Source of the DNA: an uncultured Prevotella sp.
GTDB lineage: Bacteria; Bacteroidota; Bacteroidia; Bacteroidales; Bacteroidaceae
DNA: 64,000 nucleotides
Direction: 5' to 3'
Assembly (NCBI GenBank): GCA_905236755.1
Contig: CAJOCR010000013.1
Location: 1-64,000, forward strand
The translations under genes were made by a program, and so were the position numbers. Below the pieces are notes generated by a model. The model ran no database searches, was not told the DNA's origin, and worked only from the letters and a program-made list of their open reading frames with translations. Below are positions 1 through 64,000 of this stretch, piece by piece; position 1 is the stretch's first letter, and every line of letters starts with the position of its first letter.

Positions 1-440
1 GTTAAATGCTTGCATTTATAAAAGAGTGTATATCAAGTACATCATAAGACTCACCAGAGTCTTTGCTCTCTATTTTCCTTAAATAAATATTCACTTGAGT
101 TTATAACTATCAAAAAGCAAAATTTTCACTTTCTGGGCAGGCAAGAAATTTTCTCTGGGCAGAAACTTCAAATATCCCTTTTTGAAAAATATTATGTATT
201 TCTGTAAATTCGTCAAGTGTCAAGCGTCAAGTCTTTCCTTCGCTACTGTCTCGTTTCTCTTTCATATATGACTCGCTCAAGAGCGAATGAGATACGATAA
301 AAGACGAGGTAAAGACGAGAGAAAAGCGAATGAGATACGATATATTCGACTTACCGTCAATTTAGGACTATTTACGAGATCAAAAAAGCTACTGACGGCG
401 CACAGGCTCAGTACTCTTAGGGTACTGGCAGCCTCTAAGT

Positions 441-545
441 AGCCCCCTTGGGGCTGCTAAGGGGCTGCTAAGGGGCTGGTTAGGGGCTACTTAGGGGCTG
501 CTAAAGGGCTACTTGTAGGCTGCCTGTAGGCTACTTTAGGCTACA
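441..545. repeat. iterated GGGGCTRCTWA low-complexity repeat
   Basis: About nine imperfect 10-11 base units of the type GGGGCTGCTAA / GGGGCTACTT / TAGGCTACTT run head to tail. No function is apparent. Confidence 0.7.
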
Positions 546-588
546 TTCCACCCTGCGTAGCGTGACTTTAATAATTCAGAAGGAAGTT

Positions 589-747
589 AAGGATGATGAT
601 GGCTTTTGAAAGCTTGCTTTCTGAAAGCCAAACATCAAACTTGACACAGGCTCAGAATGAGCTATCAGCCTTCACTCTCATTTTCTTCATAATTTTATTC
701 GTTAATATGCGCTATGCTCCTTTATCATTTAGCGAAGCGCATAAATT
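589..747 (+). repeat. dispersed repeat R1, copy 1
   Basis: Starts with AAGGATGATGATGGCTTT and ends with AGCGAAGCGCATAAAT. Similar copies lie at 2105-2232 and 2627-2799. It contains the inverted repeat GAAAGCTTGCTTTC. Confidence 0.75.
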
Positions 748-962
748 TATCCGTATAAGATTATCTTTTTTGGATAATTTTCTTGCTTTTCTCAAAAAAG
801 TCCTTTATATTTGCATTTGAATTTAAACTATGTATTCAAGTAAATCAGCTTTGCTTGCTTAGTAGATAAATGGAGTTAGATGAAGTTAGAAGAAGATAAA
901 AGACATCAGTTTTATGGTCTTAAACCACTTAAACTCCTTGAACTCTTTAAACTTTTAAAATT

Positions 963-2078
963 ATGTTGATAAATCCTTTCCTTACATATGGTTATGAGTC
1001 GGCAGAATATTTTTGTGACCGAAAAAATGAGACGAGTCAGTTATTAACTCTTCTAACTAATGGTAATCATGTCGCATTGATATCCCCTCGTCGTATGGGC
1101 AAAACTGGACTTTTACATCATTGTTTTGCACAATCACAGATCAAGAAAAATTACTATACATTCCTAATAGATATCTATGCAACAAAGAATCTGCAAGATA
1201 TGGTTTATCGCATGGGTAGAGATATTGTAATGCGATTAAAACCACAGGGGCAAAAAGCTTTGGATAAATTTCTGCAATTTGTCACTTCTTTGCGTACTGG
1301 TATTTCTTTTGATGGTCAAGGCAATGCCAGCTGGAATCTACAACTTGGTGACATATCCTCACCTTCATTCACTTTAGAAGAAATATTTAATTATTTAAAT
1401 GCTGCTGATAAGCCTTGTATAGTAGCTATAGATGAGTTTCAGTCAATAATCGACTATCCTGAGCAGAACATAGAAGCCCTTATGCGCACTTATGTTCAGC
1501 AATGTCGAAATGCCGTCTTTGTGTTTTCAGGTTCACAGAAAACAATGATGAGCGAAATGTTCTCGTCTCCAGCCAGACCCTTTTATCAGAGTGTATCAAT
1601 GATGTTCCTGAAACCAGTTCCTGTAGCTGAATATGAGCAGTTTGCAGAAAAACACTTTGCTAATTCAAATAAACATCTGTCAGATGGAGTAGTGCAAGCC
1701 ATCTACTCTCGTTTTGATGGAGTTACATGGTATCTGCAGAAAGTTCTAAATCAGTTATATGCAGCATATGATGATGTAACATTATCAGACGTTGATGATG
1801 CCATTAAACTGATTATCTTTCAAAATGAAGAAGCCTATAAAGATACGCTTTTCCAACTTACAGCTCGTCAACGTGATCTTCTTGTTGCTATAGGTGAGGA
1901 CGCCAAAGCAGAGAAAATTACAGGAACCACTTTCATAAAATCACACCATCTTCTTTCAGCAAGTAGTGTGCAGAAAGCTTGTCTGCAGCTATTATCTAAG
2001 CAGCTCATCACCCATCAGCAGGGTATATATGAAATCTATGACAAGTTTTTCAGCGAGTGGCTCAGAAATAATAACTAA
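963..2078 (+). CDS. AAA family ATPase (ATPase_2 type)
   Basis: A 371-residue P-loop ATPase of the archaeal-type ATPase_2 family, which is common in Bacteroidetes genomes and has no settled function. The P-loop is SPRRMGKTG near residue 41. The Walker B-like segment CIVAIDEFQ is near residue 155, and FVFSGSQ near residue 187 fits sensor 1. The C-terminal third resembles a winged-helix domain (ARQRDLLVAIGEDAK onward). There is no signal peptide, so it is probably cytoplasmic. It stands alone, bracketed by copies 1 and 2 of the dispersed repeat R1, and has no operon partner. The family is a confident call; the role is unknown. Confidence 0.8.
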   Translation: MLINPFLTYGYESAEYFCDRKNETSQLLTLLTNGNHVALISPRRMGKTGLLHHCFAQSQIKKNYYTFLIDIYATKNLQDMVYRMGRDIVMRLKPQGQKALDKFLQFVTSLRTGISFDGQGNASWNLQLGDISSPSFTLEEIFNYLNAADKPCIVAIDEFQSIIDYPEQNIEALMRTYVQQCRNAVFVFSGSQKTMMSEMFSSPARPFYQSVSMMFLKPVPVAEYEQFAEKHFANSNKHLSDGVVQAIYSRFDGVTWYLQKVLNQLYAAYDDVTLSDVDDAIKLIIFQNEEAYKDTLFQLTARQRDLLVAIGEDAKAEKITGTTFIKSHHLLSASSVQKACLQLLSKQLITHQQGIYEIYDKFFSEWLRNNN

Positions 2079-2104
2079 CTGAACTAAATCAGTTCAGAAG
2101 ATAG

Positions 2105-2232
2105 AGGATGTTAAGATTGATGTTGGCTTTGGAAAGCTTGCTTTCTTAAAGCCAAACATCAAACTTGACACAGGCTCAGAATGAGCCACCTGTATTCAAT
2201 CCCATTTTCTTCATAATTTTATTCGTTAATAC
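2105..2232 (+). repeat. dispersed repeat R1, copy 2
   Basis: Shares AAAGCTTGCTTTC, CAAACTTGACACAGGCTCAG and TTCTTCATAATTTTATTCG with copies 1 and 3, and diverges at its ends. Confidence 0.7.
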
Positions 2233-2626
2233 CCGCTTCGCACCTTCAATACTGCTTACATAGCAGCAAGTATGGATTTAAGAAAATGATTAAGTATGTA
2301 AGGCTTCTTCAAAGCCTTCCGCTTATATTTGTCTAAAAGCTTATGTAAGCAAGCTTTCAATGGCTTTTAGTCAAATCTAAGCTCCCTCACAAGTTCGGGT
2401 TTCATACTTAATCTTAGAAAATAATGTGCTGATGCGCCATTGCGCAATAAGCGCAAAGGATATCAACCGATAATAAGCCTCTCCCGACCTCTCCAAAAGG
2501 CGAGGAGTTAAAAACAGTAAATAAGTTGTCTAAAACGCAAGCTGTTGGTTAGCCCCTTCTCATTGGAGGGGGATGGGGGAGGCTTCCTTATTTTCCAGGA
2601 GAGTGAATGCTGGTGTCCTCTGAAAG

Positions 2627-2799
2627 AGGATGTTAAGGATGATGATGGCTTTGGAAAGCTTGCTTTCTGAAAGCCAACCATCAAACTTGACACAGGCTCA
2701 GAATGAGCTATCAGCCTTCACTCTCATTTTCTTCATAATTTTATTCGTTAATATGCGCTATGCTCCTTTATCCTTTATCATTTAGCGAAGCGCATAAAT
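2627..2799 (+). repeat. dispersed repeat R1, copy 3
   Basis: Nearly identical to copy 1 over about 160 bases, including the end AGCGAAGCGCATAAAT. Confidence 0.75.
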
Positions 2800-2946
2800 T
2801 CTCTAATTATTCAAACATAGTTTTCATCAACTCGTCTCCAATTCTTGATGGATAAGACAGCAGTTTGTTTTTATAAAAAAAATCAAGAACATATAGAATT
2901 ATAGAATTTTTTGTTTATTTTTGCGATAATATTAAATCAATACCAT

Positions 2947-3351
2947 ATGTCACTTATATATCAACAAGAAAGCAATCAGATTTTAGGACTCGCTATGCAA
3001 CTGCATAGAGAATTAGGTTGTGGATTTAAAGAAAAAGTATATCAAGATGCTTTTGAAGTTTTATTAAAAGAGAACAATATTCCTTATGAAAGAGAAAAAC
3101 ATATAAATCTTGTTTTTCATGGTGTAAAATTAGAACATGATTTTTACTATGATTTTTTAATTGATAACAAGATAGGAGTAGAGTTAAAGGCTGTTTCTGA
3201 GCTCTTTGGTGAGTTTGAAGCCCAAATCATTAATTATCTTCATGTAAGCAATCACCAGTTGGGACTTCTTTTGAATTTTGGGAGCACAAGTCTTGAATAC
3301 AAATGGTATCCAAATATTTGGCATCACAGAGAAGCCGTAGAAATAGGGTAG
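2947..3351 (+). CDS. GxxExxY protein
   Basis: A 134-residue protein of the GxxExxY family (PF13366). The family signature is GCGFKEKVYQDAF near residue 26. A PD-(D/E)XK-like core follows (YYDFLIDNKIGVELKAV), with acidic residue, E and K in the expected order. Family members are small nuclease-fold proteins of unknown function in Bacteroidetes and Deltaproteobacteria. I chose the ATG at 2947 because it matches the usual family start MSLIY; an upstream ATG at 2911 would add 12 unlikely residues. It has no operon partner and is followed by a direct repeat. Confidence 0.8.
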   Translation: MSLIYQQESNQILGLAMQLHRELGCGFKEKVYQDAFEVLLKENNIPYEREKHINLVFHGVKLEHDFYYDFLIDNKIGVELKAVSELFGEFEAQIINYLHVSNHQLGLLLNFGSTSLEYKWYPNIWHHREAVEIG

Positions 3352-4000
3352 AAACTATCAAAAATCTATGCTCAAGAACATATAGAATTATTTTTTATAT
3401 ATCAATGTCGTTAGCCCACAAATCTCGAATCATCTCCAATTCTCTAATTCTCCAATTCTTGATAGTAAAATATCATCTTGTCTGCAATTCTTGATAAATA
3501 AGTATCAACATCAAGAACATATAGAATTATAGAATTATTTTTTATATATCAATGTCGTTAGCCCATAAATCTCGAATCATCTCCAATTCTCTAATTCTCC
3601 AATTCTTGATAGCAAAATATCATCTTGTCTGCAATTCTTGATAAATAAAATCAATTCGTCTTGATAAAACTTGCTGAAATCATTCAGTTTTCCGTTTCAC
3701 GCTTGCAACTCGTTTTCCATTTTCTTGATCCCTTTGTTCTTCGTGCTTTTCGATTATATTTACATCTGTGTTTTTATCAAATTAATAATTCTTTGAATCA
3801 AAGTAATAAAAAATATTGCTTATATTATAATGTTATAACAGTTATTTGTAATTACATTTGCAGCAGAATACTTCGCTAAACGTATTTACTTCCGAGCATT
3901 AAGCAGACTTCACACCATGAACTGCATCTATATAAATAATGTAAAGGAAACAGTAGAGTAGACAGATTTTTATTATTAATTATTATAGTTAAATTATTCG
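3352..4000. other. non-coding region with tandem repeat
   Basis: Holds the direct repeat at 3371-3499 and 3508-3646, then AT-rich sequence up to the first fimbrial gene. The promoter of the fimbrial cluster probably lies at about 3900-4000, but I cannot fix its elements. Confidence 0.5.
3371..3646. repeat. direct repeat, about 135 bp x 2
   Basis: Two nearly identical units (3371-3499 and 3508-3646), each running from CAAGAACATATAGAATTA to GCAATTCTTGATAAATAA. The head of the unit also appears at 2883-2915, ahead of the GxxExxY gene. Confidence 0.85.
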
Positions 4001-5401
4001 ATGAAAAAATTAAAGTTTTTAACGCTTGCAGCAATTGCTGCGGCAACGGCAATGGTTAGTAGCTGTTCCGACAATGATGTCTTGGAAGGAGTGAAAGACA
4101 CGGGAATACCTTTTTCCGTTACGGCCTCTACCAATTCTGGTGGTAGTCGTGGTAGTGACATAACCACTTTAAGCAATTTCCAGCTTTGGGGCTTTGGTAC
4201 AGATCAAACAAGTCATTTTGATGGTAACAATTTCACACCAAAGGCAGGAAGTAGCACAGTGTTTGAGTCAAGTATTACACCTAATTGGCCTAATACCAAT
4301 AATTGCTTGTTCTATGGAATAAGTAATAACACTTCAACTATGGCTTATGGTGTAACAGCTGGTTCTCCTGGTATTAATACCACAAAGGCAGGTATTCGTA
4401 ATGGTTCATTCGATTATACCATTCCTACAAATGTAGCAGACCAGGAAGATTTGCTTGTTGCTGCTGCTCAAGGAAATTCTGCGAATGGAGTTAATATGCA
4501 TTTTGATCATGCTTTAACTGCTGCTAAGTTGCATATAACAATGAATCCTAGTTTAAATACAACATATTATGCATCTACTAATGGACATTATATGTTTGTT
4601 ATGAAAATTCAGAAAATAATTATTCATAATGTAATAATTTCAGGTACATATACATTTGGAAATGGTAGTGCTGTTGGTGCGAGTGCCAGTACCATTGCTG
4701 AAAATGGAGGATGGAATCCTGATAATGAAGTCTTGGGTAATTATGAACTGGATTTTTCCGCAAATCCTATTTTTTATCAGATTAAATATAATGAAACTTT
4801 AGATGCACCAATTAATGTTGATGGTAATAATAGTAACATCTATTTTATTCCTCAAACAATTAGTTCTTTTTATATAAAAGCGAGTGATAATGATCCTGCT
4901 ACTAAAAATAATTATCTTGTACCTTCTTCAGCAACAGGTACAAAAGAAAGTTATGTTGAAATTAAGGCCATTGCCGCAGCATATTCTTATGATAAATTGG
5001 TTACAGAGTTAAATGCATTAATGGCTGATACTGAATTGTTTGCAATATATAAAGAGAGTTTTTCCAACCCTGATATTGTTCTAGTAAAGGATAGTGAAGG
5101 TAATTTTTATGATGATGAAGAAAAGCAACATATGATTGTTGATAAGGATGGGTGTGTGAAAGATTTTAGTTCTGAAATTCTAGCTGTTGTAGAGAATCAG
5201 CCAACTTTAGAGGCAAGTGCTAATGAAATAAGTGCATATAGTTCTATTTTGGATGAAAATGAATATACTACTTTGTATAAACCATTTAAAGCAACATTAG
5301 CTATTAATGGAAATAGACTTTTGAAAGTAGAATTTGTTAATTCTGCAAGAATAAAGGACGGATCAGGTGCTTATGGTATTGCAATGACATTCGACTTTTA
5401 A
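4001..5401 (+). CDS. fimbrillin-like lipoprotein 1 (Mfa_like)
   Basis: A 466-residue secreted lipoprotein with signal peptide and lipobox VSSC (Cys22), followed by GGSRGSD near residue 48. An Arg near the mature N-terminus is typical of type V pilus subunits, which are processed by an Arg-specific protease. The segments LSNFQLWGFG and DYTIPTNVADQEDLLVA are shared with the next genes and are typical of the Mfa_like_1 fimbrillin family. It is the first of a co-directional cluster, with only 17 bases to the next gene. It could be a minor or tip subunit; its order in the pilus cannot be read from sequence. Confidence 0.8.
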   Translation: MKKLKFLTLAAIAAATAMVSSCSDNDVLEGVKDTGIPFSVTASTNSGGSRGSDITTLSNFQLWGFGTDQTSHFDGNNFTPKAGSSTVFESSITPNWPNTNNCLFYGISNNTSTMAYGVTAGSPGINTTKAGIRNGSFDYTIPTNVADQEDLLVAAAQGNSANGVNMHFDHALTAAKLHITMNPSLNTTYYASTNGHYMFVMKIQKIIIHNVIISGTYTFGNGSAVGASASTIAENGGWNPDNEVLGNYELDFSANPIFYQIKYNETLDAPINVDGNNSNIYFIPQTISSFYIKASDNDPATKNNYLVPSSATGTKESYVEIKAIAAAYSYDKLVTELNALMADTELFAIYKESFSNPDIVLVKDSEGNFYDDEEKQHMIVDKDGCVKDFSSEILAVVENQPTLEASANEISAYSSILDENEYTTLYKPFKATLAINGNRLLKVEFVNSARIKDGSGAYGIAMTFDF

Positions 5402-5418
5402 ATAATATATTTTAGAGT

Positions 5419-6561
5419 ATGAATAGGTATATAAAAATACATAGTGTCTTGTTAATCATTGTAACACTTACAATCATTAGCTGTATAGATAATGAAAAAG
5501 TAGGTGTGAATGAAGAATATCCAATAGAGGTAGAAGCTTATATTGATAGCAAATATACTAATAATCATGCATCAAGAGCAGTAAAGCTAACTGCGGCTAC
5601 TTTGAATTCTTTTGGAGTTTTTTCGTTCTTCAATGGTTTGCCACGTGTTCGTAATGCGACATTTACCAGGTCTGGTGCAAGTTGGGTTGGTGATAAGGTT
5701 ATGACTTGGGCAACAGGATCTATGGATTTTTATGCGATTGGTCCTTCTTATGGTATTACAGCAACTTCTGCTAATGCAACAATGATAGCAAAACCTAAGT
5801 ATTTTACATATGAAGTTCCTACTAATGTTGCCAAACAAACCGATGTTATGTTTGCAAACACAATAGGATTAAGTCGTGCAGATAATAATGGTAAGATTAG
5901 TTTTAATTTTTTACCTGCCATGCACTATATTAATTTTACAGGTAAGAACTCTATCGGTACAGACTATAAAGTTGTAATAAGTTCTATTATTGTTCATAAT
6001 ATTGTTAGCAACGGTAAATTTGAATATAGTAGTACGACGTCAAATACGGGAGATTGGGTTATGATGGCGGATAAGAAATATGTTAATGATACTATTGTTT
6101 TTGCAACCCCTATTGAATTAACAAGTTCTGCACGTCAGTTGATGGGAGGAGAATATATGATAATAATTCCTCAAACAACAACAATGTGGAGAACATCAAA
6201 GACAAATCCAAAACCGCTAGCAAATGCTGATGCAGATCATAATTATTATGTAGAAACAAAGGCACAAATCATAAAAATTGATGGTGTTAATCAGACCTAT
6301 TTGTTGGGTAATTATGATAATTCTGACCCTAATCATGCCATGTACGAGTCTGTATATTTTCCAATGATAGCGAAAACTTACAAAAAAGGTATGGGATCAA
6401 CTTTAGCTATTAATTTTAATGGTGGATATAATGACCAAGGTCTTCCTTATTTGGAAAATACAGATCGTGGAGAAGGTGTTGAGGTTGAAGTATCAGAATG
6501 GATGGATTTTGACTTTGAAATAGAAGAATGGATACCTATTTATGAAGATTTGATATTCTAA
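5419..6561 (+). CDS. fimbrillin-like lipoprotein 2
   Basis: A 380-residue lipoprotein with lipobox IISC (Cys22) and the ASRAVKLTAATLNSFGVF segment typical of fimbrillin family proteins. YEVPTNVAKQTDVMFAN corresponds to the YTIPTNVADQ motif of its neighbours. It is probably surface-exposed or assembled into a type V pilus. The C-terminus is acidic (EWMDFDFEIEEW), unlike the other members. It lies 17 bases after the previous gene and is likely cotranscribed. Confidence 0.8.
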   Translation: MNRYIKIHSVLLIIVTLTIISCIDNEKVGVNEEYPIEVEAYIDSKYTNNHASRAVKLTAATLNSFGVFSFFNGLPRVRNATFTRSGASWVGDKVMTWATGSMDFYAIGPSYGITATSANATMIAKPKYFTYEVPTNVAKQTDVMFANTIGLSRADNNGKISFNFLPAMHYINFTGKNSIGTDYKVVISSIIVHNIVSNGKFEYSSTTSNTGDWVMMADKKYVNDTIVFATPIELTSSARQLMGGEYMIIIPQTTTMWRTSKTNPKPLANADADHNYYVETKAQIIKIDGVNQTYLLGNYDNSDPNHAMYESVYFPMIAKTYKKGMGSTLAINFNGGYNDQGLPYLENTDRGEGVEVEVSEWMDFDFEIEEWIPIYEDLIF

Positions 6562-6588
6562 TAACTAAAATTTAATGGAAAAATAATT

Positions 6589-6771
6589 ATGGAAAAGAAA
6601 CTATATATCTCACCAATGGTGACAGTATTAAAACTCTCTACAGAAGTTGGTTTCCTCGCTGGCTCAGGAACGGAGCCTGGAGCAAATATTAATCCTCGCG
6701 AAGGTGAAGGTAATGATCCCATGGCTAAGCCAATGCCTGACTTCTTTGAAGATGTTGAATGGGGTTTCTAA
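6589..6771 (+). CDS. small conserved-type peptide of 60 residues
   Basis: Unrecognised 60-residue product. The N-terminal pattern KKLYISPMVTVLKLSTE followed by a Gly/Pro/acidic tail (NPREGEGNDPM, FFEDVEW) resembles short Bacteroidetes peptides found beside surface-protein genes. It has no lipobox. It sits between two fimbrillin-like genes with gaps of 27 and 16 bases, so it is probably cotranslated with them. The function is unknown. Confidence 0.6.
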   Translation: MEKKLYISPMVTVLKLSTEVGFLAGSGTEPGANINPREGEGNDPMAKPMPDFFEDVEWGF

Positions 6772-6787
6772 AATTAATTAATATAGA

Positions 6788-7789
6788 ATGTTGAAGCATA
6801 CAAATAAATATTACCAATATTTCCTGCTAACCTTAGCGTTAGCAGGAGGTATTATCACTCTTTCGTCTTGCTCTACTAACGAGGAGGAGGCTAATATTCA
6901 TAGTGTTGCTCAACCTATGAGTTTCGAGTTCTCAAACGTGGATAGCAGGGTAGGGAGCGCTTCACGTGCTACAGCTGAAAGTGGAGAATTGATTTCTTCA
7001 ATTGGTATGTCTTGCTATACAGGCTTTTGGGATGCAGGCACATCGCTGCCAAATTTTTTCTATAATGAAGAAATTGTTTATCAAGGTAGTAACAAGTGGC
7101 AAACGACAAGTAGTTATTTGAAGCCTGCAACTGGCACAAAAAGAAGATTCTTTGCATATTATCCTTTTGTTTCGCCAACAGAGGATGTGTTGCATAATCT
7201 AACAATTTCGGCTGCTGATGCAGCAGGTTCACCAACTATTGATTATACAATTCCTACAAATGTGGCTGATCAGCAGGATTTTATGGTGGGTTGGACAAAT
7301 GAAGATGCCTTTGGTGCAGCTTTCGATGTTGTTCACATGAAGATGTATCACATGATGACAGCCGTTAGATTCACTATTGATGAGTCGGTTCCTGCAGGAT
7401 ATATCCGCAAGATAACTATAAGTGATGTTGCAGATGGAGGGCACTTTGTTTATGACGACGAGTTGACTTGGAACAGTGTAAATAGTACCTTGGCATCTTA
7501 CTCGCTTGAAAGAGATATAAGAACAGGTGTGGGAAGCAAGGTTGAGTTGAATGCCGACGAGGTGTTTATGATGATGCCTCAGTATCTGAATGATAAATCG
7601 GCAGTAACAATCACCTACGACAACGGACAGGTGTTCACCCTTTCATCATCGCTTGACGGCAAAGAGTGGGAAAGAGGAAAGTTAGTGACATATAATATAA
7701 AAATAAGTTCACTTTACAAATTATCTCTTGAAACAACAATAGAGCCATGGGTTGATGGCGATACATTCAACTGGACATCAGGTTATTAA
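6788..7789 (+). CDS. fimbrillin-like lipoprotein 3
   Basis: A 333-residue lipoprotein. A longer signal segment ends in LSSC (Cys28), then SASRATAES near residue 58. It carries DYTIPTNVADQQDFMVGWT and the ending LETTIEPWVDGDTFNW, and I assign it to the Mfa_like_1 fimbrillin family. It lies 16 bases after the small peptide gene, in the same cluster. Confidence 0.8.
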   Translation: MLKHTNKYYQYFLLTLALAGGIITLSSCSTNEEEANIHSVAQPMSFEFSNVDSRVGSASRATAESGELISSIGMSCYTGFWDAGTSLPNFFYNEEIVYQGSNKWQTTSSYLKPATGTKRRFFAYYPFVSPTEDVLHNLTISAADAAGSPTIDYTIPTNVADQQDFMVGWTNEDAFGAAFDVVHMKMYHMMTAVRFTIDESVPAGYIRKITISDVADGGHFVYDDELTWNSVNSTLASYSLERDIRTGVGSKVELNADEVFMMMPQYLNDKSAVTITYDNGQVFTLSSSLDGKEWERGKLVTYNIKISSLYKLSLETTIEPWVDGDTFNWTSGY

Positions 7790-7839
7790 GCATTAAACAT
7801 TGATCATGACATTGAGTACGTGAGGAAAAAGAAATTAAG

Positions 7840-8766
7840 ATGAAGATTAAAGCATACATATTGACTTGGGTAATAATCGTTGGTTTGGCATCATGTTCAA
7901 ATGGCGACGTTGAATCTGTTACCAATGCCACAGCAGGAAAGATAAACCTGTCGGCAGGTATTGAGTTAGAGAGTCGCGCAGCATCTAATGTGCTGCAAAC
8001 CAATTTCTCTCCAAACAACCGCATTGGTGTGTATATTAATGAGGTTACATCAGAACCATCTCCATCAGTTGTTTATCCACAGCCAATAGAATATCGCATC
8101 ACAAACACAAGTGGCGAGATGAGTCGCATCACCGGTGGTGATCCTTATTATCCTGTAAATGGGAATACTGTTGAGATATATGCTTTCTTCCCATACGCAG
8201 CGATAACTACCTCTGGAACATACTCTTTGAAGACTACACAGATTTCAAGAGCTGAATATGAGGCTTGCGACTTGATGTCTGCACATATAATAGGTAGAAA
8301 CGAAACTTCTCCTCTTACGTTGACATTCCAACATTTAGCAAGTAAGGTAACTGTTAATCTTACAACAAGTCAAGAAGGTGTAAACCTTAGTTCAAGCAAG
8401 ATAAGACTGGTGAATGTTGTTCGTGAAGCTAATCTTAATACTGCTGAAGGAAAAATTATCTCGGTATCAGGATCTGCAACGGAGCCCGTACTCATCTCGA
8501 ACGATGGTCGAACAGCAAGTAGTGGCATTATTCTTCCACAGAAGATAAATGCTAACACTCGTTTCATAGAGATAGAGCTGCTAACCAAAGAAAAAGTTTA
8601 TGGCATTATGCCAACAACATATACGTTTGAACCTGGAAAATCATACGTCTTTAACATAGATGTAGTGGTGGATAGAGACGCAAGTGAGTTCACACTCAAC
8701 GATATTCAGATTGTTGACTGGGTGGACGAAACTCCACAAGACATTGAAGCTGAACGAACCAATTAG
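7840..8766 (+). CDS. fimbrillin-like lipoprotein 4
   Basis: A 308-residue lipoprotein with lipobox LASC (Cys19) and ESRAASNVL near residue 45. It carries FPYAAITTSGTYSL, LTFQHLASKVTVNL and a final IQIVDWVDE. The FQHLLSK/FxHLxSKV segment recurs in the next gene and is characteristic of fimbrillin family proteins. The start codon lies 50 bases beyond the previous stop. Confidence 0.8.
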   Translation: MKIKAYILTWVIIVGLASCSNGDVESVTNATAGKINLSAGIELESRAASNVLQTNFSPNNRIGVYINEVTSEPSPSVVYPQPIEYRITNTSGEMSRITGGDPYYPVNGNTVEIYAFFPYAAITTSGTYSLKTTQISRAEYEACDLMSAHIIGRNETSPLTLTFQHLASKVTVNLTTSQEGVNLSSSKIRLVNVVREANLNTAEGKIISVSGSATEPVLISNDGRTASSGIILPQKINANTRFIEIELLTKEKVYGIMPTTYTFEPGKSYVFNIDVVVDRDASEFTLNDIQIVDWVDETPQDIEAERTN

Positions 8767-8789
8767 GGAAAAATATAAATCGCATTAGC

Positions 8790-9749
8790 ATGAAGAAATT
8801 TATAACATATGGTTTTCTGAGTCTAATATTATTCGCAACTCAATCATGTAATAATAATGACGAGAATCAGGCTACCGAAAGTAAGCTTGGTGATGTCAGC
8901 ATGGAGTTGACTTATGATATGGGCGGAAGTCGTGCTGCTTCAAATCTTCAGGGCACTGTGTTTGATGCTTCTACAGATGTTGGCGTATTCGTTTTCAGAA
9001 ATGATGGTAAGGCTGGTTATGGTGAGTACAACAAGTCTTGTACCAATGTTGTTGAAGACAATGTAGCAAAACTTATTCCTGAGAATCCTATCTATTTTCC
9101 ATTGACAGAGGAACCTATTGATGTTGTGGTAAGAGCATACGCTCCATTTACTTCAAGTTATGGTCGCTTGGTTACATACGATTTCGACGTACAAGCAAAC
9201 CAGAGCACAACAACAGGTTATCTTAGAAGCGACTTGATGTATGGCCTTCCAACTACGGGCAACCCTGTTCACCATGTTCCAACCCACGATCCTGCACAGA
9301 AAAAGCAGAATGTGAAGCTTACCTTCCACCATCTGCTAAGTAAGATCACTCTGACCTTGCAGCCTGTTGCTCCTCTTACAGCTGAAGCTCTCGTAGGTGC
9401 TCAGGTAACATTGAAACAGGTGGCAACAAAGGTTCCTTTCAACCTCGTAGATGGTTCGCTTGGAACAGCAAGCACTCCAGGTGATGTGCTTATAGGTAAT
9501 GTGGCTGCAGCCACCGACAACACCGTGAGTGGATTGATTCCTCCACAGACAATAGCTGGAGGTACCGATTTCCTCGAGGTTACTCTCGCTGACGGGCAGG
9601 TATATAAATATGCCATCCCAGAGGCGTCCTCTCTAACGCTTAATGGCGGTCGCAACTATCAGTTCAACATGAAGTTCGGTGCAAGTGAGATGAATGTCAC
9701 TATGACCGTTGCCGACTGGGTGGATGTGACAGGGCACTACACATTATAG
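8790..9749 (+). CDS. fimbrillin-like lipoprotein 5
   Basis: A 319-residue lipoprotein with lipobox TQSC (Cys20), GGSRAASNLQGT near residue 46, TFHHLLSKITLTL and the end MTVADWVDVTGHY. It is the closest relative of the previous gene in this window, probably a tandem duplicate that diverged. It closes the first fimbrial gene group; 270 non-coding bases follow. Confidence 0.8.
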   Translation: MKKFITYGFLSLILFATQSCNNNDENQATESKLGDVSMELTYDMGGSRAASNLQGTVFDASTDVGVFVFRNDGKAGYGEYNKSCTNVVEDNVAKLIPENPIYFPLTEEPIDVVVRAYAPFTSSYGRLVTYDFDVQANQSTTTGYLRSDLMYGLPTTGNPVHHVPTHDPAQKKQNVKLTFHHLLSKITLTLQPVAPLTAEALVGAQVTLKQVATKVPFNLVDGSLGTASTPGDVLIGNVAAATDNTVSGLIPPQTIAGGTDFLEVTLADGQVYKYAIPEASSLTLNGGRNYQFNMKFGASEMNVTMTVADWVDVTGHYTL

Positions 9750-10019
9750 CGCTTCGCGCTTAAAAATTCTCTAATTCCTGAAATTCTTGATAAAAACATC
9801 CGGGCAATCCGTGGTGAAGAAGCGCAAGGAATCTTCCTTCGGTTCAACGTTCAACGTAAACGGAGTTAAAGTCAAGGTTAACGTTAAGGTAAAGGTTAAC
9901 CCCTTGAACTCTTGAACTGTTAAACGATTAAAGTTAAGGTTAATGTTAGGAGTTGAACTCTTAAACTTTTAAACAAGATATAAATAAACAACAATTTTAT
10001 AAATTAAAACACGCAGATT

Positions 10020-11270
10020 ATGAAAAAATTAAGTTTAATCTTAATGAGCATATTCGCTCTTGGTCTGATAACATCTTGCAGCAGTAGCAATGAAGAGAAT
10101 GTGACTACAGGTCCTGATCTGGTTACAGGTACTAAGACCTTGACCATTAACATCACTGGTGCTAATCCAATGGCAGGACGCTCAACTGGTACTCTAAATA
10201 GCGGTCAGTTGCAGGTTCCTGGAGACGAGGCAACTATTAATAACTTAATAGTTATTGTGTATGACAATGACTTAGGTAAGTTTGAAACAGCTAATAAGTT
10301 TGTCAATCCTGATGCAACTGGTGGTACAATAACAGAAAAGGTTTATTTTAAAACAACTAATCCTTCTGTATTTGTATTGGCAAATGTTCCTTTGAATGCT
10401 GTGGATGCTGTAGTTGGTCAGAATATGGAAGCTTTCAAGGAGGATCTTTCTGCTTCTCTGAACCTTACATCAATTGATGGTACAACGGCTGGTACTTCGC
10501 AGCTTCCTACTGCTTTGCCAATGATTGGTTCTTCTACAGATCTTACTGCAAATGGAACAGAAACTGTTGGTGGTAAAACCATTTATAAGTATGCTTCTAA
10601 TGTTACTCTCCATCGTATGGTATCTCGTGTGGCACTTACAAGTTTCTCAACTAATTTCTCTGGAGCAGGTGAGAGTTTCACAGTTACTGATGTTTTCTTG
10701 AAGCATGTTAACACTACTTCTGGTTTCCTTCATGCTGATATAACTGCTAATGCAGGAAAGGTTACTATGAATGGTACTCCTAAATTAGGTTCTCTATATG
10801 ATGGAATGACAGTTGCTACTTCTTCTGCACCTACTGCATCTTATCTTAGAGAATCGTATCCATCACCTGCTCATTGGGATGGAACTAAGCCTGCTTTCTT
10901 CTATGTATTCCCAAATAATGCAAGTACTTTCGATGCAAAGACACAGCTTGTAATTAAAGGTAATTATGTTTCTGAAACAGGAGCAACACCAGTAGAGCGT
11001 TACTACGTTTGCGTTGTAAATGCTGTTCCCGATGGTTCTAAGGTCACTTATGAAGCTCCTGTAGGTGGATCAATCCCAACGGATGCAGGTTCTGGTACTA
11101 TATCAGCCAACCGCACATATTCACTTAAGGTTACTGTTACAGGTGCTCCTCAAGAACCAAATGATGTAGCACAGGATGTTGACCCAACGCCTCAAGGTTC
11201 AAATAATGTAGAGCTCACAATTACAGTGGCTAACTGGGCTGCCGACATTATCCAGAACGTTAGTTTCTAA
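10020..11270 (+). CDS. major fimbrial subunit, Mfa1/FimA type
   Basis: A 416-residue lipoprotein with lipobox ITSC (Cys20) and AGRSTG near residue 46 as the probable Arg cleavage site. Type V pilin signs are INNLIVIVYDN, PMIGSSTDL, LHRMVSRVALTSF, FFYVFPNNAS and the terminal strand LTITVANWAADIIQNVSF, which suits donor-strand type polymerisation. The gene is followed by a strong hairpin (11314-11336), which would make it the most abundant transcript of the group. That fits a structural subunit. FimA and Mfa1 subfamilies cannot be separated with certainty here. Confidence 0.85.
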   Translation: MKKLSLILMSIFALGLITSCSSSNEENVTTGPDLVTGTKTLTINITGANPMAGRSTGTLNSGQLQVPGDEATINNLIVIVYDNDLGKFETANKFVNPDATGGTITEKVYFKTTNPSVFVLANVPLNAVDAVVGQNMEAFKEDLSASLNLTSIDGTTAGTSQLPTALPMIGSSTDLTANGTETVGGKTIYKYASNVTLHRMVSRVALTSFSTNFSGAGESFTVTDVFLKHVNTTSGFLHADITANAGKVTMNGTPKLGSLYDGMTVATSSAPTASYLRESYPSPAHWDGTKPAFFYVFPNNASTFDAKTQLVIKGNYVSETGATPVERYYVCVVNAVPDGSKVTYEAPVGGSIPTDAGSGTISANRTYSLKVTVTGAPQEPNDVAQDVDPTPQGSNNVELTITVANWAADIIQNVSF

Positions 11271-11313
11271 GATAGTACTTTTTTATCGGATATAACTATA
11301 GAAAGTAGGTGCT

Positions 11314-11336
11314 TGCGGAGGCACCGTTCCTCCGCA
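11314..11336 (+). terminator. hairpin after the major pilin gene
   Basis: GCGGAGG (11315-11321) pairs with CCTCCGC (11329-11335) after a 7-base loop, followed by an A/T-rich stretch without a long T run. It is likely an attenuator or mRNA-stabilising hairpin between the pilin and the downstream genes. Confidence 0.6.
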
Positions 11337-11391
11337 GCATCTTTAAAAACTTTCGATAAGAAAAGTTAGTAATAAATTCAAAGACAACGAA

Positions 11392-12609
11392 ATGAAAAGA
11401 TTGTTTTTCTACATACTCAGCCTCGTAGCAATGGTTGCTATCTTTGCTTCTTGTTCTAAAGATGCTAATATCGCATCTGACGAAAACAAGGACAAGGGAG
11501 TAATTGTGACTATCCGTTTGGATAGGGCTACTATGACACGTGTGCTGGGCGATCCTAACGCAACTGATGAGACAAGTTTACGCTATGACACAAAGATAGA
11601 AAAGGTAGGCTTCCTTATCTTTAATGCAGCTGGCGAACTTGTTACACGTCATTCTGAAGCTTATGTAGAAGGCAAAGAGTATCGTTTCTCAACTACCGAT
11701 GATGCTTACGAAATGCTCATCGTTGCTAATGTTGATGCTGATCTCCTTCGTGAGATTAATTCTAAAGACGAATTAACAAACAAGTCTATTCTAAGCCTTA
11801 AGGCTAATGATTATTCCGCAATACCAATGATAGGACGAGTTATCATTAGTATCACGGGAAACGAATTCTCGACAACTGTATCGCTGAAGCGTTTGCTTGC
11901 ACGTGTAGGTGTGAAAAACATCTCTGTGAACATTCCTTCAAGCGAATCGTTTGTTCCAAAGGAGATATTTGTATGCAGAGCAAATGATAAGCATGCACTT
12001 TATGACAGCTCGATAGCTAACCCATGGGATGGTTATTCTTATTCTGATTTCATTGATCTTCAGGATGGTTCCATCATCATCAAGGGCGCTACAGGCGAGA
12101 CAAGCATTACAGGCAGTCTTCCTGGTTTGACCAGTGGATATGGAGATATGACTTTACCTGTAAGTACCGATAGAAGCACATGGCAGTATTTCTATGTATT
12201 CCCACATGATGCAACTAATCCTACAAGAATGGTGCTCAAGGGTATATATACTGATAGTTATGGTGAAGAATCAGTGACTTACTATCCGGTGATTTTGAAC
12301 CATGTATATAATACGGTAGAAGTAGGCAACACAACATATAATGATGCTACAGAATATGCTAACGATTCAAAACTTGAAGCAAACAAGAGTTATCTGCTCG
12401 ACCTGTCGATATCAGGTGAGGGAGCCAAGACAACAAGTGGTGAAGTGCCACACGGTTCTCATGCACAGATTAATTTCACAGTAGGTGGATATACTATTGC
12501 TAACCAGGTTTCAGAAATTCAACTTGAAGAAGAAGATAAGGAGCTAACTTTCAACGTTACAATTACTATTGTTAGCTATAAGGATGCTCCTCAGAAAACA
12601 ACGCTATAG
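11392..12609 (+). CDS. fimbrial subunit lipoprotein, Mfa1/FimA type
   Basis: A 405-residue lipoprotein with lipobox FASC (Cys21) and TMTRVLGD near residue 52. It carries EKVGFLIFNAAGELV, PMIGRVIIS, LKRLLARVGVKNI, YFYVFPHDAT and TRMVLKGIY, the same order of motifs as the preceding pilin. It probably forms part of the same type V pilus as an alternative or minor subunit. The end (TFNVTITIVSYKDAPQ) lacks the usual VANW. Confidence 0.8.
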   Translation: MKRLFFYILSLVAMVAIFASCSKDANIASDENKDKGVIVTIRLDRATMTRVLGDPNATDETSLRYDTKIEKVGFLIFNAAGELVTRHSEAYVEGKEYRFSTTDDAYEMLIVANVDADLLREINSKDELTNKSILSLKANDYSAIPMIGRVIISITGNEFSTTVSLKRLLARVGVKNISVNIPSSESFVPKEIFVCRANDKHALYDSSIANPWDGYSYSDFIDLQDGSIIIKGATGETSITGSLPGLTSGYGDMTLPVSTDRSTWQYFYVFPHDATNPTRMVLKGIYTDSYGEESVTYYPVILNHVYNTVEVGNTTYNDATEYANDSKLEANKSYLLDLSISGEGAKTTSGEVPHGSHAQINFTVGGYTIANQVSEIQLEEEDKELTFNVTITIVSYKDAPQKTTL

Positions 12610-12828
12610 AAGCCTCCCCCATCCCCCTCCGGTAGGAGTGGGCTAACCAACAGGGAGAAACTCGCTGAGAATGATGCATACGCACGCCAAAGGTGTGGCT
12701 ATTGAACATTGAATGTAATCATAAAGTTCAAAACTCAAACCTCAAAGTTCAAAGGTTATAAATGATAAACGAGCGCAAAGCGCTTTAAATATTTCAATAT
12801 TTCATTCTTTCCATCTTTCAATTATATT

Positions 12829-12837
12829 GGGGGGGGG
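12829..12837 (+). promoter_or_regulatory. poly-G tract (G9) in the 5' leader
   Basis: Nine consecutive G at 12829-12837, 20 bases before the ATG of the next gene. Tracts of this length are prone to slipped-strand changes; an effect on translation or transcription is inferred. Confidence 0.5.
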
Positions 12838-12857
12838 AGAGGTTTAAATACAAAGAT

Positions 12858-14870
12858 ATGAACAGAAAAAATTATATTAAGCAATCAACCTTAATGGCAT
12901 TGATACTCGCAGGCCTGATGGCTATGTTCTCAGTATCATGTTCTTCATCAGATGCAACAATTACCGATGACGGTGGATTGAAGCCAACTGATGGTAATAA
13001 CTTGGTTGTGTACATAGGTACGACCTCAAGTACTTATAATGGTCGTGCAGTTGCTCTAACTGACCCAGGTACTGCTGTGGAAAACAAGATTAACACAACA
13101 ACATTGCTTGTCTTTGGTTCAAATGGCGTTGCCAAGACTATTCAGGAAGTAGAGCCTAAAGATCAGCTCATTAATACTCGTGTGCCTAACCTCGCTGCAG
13201 GTGATAAGGTGTATCTTGCTATTAATGTGCCAGCAAGTGTTTTCTCTACTGTAGCTCGTCTGGCTGATTTCGAGGAGACAAAGATTGATATTGATCGTGC
13301 AATCCTTGGTGATGCCACCGACAAGACTATAGCTAATCCAGGTGATGCTCCTATGTTTGGTAAGGGCAATCTCGAGGCTGTGCCTAACGAGACTGATGTG
13401 TATAGAGCTACAGTTCCTGTTAACCACATGTTGGCTAAGGTTACTCTGAACACTATCACCGCTTCTCTTGAAGGCGATGCAGAGTTTACTCCTACTGAGG
13501 TGTATCTTAAGAATGTGCCTCAATATATGTATCTCGAAACAGCAGAATCGGCAGCTAAACAGGATTATCGCTTCTTCAACAATGAGGGTGGTACTTTCTA
13601 TCAGGGAGAGCGAGCTAATACAGAGTTCTTTAAGGAGTATTTAGGTAGTGGTGTTAATCTTGGTGGTTTCCAACCAACAAATCCAACATTGACTCGTACA
13701 GCATCGTCATGGCACGATAATGCTCCTGCTATGGTTTTCTACACAATGCCTAACAACCCTGCTACTCCAACAATGTTGGTTATCAAGGGTACTTATAAAC
13801 CAGCAAATACTACAGAATCGAAGACTGTTAAGTATTCAATCTATTTGAATCATAATACAAATAGTAATACTGTTCCTAATGGTGGTCCTTACATCAAGCA
13901 GCTCTATCCTAACTATAACTATAGTGTGGACTTGTTTATCAAGAATGCTTCTATTAGTGATGTAGAACCAACACCAGGTGTTGACTATCAGTATTACATC
14001 AAGGTTACAGAGGATTACACCTTTGGTGTGCTGCAGTCTATTAATGCTCAGTTCCAGCAGAACGACCGTTTGAATCAGGAAGAAGAATCTGGTACTCGTC
14101 AGGTAGCAGGTAACACTATAATCAATGGGCCTCAGATTGCTGATTCTCATGAGACCTACGACTTCCTCGACGATTTGTCTATAGGAAACTTCTTGTTCAG
14201 CGATGGTACTTATGGTAGTATTCCTAATAATCCAGGTAAGACTCCTATTGCTATCATATTCAGTACAAATCCATCATCTACTGATGGAGTTACATATACA
14301 CATGGATATGCTATGGCTTTGAAAGATATGCCGTCAACTTATGCATGGGGTAGTCAGTTGGATAATTCTGATTTGACGAATTATGATGGTACAAGTTCAT
14401 ATACCGACAGAATGGATATGGAAGGACTTACTAATAGAATGTACGAATACTCAAATAATTATCCTGCTTCTTATAATGCTAGAACTTCATATTCTGTGTC
14501 TGCTCCTTCAATGGGTACAAGTGGATGGTTCTTACCTGCAGCAGGTCAGTGGTTCGATATTATCTCTAACCTCGGTAGCCTAACAACAACAGGTATCATC
14601 TATGATGGTTGGCATGGAACAACAGAAAATATGATTTCTGCTCGTGTAGCTAATTCAATAAATAATCGTTTGAGTGTGTTGCCAGCAGGTAGCTATGATC
14701 CTTTCGAAATAGTCGAAGCTACAGGTTCAAGCATCTTCTACTGGACATCAACAGAATATAGTTCTTACGAAGCTCTTGCTGTTAGCTTTGCAAATGATGG
14801 CTCTATGCTCTTTGCTACTAATAAAGCAAAAACAGCTACTTGCAGAGTTCGTCCAATCATAGCTTTCTAA
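12858..14870 (+). CDS. Mfa1-type fimbrial subunit fused to a DUF1566-like C-terminal domain
   Basis: A 670-residue lipoprotein with lipobox SVSC (Cys28). Residues about 45-380 match the Mfa1 pilin order: NGRAVAL, TTLLVFGSNGV, PMFGKGNL, NHMLAKVTL, VFYTMPNNPA, TMLVIKGTY. The extra region from about 430 carries PIAIIF, HGYAMALKDM, SGWFLPAAGQW, YWTSTEYSSYEALAV and CRVRPIIAF, the signature of the DUF1566/lectin-like fold found at the end of many Bacteroidetes surface proteins. The pilin part could be assembled and the C-terminal part could present a binding surface, perhaps at the tip. A G9 tract lies 20 bases upstream of the start. Confidence 0.8.
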   Translation: MNRKNYIKQSTLMALILAGLMAMFSVSCSSSDATITDDGGLKPTDGNNLVVYIGTTSSTYNGRAVALTDPGTAVENKINTTTLLVFGSNGVAKTIQEVEPKDQLINTRVPNLAAGDKVYLAINVPASVFSTVARLADFEETKIDIDRAILGDATDKTIANPGDAPMFGKGNLEAVPNETDVYRATVPVNHMLAKVTLNTITASLEGDAEFTPTEVYLKNVPQYMYLETAESAAKQDYRFFNNEGGTFYQGERANTEFFKEYLGSGVNLGGFQPTNPTLTRTASSWHDNAPAMVFYTMPNNPATPTMLVIKGTYKPANTTESKTVKYSIYLNHNTNSNTVPNGGPYIKQLYPNYNYSVDLFIKNASISDVEPTPGVDYQYYIKVTEDYTFGVLQSINAQFQQNDRLNQEEESGTRQVAGNTIINGPQIADSHETYDFLDDLSIGNFLFSDGTYGSIPNNPGKTPIAIIFSTNPSSTDGVTYTHGYAMALKDMPSTYAWGSQLDNSDLTNYDGTSSYTDRMDMEGLTNRMYEYSNNYPASYNARTSYSVSAPSMGTSGWFLPAAGQWFDIISNLGSLTTTGIIYDGWHGTTENMISARVANSINNRLSVLPAGSYDPFEIVEATGSSIFYWTSTEYSSYEALAVSFANDGSMLFATNKAKTATCRVRPIIAF

Positions 14871-14888
14871 CAATTAAAACTCGGAACG

Positions 14889-15950
14889 ATGAAGAAATAT
14901 TTGATACTATTTATCAGCGCATTGGTGTTGGCATCTTGCTCTAATGAAGAGGTTGTCACTTCACAAGAGAATTCAGAAAAAGCTGTTCTGAAGTTTAGTC
15001 TTACAGCTGAGCCAAACCAGAATTCTCGTAGTATAGATTTGGCTGCCGACAGCACCATATACGACTGTACTATTCTTACTTTCGACCTTGATGGAAATAT
15101 TTCTGGTAAGGGTTATGAAGCTATTTCTGGTGGTGTGGCAAGATTTGATATGCAAGTGGGACTTTCAACCAACAGAGGTGACAGTTGTATTGTGTATGCT
15201 ATTGCTAACACAAATAATCCTACCCTCTTTGATGGTGTGCAGAACTATGATCAGTTTCATAGTATGTTCTTGTCATTCGATACACCAGAGGATCTTGTTG
15301 CTGGTAATATAAAGATAGGAAACAACACTTTGGGATTTACTTCACTTACCACCAATGGTCAGCTTATGACAACTGAGGCTATAAAGGTGAAGATTACTGA
15401 TGGTATTGTTCCTTTCCGTTTGAAACTGTATAGCCAGAGCGCAAAGATAAAGTTCACTATCAATGCTCCTACTGGTGATGCTATCAATGGCTTCCGCCTA
15501 AAAGGCTATCAGTTGTTTATGGTACCTTTATCTGGATATCTTGATAATCGTTATAAGGGTATAGAACCAGATGCTGCTTTTGAGGCTCCAGGTGGCACTT
15601 ATGGAAACTATCCAAGAGTAAACTTAGCAGGTGATTCAACTGTTGTTCATTTCACATATTACATGAACGAGAGTCATCAGGGTGAGCAGAAAAGCAATCC
15701 TGCAACAAGTGTTAAGGAACGTACAGCGGCTCACGCTAAGCCTCATGCAACATATATTGAGGTGTATGTAGCTGATATGGCTGGTAAGCAGGGCACATAT
15801 CGATATTACTTAGGTAATTTAACAACAGATATTAATAATTCAAAGTTTAACTATTACAATATTCTGAGAGGCTATGACTATTATGTCACCATTAACCTCA
15901 ATGATATAGATGTTAGCGACCCGAGGTTCTCGTGGGACCAAGCTTCGTGA
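14889..15950 (+). CDS. fimbrial accessory lipoprotein 1 (Mfa2/DUF4906-like)
   Basis: A 353-residue lipoprotein with lipobox LASC (Cys17) and NSRSIDLAADS near residue 46. It carries YDCTILTFDLDGNI, SCIVYAIANTN, TYRYYLGNLTTDIN and YNILRGYDYYVTINL near the end. The final motif recurs in the next two genes and resembles proteins annotated with DUF4906, found in type V pilus loci as anchor or accessory components. It lies 18 bases after the pilin/DUF1566 gene and is probably cotranscribed. Confidence 0.7.
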   Translation: MKKYLILFISALVLASCSNEEVVTSQENSEKAVLKFSLTAEPNQNSRSIDLAADSTIYDCTILTFDLDGNISGKGYEAISGGVARFDMQVGLSTNRGDSCIVYAIANTNNPTLFDGVQNYDQFHSMFLSFDTPEDLVAGNIKIGNNTLGFTSLTTNGQLMTTEAIKVKITDGIVPFRLKLYSQSAKIKFTINAPTGDAINGFRLKGYQLFMVPLSGYLDNRYKGIEPDAAFEAPGGTYGNYPRVNLAGDSTVVHFTYYMNESHQGEQKSNPATSVKERTAAHAKPHATYIEVYVADMAGKQGTYRYYLGNLTTDINNSKFNYYNILRGYDYYVTINLNDIDVSDPRFSWDQAS

Positions 15951-16215
15951 GTTAGAAGTTAGGAGATAGGAGTTATCGCATTGCAAGCAATGCTAATGAA
16001 TAATGAATATTGAATATTGAATAATGAAGCGCGCAGCGCTTAAAATTCTTAAATTACTCAAACTTCGTTTTCGTCAACTCGTCTCTAATTCTTGATAAAA
16101 AAGAATAATTGATGATAATTTGCGGTAATTCGTGGTAATTATACGTTAAGCGAAGCGCAAAAGAGTTAGGAGTAAAAAATTCTCTAATTCTTGATAAAAA
16201 GAAAAAATTCGAGAT

Positions 16216-17301
16216 ATGAAAAAGATATTATTACTAACGGCTATGATAGTTGCAGGTATGATGGTTACATCTTGCAGCAACGATGAAGAGCAGGTGAAAA
16301 CCAACGACCAGACAGGAGTTATTGCTCTTAAAGCAGAAGTGGTTCCTATGAACACTTTGCTTGAGGGCGATAGAAGTGGCGTATCACGTGCTATTACTGC
16401 CGAATACGAGAATTCTATCAATGATTTGCACGTTGTGGCATTTGATAGTGAAGGTAATCAGATTTACCATATATATTCTCCTATGTATGCAGAAAATCCA
16501 TATACCACCTTGCTTAACCTTGGTGAAACATATAAAGGACAGACAGTTACTTTATATGCTATTGCTAACGTAGGACATGCCGATTTGTTCACAACGCCAC
16601 AATATGGAAGTAATTATACGAAAACGGATTTTGAGCAGTTGAACGTAAGACCATATGATGATTTTGTTGATAATATTACAGCTGGAAATCTTGTCCTTAA
16701 ATCTGGTGGTGGTACCACTTTGGCTGTTATTAGCAATTCGCAAAGCCCAATTATGGTTACAGGTCCACTGCAGGTTACAGTTGCGAACAATGGTCTTACA
16801 TCGGCAACTTTAAGATTTATACGCCAAGATACTAAGATTACTTTGAACATCATTCCTCAGAAGTTCAAGATTCTCGAATATAAAATCTGCAACATACCAA
16901 AGATATCATATCTTTTCTCACATGGTGATAATGTGGCTAATGTGCAGTATGATAATTTGTCTTCTGTATTGATACCAGAGGAAGATCAAAGCAAGACTTT
17001 GTCAAAAGTGTCTTTCCATGTGTTTGAAAACTATAATGATATCTCGTCAACAGTTTTGAAACAAACAGATAGATACACAGGTAATGTGCCGGAGAATGCA
17101 ACATACGTTGATATTATAGGTACTCCTGATGGATACACAGGAAAATACAGATATCGTGTTTATTTGGGTGGCGTAGATTCTGAGAATGTTATTCGCTATG
17201 AGTATTTCACTCTCTTGCGCAACTATGAATACTATCTCACCGTAAAGATTGCTGGTGATGGCACCGGTGATCAACGTGTGACTAAATTATCAGATAATTA
17301 A
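16216..17301 (+). CDS. fimbrial accessory lipoprotein 2 (Mfa2/DUF4906-like)
   Basis: A 361-residue lipoprotein with lipobox VTSC (Cys20) and GVSRAITAEYENSINDLHV near residue 54. It carries VTLYAIANVGHADLF, YRYRVYLGGVDSENV and FTLLRNYEYYLTVKI. It is a paralogue of the genes on both sides: the SRA.T.EYENxI.xxH pattern is shared with the next one. Its role as pilus anchor, tip or accessory protein is inferred from context. Confidence 0.7.
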   Translation: MKKILLLTAMIVAGMMVTSCSNDEEQVKTNDQTGVIALKAEVVPMNTLLEGDRSGVSRAITAEYENSINDLHVVAFDSEGNQIYHIYSPMYAENPYTTLLNLGETYKGQTVTLYAIANVGHADLFTTPQYGSNYTKTDFEQLNVRPYDDFVDNITAGNLVLKSGGGTTLAVISNSQSPIMVTGPLQVTVANNGLTSATLRFIRQDTKITLNIIPQKFKILEYKICNIPKISYLFSHGDNVANVQYDNLSSVLIPEEDQSKTLSKVSFHVFENYNDISSTVLKQTDRYTGNVPENATYVDIIGTPDGYTGKYRYRVYLGGVDSENVIRYEYFTLLRNYEYYLTVKIAGDGTGDQRVTKLSDN

Positions 17302-17317
17302 GAATAGACAATTTAGC

Positions 17318-18469
17318 ATGATTATTATGAAAATATTTGTTTCTCACGCATTACATCGCATGATGGTTGCAACAATGGCACTATCGGGTTTGATGTTTAC
17401 CGCTTGTACATCTTCTGATGAAGATGCAAAGACTGGTACATCAATTGCTGAAGTGACTGTTTCTCTGAACGTTGACGATGCGGTAGCCTTTGGCTCTCGT
17501 GCTCTTACAGATGAGTATGAGAATAAGATTAGCAACATTCATATCCTGGCATTCAATTGGAGTACAGGAGCAATGATTAGTAATGGTTACACTACAGTTG
17601 ATAATAAGTCAAACATGACGTGTAAACTTGCCATTCCATATAATCAAGATATGTATGTGGCATTGTATGCTATTGCTAATATTGGAAATAAAACAGTTTT
17701 TGATAATCATGCTTTGACAATGTCTCAGTTTGAAAGCTTATATGTACAAACAGCTGATGCCGACAAGATGACAGCTGGTACTTACAGCCTGTGCAAGGCT
17801 GATGGTACTGTACTGGCAGAGGTAGCAAACGAAACTCATGCTTTGCTTGTTTCACCTAAGGTATTAAGCTATCATGCACGATTGAATACTAATGCCATTA
17901 ATGTTACATTAAACTTAAGTCGTCAGACTCCAAAGTTCATCCTTAATATTTATGGTAACGACATAAACCTCTTGAGCTATCAGTTCTACAACATTCCTAC
18001 TACAGATCATATTATTGCTAATGAAACAAATATGACAGATGTTGTATATGCTAACACGATAGAACATCAGTTTGAGGCAAACACCATCTCTGCAGAGAAT
18101 GTTACATATTACGGATTAAAGTCGTATAAGGCATCCAAACCATCTATTACAACACAAAGAGGTCGTACTGATGAAAATGCTCCAGCGGATGCAGCTTTCC
18201 TCGACATCAAGGGTAGCCCTATTAGCGACCCATCTTTGGTTTATCGCTACAGAGTATATCTTGGAGGAGTAAACTCAAGTGGAGTAGCTACACCATCAGA
18301 GTTCAGTATATTCCGTAATCATGACTATTATCTGAACATCACAGTGTCTGGATATCTAACAGAAGATTATCGTACAGGACACTATAACAATATGAATGCA
18401 ACACTTGAACTTACCCCATGGTCTGCTGAACAGAGGGATGTAGATTCCGATTCGCACACCATCCTTTAA
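17318..18469 (+). CDS. fimbrial accessory lipoprotein 3 (Mfa2/DUF4906-like)
   Basis: A 383-residue lipoprotein with lipobox FTAC (Cys30 from this start; an alternative ATG at 17327 is equally possible). GSRALTDEYENKISNIHI, MYVALYAIANIGN, YRYRVYLGGVNSSGV and FSIFRNHDYYLNITV mark it as a tandem paralogue of the previous gene, 16 bases upstream. It extends about 25 residues past the paralogue's end (LELTPWSAEQRDV). It is the last gene before the switching adhesin. Confidence 0.7.
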   Translation: MIIMKIFVSHALHRMMVATMALSGLMFTACTSSDEDAKTGTSIAEVTVSLNVDDAVAFGSRALTDEYENKISNIHILAFNWSTGAMISNGYTTVDNKSNMTCKLAIPYNQDMYVALYAIANIGNKTVFDNHALTMSQFESLYVQTADADKMTAGTYSLCKADGTVLAEVANETHALLVSPKVLSYHARLNTNAINVTLNLSRQTPKFILNIYGNDINLLSYQFYNIPTTDHIIANETNMTDVVYANTIEHQFEANTISAENVTYYGLKSYKASKPSITTQRGRTDENAPADAAFLDIKGSPISDPSLVYRYRVYLGGVNSSGVATPSEFSIFRNHDYYLNITVSGYLTEDYRTGHYNNMNATLELTPWSAEQRDVDSDSHTIL

Positions 18470-18879
18470 CATCTCCCTCCCAAAGTAATATGAATAGATA
18501 ATTATTCAATATTCTTTATTCATTAGCATTGCTTGCAATGCGTCTGGAGAGGGTCGGGGAGAGGCTTCTCAAGCGTCTTATCCACGCTCAAGCGTCTTAA
18601 TCCACGCTGAAGCGTTCAAATTTACGCTCAAGCGTCCTTCCAAATAATCACGCTGAAGCGTTCACTCCATGCCAAGCGTTCAATTGCGCAGCATCGTTCT
18701 TTGAATATATGTTTCTCACTTCCCGTCCGGTTTGCCGCAATATAATGGCGGCATTCCTTTCCACGCTCAAGCGTTCAATCTGCAATCCACGCTCAAGCGT
18801 TCTCCCTCTTTCAGAGGGGCTCCCTCTCTGTAGGAGAGGGCGGGGGGGAGAGGTTGTTTATAAGTAAATATTTTCCGCT
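18470..18879. promoter_or_regulatory. leader of the switching adhesin gene with iterated palindromes
   Basis: 410 bases without a gene. They contain six full copies of ACGCTSAAGCGT (18584, 18604, 18624, 18650, 18763, 18789), two half copies near 18568 and 18669, and G7 at 18842-18848. The promoter of the adhesin gene may lie here, but I cannot place it. Confidence 0.55.
18568..18800. repeat. cluster of 12-bp palindromes ACGCTnnAGCGT
   Basis: Full copies start at 18584, 18604, 18624, 18650, 18763 and 18789. The first three are spaced exactly 20 bases apart and the fourth 26. Central bases are CA or GA. Two further copies lie beyond the far end of the array (55123 and 55143). They may bind a dimeric protein on one face of the DNA; the function is unknown. 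Confidence 0.8.
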
Positions 18880-21357
18880 ATGAAAAAGTATAATATACTA
18901 TCGTCACTCTTTATAGCTGCTGTATTCGGCGGCTGTGTTTCAGACTATGAGCCTAACTATACAGGTGCGTTGTCAGACAAAGAAATTTCATTCAAGGTAA
19001 CTACTGCTACCCCTGGTACTACAGAAGTAACACCAGTAGGGCAGGAGGGACGTGCTGATTATTCAACAGTACAGGAAGGCTTCCTTGATCCTATCAAGGC
19101 AGTATCAGATTATCCAAAGCCAATGTATCTGCATACATTGATTTCGTCTGTTCCTGACACATCAGCACAGGCTTCAAGAGCAACACAATACACTGCTGCT
19201 TCTGATATCACAAACTTTGGTGTTCTTGCTTACAGATATGCATCTACAGGCTCTGCCACAACACCAAACTTCCTATATAACTCAGAGTTCCAAAAGAATG
19301 GAACAAAGTGGTCATCAGTAAACAAATACTATTGGCCTGTAAACAGCGATAAGCTTGATTTTTATGCTTATGCGCCATATAATAATGCAAATATCACACT
19401 TTCTTCTGAAAGTACCTCAGGTGTTCCTACAATGGAGTTTGTGGTTAATCCTGATGCAAGTCTGCAGGTTGACCTCGTTACAGCTAAGGCCTTAACACAA
19501 GACCTTAGTGCTGCAAACACAGGTGTGCCTCTTACATTCAATCATCACCTCACAACAGTTAAGTTTGTTCTTGGTGAAGATATGTTAGGTACAGTTGAAA
19601 CCATTACTTTCAAGAATATCTATACAGCTGGTAAACTCACATTTGCTGGCACATGGGATTTCACGGGTAAGACTCGTGGAGATTTCACAGTTCCTTACAA
19701 CACAAATACACTTTTGATGCCACAGAATTTCTCTGACCAGGCACAGAAAATAGAAGTTGTGTATAACGATGGATACCAAAGATATACTTTAGTATATAAT
19801 CTTCAGGGAACATCATGGACAGCAGGCAAGGCAGTAACATATTGCATTAACTCTTCTGCTGTAACCGAGCTGAAGTTAGGTTCTATCACATTCGCAACAG
19901 GTCTTTCTGAACTTCCTAAGACAGCATGGGCTAATGGCGATGCTGTAGGCCTCTATGCCGTAGAATCTGCTACAGGTACAGTAAAATATACTAACGTAAG
20001 ATTAACATACTCAACTTCCACCGGTAAATGGAGCCTTCCAGAAAATACCAAGATCGTTTACACTCCAAAGTATGAGTATTACGTATATTATCCATATTCT
20101 ACAAATGGATTAGCTCACACTGCAACTGCAGGTGCTAAGATGAACTCCCGTGCAGCAGCCTCTACATCTGCACAGTTCTTTGCAACAGGTATTTCTAATT
20201 GGACTATCCCCACCGACCAAACCGCTTTAGCCACAATTAACAATACCGACTTGCAAACATCAAGAGGAACAGTATCTGCATCTGATGCTGCAACGCTAAG
20301 TTTCACTATGGCTCATGAAATGGCTGCTTACCGAATCACATTAGGTTCAAAGAGTATTCCTTTTACACGTACATATGTCGCAAACAGTAATACCGATTAT
20401 TCTGATAGTGGTAACAAAACCGTAAAGGCAGCAGCCAACTTCAATGGTGGCGGTATAAAGCCATACTACAAGGGTACTGGCGACTATTACTACGCATTTA
20501 TCAAGCCTGCTAACACCTCCCAGCAGTTCAAATGTGCATCAGGAATCGCTAACGGTTGGGCTAACCATCCTGTTACCACCGCATCCACCGCAAAGGGTAT
20601 AATGGGCGGCGCAACCGTACAAAGTGACTCCACCGTAATCTTCATGGCAAGGGCGTACAGTTACACGGGAAATGTACAAACGTTCACGGCACCTTGTGCT
20701 ACAAGTTATAAGTTGGAAGTATGGGGGGCAGAAGGGTCCTTGTATCATGGTAGAATAGTTTCAGGAGAACACCTTGCAGGCAAAGGAGGATATGCTAAAG
20801 GATATCGATATACAGAAGCTAACAATAATTTATATATATGTGTTGGAGGGCAAGGTAGAGTGTCGTCTGGTTATACTAGTAATGATAATTATAACACAGG
20901 AGGATATAACGGAGGAGGGTATGGGCAATATGGTGGCGGTGGCGCAACTCATATTGCAACTACAAATAGAGGTATTTTAAAGAGTTATGCCAGCTATAAG
21001 AGCGAGGTTCTTATTGTTGCAGGAGGTGGTGGGGGATATGATGGAAATGCAGCTGGTGATGGAGGTGGAGAAAAAGGTGGAGATTCTGGTGGTATAGCAA
21101 AGGGAGGAACTCAAACTTCAGGTGGTAGTGGGGGAACTCCTGGTTCTTTTGGAAAAGGTGGAAATGCAACAAATACTTCTGATGATTCATGTGGCGCTGG
21201 TGGCGGTGGTTGGTATGGCGGTGGTTCTTCAGAAGGAAGTGGCGGATCTGGAGCAGGAGGCTCGGGTTATATAGGAGGAGTTTCTAATGGTACTATGCAG
21301 AATGGTTTGAGATTAAACAGTGGATACTGTATTATAACTTGGCAACAAATTCCATAA
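18880..21357 (+). CDS. variable pilus-associated adhesin: fimbrillin-like N-part with switchable glycine-rich C-domain (expressed cassette C0)
   Basis: An 825-residue lipoprotein with lipobox FGGC (Cys19). Residues about 90-335 and about 340-590 form two fimbrillin-like domains (SRATQYTAASDITNFGVLAY; LYAVESATGTVKYTNV). Residues 595-825 form a glycine-rich domain with this order: YTGNVQTFTAP, YKLEVWGAEG, GGYAKG, LYICVGGQG, GGYNGGG, GGGATHIA, VLIVAGGGGG, GAGGGGWYGGG, GSGYIGG, ITWQQIP. This resembles the ALK/LTK-type or Gly_rich_2 domains that fold into poly-glycine II helices. The junction codes through ACACGGGAAATGT at 20663-20675. It is the only cassette joined to an N-terminal part and a signal peptide, so it is the expression site. 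Confidence 0.85.
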   Translation: MKKYNILSSLFIAAVFGGCVSDYEPNYTGALSDKEISFKVTTATPGTTEVTPVGQEGRADYSTVQEGFLDPIKAVSDYPKPMYLHTLISSVPDTSAQASRATQYTAASDITNFGVLAYRYASTGSATTPNFLYNSEFQKNGTKWSSVNKYYWPVNSDKLDFYAYAPYNNANITLSSESTSGVPTMEFVVNPDASLQVDLVTAKALTQDLSAANTGVPLTFNHHLTTVKFVLGEDMLGTVETITFKNIYTAGKLTFAGTWDFTGKTRGDFTVPYNTNTLLMPQNFSDQAQKIEVVYNDGYQRYTLVYNLQGTSWTAGKAVTYCINSSAVTELKLGSITFATGLSELPKTAWANGDAVGLYAVESATGTVKYTNVRLTYSTSTGKWSLPENTKIVYTPKYEYYVYYPYSTNGLAHTATAGAKMNSRAAASTSAQFFATGISNWTIPTDQTALATINNTDLQTSRGTVSASDAATLSFTMAHEMAAYRITLGSKSIPFTRTYVANSNTDYSDSGNKTVKAAANFNGGGIKPYYKGTGDYYYAFIKPANTSQQFKCASGIANGWANHPVTTASTAKGIMGGATVQSDSTVIFMARAYSYTGNVQTFTAPCATSYKLEVWGAEGSLYHGRIVSGEHLAGKGGYAKGYRYTEANNNLYICVGGQGRVSSGYTSNDNYNTGGYNGGGYGQYGGGGATHIATTNRGILKSYASYKSEVLIVAGGGGGYDGNAAGDGGGEKGGDSGGIAKGGTQTSGGSGGTPGSFGKGGNATNTSDDSCGAGGGGWYGGGSSEGSGGSGAGGSGYIGGVSNGTMQNGLRLNSGYCIITWQQIP
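20663..20675 (+). other. recombination site at the expression locus (head site of C0)
   Basis: ACACGGGAAATGT followed by ACAAACGTTCAC. It is read in frame as Y-TGNVQTFT at codons 595-602. The same element heads all thirty silent cassettes as ACACGGGAA(G/A)TGT, with ACAC/GTGT arms around GGGAA and TGTACA adjoining. Fifteen copies are inverted and fifteen direct relative to this one. Its use as a crossover point is inferred from the sharp loss of similarity upstream of it. Confidence 0.8.
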
Positions 21358-21400
21358 TAGATTCTCACATTATCAGTAAAACAAGCAAAATAATATTGTA

Positions 21401-21465
21401 ACTATGATATTTATCTATCGTAAGTATGATACTAAGCGCTATTAGACATAATACTTATTATACTT
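21401..21465. repeat. convergent-spacer element E
   Basis: An element rich in TATGATA/TATCATA between the 3' ends of convergent cassettes. Relatives lie at 24160-24230, 34165-34230, 43179-43245, 45651-45716 and 50433-50500, and in the opposite orientation at 29591-29660 and 32490-32555. Confidence 0.7.
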
Positions 21466-21485
21466 GTGTTACCTGTATATCAAAC

Positions 21486-21551
21486 ACTCTCATAATTTGC
21501 GTTTTTGCATACAAGTCTCAGTATGTTTTATTTTGCGCAAATTATGAGAGT
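21486..21551. terminator. bidirectional terminator, C0/C1
   Basis: ACTCTCATAATTTGCG (21486-21501) pairs perfectly with 21536-21551. It lies between the convergent ends of C0 and C1. Confidence 0.8.
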
Positions 21552-21557
21552 AGTTCT

Positions 21558-22252
21558 TTATAATACAGGCATCCAAGTTATTAATGCTTTTCCGTTTCCT
21601 GATTGTACACCGTTTTTTGTGGAACCACTGGAAACACCACCTATGTAGCCAGAGCCACCGCCACCTGATCCTCCACCAGCAGTATATGAGGATCCCCCCC
21701 CATACCAGCCGCCGCCACCGCCGCCTGCAGAATCGGCTTGATTATGGGAATTCCCACCTTTTCCAAAAGAACCATTTTGGTATCCACCACCACCTGCAGT
21801 TTGGGTTCCTCCTTTTCCATTTGAATAATTTTGATCTAAATTATAACCATCTTGTCCTACATTTCCACCACCATCTCCACCATGTGAATGCCAATCTGAT
21901 CCTCCACCGCCGCCTGCAACAATCAATACTTCATTTTTGTTATTAACATAATTTGCAAGCATCCCTCTATTGTTTGATATTGCTATATGAGTGGCACCAC
22001 CACCGCCTACTTGTCCTGCTCCTCCTCCATTATACCCACCATTATTTTCATTATAATTACTACCAGTGCCATTATTCTCCGATTTTCCTTTTCCGCCTAC
22101 TGCTATATAAAGGATTAAGGATGATATTAAAGACTTACTTCCACAACAATAACCACCTTTACCAGGACTAAAACCTGTCCCCTCAGCGCCCCACACTTCT
22201 AATTTATATATAGCTGTTGAAGGTGCGGTGAATGTTTGTACACTTCCCGTGT
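21558..22252 (-). CDS. silent glycine-rich cassette C1
   Basis: Head site at 22240-22252 (GGGAAGTGT type). 230 codons are open from the site to the stop, the same length as the expressed C0 domain. The motifs run GKGGYCCGSK, GGATHIAISNNRG, VLIVAGGGGG, GGGGSGYIGG, ITWMPVL. There is a C8 tract at 21694-21701. Inversion between this site and 20663 would flip 1.6 kb and put C1 in frame behind the adhesin N-part. No signal peptide or suitable start is present. Confidence 0.85.
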
Positions 22253-22394
22253 ATTGTTACTTTTATAATCCTATTTAAGAAAATATTATACAAATTACCA
22301 TATAAAAATAAGATGTAAATTTGATGGCTTACGCTTTTTATTTTAAGCAGATATTGTCAAATAAAATCACAACAACGTTCTTTTGCCCTTATTT
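22253..22394 (-). repeat. head spacer family A, reversed copy
   Basis: About 140 bases between the divergent head sites of C1 and C2. Its reverse complement matches the spacers at 35136-35277, 42126-42267 and 53146-53287 (AACGTTGTTTTGATTTTATT, ATTATAAAAGTAACAA). Both orientations are therefore present in the array. Confidence 0.85.
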
Positions 22395-23206
22395 ACACGG
22401 GAAATGTACAGACTTTCACAGCACCTTTGAGCACCACTTACAAACTTGAAGTTTGGGGAGCTTCCTCAGGAAAACGCGTGCAAAATGGTATTCTGCAAAA
22501 TTATGCCTATGGCAGAGGGGGATATAGCTATGGTAATTATTCTATGAACAAAAATCAAGCAATATATATAGCCGTCGGAGGAAAAGGTGAAGATGGAAAA
22601 GTTGGTTCAAGAACTACAGGTGGCTGGAATGGTGGTGGTGATGGAGAATGGGATCATGGTGATGATGAATGCATGGGTGCAGGAGGCGGTTGCACATCTA
22701 TTCAGAAAACCTTAAAAAGTGATGGTCGATTAAAATTCTATGAATCAGTAAAGAATTCTGATGTATTAATCGTTGCAGGGGGCGCTGGAGGCGGAAGTGT
22801 TAGTTATGTAGAAGAAGGAAAATTGGTTAATAAATATGGAGGTGGTACTGTTGGCGACATTAGTAGTTACAATATCGACAACGGATTAGAAGTATACGAA
22901 AATAATAAGCAGGCAACTCAAACTTCAGGTTATGCTTTTGGTCAAGGCCAATCAGCGCCTTCTACTATAACAAATAATTCAGAAATTCCAGGAGGCGGGG
23001 GTGGTTGGTATGGTGGATATACTGTTATTCCAACTGTTCATTATACATATGCAACAGCTGGAGGTGGTTCTGGACATATTGGAACAATGCTAACAAATGG
23101 ACAAACAATAGCTGGGAATCAAACCATCCCAAGTCCAAGTGGCGGAACAGAAACAGGACATAGTGGCAATGGCTACTGCAAAATCACTTGGCATCCTTCT
23201 CTATAA
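22395..23206 (+). CDS. silent glycine-rich cassette C2
   Basis: Head site 22395-22407 (AATGT type), then 269 open codons. It belongs to the subfamily with GGGCTSIQ in place of GGATHIA, an aromatic loop TVIPTVHYTYA, GSGHIGTMLTNG and the tail GTETGHSGNGYCKITWHPSL. It is closest to C7 and C13. It runs in tandem with C3. A TTG in frame at 22427 is not a credible start. Confidence 0.85.
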
Positions 23207-23293
23207 TCATAAAGCGTAAACTTAGCCGTTTACGCTTTTTCTATTTATGCTTGTTGTTAAATTAATTCCAAAAGGAATTGTTGAAGTAACAAC
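23207..23293 (+). repeat. spacer family D between tandem cassettes C2 and C3
   Basis: Terminator plus TTGTTGTTAAATTAATTCC and AAGTAACAAC before the next head site. It is nearly identical to 26866-26954. Reversed relatives lie at 25093-25181, 30433-30521 and 44191-44284. Confidence 0.8.
23211..23240 (+). terminator. terminator after C2
   Basis: AAAGCGTAAAC pairs with GTTTACGCTTT, followed by T residues. Confidence 0.85.
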
Positions 23294-24147
23294 ACACGGG
23301 AAATGTACAAACATTCACCGCACCTTCTTCCACCACTTACAAGCTTGAAGTATGGGGAGCAGAAGGTGGAAGTTCGAATTGGCATAATGAAGTTACTTTA
23401 TCTGGAGGTAAAGGTGGTTATTCATGTGGAACAAAAAGTATCAATGGAAATTCAACATTATACATAAGTGTTGGTAAATCAGGTATTAGTAATGTTACTT
23501 CTGACGCTTATGTATCTGGCGTCTTCAATGGAGGTGCCGGTTGTAAGGGAACTTTGGTTGGTAGTAATCATCAAATTGATGTAATTACAGGAACAGGTGG
23601 AGGATGTACATCTATACAAACAAGCAAAATAAATGATGGACAACTAAAACATTATGAATCAGTAAAGAATACAGCTGTATTAATTGTTGCTGGAGGAGGT
23701 GGAGGAGCCGTAACTCATAGATACAGTGAATATAATCATCGCTGGTGTGGTACTGGTGGCGCAGGAGGAGGGCTTGCAGGTGTTGTTGGCGAGATTTTTA
23801 ACAAAGGGGAAATAGATGATACTCACCAAAGAAGTTTATTGCCAACTGCAGGAACACAAGATTCGGCAGGAGTGGGATACAATGCCACAACGAACATTGG
23901 AAGTGGTGGTTTTGGATATGGTATGAGCATTAGCGACGGATATCATTCTGCAGGTGGCGGAGGAGGCTGGTATGGCGGTGGCGCATCATATTATGGAGCT
24001 ACTGCAGGTGGTTCTGGTTACATAGGAGGTGTATCAAATGGAAATACCATTGCTGGAAATGAAAGCATGCCTTCTACTTCCGGTGGAACAGAAACGGGGC
24101 ACACGGGTAATGGCTACTGCAAAATCACATGGCATCCTTCTCTATAA
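23294..24147 (+). CDS. silent glycine-rich cassette C3
   Basis: Head site 23294-23306 (AATGT type). 283 codons are open although no usual start occurs in the first 86. Motifs are YKLEVWGAEGGS, GGKGGYSCGT, GGGCTSIQTS, VLIVAGGGGGAV, GGGGGWYGGGASYYG and a mixed tail GSGYIGGVSNGN plus GTETGHTGNGYCKITWHPSL. It looks like a mosaic of the two tail subfamilies. Confidence 0.85.
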
Positions 24148-24240
24148 TTAGGTTCATTAACTATGATATTTATCTGCCATAAGTATGAAACCTATCAGCA
24201 ATAAACATGATACTTATCATAAGTAACAGCATATAAAACT

Positions 24241-24304
24241 CTCTCATCATTTGCGTATTTGCAAGCAACATATCAAAAACTTGATTTTACGCAAATTATG
24301 AGAG
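24241..24304. terminator. bidirectional terminator, C3/C4
   Basis: CTCTCATCATTTGCG (24241-24255) pairs with CGCAAATTATGAGAG (24290-24304), with one mismatch. Confidence 0.75.
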
Positions 24305-24351
24305 AGTTTATATTTTTATCCTAAACTGATCCTAAGGGAATCCTAAAGGAA

Positions 24352-25092
24352 TTATATATTTGGATGCCAGGATATTACGGCATATCCGTGTCCAGAACGT
24401 ACACCAGTTTTAAATTCTCCATTTGTTAATCCACCTATATATCCAGAGCCTCCACCGCCATGCGTTTTAGAATGCACACCGCCACCTCCAGAAGCATTTC
24501 CTCCATACCAACCTCCTCCACCAGCACCAGCTTCCATTTCAGTTGGGCTACCACCAAATCCAAATCCTCCTTTTATTCCATCAGGACCACAACCACTTTG
24601 GGTTCCTCCAGTATCACCTTTGGTGGTAGATGTAGTAACAGTTCCATCACTTTGTTTAAAATAAATTGTTGTTGGGCTCCCTAATCCAACAAGACCACCA
24701 CCAGATTCCCATTTTAAATCATCTTCAGCAGCATTCACTTCCATTAGAACCTGCCCCTCCTGCTACACATATAACAGCAGATTTATTGTTTACGAGATCT
24801 TTTAATAAGCCTGTTGCTGTAGCAATATGAGTAGCACCACCGCCACCGGTATTACTACTAGAGTTTATACCACCTCCATTATAAGATGTACCATCTGTAT
24901 AACGATTACGATCTATACCTTTTCCTCCGACAACAACGTATAGTTTCTGACTTTTTGTTAACGTCTTCCAACCACCAGCATAACCACCAGGAGTATTTCT
25001 ATGACTTCCCCAGCCACCTCCTTGTGCACCCCAGACCTCTAAGTGATAATTCTTAGCCAAAGGTGCGGTGAAAGTCTGTACACTTCCCGTGT
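24352..25092 (-). pseudogene. frameshifted glycine-rich cassette C4
   Basis: Head site 25080-25092. Reading from the site gives YHLEVWGAQGGGW and ends prematurely after CVAGGAGSNGSECC near 24725. The rest (ESGGGLVGLG, GAGGGGWYGG, GSGYIGGLTNG, SWHPNI) continues one frame over from about 24744 to 24352. If brought to the expression site it would give a truncated domain. It may be decay, or a cassette that can be repaired by recombination; a sequencing error cannot be excluded. Confidence 0.75.
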
Positions 25093-25152
25093 GTTGTTAC
25101 ATCGATAAATCAAACTTGGAAATTATTCAACAAAGTAACTTGTGAAAATAAA

Positions 25153-25178
25153 AAACGCAAACCGTAAAGTTTGCGTTT
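25153..25178 (-). terminator. terminator after hicB
   Basis: AAACGCAAAC pairs with GTTTGCGTTT. It is the same family as the hairpins after C2 and C5, but reversed. Confidence 0.8.
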
Positions 25179-25181
25179 AAA

Positions 25182-25586
25182 TTATAATAAGCTAATAGAG
25201 GTTAGCTCTTTAGTTAGTGCATTAATTCCACTCTGAATTTTTTCAAGTTGCTGTTTTCTGGGTTTATGTATGCCCGCGGCATAATGCCAAAGTTGTCGTT
25301 CGTTAATTCCTGTTATTCTACTTAATGCCGCTTTTGTAAAAATGCCACTATAATAATTAATGAATGTAGCTGCATCTATTTTATAATCAAGTTGTATTTC
25401 ACCTTGAAGAGTATGAACTGGAACTATTTTCATTTCCTTACATGATTCAAGATATAATTCTATAGCTTCATTCATATTCTCTTTTATCTCCTTCAGGTCT
25501 TTACCTGTAGTTATGATAGGAGCATCCTCTATGTATGCACTAAGATTTTTATCAGAATACTCTACTATAACATTTACTTTATTCAT
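25182..25586 (-). CDS. hicB: HicB family antitoxin
   Basis: A 134-residue antitoxin of the HicAB type II system. Residues 1-60 form the degenerate RNase H-like HicB fold (VNVIVEYSDKNLSAYIEDAP, LKEIKENMNEAIELYLES). Residues about 85-130 form a helix-turn-helix DNA-binding domain (SGIFTKAALSRITGINERQLWHYAAGIHKPRKQQLEKI), probably used for autoregulation. It starts 2 bases after hicA. The pair lies inside a head spacer between C4 and C5. Confidence 0.9.
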   Translation of the reverse strand: MNKVNVIVEYSDKNLSAYIEDAPIITTGKDLKEIKENMNEAIELYLESCKEMKIVPVHTLQGEIQLDYKIDAATFINYYSGIFTKAALSRITGINERQLWHYAAGIHKPRKQQLEKIQSGINALTKELTSISLL

Positions 25587-25588
25587 AT

Positions 25589-25783
25589 TTATTTCTCCTT
25601 AATGCCTGCCTGACGCAGAATATTATAATACGTTCCTTTCTCTATTCCCTTACTACCATGGTCAGGAACTATAACCACATGAAGTCCATCGGTATAAACC
25701 ATATGACTCCCCTTTTGACGAACTTTTTTAAATCCGTTTATTTGCAAGAGATCAACTACATCTTTTACTTTTTTGAAACTCAT
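25589..25783 (-). CDS. hicA: HicA family toxin
   Basis: A 64-residue mRNA interferase of the HicA family with the dsRBD-like fold. The segment NGFKKVRQKGSHMVYT contains the family's catalytic His (residue 27), followed by VIVPDHGSKGIEKGTYYNILRQAGI. I chose the ATG at 25783 because MSFKKVKDVVDLL is the usual HicA start; the upstream frame to 25843 is AT-rich leader. The toxin gene precedes the antitoxin gene, the normal HicAB order. Confidence 0.9.
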   Translation of the reverse strand: MSFKKVKDVVDLLQINGFKKVRQKGSHMVYTDGLHVVIVPDHGSKGIEKGTYYNILRQAGIKEK

Positions 25784-25942
25784 ATTATTATATTCTTGTG
25801 CAAATATAGTAATAATACGAATAACATCCAAGAATTTATTCATTATTTTACTATATAATTAGTTTGCCTTCTTTTGCAAAAAAATAACATTACTTGCGTG
25901 ATATGTAAGTTATTTTTTATTTTAATATTTGGACATTATGTT

Positions 25943-26865
25943 ACACGGGAAATGTACAGACATTCACCGCACCTTTAAGTGCCACTTATAGGTTAGAATG
26001 CTGGGGTGCACAAGGAGGTGATGCTACATCCAACACCATAGTATTTAAAGGTGGTAGAGGTGGTTATACTTGTGGCTGCATTTCTTTAGATACTTCGTTA
26101 TCACTATATATTTATGTTGGTGAGGCAGGAAGTTATATACCTTCACCAAGTAGTCCAAATATAGCAGATACTGCAGAAAAAGGAGTGACTTATAATGGAG
26201 GTGGAGCAGCACAAAATCACAGCTGTGTGACAGCTACTGGTGGAGGTGCTACTGATGTAAGATTAACAAATGGAAACTGGAACGATTTTAACTCCTTGAA
26301 ATCACGAATTATTGTTGCAGGTGCAGGTGGGGGAGGAAATACGTATAATGGTGCAGGTGATGGCTCTGGAGGATATGCGGGGGGCTTGAACGGAGGAGAC
26401 GGAGCTAAATCATATTTTACAGGAATGTATAATGCAGAAAGTGCTGCAGCAAAAGCTCCATCAAAAGGCGGTACACAAATTTGTGGTGGCGAACTAGTAG
26501 AAGTAGGTGACGTAACAAAAGGTTCCTTTGGTCAGGGCGGTAGTATAGCTAGTGGCGCATATCGTCAAGGAGGTGGTAGTGGATATTATGGTGGTGCAGC
26601 TGGTTCTGCAATTGGTGGAATGGTTTTTTCTGGCGCTGGTGGGTCTTCATTTATTTCAGGTCATACAGGTTGCAATGCTATAAGTTCATCATCGACATCT
26701 ACCAATATTGTTCATACGGGACAACCTAATCACTATAGCGGCTATGTATTCACAAATACAGTTATGAAAGCTGGAAACGAGAGTATGCCATCACCAACGG
26801 GTGGAACAGAAACAGGACACAGTGGCAATGGCTACTGCAAAATTACATGGCATCCTGCTCTATAA
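25943..26865 (+). CDS. silent glycine-rich cassette C5
   Basis: Head site 25943-25955 (AATGT type), then 306 open codons, the longest cassette. It has YRLECWGAQGGD, GGGATDVRLTNGNWNDFNSL, GAGGSSFISGHTGC, then a long tail VFTNTVMKAGNESMPSP plus GTETGHSGNGYCKITWHPAL. The tail is almost identical to that of C19 while the front parts differ, a sign of exchange between cassettes. Confidence 0.85.
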
Positions 26866-26954
26866 TCATAAAGCGCAAACTTAGCGGTTTACGCTTTTTC
26901 ATTTTTATTCTTGTTGTTAAATTAATTCCAAAATGGATTTGTTTAAGTAACAAC
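26866..26954 (+). repeat. spacer family D between tandem cassettes C5 and C6
   Basis: Nearly identical to 23207-23293, ending in AAGTAACAACAC before the head site. Confidence 0.8.
26870..26899 (+). terminator. terminator after C5
   Basis: AAAGCGCAAAC pairs with GTTTACGCTTT (one mismatch), followed by a T run. Confidence 0.8.
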
Positions 26955-27691
26955 ACACGGGAAGTGTACAGACTTTCACGGCACCTTCTGCCACTACTTA
27001 TAAGCTTGAAGTGTGGGGAGCACAAGGAGGAAGAGGTATGGTGACAGCACAACCTGATCCTGATTCTCCAGGCGGTCTTGGAGGTTATTCTATGGGTGAA
27101 AAAACGTTATCTTCAAATACCATATTATATGTAGCTATTGGTGGAAAAGGTGCAGATGGAGTTTTAGGTCAGAATGTAAGCGGTGGATGGAATGGAGGTG
27201 GAAATGCATCATGGGACGGAAGTCAAAGTGAACTTTCTGGAAAAACTGGTGAAAGTGGTGCTGGAGGTGGAGGCGCTACGCATATAGCAACCGTTTCAGG
27301 AGTATTATCTTCTTTGTCTTCAAAGAAATCTTCTATTCTTATAGTTGCAGGTGGTGGCGGAGGAGGTAATTGCTGGTATTCAGGTGGTGCAGGTGGAGGA
27401 TTAACAGGTGAAACAGGAAAAGGACAAATTGATGGAGGTTCTGGTGGAACGCAAACTTCAGGATACGCTTTTGGACTAGGACAATCTGGTGTAGGAACAG
27501 GAAATAGTAATGGCGTTTCTGGCGGCGGTGGCGGCTGGTATGGTGGTTTTACAAACGAATCTTCTGGCAAAGAATGTAACACTGGTGGTGGTGGCTCAGG
27601 TTATATTGGTGGCGTTTCCAATGGTTCCACAACTAATGGTGTACAATCAGGACATGGAAAGGCTGTGATTACATGGCATTCAAATGTGTAA
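26955..27691 (+). CDS. silent glycine-rich cassette C6
   Basis: Head site 26955-26967 (AGTGT type), then 244 open codons: YKLEVWGAQGGRG, LYVAIGGKGADG, GGGATHIATVSGVLSSLSS, ILIVAGGGGGGN, GGGGGWYGGFTNESSGKEC, GSGYIGGVSNGS, ITWHSNV. It is tandem to C5 and convergent with C7. Confidence 0.85.
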
Positions 27692-27745
27692 TACATTTAT
27701 TTGGGAAGTTTTTGAAAGGCATTAAAGACAAGGGAACATAAAAGT

Positions 27746-27811
27746 TCTCCCATAATTTGCGTATTTACAACCAAACTAATTGTTTGCTGCTTTTACGCAA
27801 ATTATGGGAGA
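27746..27811. terminator. bidirectional terminator, C6/C7
   Basis: TCTCCCATAATTTGCG (27746-27761) pairs with 27796-27811. The variant CCC/GGG positions co-vary in both arms. Confidence 0.8.
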
Positions 27812-27841
27812 GTTTAGTTTTTGTCTAATTGTTATAGCGCA

Positions 27842-28662
27842 TTATAAAGTTGGATGCCAAGTAATTTTGCAGTAGCCATTACCGCTATGCCCAGTTTCTG
27901 TTCCACCCGTTGGGCTTGGCATAGTTGCATTTCCAGCAATAGTTGCTCCATTTGTTAGCATTGTTCCTATATGACCAGAACCACCACCAGCTGCAGCAAA
28001 AGTATATCCAACTGTTGGTATAACTGTATAGCCACCATACCAGCCTCCTCCGCCACCTGGAATTTCCGAGTTCGTTGTTATCGTAGAAGGAGCAGATTGC
28101 CCCAATCCAAAAGCATATCCTGAAGTTTGTGTTGCCTGCTGAGTATATACAGAATTTTCATAATCTTCTCCAATGTCGTACCATGCTTTAGCGCCTGTTT
28201 CACCACCACCATATTGATTTACATGTTTTGCAATTTCTGCGATATGTGTCATATATGGTAATCCTGCGCCACCGCCACCTGCAACGATTAATACTTCAGA
28301 ATTCCTTACAGATTCATAATATCTTAGCTGTCCGTCATTTCTTTTACTTGTTTGAATAGAAGTACATCCTCCTCCTGCTCCCATACATTCATCATCTTGA
28401 TGGTCCCATTCTCCATCACCACCGCCATTCCACCCTCCTGTAGATCTAGATTGATATGTACCGTCTTGCCCTTTGCCACCAACAGATATATAAAGTGCCT
28501 TATTACTATTCATTAGATAATTTCCATAGCTATAGCCTCCTCTGCCATAGCTATCATGATATATACTTCCTCCTTGCATTCGTTTTCCAGAGGCAGCACC
28601 CCATACTTCCAATTTATAATTAGCAGAACAAGGTGCCGTGAAAGTCTGTACACTTCCCGTGT
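27842..28662 (-). CDS. silent glycine-rich cassette C7
   Basis: Head site 28650-28662 (AGTGT type), then 272 codons. Subfamily of C2 and C13: YKLEVWGAASGKR, GGGCTSIQTSKRNDG, TVIPTVGYTFAAAGGGSGHIG, MLTNGATIAGN, GTETGHSGNGYCKITWHPTL. The frame also stays open into the spacer up to an ATG at 28705 (HHFFIFIYTGS), probably by chance. Confidence 0.85.
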
Positions 28663-28805
28663 AAATGAAGATAAAAAAATGATGTTTTGATTTGGTTTGA
28701 CACAATGTATGTATTGTCTATAAAGCATTGTCTACAAGTTATCCCCTTTTGCTCATAAGTCATTTTGTATAATTATTTCCCCAACAGGATTATAAAAGTA
28801 AAATC
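28663..28805 (+). repeat. head spacer family B, forward copy
   Basis: Between the divergent head sites of C7 and C8. Its reverse complement occurs at 31325-31466 (ATAACTTGTAGACAATGCTT, CATCATTTTTTTATCTTCAT). Confidence 0.9.
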
Positions 28806-29494
28806 ACACGGGAAATGTACAAGAGTTTTCTACCTCCTATACGACTTCTTACAAGTTAGAGGTGTGGGGAGCTCAAGGTAGTGCTTATGCTCAAGGTATA
28901 GGCGGAAAAGGAGGTTATTCCGTTGGATATTATAATGGGAATGGATTAATGTATGTTTGTGTAGGTGGGAAAGGTACTGCTTATAATGGTGGAGGACATG
29001 AACAGGTTGCAGGTGGAGATGCTAGCCACATAGCCATCAAAAATAACAGAGGAGTGTTAGCTAATTATGTAAATAATAAATCCGAAGTATTAATCGTTGC
29101 CGGCGGAGGCGGCGGAAGTAATGATATTGGAAAAGGCGGTGCTGGAGGAGGTTTGAATGGCGGTGCTGGAGAGCAAGTGGTATATTCTGGTCAAACAATT
29201 GTTGGCGGGACAGGAGGTACACAAACTTCAGGAGGTACTTTTCCGGGAAACATGACAGGACAAGTTATCGTAAGCGGTACTTTCGGAAAGGGAGGAACTG
29301 GTAGAAATAGCGGTGGTGACCCAGGAGGTGCTGGCGGAGGAGGCTGGTATGGCGGCGGTGGAACTCCTTTTTCTGGTTGCGGTGGAGGAGGATCTGGTTA
29401 TGTCAATTCCAGCTTGCTTACAAAAACAAGTATGTCAAGTGGAGTTCGAGAAGGACACGGATATATTCGAATTACTTGGATGCCTGTATTATAA
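28806..29494 (+). CDS. silent glycine-rich cassette C8
   Basis: Head site 28806-28818 (AATGT type), then 228 open codons. The first strand is changed to VQEFSTSYTTS; then YKLEVWGAQGSAY, GGDASHIAIKNNRG, VLIVAGGGGGSN, GGGGWYGGGGTPFSGC, GSGYVNSSLLTK and ITWMPVL. It is convergent with C9. Confidence 0.85.
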
Positions 29495-29503
29495 AGAAGA
29501 ACT

Positions 29504-29569
29504 TCTCTCATAATTTGCGTAAAATCAAACATATGGTCTTTTGATTGAAAATACGCAAATTATGAGAGA
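29504..29569. terminator. bidirectional terminator, C8/C9
   Basis: TCTCTCATAATTTGCGT (29504-29520) pairs with 29553-29569. Confidence 0.8.
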
Positions 29570-29693
29570 GTTTTGGGGGTAGCAAAAATAAGCAGAATAA
29601 ATATCATGTTTACAGGTGCTAAGTATTATTCTTCTGATAGATAAATATCATAGTTATAATACACAACTATCCTCATTATGTATTCTATACGAT

Positions 29694-29730
29694 AATAGGC
29701 TATATCAACTATCTTCTGATATAGCCTATT
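29694..29730. terminator. second bidirectional terminator, C8/C9
   Basis: AATAGGCTATATCA (29694-29707) pairs with TGATATAGCCTATT (29717-29730). The same hairpin occurs at 47481, 50371 and 54038. Confidence 0.8.
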
Positions 29731-29734
29731 ATAC

Positions 29735-30432
29735 TTATAGTACTGGCATCCAAGTGATTAATGTTTGTCCGTTACCAGACCATATTCCTGTTTTCATAGA
29801 ACCATTTGAGACACCACCGATATAACCAGAACCTCCACCGCCACTATTTGCATTAGTGGTACTTCCGCCACCACCATACCAGCCACCGCCTCCTCCGCCA
29901 CCAGCGTCACCATAATCGCTTGTTACATATGTATCTCCACCTTGTCCAAAGCTTCCATTGGTACATCCGGCTCCTCCTGCAGACTGTGTACCGCCTAAGC
30001 CTCCAACGTTATTATGCTCTGTTTTACGTGAATCTGTACCTACTGCTCCACCGCCATGTCCTGCAGATCCCGAGTCATAATCACTGCCTCCACCACCGCC
30101 AGCAACAATAAGAACTTCATTTTTATTATTTACATAATTTTTTAATACACCTCTATTGGTATTTATTGCTATATGGGTGCATCCTCCACCCATTTTTTGG
30201 CCGTATCCACCACCATTATATGCATATTGTTTTGTTTTAAATGGAGAACCAACAGAAAAGCCACCTTGACCATTACAGATATAAAGATTTGTATTGATAC
30301 TCAAACTCTTTTTACCAGTAGCATATCCACCATATCCCCCTTTAGATGTTGCCGCACAACCTACAGCTCCCCAAACTTCAAGCTTGTAAGTAGTAGTATG
30401 TGGTGCAGTAAATGTCTGTACACTTCCCGTGT
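29735..30432 (-). CDS. silent glycine-rich cassette C9
   Basis: Head site 30420-30432 (AGTGT type), then 231 open codons: YKLEVWGAVGCAATS, LYICNGQGGFSVG, GGGCTHIAINTNRG, VLIVAGGGGGSDYDSGS, GGGGGGGWYGGGG, GSGYIGGVSNGS, ITWMPVL. The LYICNGQ strand is shared with C15. It runs in tandem with C10 on the - strand. Confidence 0.85.
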
Positions 30433-30521
30433 ATAGTTACATGTAAAAACTATATTTAGAAAAATGTCAACAAGCGAAGCTGCAAAATGAAAGCGCAAAC
30501 CATTAAGTTTGCGCTTTAGTT
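30433..30521 (-). repeat. spacer family D, reversed copy (C10 to C9)
   Basis: Contains the hairpin at 30490-30517 and then GTTAC at the head site of C9. It corresponds to 25093-25181 and 44191-44284. Confidence 0.65.
30490..30517 (-). terminator. terminator after C10
   Basis: AAAGCGCAAAC pairs perfectly with GTTTGCGCTTT. Confidence 0.85.
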
Positions 30522-31324
30522 TTATAATGTGGGATGCCATGTAATTTTGCAATAACCATTACCCGAGTGGCCTGTTTCTGTGCCTCCAGTTGGACTTGGG
30601 AAAGATTGATTCCCAGCTATTGTTGTTCCGTTAGTTACGCCTCCAATATATGAAGATCCGCCGCCACCACCATATGCATAAGGTGCACCGCCGCCGCCAT
30701 ACCAGCCAGCTCCGCCTGCACCGCCAGGATTATCTCCAATATTGGAATAGGCATCTCCTCCTTTTCCAAAAGAACCTGCTTTTGGATTATAAACTGTTGA
30801 TTTGTTTCCGTCTAATATTGCAGCGCTTCCACCAGCACTTTGTGTTCCTCCTTTTGCAACAGTTAAATTTGATGCACTAGAACTAGAAGCACCATCTCCT
30901 CCTGTTAATCCTCCTCCATAGCTTCCACCATTACTGCTCCAACTGCCCTCAAAACCTCCGCCGCCGCCAGCTACTAATATTACTTCACTTTTATTATTTA
31001 CATAGCTTGCTAACACTCCTCTATTGTTTGTGCTTGCAATATGTGTACAACCTCCCCCTTGAGCATACATGTAAGATAGACCTGAATAATATGATTTACC
31101 TCCACCATTATATGGAGCATTTGTTCCTGCATCATTTCCTGATTGTCCAACACATACGTATAGTTTATATGAGTTTGATAAGGTTTTTGTTCCTTTTGCA
31201 TATCCACCTTTGCCACCTTGTCCATCATCTTCTGGATGTTGGCTATCACCTCCTTGTGCACCCCATACTTCCAACCTATAAGTAGTGGCAGAAGGTGCGG
31301 TGAATGTTTGTACATTTCCCGTGT
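30522..31324 (-). CDS. silent glycine-rich cassette C10
   Basis: Head site 31312-31324 (AATGT type), then 266 open codons: YRLEVWGAQGGDSQH, LYVCVGQSGND, GGGCTHIASTNNRG, GGAGGAGWYGGGGAPYAYG, SSYIGGVTNGTTIAGN, tail GTETGHSGNGYCKITWHPTL. It is followed by C9 in tandem. Confidence 0.85.
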
Positions 31325-31466
31325 GATTTTACTTTTATAATCCTGTTTGGGAAATAATTATACAAAATGACTTATGAGCAAAAGGGGATAACTTGTAGAC
31401 AATGCTTTATAGGCAATACATACATTTGTCAAACAAAATCAAAACATCATTTTTTTATCTTCATTT
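31325..31466 (-). repeat. head spacer family B, reversed copy
   Basis: The reverse complement of 28663-28805 with few differences, lying between the divergent heads of C10 and C11. Confidence 0.9.
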
Positions 31467-32377
31467 ACACGGGAAGTGTACAAACTTTCACCACACCACA
31501 TAATACTACATATATAGTTGAAGTGTGGGGAGCACAGGGAGGAGATTTGAATTCCTTCAAGGGAGGTCTTGGTGGGTATTGTAAAGCTAACTTTAATTTA
31601 TCTGGTACATACTATATTCATGTTGGTTTAAACGGTAATTATTCTTTAAGTGCAACAGAATCCAAGTCAACTCCATTATATGGAGGTGGTGGTGTATCTG
31701 GTGAATATAATAAATACGGTATGCATGGAGGTGGAGCTACAGATATACGTACTTCATCTGTAAGTAATTGGCAGGATGAAAATGGACTTAAAACAAGATT
31801 TATTGTAGCTGGCGGCGGTGGTGCAAATAATAGACAATATGGTTATAATAGTGGTAATGGTGGCTATGGCGGAGGATTAACTGCCGGAACAGGAACAAGT
31901 GTACCATCTCCCCCTGCTACAATAGTAAATAGTAAGTATTCGATTCTTACTGGAGGAACTCAGACTTCTGGTGGAACAAATACTTATTATGATGCTGATG
32001 GCACTTTTATATGTAATTATACAGGATCGTACGGTCAATTTGGCTATGCTATGGCAATACCTCCTCCAGACCCAAATACAACTTCTCAGCATACACAATC
32101 TGGTGGTGGCGGCGGCTGGTATGGCGGCGCTGGTGGTTATCATTGTGGTGGAGGAGGTGGTTCTTCTTTCATTTCTGGTCATACCGGTTGTATAGCAATA
32201 GCACAAACGCCACTAACTTGTATTAATGGAACATCCGTAATGATTGATGGTGGTGGTCATGAGTGGAAAACAACAAGTCGTGGAGGCTCAAAAGTAATGC
32301 CAAAGCCAACTGGCGGCACAGAAACAGGACACACGGGCAACGGCTACTGCATTATCACTTGGCATCCTGCACTATAG
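31467..32377 (+). CDS. silent glycine-rich cassette C11
   Basis: Head site 31467-31479 (AGTGT type), then 302 open codons: YIVEVWGAQGGD, YIHVGLNGN, GGGATDIRTSSVSNWQDENG, FIVAGGGGANN, GGGGGWYGGAGGYHCGG, SSFISGHTGC, GTETGHTGNGYCIITWHPAL. It belongs to the ATDIR/FISGHTGC subfamily with C5 and C19. The frame is open into the spacer to 31367 but without a plausible translation signal. Confidence 0.85.
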
Positions 32378-32400
32378 ATAAATATTCAGCATAAATAATA

Positions 32401-32466
32401 ACTCTCATAATTTGCATAAAAACAAGTTGTTGATATGTTGCTTCCAAATACGCAAATTATGAGAGT
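32401..32466. terminator. bidirectional terminator, C11/C12
   Basis: ACTCTCATAATTTGC (32401-32415) pairs with GCAAATTATGAGAGT (32452-32466). Confidence 0.8.
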
Positions 32467-32564
32467 AGTTATATTATGCCACTATAGACCTTAAATAAGT
32501 ATCATGTTTACTATTAATAAATATCATACTTATGGTAGGCAAATATCATAGTTTTGAAGTCTGA

Positions 32565-33259
32565 TTATAGTATTGGCATCCAAGTTATTTTGGCATATCC
32601 ATTACCTTCTCTAACACCTGCAGTTGTTGTGCCATTAGAAACGCCTCCAATATAGCCAGAGCCGCCTCCACCAGAACCACCACTATTATTATATGAGGAA
32701 CCTCCCCCATACCAGCCACCTCCGCCAGCGCCTGCAGAATCGTTTGGGTTTTGGTTACTGGCATTTCCACCTTTGCCAAAAGAACCATTTTGATATCCAC
32801 CACCACCTGCTGTTTGCGTTCCTCCTTTTCCATTTGAACTATTTCCAGTATTTACATTATAAGCATCTAGTCCTACATTCCCTCCCCCATCTCCAGCTAC
32901 TGATTGATTATCTGCCCCTCCACCTCCGCCAGCAACAATTAATACTTCATTTTGGTTATTTACATAATTCGCTAACACACCTCTATCGTTTGTAATTGCT
33001 ATATGGGTGGCACCACCGCCTCCAATTTGTCCAGCTCCTCCTCCATTATATCCTGCACTTTTTTCATTATAAGTAATTTTGCCATCCACATTGGTACGGC
33101 CCTCTCCACCTACTACTATATAAAGATTAATGGATGAATTTAAAGACTTACTTCCACAACTATAACCGCCTTTAGCACTACCTCCTCCTGCTGCACCCCA
33201 TACTTCAAGCTTATAAGTGGTAGCAGAAGGTGCGGTGAAAGTTTGTACATTTCCCGTGT
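32565..33259 (-). CDS. silent glycine-rich cassette C12
   Basis: Head site 33247-33259 (AATGT type), then 230 open codons: YKLEVWGAAGGGSAKGGYSCG, LYIVVGGEG, GGGATHIAITNDRG, VLIVAGGGGGADNQS, GGGGWYGGGSSYNN, GSGYIGGVSNGT, ITWMPIL. It is very similar to C1 and C25 over its middle (KGGTQTAGGGGYQNGSFGKG). Confidence 0.85.
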
Positions 33260-33372
33260 AAATATGGGATCAGATATCGACACCAAGAATTAATTTGACA
33301 CATATTGTTTTAAGCATAGCCATGACAATAAAAGATAGATTTTATCAGAAAGCAATTTGTTTTGTTTTAAAA
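33260..33372 (+). repeat. head spacer family C, forward copy 1
   Basis: Between the heads of C12 and C13. It is nearly identical to 46561-46703 (GAATTAATTTGACACATATT, AGCATAGCCATGACAATAAA). The reverse form is at 51465-51601. Confidence 0.9.
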
Positions 33373-34151
33373 ACACGGGAAGTGTACAGACTTTCACGGC
33401 AACCTCTGCAACAACACATAAGTTACAAACGTGGGGTGCTGCATCAGGTAAGGATTTCCATGGGGGAGCAATAGTAAATCATAACTATGGTCCAGGTGGA
33501 TATAGTGTTGGAAATTATGCTATGACTAAAAATCAATCAATTTATGTTTCTGTTGGTGGAAAAGGTCAGGACGGTTCTTTAGGTTCTAAAACTTCAGGAG
33601 GATGGAATGGTGGTGGTGATGGAGAATGGGACCATCAAGACGATGAATCTATGGGTGGTGGTGGAGGTTGTACATCCATTCAAACAAGTAAAATTAATGA
33701 TGGACAACTAAAATATTATGAATCTGTAAAGAATACAGCTGTTCTAATTGTTGCAGGCGGAGGCGGAGGCATAAGAGATGCAAATAATGGATATGGCGGT
33801 GGCGAAAAAGGAAGTAAGGTATATTTTGGTAATAGTAGTACATATGATAATTCTAGACAAGCAACTCAAACCTCAGGATATGCTTTTGGATTAGGGCAGT
33901 CTGCATCAACTGTAACAAATAATTCAGAAATTCCTGGTGCAGGCGGGGGGTGGTACGGTGGATACACTGTTATCCCAACTACAGATAACACATATGTAAA
34001 TGCAGGAGGAGGATCAGGCCACATAGGTACAATGCTAACCAATGGGCAAACTATAGCTGGTAATCAAACATTCCCTAAGCCTGGAGGTGGAACTGAAACC
34101 GGTCACCCAGGCAATGGCTATTGTTTAATAACTTGGATGCCTGTACTATAA
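33373..34151 (+). CDS. silent glycine-rich cassette C13
   Basis: Head site 33373-33385 (AGTGT type), then 258 open codons: HKLQTWGAASGKD (Trp strand altered from LEVWG), GGGCTSIQTSKINDG, VLIVAGGGGGIRD, TVIPTTDNTYVNAGGGSGHIG, GTETGHPGNGYCLITWMPVL. It combines the GTETGH tail with the ITWMPVL end, a mosaic of the two tail types. Confidence 0.85.
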
Positions 34152-34250
34152 TAAAGACTGCCTTTCTATGATGTTTATCTATTATAAGTATGATACTTAT
34201 CATCTGTAAACATGATACTTATTTAAGGTACATAGTGACATTATACAACT

Positions 34251-34315
34251 ACTCTCATAAATTGCGTATTTGCAGGCGATGCATCTGTTTTCTGTTTTTA
34301 CGCAAATTATGAGAG
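34251..34315. terminator. bidirectional terminator, C13/C14
   Basis: ACTCTCATAAATTGCG pairs with CGCAAATTATGAGAG (34301-34315), with one mismatched pair. Confidence 0.75.
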
Positions 34316-34362
34316 AATTTATATTTTCATCCAAAACGAATTCTAAGAGTATCCTAATGAAA

Positions 34363-35135
34363 TTATATGTTTGGATGCCAGGTGACTAATGCTTTTCCAT
34401 TACCACTCTGAACTCCTGCGGTTGTTGAACCATTTGTAACACCACCTATATATCCAGAGCCGCCACCACCACCATAGTTAGAATTCTCACCAGATTTTTG
34501 ACATGAATAACCACCATAGTAACCACCTCCGCCACCACCATTACCTTCTGCACCGCAGGAAGCCCAATATTCTTTTGATGTTCCATTTTGTCCTTGACCA
34601 AACGAATAACCTGAAGATTGAGATGCACCTTTTGCAGAAAAAGAATTATCATTTCTTTGTGGTTTTCCATCTTCTCCTGTCGTTCCTCCTCCATCTCCAC
34701 CTGACTTAATGTTAGCATTAATCATATCATAGTTCTGACATGCTCCGCCACCGCCACCAGCAACAATTAAAACTGCTGCTTTGTTTGAAGATAATGATGA
34801 TAAGATTCCAGTTACAGTAGCAATATGTGTTGCACCACCGCCACCTGCAGCACCCCATGCATAATTTGTCCTGTCAGGGTATTGACTGCTACCTTTTCCA
34901 CCTGCACCTCCACCATTATACCCTCCAGCTCCGTTTGCTCCAAAATTAGTCATTGCCCCTTGACCACCTTTTCCGCCACATACTATATAAAGTTTATTTT
35001 GTTTATTAATGTTATAGTTTCCTTTGGCATAGCCTCCTTTTCCTGATAAATTAGTATATCCTCCTTCGGCTCCCCATACTTCTAGTGCGTGAGTACCTGT
35101 AATTTCTGCGGTAAATGTCTGTACATTTCCCGTGT
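34363..35135 (-). CDS. silent glycine-rich cassette C14
   Basis: Head site 35123-35135 (AATGT type), then 256 open codons: VQTFTAEITGTHALEVWGAE, LYIVCGGKGGQG, GGGATHIATVTGILSSLSSNK, VLIVAGGGGGACQN, GGGGGGYYGGYSCQKSGENS, GSGYIGGVTNGS, VTWHPNI. It has YYGG in place of WYGG. Confidence 0.85.
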
Positions 35136-35277
35136 AAATAAGGATAAAAGAACGTTGTTTTGATTTTATTTGACAATATCTGCTTAAACTATAAAGCGTA
35201 AGCCATCATATTTACATCTTATTTTTATATAGTGTTTTGTATAATATTTTCCCAAATGGGATTATAAAAGTAACAAC
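35136..35277 (+). repeat. head spacer family A, forward copy 1
   Basis: About 140 bases between the heads of C14 and C15, nearly identical to 42126-42267 and 53146-53287. The reversed copy is at 22253-22394. Confidence 0.9.
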
Positions 35278-35972
35278 ACACGGGAAGTGTACAGACTTTC
35301 ACTGCACCGCATTCTACAAGTTATAAGATAGAATGTTGGGGTGCAAGTGGCGAAAATTGTACATCACATGGTGGATTAGGCGGATATGCTACAGGTAAAA
35401 TGGTTTTAACTTTAAATAGAAGTATATATATATGCAATGGACAAGCAGGGTATCTATTTTCAGGACCATACTCAGAAATTCATATTGCATACAATGGAGG
35501 AGGTTTTGGACAACGGATTGGGGGGGGCTGTTCTCATATAGCAACAACTAATAGAGGAGAATTATATAACTATGAGAAATATCAACAAGAAGTGTTATTA
35601 GTTGCAGGTGGTGGTGGAGGCTCTGATTGGGACTCTGGTTCAGGAGGTCATGGTGGAGGAATAAAAGGAGATGATTATAATATTACAGAACATGTGAGTG
35701 GGACAGGATTTGGGGGAACTCAAACTTCTGGTGGAATAGGATATCAAAATGGAAGTTTTGGACGTGGAGGTGCTGCATATACAGGAGGCACAGATGGTGG
35801 TGGAGGCGGTGGCGGAGGCTGGTATGGTGGTGGAGGAGCAACCGGAAGTTCATCTAGTGGTGGAGGAGGCTCTGGACATATTAACACCTCTGTCATTACA
35901 AATGGCTTTATGGAAAAGGGTATAAGATGGGGTAACGGGCAAACTAAAATTACTTGGATACCTGTATTATAA
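35278..35972 (+). CDS. silent glycine-rich cassette C15
   Basis: Head site 35278-35290 (AGTGT type), then 230 open codons: YKIECWGASGENC, IYICNGQAGYLF, GGGCSHIATTNRGE, VLLVAGGGGGSDWDSGS, GGGGGGGGWYGGGG, GSGHINTSVITNG, ITWIPVL. A G8 tract at 35520-35527 lies in the coding frame and could slip. Confidence 0.85.
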
Positions 35973-35978
35973 AGAACA

Positions 35979-36044
35979 ACTCTCATAATTTGTATAAATT
36001 CAAACATACAGAGACTTGTATGCAAAAATGCAAATTATGAGAGT
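35979..36044. terminator. bidirectional terminator, C15/C16
   Basis: ACTCTCATAATTTG pairs with CAAATTATGAGAGT (36031-36044). Confidence 0.8.
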
Positions 36045-36066
36045 GTTATTTATGTGTTAATCAAAG

Positions 36067-36797
36067 CTAAATGATAGGATGCCATGTAATTACAGCCTTT
36101 CCGTGTCCAGATTGTACACCGCTAGTTGTTGAACCGTTAGAAACGCCACCTATATAGCCAGAGCCACCTGCACCACTTCCTCCAACAGGATTTCCACCAC
36201 CACCATACCAGCCGCCGCCGCCACCGCCGCCATAATTATTATTCTCAGCATGGCAACCTCCTCCTTGACCAAATCCAGGAGCATTTACTACAGTTGTAGC
36301 ACTATTTCCCCATTTACCATTAACACCCGCACTAGTTTGCGATCCACCTGTAGCCATCACTGATAGAGATGATGTGCTTACACCATTTCCTCCTGCTGTT
36401 CCACCACCTGAGCCACCTGAACCGGTTCCAAGTTGTGAATCGGCTCCAGCTCCTCCACCACCAGCAACAATATATACTTCTGATTTATATGAAGAATAAT
36501 TTTTAAGCTCTCCTCTATTTGCTTTTGCAATGTGGGTAGCACCACCACCTGAACTAGAACCTTTTCCACCACCATTGTATGCAGAAATACCACTACTATC
36601 ATATGTACTTCCTACATCTCCAGTATATTGACCTATACATATATATAAATTGTTGTTTGTGTTTATTGATATTACACCATTGGAGTAACCGCCTTTCCCC
36701 CCTGTTGCGCCATATGAAGCACCTCCCTGTGCTCCCCATACTTCCAACTTATAAGTGGTAGCTGATGGTGCTGTGAAAGTCTGTACATTTCCCGTGT
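36067..36797 (-). CDS. silent glycine-rich cassette C16
   Basis: Head site 36785-36797 (AATGT type), then 242 open codons: YKLEVWGAQGGASYG, LYICIGQYTGD, GGGATHIAKANRGE, VYIVAGGGGAGADS, GGGGGGGWYGGGGNPVG, GSGYIGGVSNGS, ITWHPII. It is the last cassette of the first block; no cassette faces it across the spacer. Confidence 0.85.
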
Positions 36798-37036
36798 GTT
36801 TATACAGAATAGAAATTGTACATGAAAATAGTAAACAATATTATTTGTAATAGTATTAAGATTATTGGTGAAGATATAAATAAACACACACACTTTATTC
36901 AGACAGTTATAACAATGTTGAGTTTAAATCAGGACATGTTGTTAATGTTGGTGCTTATGTGTTTACTCAATCGGTATCATCAACCCTTGATTTTGCAGAA
37001 TGGATTGAAGACTCTGAAATTATGTTGAAATAAATA

Positions 37037-37228
37037 ACAAAAAAGCCATCCAAAAGGATTGTTTAATATTATATTGTGATTTTATAGGATTCGAACCCAA
37101 GTTCTAACAGTGCTTTGGTTGTTGTTTTAGGACAAACAAAAAAGCCATCCTTTTGGATGGCTTAATATTGTGATTTTATAGGGTTCGAACCCAAGTTCCA
37201 GCAGCGCTTTGGTTGTTGTTTTAGGACA
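37037..37228 (-). repeat. two tandem units of tRNA 3'-end-like sequence plus terminator
   Basis: Two units of about 95 bases. Each has AAAAAAGCCATCC, then GTTCGAACCCAAG or ATTCGAACCCAAG (a T-arm like that of the adjacent tRNA-Arg), then TTTGGTTGTTGTTTTAGGAC. The anticodon and acceptor halves are lost, so these are remnants, not functional tRNAs. Confidence 0.7.
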
Positions 37229-37230
37229 AA

Positions 37231-37262
37231 CAAAAAAGCCATCCTTTTGGATGGCTTTTTTG
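37231..37262 (-). terminator. terminator of tRNA-Arg
   Basis: AAAAAAGCCATCC, TTTT, GGATGGCTTTTTT: a strong rho-independent hairpin immediately downstream of the tRNA on the - strand. Confidence 0.85.
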
Positions 37263-37270
37263 TGACGAGT

Positions 37271-37343
37271 GATTCCGTTGGGGTTCGAACCCAAGACCCA
37301 CAGCTTAGAAGGCTGTTGCTCTAATCCAACTGAGCTACGGAAC
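37271..37343 (-). tRNA. tRNA-Arg (anticodon TCT)
   Basis: On the - strand it begins GTTCCGTAGCTCAGTTGGA. It has an anticodon stem ACAGC/GCTGT with loop CTTCTAA, T-arm TTGGGTTCGAACCCCAA and acceptor partner ACGGAAT. Anticodon TCT reads AGA. The CCA end is not encoded. It lies between the two cassette blocks. Confidence 0.9.
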
Positions 37344-37405
37344 CATCAAATCGGGTGCAAAAGTAATGTTTTTGGATGAGATAACCAAATTTTAGGATGA
37401 TTATT

Positions 37406-37783
37406 TCATAATTGTCTTATTAGTTTCTTGATATAATAGCGTTGCCAGTCGCTTTCCTTCAGTTTTTCCTCACCATATTGTAATACATCTACATCAAGAA
37501 CTATAATGTTGCCAGAGCGTTTGGCTTTGCTGTTCCCACATTCGCGTTCAAGACGCTTTAATCCCATTTTTATTTGAGATAATCCATGTCGCGTGTAACC
37601 TTTTGCAAGACAATTGAGAAAAGGTTCTGTTCCTTCAGGCATATCAATAGGATCGGTCCATAGTTCTTCTGTGAAGACAACATCTTTAAAAAGAGATTGT
37701 ATCTTCATTTTAGCCAAAGCAATGTTGGATTCAGCATTGTTATTGGAACCTATGGCCAATATGATTTTATTTGGTGACTGCAT
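37406..37783 (-). CDS. folK: 2-amino-4-hydroxy-6-hydroxymethyldihydropteridine pyrophosphokinase (HPPK)
   Basis: A 125-residue protein of the HPPK family, the folate-pathway enzyme that transfers pyrophosphate from ATP to 6-hydroxymethyl-7,8-dihydropterin. Family marks are the start IILAIGSNNNAESNI, ELWTDPIDMPEGTEPFLNCLA and the late GNIIVLDVDVLQYG, which replaces the usual RxxDLDILLY. At 125 residues it is shorter than classical FolK (about 155) and the motif arginines are partly changed, so activity is not certain. It is probably an ordinary chromosomal gene caught between array blocks. Confidence 0.75.
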   Translation of the reverse strand: MQSPNKIILAIGSNNNAESNIALAKMKIQSLFKDVVFTEELWTDPIDMPEGTEPFLNCLAKGYTRHGLSQIKMGLKRLERECGNSKAKRSGNIIVLDVDVLQYGEEKLKESDWQRYYIKKLIRQL

Positions 37784-37862
37784 TTTTTACAAAAATACTA
37801 ATTATTCTTAAACGTATCTGTTTTTTTTTGTTTTTTTATGATATTTCGTAATTTTGCAGAAT

Positions 37863-38780
37863 ATGAAAAGAGTTTTATTCCTATTGCTTTCGACGTTGGT
37901 TTCATCTATTTCTATAGCCCAAATGAGATGGAATCAAGTTTATCAGCAGTATATATATCAATATAAAGATTTGGCTATTCATGAGATGTTGCGCTATGGT
38001 ATCCCAGCAAGTATAACTCTTGCTCAGGGACTTTTTGAAAGTAGTGCAGGACGAAGTGAACTGTCGGTAAAGGGCAACAACCATTTCGGAATTAAATGCC
38101 ATGGTTGGGAAGGAAGAGGTATATATCATGATGATGACGAAAAGGGGGAATGTTTCAGAGCTTATGATAACGTGTTGCAGAGCTACGAGGATCATTCTAA
38201 ATTCCTTCATGACAATTCTCGTTATGCCAGTTTGTTTAGATTGAGTCGTACTGACTATCAAGGATGGGCTTATGGTTTGAAAGCCTGTGGATATGCTACC
38301 AATCCGCAATATGCCAATAAACTTATTGAGATTATCCAGTTGTACAAATTATATGAATACGATTCTGCAACTGGTTATGATAAGTTTATGGCTAAGCATA
38401 ATTCTACTGATCAGCCTGCACGCGTTGGTGGAACACTTCATTCTATCCATATTTACAATAAGAATTATTATCTTAACGCCCGTCAAGGCGATACATGGAA
38501 GAGTATAGCTAAGGAGATTGGTATCTCATATCGCAAACTGGCTAAATACAACGAGCGCAATCGCAAAGACAATCTGGTAGCTGGTGAAATTATATGGTTA
38601 AAGAAAAAGCGCTCTAAAGCTCCAAAAGAATATAAGCGTCGTCCACATATTGTAAAGAATGGCGAAAGTATGTATTCTATAGCCCAGCAGTATGGTATTA
38701 GACTAAAGAGTCTGTATAAGAAAAACCATTTGGATGCTGACTATCAGTTGAGAGTTGGCGACAGACTGAAACTGTATTGA
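37863..38780 (+). CDS. secreted glucosaminidase with LysM domains
   Basis: A 305-residue exported cell-wall hydrolase. Signal peptide MKRVLFLLLSTLVSSISIAQ; then a FlgJ/N-acetylglucosaminidase domain at about 25-160 (YGIPASITLAQGLFESSAGRS with the catalytic Glu, NNHFGIKCHGW, FRAYDNVLQSYEDHSKFL, YATNPQYANKLIEII). Two LysM-type peptidoglycan-binding repeats follow (about 205-245, and VKNGESMYSIAQQYGI onward). I chose the ATG at 37863; a TTG three codons upstream is less likely. It is usual Bacteroidales core content, between the two array blocks. Confidence 0.9.
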   Translation: MKRVLFLLLSTLVSSISIAQMRWNQVYQQYIYQYKDLAIHEMLRYGIPASITLAQGLFESSAGRSELSVKGNNHFGIKCHGWEGRGIYHDDDEKGECFRAYDNVLQSYEDHSKFLHDNSRYASLFRLSRTDYQGWAYGLKACGYATNPQYANKLIEIIQLYKLYEYDSATGYDKFMAKHNSTDQPARVGGTLHSIHIYNKNYYLNARQGDTWKSIAKEIGISYRKLAKYNERNRKDNLVAGEIIWLKKKRSKAPKEYKRRPHIVKNGESMYSIAQQYGIRLKSLYKKNHLDADYQLRVGDRLKLY

Positions 38781-38792
38781 TACAATTAATAC

Positions 38793-38827
38793 CCCCTTTC
38801 CTACTTTGATTATTAGGAGGAAAGGGG
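38793..38827 (+). terminator. hairpin between glucosaminidase and peptidase genes
   Basis: CCCCTTTCCT (38793-38802) pairs with AGGAAAGGGG (38818-38827). It lies just before the GTG start of the next gene. Confidence 0.7.
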
Positions 38828-38856
38828 AAATAATCATCAGAAAAACAAATTAACTC

Positions 38857-40134
38857 GTGAGAAAAATATTATTATCCTTAATTCTGCTTTCTACAGTAAT
38901 GAGTGTGAAAGCACAGAACTTTGACAAGTATTTTACTGATAGAACCCTACGTATAGATTATATATTCAGTGGAAATGCAAAAGAGCAGCATATTTCCGTA
39001 GATGAGCTATCGACATCCCCAAGATGGTATGGTAAGAAACACCGACTTACAGAATTACCTATGGAGGGAAACGGTCAGATTATAGTTCGAGAACATAAAT
39101 CACAAAAGGTTATATATCGCAATTCCTTTTCTACACTTTTTCAGGAATGGCTAACATATCCTGAGGCAGAGAAGAACACACAAGCATTTGAAAATGTGTT
39201 CCTTGTTCCTATGCCAAAAGATACGGTAGATGTAACACTTGATCTTTATAACAATCGTCGAGAGATTACCTCAACACTCACACATCAGGTTGTACCTACC
39301 GATATTCTTATTCGTAAGATAGGAGAAAGCTATGTTACTCCTTATACAACGATGCTTGCACCTGCCGACAGTAATAAATGTATTCGTTTGGCATATGTTG
39401 CTGAGGGATATAAAAAAGAGGAGATGCCTAAGTTTCTTGAGGACGTGAAACGTTGCATGGGCTATCTGTTTGAATACGAACCATTCAAAAGTATGAAGGA
39501 TAGGTTCATGATTACTGCCGTTGAAAGTCCTTCTTTTGACAGTGAAACAAGTATTCCTCACGAAGGAATATGGAAGAATACAGCCCTCCAAAGTAACTTC
39601 GATACTTTCTATAGCAACAGATATCTAACCACGCTGCACCTCAAGAAGTTACACGATGTACTTGCTGGTATTCCATACGAGCATATCATTATTCTTGTGA
39701 ATACAGAAAAATATGGTGGTGGCGGTATCTTGAATAGCTATCTGCTGTCGCCTGCAGACAACAAGTATACTCCACAGGTTGTTGTTCACGAGTTTGGACA
39801 TAGCTTTGGTGGACTCGGTGACGAATACGCCTACGATTTCGAACCTATTCCTGCATATCCACATGATGTAGAACCATGGGAAGCCAACCTAACCACTCTT
39901 GTCAACTTCCACGGCAAATGGGAAGATATGCTTGATGCCAACACTAAGGTACCAACAGAAGTCACGACAAAATCAAAGAAAAAGGTTGGCGTTTTTGAGG
40001 GTGCAGGCTATTCGCTGAAAGGTGTTTATCGTCCATCATACGATTGTCGTATGCGTACAAATGAAAATCCTGTGTTCTGTCCTGTTTGCAGCAGGGCTTT
40101 GAGAAGAATTATAGACTTCTATACTTCATTCTAA
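38857..40134 (+). CDS. M64 family (IgA peptidase-like) metalloprotease
   Basis: A 425-residue secreted zinc peptidase. Signal peptide to about residue 19 (SVKA-QNFDKYF), an N-terminal beta domain, then the peptidase M64 domain with HEFGHSFGGLGDEY (His311, Glu312 and His315 as zinc/catalytic residues) and the late Cys-rich MRTNENPVFCPVCSRALR. The start is GTG at 38857, required by the signal peptide. M64 members in Bacteroides are surface or periplasmic proteases, some cleaving IgA in other bacteria; the substrate here is unknown. Confidence 0.9.
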   Translation: MRKILLSLILLSTVMSVKAQNFDKYFTDRTLRIDYIFSGNAKEQHISVDELSTSPRWYGKKHRLTELPMEGNGQIIVREHKSQKVIYRNSFSTLFQEWLTYPEAEKNTQAFENVFLVPMPKDTVDVTLDLYNNRREITSTLTHQVVPTDILIRKIGESYVTPYTTMLAPADSNKCIRLAYVAEGYKKEEMPKFLEDVKRCMGYLFEYEPFKSMKDRFMITAVESPSFDSETSIPHEGIWKNTALQSNFDTFYSNRYLTTLHLKKLHDVLAGIPYEHIIILVNTEKYGGGGILNSYLLSPADNKYTPQVVVHEFGHSFGGLGDEYAYDFEPIPAYPHDVEPWEANLTTLVNFHGKWEDMLDANTKVPTEVTTKSKKKVGVFEGAGYSLKGVYRPSYDCRMRTNENPVFCPVCSRALRRIIDFYTSF

Positions 40135-40182
40135 TCTAAGCAAATAGAGCCTTAATAACTTAAGGCATATACTATAAATACT

Positions 40183-40222
40183 AAAGGGTTATACCATCAA
40201 ACAGATTGGTATAACCTTTTTT
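40183..40222 (+). terminator. terminator after the M64 peptidase gene
   Basis: AAAGGGTTATACCA pairs with TGGTATAACCTTT (one bulge), followed by a T run. Confidence 0.85.
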
Positions 40223-40291
40223 TCATTGTTATTCAGAAAAAGCCCCTATAATGGTTCTATAATCCGTCTATACCATGACGGCATACTTATT

Positions 40292-40474
40292 GCGTTACAT
40301 AACAGCATAACAAAAAGAACACATATATACAATTACAGTAATTACAGTAGAAAAAAGTCCATCACAATAAAATTAGCTATCTTTCTACAGGATAGTTAGC
40401 ATAATATTCCTATTGTAATTACTGTAATTATTGTAATCGTACAGAAGAATTGTTGTTATGCTGTTATGTAACGC
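40292..40474. repeat. 22-bp terminal inverted repeat element, about 183 bp
   Basis: GCGTTACATAACAGCATAAC plus AA at the left is the exact reverse complement of the right end at 40453-40474. Nested inside are ATTACAGTAATTACAG and CTGTAATTACTGTAAT. A degenerate relative lies at 54964-55064. No coding capacity; it could be a MITE-like remnant. Confidence 0.75.
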
Positions 40475-40554
40475 TTTTGCATGTCAGATAAAATATGTGC
40501 ATACAAAACTTGTTTGTTGAATAAATTCGAAATATTGATTTTTGTTGCACAAAT

Positions 40555-41363
40555 ACACGGGAAGTGTACAGACATTAACAATACCTGTTACTACAAAATA
40601 TAAGCTAGAAGTATGGGGAGCTCAAGGTACAAGTGTTTTGAATTCTTCATGGAATGGAAATACTCGTACTGCACCAGGAGGAAAAGGAGGATATGCAAAA
40701 GGTCAAATAGATTTATCACAGAATAATATCGTTTATATTTGTGTTGGTCAAAAAGGCTATAATTATGCAGATGTTGTAGATACTGATAAACAAGGATTTG
40801 GTAATTATAATATGGCAAGAGAGTATGGATTTAATGGTGGTGGCGCAGGCCACGCGCGAGGAGGCGGTGCAACACATATAGCATTAAATAATGATAGAGG
40901 TGAATTAAAAAATTATGCAAATCACCAATCCTCTGTTCTAATAGTAGCTGGTGGTGGAGGAGGAAATGAGTTAACATATGATGGAGAAGGAGGTGCCGGA
41001 GGTGGCTCTGCAGGAAGTGATGGTACGGGAGCATATGAACATGACGGATTTAGTGTAAATAATAATGGAAAAGGAGGAACGGATTCTGCAGGTGGTGCTG
41101 GTGGGGTATCTGCAGGAGAAGGGAAGGGAGCTGGACAAAATGGTTCTTTTGGTCTTGGAGGTTCTTCTGTCCAAGTTAATATATATGAAAAAGGTGCTGG
41201 CGGAGGAGGAGGCTGGTATGGCGGTGGTGGATCCACTGCATATGCTGGTACTGGTGGCGGTGGTTCTGGTCATTTACATTCATCTATTAAAAACGGCTCC
41301 ATGCAATCTGGTGTTAGAGAGGGTGCAGGCTATGCTTTGATTACATGGCAACAACTTCCATAA
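40555..41363 (+). CDS. silent glycine-rich cassette C17
   Basis: Head site 40555-40567 (AGTGT type), then 268 codons: VQTLTIPVTTKYKLEVWGAQG, IVYICVGQKGYN, GGGATHIALNNDRGE, VLIVAGGGGGNE, GGGGGWYGGGGST, GSGHLHSSIKNGS, ITWQQLP. The ending is that of the expressed C0 (ITWQQIP), shared by no other cassette. It is the first cassette of block 2. The frame extends upstream to 40542 only. Confidence 0.85.
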
Positions 41364-41366
41364 AAT

Positions 41367-41392
41367 AAGTGCAAACATAATTGTTTGCACTT
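41367..41392. terminator. bidirectional terminator, C17/C18
   Basis: AAGTGCAAAC pairs with GTTTGCACTT, flanked by A and T runs. Confidence 0.8.
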
Positions 41393-41397
41393 TATTA

Positions 41398-42125
41398 TTA
41401 TAGTACAGGCATCCATGTAATTTTGCAATATCCATTTCCTTCTCTAATTCCTGAGGTTGTTGATCCATTAGTAACCCCTCCAATATAACCAGAGCCGCCA
41501 GTACCTGCACAATCAGAATTATCACCCATTTTTTGAATGGTTGGTCCTCCATACCAACCACCTCCTCCACCACTATTGCCTTCTGCCCCCCAAGTACCAG
41601 CTGATGTCTTTGTCATTCCATCTTGCCCTTGTCCAAAAGCATATCCTGTACTTTGTGTGGCACCTGCAATAGAATATGTATTACCATAACTGACAGTATT
41701 TCCACCATTAGTTCCTCCCCCAACACCTGCAGTACTTCCTCCTACGTCACCACCGCCACCACCAGCTACTATAATAATTTCTGAATTCTGTGATGAATAG
41801 TTTTTTAGAACTCCTCTGTCATTTGTTATAGCAATATGTGTGGCTCCCCCACCACCACACCCTCCAGATATTGTATGTGTATATCCTCCTTGATATCCAT
41901 TTCCTCCTTTGCCACCTCCATTAAACCCCGCACTGCCTCCATTATTGCCAGAATATTTTCCTCCTGTAGATCCTACGCAAATATATAATTTATTTGAAGA
42001 ATTTAATTTTTTACTTCCCACAGAATAACCTCCTTTCCCACCAGGTCCTCCTCCTTGAGCGCCCCATACTTCCAGCTTATGTGATGTTGTTGAGGTTGCT
42101 GTAAACTCCTGTACACTTCCCGTGT
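41398..42125 (-). CDS. silent glycine-rich cassette C18
   Basis: Head site 42113-42125 (AGTGT type), then 241 open codons: VQEFTATSTTSHKLEVWGAQ, LYICVGSTGG, GGGATHIAITNDRG, IIIVAGGGGGDVG, GGGGGWYGGPTIQKMGDNSDC, GSGYIGGVTNGS, ITWMPVL. It is closest to C21 over KTSAGTWGAEGN. Confidence 0.85.
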
Positions 42126-42267
42126 AAATAAGGATGGATGAACGTTGCTTTAATTTTATTTGACAATATCTGCTTAAACTATAAAGCGTAAGCTATCAAA
42201 TTTACATCTTATTTTTATATAGTGTTTTGTATAATAATTTCCCAAATGGGATTATAAAAGTAACAAC
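42126..42267 (+). repeat. head spacer family A, forward copy 2
   Basis: Nearly identical to 35136-35277 and 53146-53287, between the heads of C18 and C19. Confidence 0.9.
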
Positions 42268-43166
42268 ACACGGGAAGTGTACAGGAGTTATCTTTGCCTA
42301 AGACACATTATTTTAAGGTTGAATGTTGGGGGGCAAGTGGTGGCAATGCATACATTGGTAAAACACACAATGGAACCCCAGTTGCTAATGTAAATAATAC
42401 CGTATATGGAGGAAAAGGAGGATACGTCTCAGGAGAGACAATATTAACTTCTAGTCTATCAATTTATATCTATGTAGGTCAAACTGGTGAAGAAACTATT
42501 AACAACACCTTTAATGGTGGAGGATCTGCAGCTACATCTTATAATAGTCTAAGTGGCGGTGGAGCTACAGATATTAGATTAGTGAATGGAAATTGGAATA
42601 ATTTTAATTCTCTGAAATCAAGAATAATAGTTGCCGGCGGCGGTGGAGGATCAGAACATTATAATTCGGGTAGTGATGGAGGAAATTCTGGTGGTTTGTC
42701 GGGGCAAAATGGCTCTTCTTCAAAAAGTGAAAATGCACAACAATATACTGTAGCAGAAGGCGGCAATCAAATCTCTGGAGGAAAAGGTGGGAAAGGTTTC
42801 TCAGATGGTATCATCAATAAAGGCTCTTTTGGAATTGGTGGTGCTCATGATTATGACAATAACCACGGTGGTGGTGGCGGCGGCTACTATGGCGGTGGCG
42901 GTGGCGGTTATAATGGAAGTATAGTTGGTTCTGGTGCAGGAGGCTCATCCTTCATCTCAGGTCACACTGGTTGTAATGCCATTAGTGAATCTTCTACTTC
43001 CTCAAACATTATCCATACTGGCCAGCCTAACCACTATAGTGGCTATGTATTCACAAATACAGTTATGAAAGCTGGAAACGAAAGTATGCCATCGCCAACT
43101 GGAGGAACCGAAACGGGACACAGAGGTAATGGATATTGCAAAATCACATGGCATCCTTCACTATAA
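42268..43166 (+). CDS. silent glycine-rich cassette C19
   Basis: Head site 42268-42280 (AGTGT type), then 298 codons. The first strand is changed to VQELSLPKTHYFKVECWGASGG. GGGATDIRLVNGNWNNFNSL, IIVAGGGGGSEH, GGGGGYYGGGGGGYNG, SSFISGHTGC, and the long tail almost identical to C5 (YVFTNTVMKAGNESMPSP, GTETGHRGNGYCKITWHPSL). Confidence 0.85.
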
Positions 43167-43263
43167 TTAGGCTCACTAACTATGATATTTATCTACCATA
43201 AGTATGATACTTAGCTGCTTTAAACATGATACTTATCATACATAAATAGCAGAATATAAAACT

Positions 43264-43327
43264 CTCTCATAATTTGCGCATTTGCAGACGATGCATCTGT
43301 TTTCTGTTTTTACGCAAATTATGAGAG
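43264..43327. terminator. bidirectional terminator, C19/C20
   Basis: CTCTCATAATTTGCG (43264-43278) pairs with CGCAAATTATGAGAG (43313-43327). Confidence 0.8.
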
Positions 43328-43432
43328 TTGTTGTATTATGCCCCTTAACTAGGATTATTTTACTCCTTACCTAGAAAAAAATACGCTCTAACCAAAGAAA
43401 AAAATATCTAAGTCATAAATCTTTTATACAGA

Positions 43433-44190
43433 TTATAGTACTGGCATCCAGGTAATTAGTGCTTTTCCATTACCTGATTGTATTCCGTTTGACATAGAAC
43501 CACTTGAAATTTTGGAAGTGTTAATATGACCAGAACCGCCTCCCCCACATGCATTTGAAGCGTAACCCGTTTTCTGGTTTGAAAAACCAGCATAGTATCC
43601 CCCACCAGCTCCTCCATTACCTTCTCCTCCATGACTTCCTAGTGTTGAAGCTACACCATCTTGCCCTTTTCCTAATGAATAATAATTAGAGCTGCTCCCA
43701 CCTGATGATATTGGGCAACCGTCTCTACCACCCGAATCTTCAGTAAAAGTATTTAAACTATTACCCCCACTAGTTCCTCCTCCAGTACCACCAAAAATAT
43801 AATCCTGCCCCCAAGTAGTGCCACCACCTCCTCCACCACCAACGAGAAGGACAGTGCCCTTAGTAGAAGAATTATTTAATAGTGTATAAAGAGTTCCACT
43901 TGTTGTTGCTATATGTGTGGCTCCGCCACCGCCACCTCCTCCACCATATGGTTCTAAAGCTTTACCTCCATTTCCACCTCCATTATATCCTCCTGTACCT
44001 CCTGTAGATCCAGAATTAATAGCACCTTGACCACCAACACACACATAAAGAGTATTTCCATTGGCATTTGTTATGGTGCCATAAGAATATCCTCCTTTAC
44101 CGCCATTAGGATGTCCTCCTTGTGCCCCCCATACTTCAAGTCTATAATCTTTCGCTAAAGGTGCAGTGAATGTTTGTACACTTCCCGTGT
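43433..44190 (-). CDS. silent glycine-rich cassette C20
   Basis: Head site 44178-44190 (AGTGT type), then 251 open codons: YRLEVWGAQGGHPNGG, LYVCVGGQGAINS, GGGATHIATTSGTLYTLLNN, VLLVGGGGGGGT, GGAGGGYYAGFSNQKTG, GSGHINTSKISSG, ITWMPVL. It has YYAG where most have WYGG. Confidence 0.85.
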
Positions 44191-44252
44191 ATTGTTACAT
44201 GTAAAATTTACAAAGTGAAAAATATAAACAACTAATGGTGAAAAACAAAAGA

Positions 44253-44272
44253 CGCAAACCGAGAAGTTTGCG
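44253..44272 (-). terminator. terminator after the YafQ-type toxin gene
   Basis: CGCAAAC pairs with GTTTGCG. It is the family D hairpin, reversed. Confidence 0.65.
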
Positions 44273-44284
44273 CTATAACTAAAA

Positions 44285-44560
44285 CTAGAATATATCAGAA
44301 TGAGTTCCTGTAGCAACCAAGATTAATTCCAGTACTGCATCATTTTGCTTCCATAATAAAAGCCAGTCTGGTTTTATGTGACACTCCCATACACCAGACC
44401 ATTTACCAGACAAAATATGTGGGTTGTAATGGGGAGGTAAAGTTCCTTTAGTAGCAAGAATTTCGATAGCCTCCTTTAACAAGGAGACATCAAATCCTCT
44501 GCGCTTGCATAGTTTGTATGATTTCTTAAACTTACTGGTATAAACAATCTCGTATTTCAT
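44285..44560 (-). CDS. YafQ-family (RelE superfamily) mRNA interferase toxin
   Basis: A 91-residue toxin. YTSKFKKSYKLCKRRGFDVSLLKEAI at the N-terminus, LPPHYNPHILSGKWSGVWECHIKPDWLLLW in the middle and the end LILVATGTHSDIF match YafQ-type RelE toxins, whose C-terminal His is catalytic in ribosome-dependent mRNA cleavage. It overlaps the upstream antitoxin gene by 4 bases (ATGA type), so the two are translationally coupled. It is embedded in the head spacer between C20 and C21. Confidence 0.9.
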   Translation of the reverse strand: MKYEIVYTSKFKKSYKLCKRRGFDVSLLKEAIEILATKGTLPPHYNPHILSGKWSGVWECHIKPDWLLLWKQNDAVLELILVATGTHSDIF

Positions 44561-44757
44561 TTTTCCAACTGATTGAATAAATCATCTACATCAGTAGCTT
44601 TAAATACTTTACCTGCTTGTATTTCTGCTAAAGATTGTTCTGCTAGTCCTTTTTTTTGTTTATGTACAGCCCAACCCATCTTTTTAATCAATGACTTGAA
44701 CAACTTCAAATCATCTTGTGGAACTTCAACTGTATATCTGTCTAATACCGCTTCCAT
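44557..44757 (-). CDS. antitoxin partner of the YafQ-type toxin
   Basis: A 66-residue protein (VEVPQDDLKLFKSLIKKMGWAV, then AEIQAGKVFKATDVDDLFNQL). It has the size, position and 4-base overlap of an antitoxin, and resembles the short DUF2683-like antitoxins found with Bacteroidetes RelE/YafQ toxins. The antitoxin gene comes first, as is usual. It probably autoregulates the pair; no operator could be identified. Confidence 0.8.
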   Translation of the reverse strand: MEAVLDRYTVEVPQDDLKLFKSLIKKMGWAVHKQKKGLAEQSLAEIQAGKVFKATDVDDLFNQLEK

Positions 44758-44910
44758 AACTTACAAAAATTGTTTTGATGCAAATATAAAGCAAATATTT
44801 AGATAAAACAAGATTTATGAAGATTATATCTCAAAAATAGCATCTATAATATCCTTGAATATAAGGAAACATCAAGAAAATTCATTTTCTGTAATTATTG
44901 TGGTAGCAAT

Positions 44911-45638
44911 ACACGGGAAGTGTACAAACCTTCACCGCTCCTTCTGCCACTTCTTATAAACTTGAAGTGTGGGGAGCACAGGGGGGGACTTACAATGGTG
45001 CTGCATATGGAGGAAAAGGAGGATACACAATTGGATTCAAAAATCTTAATTTATCCAATAAATTGTACATATGTATAGGATCACAAGGAGGTTCTAATTC
45101 TGGTTCAAACGGAGGTGCAGGAGGATATAATGGAGGAGGTAAAGGTGGTAATGGCTTTTCTAGTTATACGGGGGCAGCGGGTGGTGGAGGCGCTACTCAT
45201 ATTGCTATTACAAATAATAGAGGTGTATTATCTAGTTATATTAATAATAAATCAGAAGTTCTTCTGGTTGCAGGTGGTGGAGGAGGAAATGGTTTTTATA
45301 CTAAAGTTGGATATGGTGGTGGCCTAAATGGAGGAAATGCTATTAGTGTTAGTAATGTATATACTATAACTGGTGCTACTCAAAATTCAGGTTATGCTTT
45401 TGGACAAGGGCAAGATGGAAAAACTAAAACAAAGCATGGAAATGGTGGTGCTGAGGGAAATGGTGGAGGAGGCGGTGGCTGGTATGGTGGTAATGCATGT
45501 CAGTTAGAAGGCAATAATTCTGCTTGTTCCGGTTCTGGAGGATCTGGATATGTTGGTACAGTTACGAATGGTACAACAACAGCTGGAGTGCAAAGTGGTA
45601 ATGGAAAAGCACTAATCACCTGGATGCCAGTATTATAA
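44911..45638 (+). CDS. silent glycine-rich cassette C21
   Basis: Head site 44911-44923 (AGTGT type), then 241 open codons: YKLEVWGAQGGTYNG, LYICIGSQGGSN, GGGATHIAITNNRG, VLLVAGGGGGNG, GGGGGWYGGNACQLEGNNSAC, GSGYVGTVTNGT, ITWMPVL. It has G7 at 44981-44987. It is closest to C18. Confidence 0.85.
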
Positions 45639-45737
45639 ACTGTCTCCATAACTATGGTATTTTCTATCCATAAGTATGATACTTATCATCTGTAAACATG
45701 ATACTTATTTAAGGTATATAGTGACATAATATAACTA

Positions 45738-45801
45738 CTCTCATAATTTGCGTATTTACAAGCAACTTATAAACAACTTGATTTTACGCAAATTATGAGA
45801 G
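45738..45801. terminator. bidirectional terminator, C21/C22
   Basis: CTCTCATAATTTGCG (45738-45752) pairs with CGCAAATTATGAGAG (45787-45801). Confidence 0.8.
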
Positions 45802-45835
45802 AATTTTCTTTGTACAAATATTCATTCAAAATGAA

Positions 45836-46560
45836 TTATACATTTGGATGCCAAGTAATTACTGCTTTTCCGTTACCAGATTGAACTCCTGTTTGCATGG
45901 TACCATTTGTAACTCCTCCTATATATCCAGAGCCACCTCCACCAGATGCTGACCAATAGATAAATGTTGATCCTCCACCGTACCAACCTCCACCACCTGC
46001 ACCACCTGAATCCATGATGGTCACAGGACCAATAGGTACATCACCACCTTTACCAAAAGTCCCATCATTTCCTCCATTGCCACCAGAATCTTGAGTACCA
46101 CCTTCTCCACTTCGCTCTACATCATCTTTATTTGCTCCATTTGTACCAAAAAATCCTCCACCATCGCCGGCATTTAGCCCCCCATCCTTTGCACCTCCGC
46201 CACCAGCAACAATTAAAACCTCATTTTTATTATTCACATAATTAGCAAGCACCCCCCTATTGTTGGTAATTGCTATATGAGTTGCTCCACCGCCTCCAGC
46301 ACCTCCCCATGAAAACTCCATAACCTGAGCATTTCCTCCGCCATTATATCCACCACAAGAAGATGTTGATGATATATCACGCCCCGCAGTTGGTTTTCCT
46401 TCACCACCTACACAAATAAATAGCTCCTCTTGAGATTCTATATTTTTATATCCACAAGAATGACCTCCTTTACCACCAGCCCCTCCTCCTTGTGCCCCCC
46501 AAACTTCTAAGCGATAATTCTTAGCCAAAGGTGCGGTGAATGTTTGTACATTTCCCGTGT
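45836..46560 (-). CDS. silent glycine-rich cassette C22
   Basis: Head site 46548-46560 (AATGT type), then 240 open codons: YRLEVWGAQGGGAGG, LFICVGGEGKPT, GGGATHIAITNNRG, VLIVAGGGGAKD, GGGGWYGGGSTFIYWSAS, GSGYIGGVTNGT, ITWHPNV. The middle (GGNGGNDGTFGKGGDVPIGP) resembles C23. Confidence 0.85.
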
Positions 46561-46703
46561 AAATATGGGATTAGATATCGACACCAGGAATTAATTTGAC
46601 ACATATTGTTTTAAGCATAGCCATGACAATAAAAGATAGATTTTATCAGAAAGCTGTTTGTTTTGTTTAATATTTTCACTTCATGTTTTTTCAGCGTAGC
46701 AAA
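46561..46703 (+). repeat. head spacer family C, forward copy 2
   Basis: Nearly identical to 33260-33372 over about 105 bases, then AATATTTTCACTT. The reversed copy is at 51465-51601. Confidence 0.9.
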
Positions 46704-47446
46704 ACACGGGAAGTGTACAGACTTTCACCGCACCACATGCCACTACATATTATCTAGCAATTTGGGGAAGTGGCAACGTTGGAGGAGGCACAGGAGGATA
46801 TGCCAAAGCGTCTTATACCACCACCAATAATAAAGCACTATACGTCTGTGTAGGAGGACAAGGACGGTCTACTCGTGCAAAAACAGATACAGAGACAACT
46901 GCTTCATGTGGTGGTTATAATGGTGGTGGTAATGCTCAGGTACATAAACGTTCTTGGGGAGGTTGCGGTGGCGGCGGCGCTACACACATAGCAATTACAA
47001 ACAATAGAGGAGTGTTAGCAAATTATGTGAATAATAAATCTGAAATACTTCTCGTTGCTGGTGGCGGTGGAGGCACGGATCATGGTTTAACTCCAGGACA
47101 TGGAGGTGGTACAACTGGAACAGATGGAGGAGACAGTTCATCTAATGCAAATGAAAAAAGTGGTAAAGGAGGTACTCAATCGGCTGGTGGCGCAGGAGGA
47201 AAATCTGGTTCATTTGGTAAGGGGGGTGATATGCCTATCTCCCCAACAGGTGAAAATGATTATGACTCTGGGGGCGCTGGTGGTGGCGGTTGGTATGGAG
47301 GAGGATCTAGCTACTATTATACTGGTGGTGCAGGTGGTGGTGGCTCAGGGTATATAAATACCTCTTTAGTTAAAAATGGATCTATGCAAACAGGAGTTCG
47401 TTCCGGTGATGGCTATGCTGTAATCACTTGGATGCCAGTACTATAA
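46704..47446 (+). CDS. silent glycine-rich cassette C23
   Basis: Head site 46704-46716 (AGTGT type), then 246 open codons, of which the first 102 lack a usual start. YYLAIWGSGNVGGG departs from the EVWGA consensus. LYVCVGGQGRST, GGGATHIAITNNRG, ILLVAGGGGGTD, GGGGWYGGGSSYYY, GSGYINTSLVKNG, ITWMPVL follow. Confidence 0.85.
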
Positions 47447-47480
47447 ATTTTTATAACACATTTTAAAACTATCTTAATTA

Positions 47481-47518
47481 AATAGGCTATATCAACTAAA
47501 TTATTGATATAGCCTATT
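47481..47518. terminator. bidirectional terminator, C23/C24
   Basis: AATAGGCTATATCAA (47481-47495) pairs with TTGATATAGCCTATT (47504-47518). Confidence 0.85.
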
Positions 47519-47521
47519 ACT

Positions 47522-48123
47522 CTATAACGCAGGATGGTATGTAATCTTACAGCTACCATTGCCTCTGTTTGAAGAACCACCGTTGTAAATAGAAGACCAT
47601 CCGCTTCCTACATAATTTGAACCACCTCTTGATTGATAAGTATTGGTTTTACCGCCAGTACCACCATAGTAGCCACCACCTCCGCCACCTCCGTCACTAG
47701 AAGAAGAACCATTAGCTAATACGCCATTATTTCCTGATCCACTTACGCCACCATTTCCTGCTCCATTAACAGAATATCCTCCACCTCCGCCACCACCAGC
47801 AACAAGTTGTCTGTTGGAAATATTTGTACCACTAATTCTTATATCGGTTGCACCACCGCCACCACCAGCAGTTCCTGTTCCCGTATATCCACCGCCACCA
47901 TTCCAGCCACCTGTAGATGATCCTTTTTGGTTATCTGGCCCCTTTCCTCCAACATAAATATTTAATACTGTCCCAGAGTTAATGCTCTTCTTTGCATTTA
48001 CTCTTCCACCTGTTCCTCCCTTGCCGATATTTGCGTCACTATCATAACCACCACCTGCTCCATATATATCTACAATATAAGTTGTAGTAGTAGGGGTTGT
48101 AAATGTCTGTACCTTTCCCGTGT
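47522..48123 (-). CDS. silent glycine-rich cassette C24 with no start codon at all
   Basis: Head site 48111-48123 is the variant ACACGGGAAAGGT (TGKVQ). 199 codons are open to TAG at 47522, with no ATG, GTG or TTG in frame. Motifs: TFTTPTTTTYIVDIYGAGGG, LNIYVGGKGPD, GGGATDIRISGTNIS, LVAGGGGGGG, GGGGGGGYYGGTGG, ITYHPAL. It is the shortest and most divergent cassette. It can only be translated after joining to the adhesin N-part. Confidence 0.8.
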
Positions 48124-48177
48124 GTTGTTACAATGTTATTTTAAAATCAAAAATAATGGACAAATTTATAAATATAA

Positions 48178-48218
48178 AAAACAGTGATAGCCTTAGAAGA
48201 AGGTCAACACTGTTTTTA
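48178..48218 (-). terminator. terminator after the DUF4143 ATPase gene
   Basis: AAAACAGTG pairs with CACTGTTTTT, with an inner CCTT/AAGG pair. Confidence 0.7.
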
Positions 48219-48234
48219 TTATTTTAAAAGGTAT

Positions 48235-49440
48235 CTAATATAATAAGCCAAACATCCAAAGCGGAATTTTATTTCCAACACCTATTTCCATATTGTCTAT
48301 TGCAAGAAAACTATTTGGTTCATCTTTGATCTGTTCAAATGTCTTGTATGTACCACCTACTTCAAACAAGTATTTTCCATTAATTAAAAAATCCCCTTTT
48401 ACAGCTGTTTGTACTTGAGAGACTTGCTGCATTTGATTATTAAAGAAAGTCTCTCTTCTATTGCCTTCATTAGTAGAACTTGCTAATGCAGACATGAGAT
48501 TGGTATTGGAAAGGTAGATTTTCTCAGGCGTAACCAAGTGCTTATAACTTTTTAGTTCGCGTGTAAGGAGAGAAAGAATGTGTGCTTTATCAAGAGTGTA
48601 TAGCATTTTTATACATACATCTCTTGTTGACGAAAGAGAATTTGTCAGCTTATTCACATTAGGAACAAGTGGAACGTTCTGAGCAATGATTGCCAACAAT
48701 CTTTTTGTTTTCTCAACGGTCGCATAAGTAACATTTTCCACTGCAGGCATATCTGATTCTATTGCAAGGGTAGCCGTCGCGGCTAAGCGCATTAAAAAAT
48801 CCTCATGCGCTTCTACAAAGAAAGGATAACATCCATGTTCTAGGTAATCATTAAAATATTTCAATATCTTGATTCTGCTTGTGATATCCATTGCTAACTT
48901 TACATGATTGCTTAGCAGTTCTTCCAACGTTATTATAGGGATATGAATATTACATGCAAACTCTATATATTCACGGAACGACATCTCGGGGAGAGTATAT
49001 AAGGATTGTCTTCTAGATAGATCAATTTTTGAATTATCAATTTCAAGCATTGATGATCCCGTATATACAATATTTAAATCTGGATAACTATCATATATAT
49101 TTTTAAGTAACTGTGTCCAGCCCTTATATTTATGTACTTCATCTAGAAATATTGTTGAGATTCCATGGGTATATAAATATTCTATTAATTCAGAAAGACT
49201 ATTGTTCTGAAACCACAGATTATCCAAAGAAACCCATAATGTATCATCAGGATTACTAAATGTTTCCTTAATATGCTGAAGTATTAGCGTTGTTTTTCCT
49301 GCTCCACGTGGTCCTTTAATCCCAATGAGTCTTACATTCCAATTAATTTGTGTATGTAAGAATCTCTTAAAGTCCAAATTAGTCGCAGCTAATCTTCTAT
49401 GATAAATATTTATCAATGGTAGAATATCAACTTGTTCCAT
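48235..49440 (-). CDS. AAA ATPase (AAA_14/DUF4143 type)
   Basis: A 401-residue predicted ATPase of the AAA_14 plus DUF4143 type, common in Bacteroidetes and of unknown role. The P-loop GIKGPRGAGKTTLI is near residue 40, Walker B STIFLDEVHKYKGW near 95, and VYTGSSMLEID near 123. From about 230 the DUF4143 part has LTNSLSSTRDVCIKMLYTLDKAHIL and KGDFLINGKYLFEVGG, with a PD-(D/E)XK-like look. It occupies the head spacer between C24 and C25. Palindromes upstream suggest autoregulation. Confidence 0.85.
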   Translation of the reverse strand: MEQVDILPLINIYHRRLAATNLDFKRFLHTQINWNVRLIGIKGPRGAGKTTLILQHIKETFSNPDDTLWVSLDNLWFQNNSLSELIEYLYTHGISTIFLDEVHKYKGWTQLLKNIYDSYPDLNIVYTGSSMLEIDNSKIDLSRRQSLYTLPEMSFREYIEFACNIHIPIITLEELLSNHVKLAMDITSRIKILKYFNDYLEHGCYPFFVEAHEDFLMRLAATATLAIESDMPAVENVTYATVEKTKRLLAIIAQNVPLVPNVNKLTNSLSSTRDVCIKMLYTLDKAHILSLLTRELKSYKHLVTPEKIYLSNTNLMSALASSTNEGNRRETFFNNQMQQVSQVQTAVKGDFLINGKYLFEVGGTYKTFEQIKDEPNSFLAIDNMEIGVGNKIPLWMFGLLY

Positions 49441-49479
49441 ATCCGTATATAATATAGTTTATGATGCAAATATATATAT

Positions 49480-49529
49480 AACTTTTCAAAAAGTTAAGGA
49501 TTTAGCAAAAAAACACTTTTCAAAAAGTG
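49480..49529 (-). promoter_or_regulatory. paired palindromes upstream of the DUF4143 ATPase gene
   Basis: AACTTTTCAAAAAGTT (49480-49495) and CACTTTTCAAAAAGTG (49514-49529) share CTTTTCAAAAAG, centre to centre 34 bases, about 40-90 bases upstream of the start codon. They are likely an operator or promoter region. Confidence 0.6.
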
Positions 49530-49674
49530 ATATTTTATACATTTATAACTTTTCCATAAGATAATATCTATTTTGTATCTTATAAATGATAGCATATATA
49601 GTTATTCTAATTTCTTGTTTTCTTAGAAATAATTATGTCTGATATTTTTACCCAAAAGGATTTTTTGTAGAAAC

Positions 49675-50366
49675 ACACGGGAAGTGTACAGACTTTTACA
49701 GCACCTTCTGCCACTACATACAAACTTGAGGTATGGGGAGCACAAGGAGGTTCTAATGGTTTTCCGGGCAAAGGTGGTTATAGTTGTGGTAATAAGTCTT
49801 TAGAATCATCCATAACACTTTATATAGTTGTAGGTGGAAAAGGGACAAGTGGTAGTGATAATAGTTATCATGAAAAGAGTGGTGGATATAATGGAGGTGG
49901 TACAGGCCAAATGGGAGGTGGTGGTGCCACTCATATAGCAATTTCCAACAATAGAGGGGTGCTTGCTAATTATGTGAATAATAAAAATGAAGTATTGCTT
50001 GTTGCAGGTGGTGGCGGTGGAGCAGATGCTAATTCACATGGTGGAGATGGAGGTGGAAATGTAGGACAAGATGCTTATAATTTAAATGGTAGTACTTATT
50101 CAAATGGAAAAGGAGGAACACAAACTGCTGGTGGTGGTGGATATCAAAATGGTTCTTTTGGGAAAGGTGGAGATGCCAGAATTCAATCAAATTCAGAAGG
50201 CGCAGGCGGAGGAGGCTGGTATGGTGGTGGTTCCTCATATACTTCTACCGATGGGTCAGGCGGAGGCGGATCCGGCTATATAGGTGGAATTTTGAATGGC
50301 TCAACTACAGCAGGAGTTCAATCTGGTGATGGTAAAGCATTAATCACTTGGATGCCAGTACTATAA
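49675..50366 (+). CDS. silent glycine-rich cassette C25
   Basis: Head site 49675-49687 (AGTGT type), then 229 open codons: YKLEVWGAQGGSNG, LYIVVGGKGTSG, GGGATHIAISNNRG, VLLVAGGGGGADANS, GGGGWYGGGSSYTS, GSGYIGGILNGS, ITWMPVL. It is a close sibling of C1 and C12 (KGGTQTAGGGGYQNGSFGKG). Confidence 0.85.
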
Positions 50367-50370
50367 GTAA

Positions 50371-50407
50371 AATAGGCTATATCAGAATATAGTTGATATA
50401 GCCTATT
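50371..50407. terminator. bidirectional terminator after C25
   Basis: AATAGGCTATATCA pairs with TGATATAGCCTATT (50394-50407). Confidence 0.85.
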
Positions 50408-50520
50408 ACCTTATTGGTTATAGTTGTTTATTATAACTATAATTTTTTACTATCAAAAGTATGATATTTAGCATCTGTAAACATGATATTTATTCTGCTT
50501 ATTTTTGCTAAATACAAAAT

Positions 50521-50586
50521 ACTCTCATAATTTGCGTATTTGCATACAATTATCTGTATGTTTGATTTTACGCAAATTATGAGAGA
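50521..50586. terminator. bidirectional terminator, C25/C26
   Basis: ACTCTCATAATTTGCG (50521-50536) pairs with CGCAAATTATGAGAG (50571-50585). Confidence 0.8.
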
Positions 50587-50601
50587 GTTATGTTGTATTT
50601 C

Positions 50602-51464
50602 TTATAATGCAGGATGCCAAGAAATAACAGCCTTTCCATTTCCTGATAGTATACCATTCTGCATAAATCCATTTGATACACCTCCAGTATATCCAGATCC
50701 TCCACCTGCACCTAGTCCCCAACTGGAGCCACCGCCATACCAGCCGCCCCCACCACCTGCAATCTGTTTATTGCCACAGTTGGCTGTCCCACTCCATCCC
50801 TTTCCAAAATCAGCGTTAGTATATACTGCATTATTTGGAAGAGATGCTTTATCAGTCCCTAGGTTTACGTTCTCACCTGCATAGTTATAACCACCTCCCA
50901 TATTAGAAACATTAATATTTTGTTGTATTTCATGTTGATTTGGAGCGGCTGTAGGATTTCCACCTGTTGTTCCACCGCCAGAGCCTCCTCTATTCACACC
51001 ATACCATGTATCATATTCGCGTGTATCAAGCAAATTATCTGTAGAGCCACCTCCTCCACCAGCCACAATTACTACTTCATTTTTATAATTTTTGTAATTT
51101 GATAATACACCACGATTATTAGATTTGCTTATATGAGTAGCACCACCACCGCCTGATACAATAAATTCATGCTGATCATATGAAAGATATGCTGTACCTC
51201 CACCATTATATCCTCCAGCTATTGTTTTTTCACTTCCACTTACCATAGGTGTTCTGTTATCTCCACCCTTTCCGCCTATGCAAACATATAAGTTAGCGCC
51301 AGCAGACAAATTTTGTATTATTCCATAAGAATATCCACCTAGCCCGCCTGTTGAAGTATATGCAGCCGAAGTAGAATGACCTACAGAACCACCTGCGGCC
51401 CCCCAAACTTCAAGCACATAATTTGCGTTTAGAGGTGCGGTAAACGTTTGTACATTTCCCGTGT
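50602..51464 (-). CDS. silent glycine-rich cassette C26
   Basis: Head site 51452-51464 (AATGT type), then 286 codons: YVLEVWGAAGGSVGH, LYVCIGGKGGDN, GGGATHISKSNNRG, VVIVAGGGGGSTDNLLDTRE, GGGGGWYGGGSSWG, GSGYTGGVSNG, ISWHPAL. It has a long Asn/Gln-rich loop (APNQHEIQQNINVSN). The frame also continues into the spacer to 51525. Confidence 0.85.
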
Positions 51465-51601
51465 TTTTATACTTGTTAAAACTAAAAAGTGAAAATATTA
51501 AACAAAACAAATTACTTTCAAACAAATTCTTTCTTTTAGTGCTATGACTAAAGTGATATATGTCAAATTAATTCCTGGTGTCGATATATAATTCCATATT
51601 T
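51465..51601 (-). repeat. head spacer family C, reversed copy
   Basis: Its reverse complement matches 46561-46703, including CGACACCAGGAATTAATTTG and TTTGTTTTGTTTAATATTTT. It lies between the heads of C26 and C27. Confidence 0.85.
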
Positions 51602-52392
51602 ACACGGGAAATGTACAGACTTTTACAGCCTCTTCTACAGCTATACATAAATTAGAAGTGTGGGGCGCAAGTGGTGGTAAGTCTCGCTTGCAAGGTGCAT
51701 TAAAAACAGGATATGCTGGAGGAGGATACTCTGTAGGTAATATATCGTTATCCATCAATAATTATTTATATATTGCTGTTGGAGGAAAAGGAACTGATGG
51801 TCAAGTTGGTAAAAATGCAAATGGAGGATGGAATGGTGGTGGTGCTTCTTCTTGGGATTATTCAGATGACGAAGTTGCTGGTTCTGGAGGAGGGTGTACT
51901 TCCATAACATCAACGAAAAGAAGTGATGGACAATTGAAAAACTATTCTTCAGTTAAAACAACAGAGGTATTAATTGTTGCCGGTGGTGGAGGCGGTGTAT
52001 CATGGACATCAAATATCCATTCTGGTCCATATGGATATGGAGGGGGAATCTCTGGAGGAGCGACACATAATACTTCAAAGGTTGCTAATCAATCTTCTGG
52101 GTATTCTTTTGGACTTGGGCAAAGTTATTCTGATACAGGTAAAAATTATACGGGACAAACAATTGGTATTCCTGGTGGTGGAGGAGGATACTATGGAGGT
52201 TATTGTGATTTAAGTGAAGGACAAAAGATAGAGAACAGTTCATGTGCAGGTGGCGGTTCTGGTTATATTGGAGGAGTTACAAACGGAAGTACTATTGCAG
52301 GAAATGAAACTATGCCTTCTACTTCTGACGGCACCGAAACAGGACACAGCGGTGACGGCTATTGCAAAATTACATGGCATCCTGCATTATAA
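51602..52392 (+). CDS. silent glycine-rich cassette C27
   Basis: Head site 51602-51614 (AATGT type), then 262 open codons: VQTFTASSTAIHKLEVWGAS, LYIAVGGKGTDG, GGGCTSITSTKRSDG, VLIVAGGGGGVSW, GGGGGYYGGYCDLSEG, GSGYIGGVTNGS, GTETGHSGDGYCKITWHPAL. Confidence 0.85.
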
Positions 52393-52394
52393 AA

Positions 52395-52428
52395 TATGGA
52401 CTGTAACTTCTCTCTGTTACAGTCCATA
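52395..52428. terminator. bidirectional terminator, C27/C28
   Basis: TATGGACTGTAAC (52395-52407) pairs with GTTACAGTCCATA (52416-52428). Confidence 0.85.
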
Positions 52429-52432
52429 CCTA

Positions 52433-53145
52433 TTATATTACTGGCATCCAAGTGATAAGAGCTTTTCCATTACCTGATTGAACACCGTTAGTTGTGATGC
52501 CATTTGAAACGCCACCTATATAGCCAGATCCTCCACCAGCGGAACTACCATATGTAATAGCAGTTCCACCACCATAATAGCCACCACCGCCACCACTTCC
52601 CATTCCGCCAGAAGATGAACTTCCACCTATTCCAAAATCGCCACCATTTCCTGCACTTGTTTGAGTACCTCCATAAGCGATTTCTGTACCATTACCATTA
52701 CTTCCATTAGTACCTCCACCATTTCCACCATTATTTTTATTATGACCTCTACATATTCCTCCACCACCGCCACCGCCAGCAACAATTATAACAGAAGATT
52801 TATTTGTAGAAAGAGAGGATAAAAGGCCTGTTGAGGAAGCTATGTGAGTTGCACCCCCACCGCTTCCCCAAGTAGTATCTCCATTTGCACCTCCTGTTCC
52901 TCCTCCATTATATCCTCCTTTAATAGGTTTACATTCATATTTTGACGAATTTAATCCTGAACCACCAACAACTATATATAGTATAGTTGATACTTTTTGG
53001 GTTCCCATGGAATACCCTCCTTTACCACCAATGTCATATATAGTATTATCTTCTGGTAGATAACCTGTACCTCCTTGCGCTCCCCATACTTCAAGTTTAT
53101 AAACAGTACTTGCAGGCGCCGTAAAAGTTTGTACACTTCCCGTGT
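52433..53145 (-). CDS. silent glycine-rich cassette C28
   Basis: Head site 53133-53145 (AGTGT type), then 236 open codons: YKLEVWGAQGGTGYLPEDN, LYIVVGGSGLN, GGGATHIASSTGLLSSLSTNK, VIIVAGGGGGGG, GGGGGYYGGGTAITYG, GSGYIGGVSNG, ITWMPVI. Confidence 0.85.
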
Positions 53146-53287
53146 AAATAAGGATAAAAGAACGTTGTTTTGATTTTATTTGACAATATCTGCTTAAACT
53201 ATAAAGTGTAAGCCATCAAATTTACATCTTATTTTTATATAGTGTTTTGTATAATAATTTCCCAAATGGGATTATAAAAGTAACAAC
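53146..53287 (+). repeat. head spacer family A, forward copy 3
   Basis: Nearly identical to 35136-35277 and 42126-42267, between the heads of C28 and C29. Confidence 0.9.
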
Positions 53288-54006
53288 ACACGGGAAGTGT
53301 ACAGACGTTCACCGCACCTTCTTCCACTACTTATAAGCTTGAAGTTTGGGGAAGTCAAGGCGTAGGCGAAGGTGCCCCTGGTAAAGGAGGGTATTCGTAT
53401 GGAAATATGTCTATTTCAAAAAACAATATATTATATATTTGTGTTGGAGGACAACCATACAATGGCGGCGGTGAGACCCTTAATACTTTGGGAAGGCATG
53501 GTGGTGGCGCTACTCATATTACCATAACTAACAATCGAGGAACTTTAGAAAATTATGTTAATAATAAATCCGAAGTCCTTTTAGTTGCTGGCGGTGGAGG
53601 AGGTGCTGAGTGGTCTGGTGCTGTCGGCGGTTCAGGAGGAGGCTCTTCTGGTGGGAATTCAAATTATGGAGTAAATCTAAAAGGTAATTCAGGATATATC
53701 CAACAAACAGCAGCAACTGGTGGGACACAAACTTCTGGAGGAACTTATGGCACAAATAATAAAACAACCCCAAGTCAAGTAATTGCAGCTACATTTGGGA
53801 AAGGCGGAATTTGTGTTTCCGGTGATTCTGACTATGGTGCTGGTGGCGGTGGCGGCTGGTATGGAGGAGGTGGCAGTGTATATGTTGGTGGTGGTGGCGG
53901 TGGTTCTGGTCATATTAATACAGATAGAATTACAAATGGCTCTATGCAATCAGGTGTAAGAGAAGGAACGGGTTATGCAAAAATTACCTGGATGCCTGTG
54001 CTATAA
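53288..54006 (+). CDS. silent glycine-rich cassette C29
   Basis: Head site 53288-53300 (AGTGT type), then 238 open codons: YKLEVWGSQGVGEG, LYICVGGQPYNGGG, GGGATHITITNNRG, VLLVAGGGGGAEW, GGGGGWYGGGGSVY, GSGHINTDRITNGS, ITWMPVL. Confidence 0.85.
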
Positions 54007-54037
54007 AACTAAATGAACTATTATACTGTTTAATAAG

Positions 54038-54074
54038 AATAGGCTATAACAACGAGTTGTTGATATAGCCTATT
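54038..54074. terminator. bidirectional terminator, C29/C30
   Basis: AATAGGCTATA pairs with TATAGCCTATT (ending at 54074), with a short mismatch near the loop. Confidence 0.8.
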
Positions 54075-54077
54075 ACT

Positions 54078-54871
54078 TTATAACGCTGGATGATAAGTGA
54101 TTATCGCATAACCATTTCCTAATCTAAGTCCATTAGTCATACTTCCATTTGAGATACGAGAAGTATTAATATGACCAGAGCCGCCACCACCAGAACCATT
54201 ATTGCCATCTTTTGAAACACTACATGCATAGCCACCATACCAGCCTCCGCCACCGCCGCCATCTCCTTCACCAATACCTGATCCAAAAGCTGTTGGTTCA
54301 TCTAAAGCATTTGCTCCTTGCCCAAAGGCATACCCTGTGGTTTGTGTTCCACCAGCATACTGACTACTTCCACCTGCTTCCCCGCCACCAGAATAAGCTG
54401 TACTATTATTTGTAAGAACAACGGCGTCACTACAACCACCTCCGCCACCTGCAACAAGTAAAATTTCAGATGTATTTGAATAATAATTTTTTAATACTCC
54501 TCTATTGGTAGTGATTGCAATATGTGTAGCTCCTCCGCCACCTCCACCACCACGTAGATATGTATGATTTGATCCATAGCTTTTGGCAGCATTTCCTCCT
54601 TTTCCACCACCATTATATCCTCCTGCTCCACCACGTGGTACATATGAAGAGGTATATCCGTCAGTAGGAGCGGTTTCACCTTTGCTACCAACACAAACAT
54701 AAATTTTGTTGTTCTTTGATAAAGAGATATAACCAATTGCATAACCGCCTAATGCACCATGGGCATTAGTATTAGTACTACCACGTCCTCCTTTACCTCC
54801 TTCTGCGCCCCACACTTCTAATTTGTGTGATGTTGTTGAAGTAACAGTAAACTCCTGTACATTTCCCGTGT
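54078..54871 (-). CDS. silent glycine-rich cassette C30
   Basis: Head site 54859-54871 (AATGT type), then 263 codons: VQEFTVTSTTSHKLEVWGAE, IYVCVGSKGETA, GGGATHIAITTNRG, ILLVAGGGGGCSD, GGGGGWYGGYACSVSKDG, GSGHINTSRISNGS, ITYHPAL. It is the last cassette, pointing back into the array. The frame is open upstream to 54980, outside the conserved part. Confidence 0.85.
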
Positions 54872-54963
54872 GTTTGTGCATAGGGAGAGAGATTTGAAAT
54901 ATATTTAACGGAGGTAGAAGGGATGTTGTGTGTGAGCATGTATTTTTATTTTTATATTTGGTG

Positions 54964-55064
54964 GCGTTGCATAACAGCATAACGATAATTATGTGTATTA
55001 TAGCAATGATTAATGTAATGGTGTGGTGATTTTTGATGTTATGCAGTTATGTTGTTATGTAAAG
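54964..55064. repeat. degenerate copy of the 22-bp inverted repeat element
   Basis: GCGTTGCATAACAGCATAAC (54964-54983) and TGTTGTTATGTAAAG near 55050 correspond to the ends of the element at 40292-40474. The inside is shorter and different. Confidence 0.6.
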
Positions 55065-55122
55065 ATTTAGACGGATTATTGGATAAATATAGAAAGTGAA
55101 TGAACATAATTTAAGAATGTGA

Positions 55123-55154
55123 ACGCTTGAGCGTGATGTGTAACGCTACAGCGT
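55123..55154. repeat. two ACGCTnnAGCGT palindromes beyond the array
   Basis: ACGCTTGAGCGT at 55123-55134 and ACGCTACAGCGT at 55143-55154, spaced exactly 20 bases apart like the first copies in the adhesin leader. Confidence 0.8.
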
Positions 55155-55764
55155 GGGAGGTGGAATGGAAGATTGAATAACAGCCTCACCCCGACCTCAA
55201 TGGTCTTTACACCCCCTTCATTTACTTCCCTACGGTCAGTGGGTCTCCGACAAATCTCCCTCGTTTCCGGGGGACAGAAACCCCAAAGGGGAAGGGAGGA
55301 CTGACTGGCAGAAGTAAAATTGAAAAATGGAAGGATAGGAAGATGGGAAAATTGAAATAATTAGAGATGGAAATATTGAAAAATTGAAGGATGGGAAGAT
55401 GGAAAGTAATAAGGGGAGAGGGGAAGCAGAGGTTATGGTATATGTTTATCTTGCAGCACAAGAATTGTAACCTATATGGCAAAAATTTTGTGTTGCTAAG
55501 TTTGGTATTTATTTTTGTTGACTTTTTTATTACATCATATTTTTGAACGAGCTTTTAATTGGGTGATTATAATGGTTGTTTTGTTACTCGTTTGTTACCC
55601 GCTTATTCCTTATGTATAAAGGGGATAGAGTGGGGTTAGGGTTGATGGGGTGTTACCTGTTTGTTACTTTGCTTTTTGTTTTTGCTTGTTTGTTGACCGC
55701 TCAACCCTTATGTATAAAAGGTTGAACGGTTATGTGTGATGAATTTTGTTTTGTTTTAAATGTG

Positions 55765-56940
55765 TTATTTACTAAAACTTTTGTCTATTAAATGTATGGC
55801 TTTTTCTTTCTTTTTATCAACTACTTTAGCATATATTTGTGTGGTGTTGATACTGCGATGTCCTAAGAGTTTGCTGACAGTGTAGAGGTCAACTCCAAGG
55901 CTGAGTTCAAGTGTAGCAAAGGTGTGACGCGCTACATGGAAGGTAACTTCTTTACGCTTTATTCCCGCTTGATATGCCCATTTCTTAACGTTTTCTGAAA
56001 GGCTTGTGCCTGGCATGTACGGAAAGACTGTTGACTCCTTGTTTCCTCGTTTCGCGGGTATCCACTTACGTGCTTCGTCGGATAGGGGGATGGTTAGCCA
56101 ACGTTGTGTTTTCTTGATTTTCTTACGAATGTACCATTTTCGATTTTCGCATACTATTTCTCCCCATTTAAGGTTGAGAATGTCGCTTCTACGTAATCCC
56201 GTGAAACAGCTAAAGAGGAATGCTTCCTTTAGTTTACTGTAGCTGCAAGGTGTTCGTATGAGTTTGTACAATTCTGTTTTTGTGAGATAGCATCGTGTGC
56301 TGTCTGGTCGATGAATTAGCTGGCTTGATGGTAACTTTGCAATTGGATTTTCGTCGATAAGTCCTTGTCGTTGTGCTTCTTTGAGTATGCTTCTGAATAT
56401 GCTGAATTTCAGATAGGCAGTACCAGGAGCAATTGGACGGATAGATTTGCTATTAGGACGTAGATCCTTGGCATTTTTTAGGTAATTGATAAACTTTAGG
56501 CAGAAGTTTTCATCTACTTCGTTTAATGGTAGATTTTGTGCTCCTATTATTTCGAGGTGTTGACAGAGGGTTAGAATGGTTTTATATCTGCTATACATGC
56601 CGTCGGGATTTTTATGATTTTCGGCATATTGTTGAATGAAATCATATAGCTTAATTGGTAGTTGTGGCTGACTGGATGTTTTTGTTGATGTTGAGCCATA
56701 TATAGATAGTATGCGTTCAGCCTGAATGGTGTAAGCGCGTTTCAACACCTGTTGGTTTATTAATCGACAGTTTTCATCTATTTCTGGTATGAGGTATAAA
56801 TGCAAAAATTCGTATTGTCGCTTACCATTGATATATGTGTCGAGATATAGGCTTTTGTTATTGTTTTTTAATAGCTTATATCTTATTTTTACTGGTTGTT
56901 TTAGCAATTGCTGCTTTTTTATTGTATTTTCTTTTCTCAT
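55765..56940 (-). CDS. tyrosine recombinase, candidate shufflon invertase
   Basis: A 391-residue site-specific recombinase of the Bacteroidetes integrase type. An N-terminal arm-binding region spans residues about 15-85, a core-binding SAM-like domain about 95-200 and the catalytic domain about 215-385. Catalytic residues are present: Arg250 in FTGLRRSDIL, His335/Arg338 in FHVARHTFA, His361 in LLGHRS and Tyr370 in QIYAKV. It is therefore predicted active. It starts at ATG 56940 and stands alone, ending about 0.9 kb from the last cassette. Relatives control DNA inversions of surface genes in Bacteroides or move integrative elements. That it acts on the ACACGGGAA sites is inferred from position only. 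Confidence 0.85.
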   Translation of the reverse strand: MRKENTIKKQQLLKQPVKIRYKLLKNNNKSLYLDTYINGKRQYEFLHLYLIPEIDENCRLINQQVLKRAYTIQAERILSIYGSTSTKTSSQPQLPIKLYDFIQQYAENHKNPDGMYSRYKTILTLCQHLEIIGAQNLPLNEVDENFCLKFINYLKNAKDLRPNSKSIRPIAPGTAYLKFSIFRSILKEAQRQGLIDENPIAKLPSSQLIHRPDSTRCYLTKTELYKLIRTPCSYSKLKEAFLFSCFTGLRRSDILNLKWGEIVCENRKWYIRKKIKKTQRWLTIPLSDEARKWIPAKRGNKESTVFPYMPGTSLSENVKKWAYQAGIKRKEVTFHVARHTFATLELSLGVDLYTVSKLLGHRSINTTQIYAKVVDKKKEKAIHLIDKSFSK

Positions 56941-57006
56941 AAATATGCAAAATTATATACTATTTTGCATATTTGTGAGAAAAAGAGAAGAATGTGCTAT
57001 TGTTTT

Positions 57007-57987
57007 TTATTTCCAACTTGTAGGGTAGGTGGCATGGTTTACACATGAACCGTTTATCTCTCGGATGTATGTGTCGAATTCACGCAGTCCTTCTTTTAGG
57101 ATTATCACACGAGCACCATGAGTTAAGTGGTTATATACAGTGTTTCCACCAGAATATCTACCATAACCAAGGAGTATATCGTGCCACATGACAGCATAAT
57201 CGTTGTCGTGATCATGACCAACAAATATTGCCATAACATCACCAGCCTCCATCATAGCTGTGAACATGCCTGTGTTGAAGATTGGTGAGCAGGCTTCTTC
57301 ACGTCGTGTACCTATAAGACCTGCATTTTCGTCTTTTGCTGCCTCATGATATTCGGGTAGTGGAATATGGAAGAAGGCAAGGGCAGGAAGAGTTTTGCCA
57401 CCATTCTCGGCTGTTATCTTCTGACTTTCCTTGCGATACCATTCTACTTGATCGAAGGTGAGCCATGCGTATGTGCCATGGCTTTTGTCCTCAGGGAATC
57501 CCTTTGGATAGGCATGGGAATCGAGAAGATAGAGGGTTGTTGCAGTTTTGTTACTATTATGTTTTTTTATACTTAGGGTGAAGTCGAGCTCTTTCTCATT
57601 GCTAAGGTCTGGAAGAATGTTATTCTTTACGCTTCGTGCAATTTCGTAGAGTTCTCTATTGGTTAGTCCCTCTTCAAAATCGTGATTACCAAACTCTATT
57701 ACCCAGGGTTTGCCATATTTGGCAATGCAGTTAAGAACAGTAAGAAAATTCTTTTTGGCTGGTTTACCCCAAAGAATGTCGCCTGTTACCACCACAAGGT
57801 CTGGCTGTTCTTTTGTCATCACACTATCAATACAGTCTAATGCTTCTTTAGCTTTGTCTGTACCATTGTAATGAACATCTGTGAACTGCACAATCTTGAA
57901 TTCTCCATTCTCATGGAACTTAAGATTTTGCGACCATGCGGTGGAGTAGCAGGTGAACATGAGAATTAAAAAGAGTATTTTTTTCAT
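57007..57987 (-). CDS. secreted calcineurin-like metallophosphatase
   Basis: A 326-residue exported phosphoesterase. Signal peptide to about residue 19 (STAWSQ). All metal-binding motifs are present in order: FTDVHYNG, VVTGDILWG, FGNHDFEEG, FFHIPLPEY and FVGHDHDND. It resembles the Bacteroidetes purple acid phosphatase/Dcr2-like group. It is the last gene of the glycan operon, 2 bases after the epimerase gene, which suggests removal of phosphate from the imported or surface glycan. Confidence 0.9.
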   Translation of the reverse strand: MKKILFLILMFTCYSTAWSQNLKFHENGEFKIVQFTDVHYNGTDKAKEALDCIDSVMTKEQPDLVVVTGDILWGKPAKKNFLTVLNCIAKYGKPWVIEFGNHDFEEGLTNRELYEIARSVKNNILPDLSNEKELDFTLSIKKHNSNKTATTLYLLDSHAYPKGFPEDKSHGTYAWLTFDQVEWYRKESQKITAENGGKTLPALAFFHIPLPEYHEAAKDENAGLIGTRREEACSPIFNTGMFTAMMEAGDVMAIFVGHDHDNDYAVMWHDILLGYGRYSGGNTVYNHLTHGARVIILKEGLREFDTYIREINGSCVNHATYPTSWK

Positions 57988-57989
57988 AA

Positions 57990-59174
57990 TTATATTTTTT
58001 TGAGTATTTCTTCACAGAGCATAATACTTTTTATCATCATTCTTGGGATGTGAAAAGGCCCCTTATAGAGATTACCTTTGGCTGGTTGTGCTACTGTGCC
58101 ATCACGATGTAGATAGCCATACCACTCACCATACTCTTTGTCTGGGAAGTGTGTATAGGTCCATTCGCTTATTATTTTATGTCGTTCTATATACTTTTCG
58201 TTACTTGTTGCAAGATAGGCATATAGAGATGCGATAATTGTTTCGCATTGTGGCCACCAGAATTTCATGTCTTGAGAATAGTCCTGTGGTGGAAGATTTT
58301 TGCAATCTCGGAAATTGATGATACCACCATATTCTTTATCCCATCCCCAGTCCCATGACCAGTCGAAGATAGTGAGTGCTGTGTCAAGAAGGTTCTTGTC
58401 CCAACCTCTTAGGCGTGATTCTTCCATGATGAACCATGATGTTTCAATGCAATGCCCTGGGTTTATGGTACGTGTCATATTTGTGTCAACAAATTCACCA
58501 TTAGGGCCTACACTTTCAAGTAGTGCTTTAAACTCAGGGTGCATGAAATATTTCTGAAGTTTTTCTATTGATTCGTCAATTTGTTGTGTGAGCTTTGGCT
58601 CGTTTATTGCCTCTCTGATTCGTGAGCCTACATTGATAAGAATCATAATAATACTGTGACTCTGCAGGTTTACCTCTGGTTCAAATTTAGGTTCGAGAAA
58701 ACCAGGGGTATTAAGGAAGCGTTGAGTGTCTTTAAATAGTTTCAATGCTTTTTCTGCGTATGTCTTATCACCAGTAGCAATAGAATATTCCGACATGGCA
58801 ATAGCTGCGAAAGTCTCGCTGAAAACATAGCGTCTTTTTCGAAGCGGTTTTCCTGTAGCTGTTACAGAGAAGTACATGTGTCCATCTTTATCGAAACAAT
58901 ATTTTTCAATAAAGTCTAATGTACTTTTTGCTGCTTCGAGCCATTCGGCGTTATGTTCTATATTGTTATATGCAAAACTACATACAAAGGCAAACCTACC
59001 TTGAAACCAAACCGATTTTGTAGAATCCATGAGAGAGCCATCTCTGTTTACGCATGTGTAAACTCCTCCATTTTCTCTGTCCCATCCATGTTTCATCCAA
59101 AAGGGCATGATATTTTCTGTAAGATCTTTCTTGTAAGTAGAAGCCCAATGTTGTATATATTCCTTTATTTCCAT
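57990..59174 (-). CDS. AGE-family epimerase (N-acylglucosamine 2-epimerase)
   Basis: A 394-residue protein of the (alpha/alpha)6-barrel N-acylglucosamine 2-epimerase family. Family marks are WFQGRFAFVCSFAYN, RRYVFSETFAAIAMSEY, NPGHCIETSWFIMEESR, WWPQCETIIASLYAY and YGEWYGYLHRDG, carrying the barrel-lining His and Glu residues. It has no signal peptide and is cytoplasmic. It interconverts N-acetylglucosamine and N-acetylmannosamine or a related sugar pair; cellobiose- and mannose-epimerase activities occur in the same family, so the substrate is open. It is followed by the phosphatase gene at 2 bases. Confidence 0.9.
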   Translation of the reverse strand: MEIKEYIQHWASTYKKDLTENIMPFWMKHGWDRENGGVYTCVNRDGSLMDSTKSVWFQGRFAFVCSFAYNNIEHNAEWLEAAKSTLDFIEKYCFDKDGHMYFSVTATGKPLRKRRYVFSETFAAIAMSEYSIATGDKTYAEKALKLFKDTQRFLNTPGFLEPKFEPEVNLQSHSIIMILINVGSRIREAINEPKLTQQIDESIEKLQKYFMHPEFKALLESVGPNGEFVDTNMTRTINPGHCIETSWFIMEESRLRGWDKNLLDTALTIFDWSWDWGWDKEYGGIINFRDCKNLPPQDYSQDMKFWWPQCETIIASLYAYLATSNEKYIERHKIISEWTYTHFPDKEYGEWYGYLHRDGTVAQPAKGNLYKGPFHIPRMMIKSIMLCEEILKKI

Positions 59175-59206
59175 TTCCTAAGTTGTTATTGTATGTTCGT
59201 TTGAGG

Positions 59207-60259
59207 TTATTTAATGAAGCAACCATCCAATACAGCTCTTTGATGTCCATCACTTGGCTTAATTGTTTCTTTGCCATTGATGAGCATACATGAAGAACCA
59301 CCGCCATCTAAGTTTAAAGCTTCTGTGCAGCCTTGTGCTTTAAGAACTGCAGCTACCTGAGCTGTTGTTAAGCCTGCAACACCTTCTGTCATGTTGCGAC
59401 CTTCGCATACAAAAAAGATAAGCTTATTGTCTGTTGCGTTATATCCTATTGCTGTGCGAGGTTGTTGTGAGTTGGCTGCAACATCCTGAAGTTCATCCTC
59501 CCATGTGTTTTTAATCTCGCCATTGTGAATAAGTACGCCTACACCTCCAATTGCATTTACGGCAGTACCATCATTAAGTACAAGACCTTGTGAAGGGGAC
59601 GTAGCATCAGGGGCAACTGTTTCAGGAGTTGTGAGATCAATTTTTTTGCAATCGGCATAAGAGTAATCTTTGCCATCGTTAGCATAATAAGTCCATGTGG
59701 CTTCAAAAGTGCCGTCTTTTTTCTGATAGAAGCATCCAATAGTAGGATACCAGAAGTCTGTCCAGTTTTCTGACCAATAGTTTTGGTTTGGTGAGAGCAT
59801 TTGTCCGTCTTTGTATAATGTGCTTTGTGAATAATAGAATCCTCCTGATTCAAAGAATAAACCACCGTTTATTACAACAAGAGGCGATCCATTATTGTTA
59901 TAGAATTCTTCTGGTGTGTAAAGGTGTTCATTGCCATATCCTGAAAAATCGTCACTCCAATGTACGTTTCCAAGCACACCAAAAGTGGCTCTTGCCATAT
60001 CAGCAACGGCAATATATGCAATAGCGCTTTTACCTTCAAGAGTGGCTGGAGATTTATATACGTTGAGATATGCTGGCATGCTACCAAATTCGCAGTTCAC
60101 ATTTTGCCAACCCTGACTAACGATGTCAGGGTTGGATTCTATTTTATCCCATTTCCAATTGGCTAACGTGTCTTCATGTTGTGTGGTATCTCCACATGCG
60201 GAGAACGATGCTGTCATAGCCAAAGAGAGGCATGCGATATATAATTTCTTTATTTTCAT
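59207..60259 (-). CDS. phosphodiester glycosidase family lipoprotein (NAGPA-like)
   Basis: A 350-residue lipoprotein with lipobox FSAC (Cys22). It carries SPLVVINGGLFFE, QQPRTAIGYNATDNKLIFFVCEGR and QGCTEALNLDGGGSSCMLING, the hallmark of the phosphodiester glycosidase domain (PF09992, the family of the mannose-6-phosphate uncovering enzyme). I chose the ATG at 60259 because it gives a clean lipoprotein signal; the frame extends to 60298. It probably releases a sugar from a glycan phosphodiester on the cell surface or in the periplasm. Confidence 0.9.
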   Translation of the reverse strand: MKIKKLYIACLSLAMTASFSACGDTTQHEDTLANWKWDKIESNPDIVSQGWQNVNCEFGSMPAYLNVYKSPATLEGKSAIAYIAVADMARATFGVLGNVHWSDDFSGYGNEHLYTPEEFYNNNGSPLVVINGGLFFESGGFYYSQSTLYKDGQMLSPNQNYWSENWTDFWYPTIGCFYQKKDGTFEATWTYYANDGKDYSYADCKKIDLTTPETVAPDATSPSQGLVLNDGTAVNAIGGVGVLIHNGEIKNTWEDELQDVAANSQQPRTAIGYNATDNKLIFFVCEGRNMTEGVAGLTTAQVAAVLKAQGCTEALNLDGGGSSCMLINGKETIKPSDGHQRAVLDGCFIK

Positions 60260-60303
60260 AATTATTCTTTTATTGAGGTGAATATCTTTTTCCATCAAAA
60301 ATA

Positions 60304-61998
60304 TTACTTGTCAATACAATCCAATTGCAATCCACCGAATGTGAGGTGAGTGTTGGAAGCATAGAAGATATACATGAAGTATCCATCTTCTGATGGTGTG
60401 AGGAGTAAGTCTCCAAATCTTCCGTCTCCAGCATAGCCAACGGATGCAAAATTGTCAGGCATGGTGTAGACATATTTAAGACTACTGCTTGTATTGATGT
60501 TTCCGGTTATAGCTCCTGTGCTGCTTGCATCGAAGAGGTATATGTTGCCAGGGAGTCCCCAGTCAGGCCAGTAACCCATTTCAAAGATAGCCAGATACTT
60601 GCTGTTGTTGAAGTCGCGAGTATCTATAGGTGCTGTGTTATATCCCCAGCCTGCTCCGTTGGTGTTTCCGCCAAGCAGTTGTGTTGCATCAGTGCCGTTG
60701 GCAGCATAGAATAACGGACAGTTACCACCACAGTAATAATCAACGAATACACCACCTGTAGCATCGGCAGAACGGCTCACAACCTTAGCCACATTATCGT
60801 AGCCTTCCCAGAAACTTGGAATATAGTTCATTCCTACAACATGTGCCTCTGAAGGAGTTCCATTGCTAACAGTCCAATAGACATAGCTATTTGAGTTTTC
60901 ACATGTTGCAATAATAGTTGCTGTGCCTTTGAGATCACCTTGTACGTGTAGGCGAGAGCCAATGTTTACACCAAGAGAATTATTGTAAGTGATAAACTGT
61001 TCTGGTGCCTTAGTAACATCATTTGTCTTGAAAATCTTCAGAACAGAGCCATCAGCAGCATAGTTACAGATGAGCATGTTTCCTGCACAATCACTTGTGA
61101 TAGCACCAGTGGCGTTTGCCTGTCCCATGTTGATATTGCCTACAAGAGAACCTGTAGCCTTCTTGAAATACTTAGGAGCAGTACCATCGCCCAAGTTCAT
61201 GATGACATAGCTTCCGATAGAGGCAAGGGTAGGGTGTACGTTATTTGCATCTGTTACGCCCAGTTCTGTCATATTCTTTTCAAAGAGAGTAATCTCTGAT
61301 CCCTTACGATAGCCATTAGCAATCTTTTCTGGGATGTGTTTCTGTACTGTATATTCAGTTTTGTCAGTACCATTGTCGGCAGTTACAGTGAACTTGAAAT
61401 CATTATTGAAATTGTGTACTTCTGCTGGATTAGGAGAGATGGTTGCGTGAGGCGAGAGGGTCACCTCTGCAGTCATCTCTGAAAGATCGGCAGATGTTAA
61501 CAACGATATTGTCTTGTTGTCTTCGTCAATGATTCCGGATAATTCTCCAGGAGAAGCCGAGAACGCTTTGATGGCGCATTTGTTTGAGCGAGTTAACTGT
61601 CCTGATATTGTAATTTTCTTCTGTACTCCGTAAGGATCAGTATATGTGAACTCATTTTTCTTATTTAAATCAAGAACACTGATAGGAGGATCAATGGTGC
61701 AGTTGTTTTCTAGTGTAGCAACTACCTTCATAGCGTTCATATACTCTTCGGTGGTATTGTCGCTCTCTTCTGGGTAATAGTAAGGAACAGGAATCACATA
61801 ATCTGTGATATCGGCTGTTTTATCTATTTTCCAGTCAATAACTAATTTATCTTTATTTGCCCCCGATGTGAAATAAGCATCAAGACTTGTGATACCGGCT
61901 CTATCGGCTGTAGGCTGCACATATTCTTCATTTTGGCACGCATTGAGAAAAAATAGTGCCACTACGGAGGTAGTGATATATAATATTTTCTTTTTCAT
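60304..61998 (-). CDS. DUF5018-like surface lipoprotein of the glycan operon
   Basis: A 564-residue lipoprotein with lipobox LNAC (Cys21). Two Ig-like segments come first (FSASPGELSGIIDEDNKTISLLT; TADNGTDKTEYTVQK), then a beta-rich domain to the end with NAANG.D, GFWEGYDN-like repeats and MGYWPDWGLPGNIYLFD. This arrangement fits the DUF5018 proteins encoded beside SusC/SusD pairs, probably a surface glycan-binding protein. It lies 18 bases after susD. Confidence 0.75.
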   Translation of the reverse strand: MKKKILYITTSVVALFFLNACQNEEYVQPTADRAGITSLDAYFTSGANKDKLVIDWKIDKTADITDYVIPVPYYYPEESDNTTEEYMNAMKVVATLENNCTIDPPISVLDLNKKNEFTYTDPYGVQKKITISGQLTRSNKCAIKAFSASPGELSGIIDEDNKTISLLTSADLSEMTAEVTLSPHATISPNPAEVHNFNNDFKFTVTADNGTDKTEYTVQKHIPEKIANGYRKGSEITLFEKNMTELGVTDANNVHPTLASIGSYVIMNLGDGTAPKYFKKATGSLVGNINMGQANATGAITSDCAGNMLICNYAADGSVLKIFKTNDVTKAPEQFITYNNSLGVNIGSRLHVQGDLKGTATIIATCENSNSYVYWTVSNGTPSEAHVVGMNYIPSFWEGYDNVAKVVSRSADATGGVFVDYYCGGNCPLFYAANGTDATQLLGGNTNGAGWGYNTAPIDTRDFNNSKYLAIFEMGYWPDWGLPGNIYLFDASSTGAITGNINTSSSLKYVYTMPDNFASVGYAGDGRFGDLLLTPSEDGYFMYIFYASNTHLTFGGLQLDCIDK

Positions 61999-62016
61999 AA
62001 TTCTTGGAATTATAGA

Positions 62017-63666
62017 TTATTTCCACTCGGCAAACTGCTCGATATTTGCATTATTCTCAATCTCTGCAAGAGGAATAGGCAAGCGGTCGAGTTTTGCAGG
62101 ATAATTCATGTTTTGATTATCTACTGTTACATAAGTATAGGTGAAAGAACCATTGGCATTCTGCTCAATCTTCAGTCCATGACGACGAATACCTGTAAAG
62201 GCTGTTGAAGAAAGTCCCCAACGACGCATATCCCAATAGTAAAGACCTTCGTATGCAAGTTCAACCTTACGTTCGTGACGAATAGCTGCAAACAGTTCTT
62301 CGCCAGAAAGATTCTGAAGTATAGGCAGATCGACACGTTCACGTACTTTATTTACATATTCAAGTGCTGTAACATTGTCGCTTGCTCTATAACATGCCTC
62401 GGCATAGTTAAGATAAACTTCTGCCAATCGGAACGCAATAAAAGGTTGAGTACTTGCCTGAACAGCGCTAAAATGGTGTGTTTCATCTACAAGTTTGCGT
62501 AGATAGTACCCTGTTGTTGTGCGTCCCTCGTTGGTAGCATCAACTTCCCATGTGCACCATCCGTCAGTTCCACCAACGAAAGGTTCTATAGTGCGGTCTT
62601 TCCATGTCGCACCATTATAGAGAATGGTAGCCTTAAAACGTGGTTCCAGCAGATCATAAGGAGGCGTGTCGGTAACTCCTGTTGTAGAATGCCATTTACT
62701 CCAATCAGGTTTTCCACCAGTAGCAAGTTCATATTCTTCAACCATTTCCTGGGTAGGGGTGCCGTAGCCTCCATACATACTATTTCCATCAATAAGTTTA
62801 TCACCACCAGGTGCATAGTAGCCATCGAAACTGTGAGAAACATCATCGGTAGCACTATAGCTTACTTGGAATATATCTTCGCTGTTATCATTTTTGAATG
62901 CATCAGAATAATTAGTGGTGAGTTTATAACCCATCTTAAATATTTTCTCAGATGCCTCTTTCACTGCATCCCAGTTGTTGCAATAAAGCATGGCACGTGA
63001 CATGAGTGCATATGCAGCTCCACTGGTTAAACGTCCTGTTGCCGAAGTGCTTATCTGCAGGTTTTCGCCAGCGAATTTTAGATCTTTGTATATCATATCC
63101 CATCCTTCTTCCTCTGTGTTTAGAGGAATATTGGTTGAAATCTTAGTGAGATCCTTATCATAGAGTATGGCCTGGTGATAGCGTTTCATGAGCTCAAAGT
63201 AATACATTCCACGAAAGAACCTAAGTTCAGCTTCAAGTCGTATTTTTGTTTCTTCACCAAAAGTACTGCCTTCTAGTTTAGAAAGAGCTTCGTTGCATCG
63301 ACGTATATCCTCATAGGTGCTACCCCAAACGCCCAGATATACATCGGTATAATTGGCGGTTATGACACTTCCACCATACGAAATCTCATTTGGGATATAC
63401 ATTTCTGCATTATAGGTCATGTTACCATATTTGAACTCGTCGGTGAGTCCCTCTGTAAGTCCGGCTGCACATTGGTAATCTCTGAAACTTCCCAAACGGG
63501 CAATGTCAGAATAGAAATAGTTTACAGCCATTTCTGCATTTGCAGCATCGCTCCATACCAGTTTTTCTGTTGCTTTGTCGGTAGGATCGATATCCAAAAA
63601 GGCATTGCATGAAGAAACTGTCATAGTTCCCGCCATAAGGCAGAATGCAAAATATCTAAATTTCAT
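62017..63666 (-). CDS. susD-like: SusD/RagB family nutrient-uptake lipoprotein
   Basis: A 549-residue outer-membrane lipoprotein with lipobox VSSC (Cys20) and the N-terminal SusD segment FLDIDPTDKATEKLVWSDAANAEMAVN. It has TPR-like helices in the middle, then PFIAFRLAEVYLNYAEACYRA and RHERKVELAYEGLYYWDMRRW, which are diagnostic for SusD. It captures glycan at the cell surface and lids the SusC transporter encoded 17 bases upstream. Confidence 0.95.
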   Translation of the reverse strand: MKFRYFAFCLMAGTMTVSSCNAFLDIDPTDKATEKLVWSDAANAEMAVNYFYSDIARLGSFRDYQCAAGLTEGLTDEFKYGNMTYNAEMYIPNEISYGGSVITANYTDVYLGVWGSTYEDIRRCNEALSKLEGSTFGEETKIRLEAELRFFRGMYYFELMKRYHQAILYDKDLTKISTNIPLNTEEEGWDMIYKDLKFAGENLQISTSATGRLTSGAAYALMSRAMLYCNNWDAVKEASEKIFKMGYKLTTNYSDAFKNDNSEDIFQVSYSATDDVSHSFDGYYAPGGDKLIDGNSMYGGYGTPTQEMVEEYELATGGKPDWSKWHSTTGVTDTPPYDLLEPRFKATILYNGATWKDRTIEPFVGGTDGWCTWEVDATNEGRTTTGYYLRKLVDETHHFSAVQASTQPFIAFRLAEVYLNYAEACYRASDNVTALEYVNKVRERVDLPILQNLSGEELFAAIRHERKVELAYEGLYYWDMRRWGLSSTAFTGIRRHGLKIEQNANGSFTYTYVTVDNQNMNYPAKLDRLPIPLAEIENNANIEQFAEWK

Positions 63667-63683
63667 AGTTTTTTCTTTAAAGA

Positions 63684-64000
63684 TTAGAATGTGATGTTTA
63701 TACCACCCATATAGGTTCTCTGTTGTGGATAATAACCATTATTTACGCGAGGAGATTCTGGGTCTACACCTGCAGGCAGGTTGTCGATGGTGAAGAGATT
63801 TGAACCTTCAACATAGATTCGTATTTTTTGAAGACCTATTCTATGTATCCATTTTGTAGGCAGAGTGTAACCTAACTGGCATGTTTTCAAACGTACATAG
63901 TCGCCTTTCATCATCCAGAATGTTGATGCCAGACCGTTGTCGCCACCATGGCTCATGTTGCCGAGTGTTAGTCGTGGATATGTGCCATTTGGATTGTCAA
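63684..64000 (-). CDS. susC-like: SusC/RagA TonB-linked outer membrane transporter, C-terminal end (partial)
   Basis: Only the last 105 codons lie in the window; the gene continues past its right edge. Seen here: MMKGDYVRLKTCQLGYTLP, IRIYVEGSNLFTIDNL, GVDPESPRVNNGYYPQQRTYMGGINITF, the typical terminal strands of a SusC beta-barrel with the aromatic C-terminus. It is the TonB-dependent importer partner of the SusD protein. Confidence 0.9.
   Translation of the reverse strand, partial: DNPNGTYPRLTLGNMSHGGDNGLASTFWMMKGDYVRLKTCQLGYTLPTKWIHRIGLQKIRIYVEGSNLFTIDNLPAGVDPESPRVNNGYYPQQRTYMGGINITF

What the first reader, a model, noticed from the sequence alone, without database searches (positions are those of the whole stretch)
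18880..54871. Giant 31-site shufflon-like array that swaps the glycine-rich domain of a pilus-associated adhesin
Seen: one complete adhesin gene (18880-21357) whose last 230 codons begin at ACACGGGAAATGT, and thirty more open or nearly open copies of that domain, each beginning at the same element. Fifteen are on each strand, mostly as convergent pairs. None has a signal peptide. Known: shufflons and Bacteroidales invertons exchange gene ends by inversion between inverted sites. Inferred: inversion between 20663 and any of the fifteen - strand heads fuses another domain in frame, and further inversions make the + strand cassettes available. Shufflons I know have a handful of cassettes; thirty for a poly-glycine domain on a type V pilus adhesin looks new.
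Basis: partly seen in the sequence, partly recalled or inferred. Interest (0 to 1): 0.96.

Follow-up and report, generated by a model that had tools for sequence, protein, structure and literature searches.

The report
Thirty-cassette shufflon for a pilus adhesin
A bacterium related to Prevotella carries one adhesin gene plus thirty spare copies of its glycine-rich end domain, each starting with a nearly identical 16-base DNA tag, and it likely swaps them in by recombinase-driven DNA inversion, which would change what its predicted pilus tip binds.

Summary
There are 31 heads of one 16-bp element (ACACGGGAARTGTACA), 16 on + and 15 on -, and each opens an ALK/LTK-type glycine-rich domain (GRD). 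All 31 GRDs found in the genome lie here, and 29 of 30 silent ones read open.
Four lines favour site-specific shuffling. (1) Codons at the head are frozen to base 15 and free afterwards. (2) Flanks up to 100% identical lead into cassettes no more alike than other pairs, and whole spacers lie in both orientations. (3) Natural alleles with 94-99% identical constant regions carry different GRDs, joined at one codon; two carry a relative of silent cassette 36785-. (4) Site and recombinase occur in the same 3 of 398 genus genomes; one, very likely Segatella albensis, has a second array with about 35 heads.
The mechanism (inversion bringing a new C-terminal domain behind a fixed start) is of a known kind: R64 shufflon, M. 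pulmonis vsa. New here: the size, the type V pilus setting and the ALK-like module. Inversion itself was not observed; no reads were available.

The parts
6788..9749 (+). three fimbrillin-like (Mfa_like_1) genes of the pilus locus: 6788-7789, 7840-8766, 8790-9749
   Evidence: Pfam
10020..18469 (+). further genes of the pilus locus: FimA-like 10020-11270, FimD-tip-like 11392-12609 (below cut-off), 12858-14870 (FISUMP-like, below cut-off), DUF4906-like 14889-15950 (below cut-off), DUF4906/FimA-like 16216-17301 and 17318-18469
   Evidence: Pfam and NCBIfam
18880..21357 (+). the one complete adhesin (825 aa): Mfa-like constant part, C-terminal GRD; the joined form in this assembly
   Evidence: predicted structure of the constant part resembles Bacteroides fimbrial proteins
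20663..20678 (+). active head: likely recombination site ACACGGGAARTGTACA (encodes T-G-N/S-V-Q); GTACA-N13-TGTAC inverted repeat around it
21558..22252 (-). silent cassette c01
22395..23206 (+). silent cassette c02
23294..24147 (+). silent cassette c03
24725..25092 (-). silent cassette c04, broken (121 codons)
25943..26865 (+). silent cassette c05
26955..27691 (+). silent cassette c06
27842..28662 (-). silent cassette c07
28806..29494 (+). silent cassette c08
29735..30432 (-). silent cassette c09
30522..31324 (-). silent cassette c10
31467..32377 (+). silent cassette c11
32565..33259 (-). silent cassette c12
33373..34151 (+). silent cassette c13
34363..35135 (-). silent cassette c14
35278..35972 (+). 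silent cassette c15
36067..36797 (-). silent cassette c16; its relative (83% and 81% aa) is the fused domain of natural alleles P0001 and P0002
37269..40134 (.). passenger block inside the array: tRNA-Arg(TCT) 37269-37344 -, HPPK-like 37406-37783 -, glucosaminidase+LysM 37854-38780 +, M64 peptidase 38857-40134 +
   Evidence: outside the array in G379 and, on its right side, in G255
40555..41363 (+). silent cassette c17
41398..42125 (-). silent cassette c18
42268..43166 (+). silent cassette c19
43433..44190 (-). silent cassette c20; its relative (78% aa) is the fused domain of natural alleles P0004 and P0005
44911..45638 (+). silent cassette c21
45836..46560 (-). silent cassette c22
46704..47446 (+). 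silent cassette c23
47522..48123 (-). silent cassette c24 (199 codons, head with one base change)
48235..49440 (-). passenger AAA_14 ATPase inside the array
49675..50366 (+). silent cassette c25
50602..51464 (-). silent cassette c26
51602..52392 (+). silent cassette c27
52433..53145 (-). silent cassette c28
53288..54006 (+). silent cassette c29
54078..54871 (-). silent cassette c30, last head of the array
55765..56940 (-). tyrosine recombinase (391 aa; arm-binding, SAM-like and catalytic domains), the likely shufflon invertase

Best explanation
The locus holds one complete adhesin gene and thirty copies of its C-terminal glycine-rich domain without the constant part, each headed by nearly the same 16-bp DNA element, and it most likely works as a giant shufflon in which the adjacent tyrosine recombinase would invert DNA between the head at 20663 and an opposite head so that another domain is fused in frame to codon 595. 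Shown directly: the 31 heads, the frozen codons, the open frames, the decoupling of flanks from cassettes at the heads, spacers in both orientations, natural alleles with nearly the same constant region and different domains, and the pairing of site and recombinase in the same genomes. Inferred: that this recombinase is the enzyme, that inversion rather than another exchange is the usual event, that the 15 + cassettes become usable after a second inversion (in a simulation all 31 are reachable within two), that the adhesin is the tip of the type V pilus encoded just upstream, and that the GRD is the binding part.
For: Heads: 31 against 0.08 expected. DNA-level constraint: codons ACG, GGA and GTA are 31/31 at the head, while the next codons mix (Q: CAA 12/CAG 19; T: 4 codons). 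Breakpoints: in the window 11 of 465 head pairs share at least 90% of the 60-bp flank, yet their cassettes are 0.551 identical against 0.540 for the rest (Spearman 0.015, p 0.75); in G379 33 of 528 scored pairs give 0.550 against 0.549, one identical duplicate pair included. Spacers of 142-143 bp are 98% identical in the same orientation (35123/53133) and 87-97% identical inverted (22240 v 35123, 42113, 53133; 28650 v 31312). Natural alleles: P0001/P0002 have 99.2% the same 595-aa constant part but a GRD 83%/81% like silent cassette c16; P0004-P0007 and P0009 share 94-98% of the constant part, and except for the P0004/P0005 pair (identical GRD) their GRDs match only 28-52% over partial alignments; P0007 is a partial record. 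All 9 close alleles join at YTG[NS]VQ. Selection: dN/dS 0.17-0.28 in the 9 similar cassette pairs that I chose (dS 0.6-1.6). Enzyme: recombinase at the array edge in the window and in G379 (70% aa); in the 398-genome genus sample both site and recombinase (E <= 1e-100, at most 4 first-look candidates per genome scored) are found in exactly G000, G255 and G379. Fusions by computation: 29 of 31 give 823-901 aa, c24 gives 794 and broken c04 716.
Against: No reads and no second isolate of the same strain, so no inversion was seen. P0001's domain is 83% and not 100% like c16, so it shows cassette exchange within the lineage and not a switch in this clone. P0003's domain has no close match among the 31 (45% at best). 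The contig break in G150/G255 and the N-run in G379 would also come from any repeat in short-read assembly, and in G150 no GRD is assembled at all. The core-gene block inside the array (36.8-40.5 kb) lies elsewhere in G379 and, on its right side, in G255, so part of the array's layout may be a recent rearrangement or a misjoin. Left flanks of the heads are of several types (18 of 31 with GTA at -8, 9 of 31 ending ATTT), and whether all recombine is unknown. Recombinases of 37-45% identity are found in 18 further genomes of a 150-genome genus sample and in G160, all without the site, so family membership alone does not mark this system. The catalytic residues were judged by eye from recalled motifs. 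That this enzyme acts on this site rests on position and co-occurrence alone.
Confidence: 0.9

Rival explanations
1. Cassettes are exchanged by ordinary homologous recombination or gene conversion (RecA), as with silent pilin copies elsewhere; the conserved heads are only the shared start of homology.
For: Cassettes share conserved stretches, for example C-terminal ends 94% alike over 79 aa between P0008 and c05, so some conversion between cassettes is likely.
Against: The DNA-level freeze stops at base 15 of the head (third codon positions free after it), too short for efficient RecA exchange (recalled); whole spacers are found inverted and flanks reassort with cassettes with the edge at the head; a recombinase co-occurs with the site.
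Confidence: 0.05
2. The same recombinase also excises and inserts cassettes between heads in direct orientation, so that the array grows and is traded like an integron cassette array, with inversion only one of its reactions (this can hold beside the best explanation).
For: Adjacent heads in the same direction exist (22395/23294, 25943/26955, 30420/31312); cassette content differs strongly between species and alleles; identical neighbouring copies in G379 C25.
Against: 30 cassettes are retained; in this assembly the array encloses core genes that deletions between direct heads would remove, an argument weakened because those genes lie outside the array in relatives; deletion products could not be looked for here.
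Confidence: 0.2
3. The array is a relic: shuffling happened in the past but is now inactive, and the copies are a decaying gene family.
For: One cassette (25080-) is broken and one head has a base change; no live switching could be seen here.
Against: 29 of 30 silent cassettes are open, dN/dS 0.17-0.28 in the 9 pairs tested, the recombinase frame is intact, and near-identical constant regions carry different domains.
Confidence: 0.04

Closest known systems
R64/IncI shufflon (Rci, pilV)
   Same: Several copies of a short site in both orientations, a tyrosine recombinase gene beside them, and exchange of the C-terminal part of a pilus-tip adhesin; core and right arm of the site conserved with a variable left arm (PMC11852207, introduction read).
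   Different: R64 has four segments and seven sites on a plasmid and a type IV pilus; here 31 heads over 34 kb of a 134-kb contig, a type V pilus locus, another domain family, and spacers between divergent heads. Sequence kinship of the recombinase to Rci was not tested.
Mycoplasma pulmonis vsa locus (HvsR)
   Same: A fixed 5' part with promoter and start is joined by inversion to 3' ends of silent genes; a tyrosine recombinase is responsible (PMC2268961, passages seen).
   Different: Fewer genes (seven Vsa proteins implied in the passages seen), another protein family, mollicute host.
Bacteroides fragilis Tsr0667 SusC/SusD shufflon
   Same: Bacteroidales, multi-site shuffling of surface proteins by one invertase (PMC11852207, introduction read).
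   Different: Shuffles transporter genes and promoters, not a C-terminal adhesin domain behind a fixed pilin.
Diversity-generating retroelements on Bacteroides type V tip pilins
   Same: Diversifies type V tip pilins, likely their binding domain (PMC12632263, passage citing Macadangdang et al.; that paper is not held).
   Different: Works by mutagenic reverse transcription (recalled); here whole, separately conserved domains are exchanged, and no reverse transcriptase was seen among the 24 of 70 window ORFs scanned with Pfam.
GRD-adhesin arrays of three genomes of the same genus (G024, G251, G382)
   Same: Mfa-like plus GRD lipoproteins in one array: 15-21 GRD candidates per genome in the first look, 6 of 6 scored matching in each.
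   Different: Whole genes with their own start, most preceded by a 23-bp palindrome CTCTTCTCTCGCGGAGAGAAGAG found in those genomes only in one stretch; no ACACGGG site and no match to this recombinase at E <= 1e-30.

Membership tests
shufflon (multi-site inversion system in the R64 sense) | many copies of one short site in both orientations | tested here: met
   31 heads, 16 + and 15 -
shufflon (multi-site inversion system in the R64 sense) | tyrosine recombinase gene beside the array | tested here: met
   55765-56940, PF00589+PF13102+PF17293; same position and direction in G379
shufflon (multi-site inversion system in the R64 sense) | alternative C-terminal segments join one constant segment in frame | tested here: met
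   in-frame fusions by computation; natural alleles with different segments at one junction
shufflon (multi-site inversion system in the R64 sense) | conserved core and right arm, variable left arm | tested here: inconclusive
   met in the window (bases 0-15 conserved, left side variable) but in G379 the left arm AGTACAAAC is well conserved
shufflon (multi-site inversion system in the R64 sense) | recombinase related to Rci | not tested
   NCBIfam matches were mostly to Xer and integron-integrase type models, all below their cut-offs; Rci itself was not compared
shufflon (multi-site inversion system in the R64 sense) | inversion observed in cells | not testable with these tools
   needs reads or bench work
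type V pilus tip adhesin | fimbrillin-fold N-terminal part encoded with other pilins | tested here: met
   Mfa_like_1; Foldseek to Bacteroides fimbrial proteins, best E 2.6e-12, low global TM (0.28 by query); pilin genes upstream
[quoted passage not shown]
   an extra C-terminal domain is present (PF12810); ligand binding is not shown
type V pilus tip adhesin | located at the pilus tip | not testable with these tools
   needs microscopy or fractionation
ALK/LTK glycine-rich domain (PF12810) | profile match above the curated cut-off and same fold | tested here: met
   31 of 31 above cut-off; AF2 model of one cassette pLDDT 91, Foldseek to ALK/LTK GRD prob 1.00, best E about 1e-8, but TM only about 0.44-0.56 and rmsd 8-11
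diversity-generating retroelement | reverse transcriptase with template and variable repeat | tested here: not met
   no reverse transcriptase among the 24 of 70 window ORFs scanned; cassettes differ along their whole length; template repeats were not searched for

The most novel reading that the evidence does not exclude
Prevotella-Segatella lineages keep a combinatorial receptor library: a tyrosine-recombinase shufflon of more than thirty ALK-like polyglycine domains that re-arms a single type V pilus tip, several times larger than the textbook shufflons. The same adhesin module has been captured a second time by an unrelated array of whole genes headed by a 23-bp palindrome, so GRD adhesins would be a favourite cargo of independent DNA-shuffling machines.
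Probability: 0.6. Interest if true: 0.85.

Novelty: new variant of a known kind. Interest (0 to 1): 0.8.

Why it matters
It would show that Bacteroidota diversify type V pilus tips by cassette inversion as well as by retroelement mutagenesis, on a scale (31 domains on one stalk) that would make clonal populations mixtures of binders. Because the domains are modular, it gives a ready library for asking what type V pili bind. Reads from existing metagenomes could settle it.

Tried and rejected
Integron-like cassette movement and RecA gene conversion were kept as rivals (see there). A retroelement was rejected for lack of a reverse transcriptase among the scanned ORFs and because whole domains differ. 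A chance repeat, or conservation of YTG[NS]VQ at protein level alone, was rejected by the codon counts. The MAG contig break at the head looked like a switching signature but was set aside, because a 24-26 base repeat shared by many heads breaks short-read assemblies anyway. A clean inverted-repeat model of the site (GTACA-N13-TGTAC) fits the active head, but 13 of 31 heads lack GTA at -8. A first idea that the core-gene block is held inside the array in relatives too was dropped: in G255 it is followed by 10.5 kb of other genes without the site, and in G379 it lies on other contigs. sigma-70-type promoter and terminator scans gave no more than shuffles. The DGR paper is not held. The ten paper searches listed no title or abstract start describing such an array in Prevotella or with a GRD; some lists were cut (10 of 175, 10 of 12, 15 of 28), bodies of most papers were not read, and only open-licence PMC is held. 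Seen: introduction of PMC11852207 and passages; passages of PMC2268961, PMC12632263, PMC5903667, PMC10939037; abstract and outline of PMC5430464.
Rows dropped: 2 of 31 cassettes (25080-, 48111-) were left out of the GRD alignment. In the G379 decoupling, pairs with N-runs, short pieces or heads near contig ends were skipped (528 of 595 scored). dN/dS was run on 9 chosen similar pairs of the 465. 34 of 84 available sequences went into the model of the constant part. Genus surveys scored only part of the first-look candidates in some genomes (6 per genome, 4, 40 of 82 for G000).

Full report
What is there. The window carries a type V pilus locus (Mfa_like_1, FimA-like and DUF4906 genes, 6788-18469) that ends in one adhesin gene, 18880-21357. 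Its first 595 residues are fimbrillin-like (Mfa_like_1 in two stretches; a predicted model, pLDDT 79.5, matches Bacteroides fimbrial proteins in Foldseek, best E 2.6e-12, low global TM). Its last 230 are an ALK/LTK glycine-rich domain (PF12810; predicted model pLDDT 91, Foldseek to human ALK and LTK GRD at probability 1.00, TM about 0.55). From 21558 to 54871 follow 30 more copies of that domain, 15 on each strand, each beginning with the same element. The pattern has 31 hits where shuffles give 0.08, and all 31 PF12810 domains found in the 3.0-Mb assembly lie in this array. At 55765-56940, 893 bp past the last head, lies a tyrosine recombinase with arm-binding, SAM-like and catalytic domains.

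The head is a DNA element. In frame it reads T-G-N/S-V-Q. The codons ACG, GGA and GTA are used in 31 of 31, though each has synonyms. From the next codon on, synonyms mix: CAA 12 and CAG 19, then four threonine codons. The conserved run is bases 0-15, ACACGGGAARTGTACA, with one exception at 48111. To the left, conservation falls at once. GTA at -8 (18 of 31) makes an inverted repeat GTACA-N13-TGTAC at the active head, but 9 of 31 heads have a left arm ending in ATTT, and 8 of the 9 short divergent spacers have one of each kind at their two ends. Conserved core and right arm with a variable left arm is how the R64 sfx site is described (PMC11852207, introduction read), but in G379 the left arm is well conserved, so this likeness is only partial.

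Cassettes have been exchanged at that element. I compared the 60 bp before each head and 400 bp of each cassette for all 465 pairs. Eleven pairs share at least 90% of the flank, up to 100%, and their cassettes are 0.551 identical against 0.540 for all others; the rank correlation is 0.015 (p 0.75). In G379, 33 of 528 scored pairs give 0.550 against 0.549. One G379 pair (18784/20291) is identical on both sides, so a duplicate or an assembly artefact. Nine of the 13 spacers between divergent heads are 113-143 bp, and the same spacer occurs in both orientations (94-98% same way among three, 87-91% inverted against a fourth; another pair 97% inverted).

Nature shows the products. A search of 5.8 billion proteins with the adhesin (7994 candidates scored) gave 83 hits, of which 9 are close alleles. 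All 9 join at YTG[NS]VQ. The others are more distant, most without a GRD; two distant ones with a GRD (P0034, P0080) do not show this motif. P0001 and P0002 share 99.2% of the constant 595 residues with the window, but their GRD is 83% and 81% like silent minus-strand cassette 36785 and matches the window's own domain only in part (about 53% over 119 residues). P0004-P0007 and P0009 share 94-98% of the constant part; P0004 and P0005 have the same GRD, and the other pairs match only 28-52% over partial alignments (P0007 is a partial record). P0004/P0005 carry a relative (78%) of silent cassette 44178. P0003 has a domain with no close match here (45%), so the population repertoire exceeds this array.

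The silent copies look maintained. 29 of 30 are open, and 9 similar pairs that I chose show dN/dS 0.17-0.28 (dS 0.6-1.6, near saturation in some), although the silent copies have no fimbrillin part of their own. That is expected if each is expressed from time to time.

The system goes together, and rarely. In the genus sample of 398 genomes, the exact site occurs in three (G000, G255, G379) and the recombinase at E <= 1e-100 in the same three. Weaker recombinases (37-45%) occur without the site. In 301 genomes of the family, over 30 genera, only the window's genome has the site. G379 has 34 exact or 35 looser heads and 38 PF12810 matches (37 over cut-off, some fragments), a 70% identical recombinase in the same place and direction beside the last head, but a constant part only 39% identical. 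G150/G255 is Prevotella sp. UBA4376 by record title; its adhesin contig stops 8 bases after the site and no GRD is assembled, which fits a shuffled array but also any repeat.

Mechanism. Inversion between 20663 (+) and any of the 15 minus heads would fuse that cassette in frame; 14 of 15 give 794-881 aa and the broken one 716. A label simulation shows 240 arrangements after one inversion and all 31 cassettes reachable within two. In this assembly the array also encloses a tRNA-Arg(TCT), with no second near-identical copy seen in this genome (40 of 82 candidates scored), an HPPK-like gene, a glucosaminidase and a peptidase. In G379 the tRNA, glucosaminidase and peptidase lie on other contigs, and in G255 the block runs on into 10.5 kb without the site. 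So it was moved into the array recently in this lineage, or the assembly is misjoined there. If it is real, deletions between direct heads across it would be costly, and an inversion-biased enzyme, as proposed for Rci, would make sense. That is inference.

How it compares. The principle is known: R64-type shufflons swap the C-terminus of a pilus-tip adhesin (PMC11852207), and Mycoplasma pulmonis joins one 5' end to silent vsa 3' ends with a tyrosine recombinase (PMC2268961, passages). Tip pilins of Bacteroides type V pili are also diversified by retroelements (PMC12632263, passage). New, as far as the ten searches named in Tried and rejected show, is the size, the type V pilus host gene and the ALK-like module.

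Limits. No reads, no second isolate of this strain, no enzyme test. The tip position, the ligand and the activity of the recombinase are predicted.

Noticed in passing
L037-L044 (G024, G251, G382): 15-21 GRD candidates per genome (6 scored each), in whole-gene fimbrillin-GRD lipoproteins in tandem, most preceded by the palindrome CTCTTCTCTCGCGGAGAGAAGAG ending about 13-21 bp before the ATG. There are 15, 15 and 25 exact copies, each set in one stretch of its genome; 0 in G000 and G379. In G251 they run 8 - then 7 +, and in G024 a 336-aa ORF that looks like a tyrosine recombinase (my reading) lies beside the array: perhaps a second, promoter-level shuffling system.
   Followed up: partly
37269-40134: tRNA-Arg(TCT), HPPK-like gene, glucosaminidase and M64 peptidase sit inside the array here; outside it in G379 and, on the right side, in G255 contig C144. 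Recent capture or misassembly.
   Followed up: partly
48235-49440: AAA_14 ATPase (weak DUF4143) between cassettes 48111- and 49675+.
   Followed up: no
own contig C13:130488-133085 (L066 6488-9085): Second fimbrial cluster with P0015, 41% like the adhesin's constant part but with another C-terminus (no Pfam match there) and a related copy of that C-terminus just before it (39%).
   Followed up: no
31 heads: Two main classes of left arm (GTA at -8, 18 of 31; ending ATTT, 9 of 31), one of each on 8 of 9 short divergent spacers; their meaning for recombination is unknown.
   Followed up: partly
P0086: Prevotella sp. adhesin on a 3.43-Mb contig ends about 15 residues past the junction: perhaps a fused broken cassette, an OFF state.
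   Followed up: no
L046+L047 (G379 C25) 18784 and 20291: Flank and cassette identical in two neighbouring copies: tandem duplication or assembly artefact.
   Followed up: no
18740-18860: GC-rich repeat-like stretch in the gap before the adhesin gene, by eye similar to one near 55180-55300.
   Followed up: no
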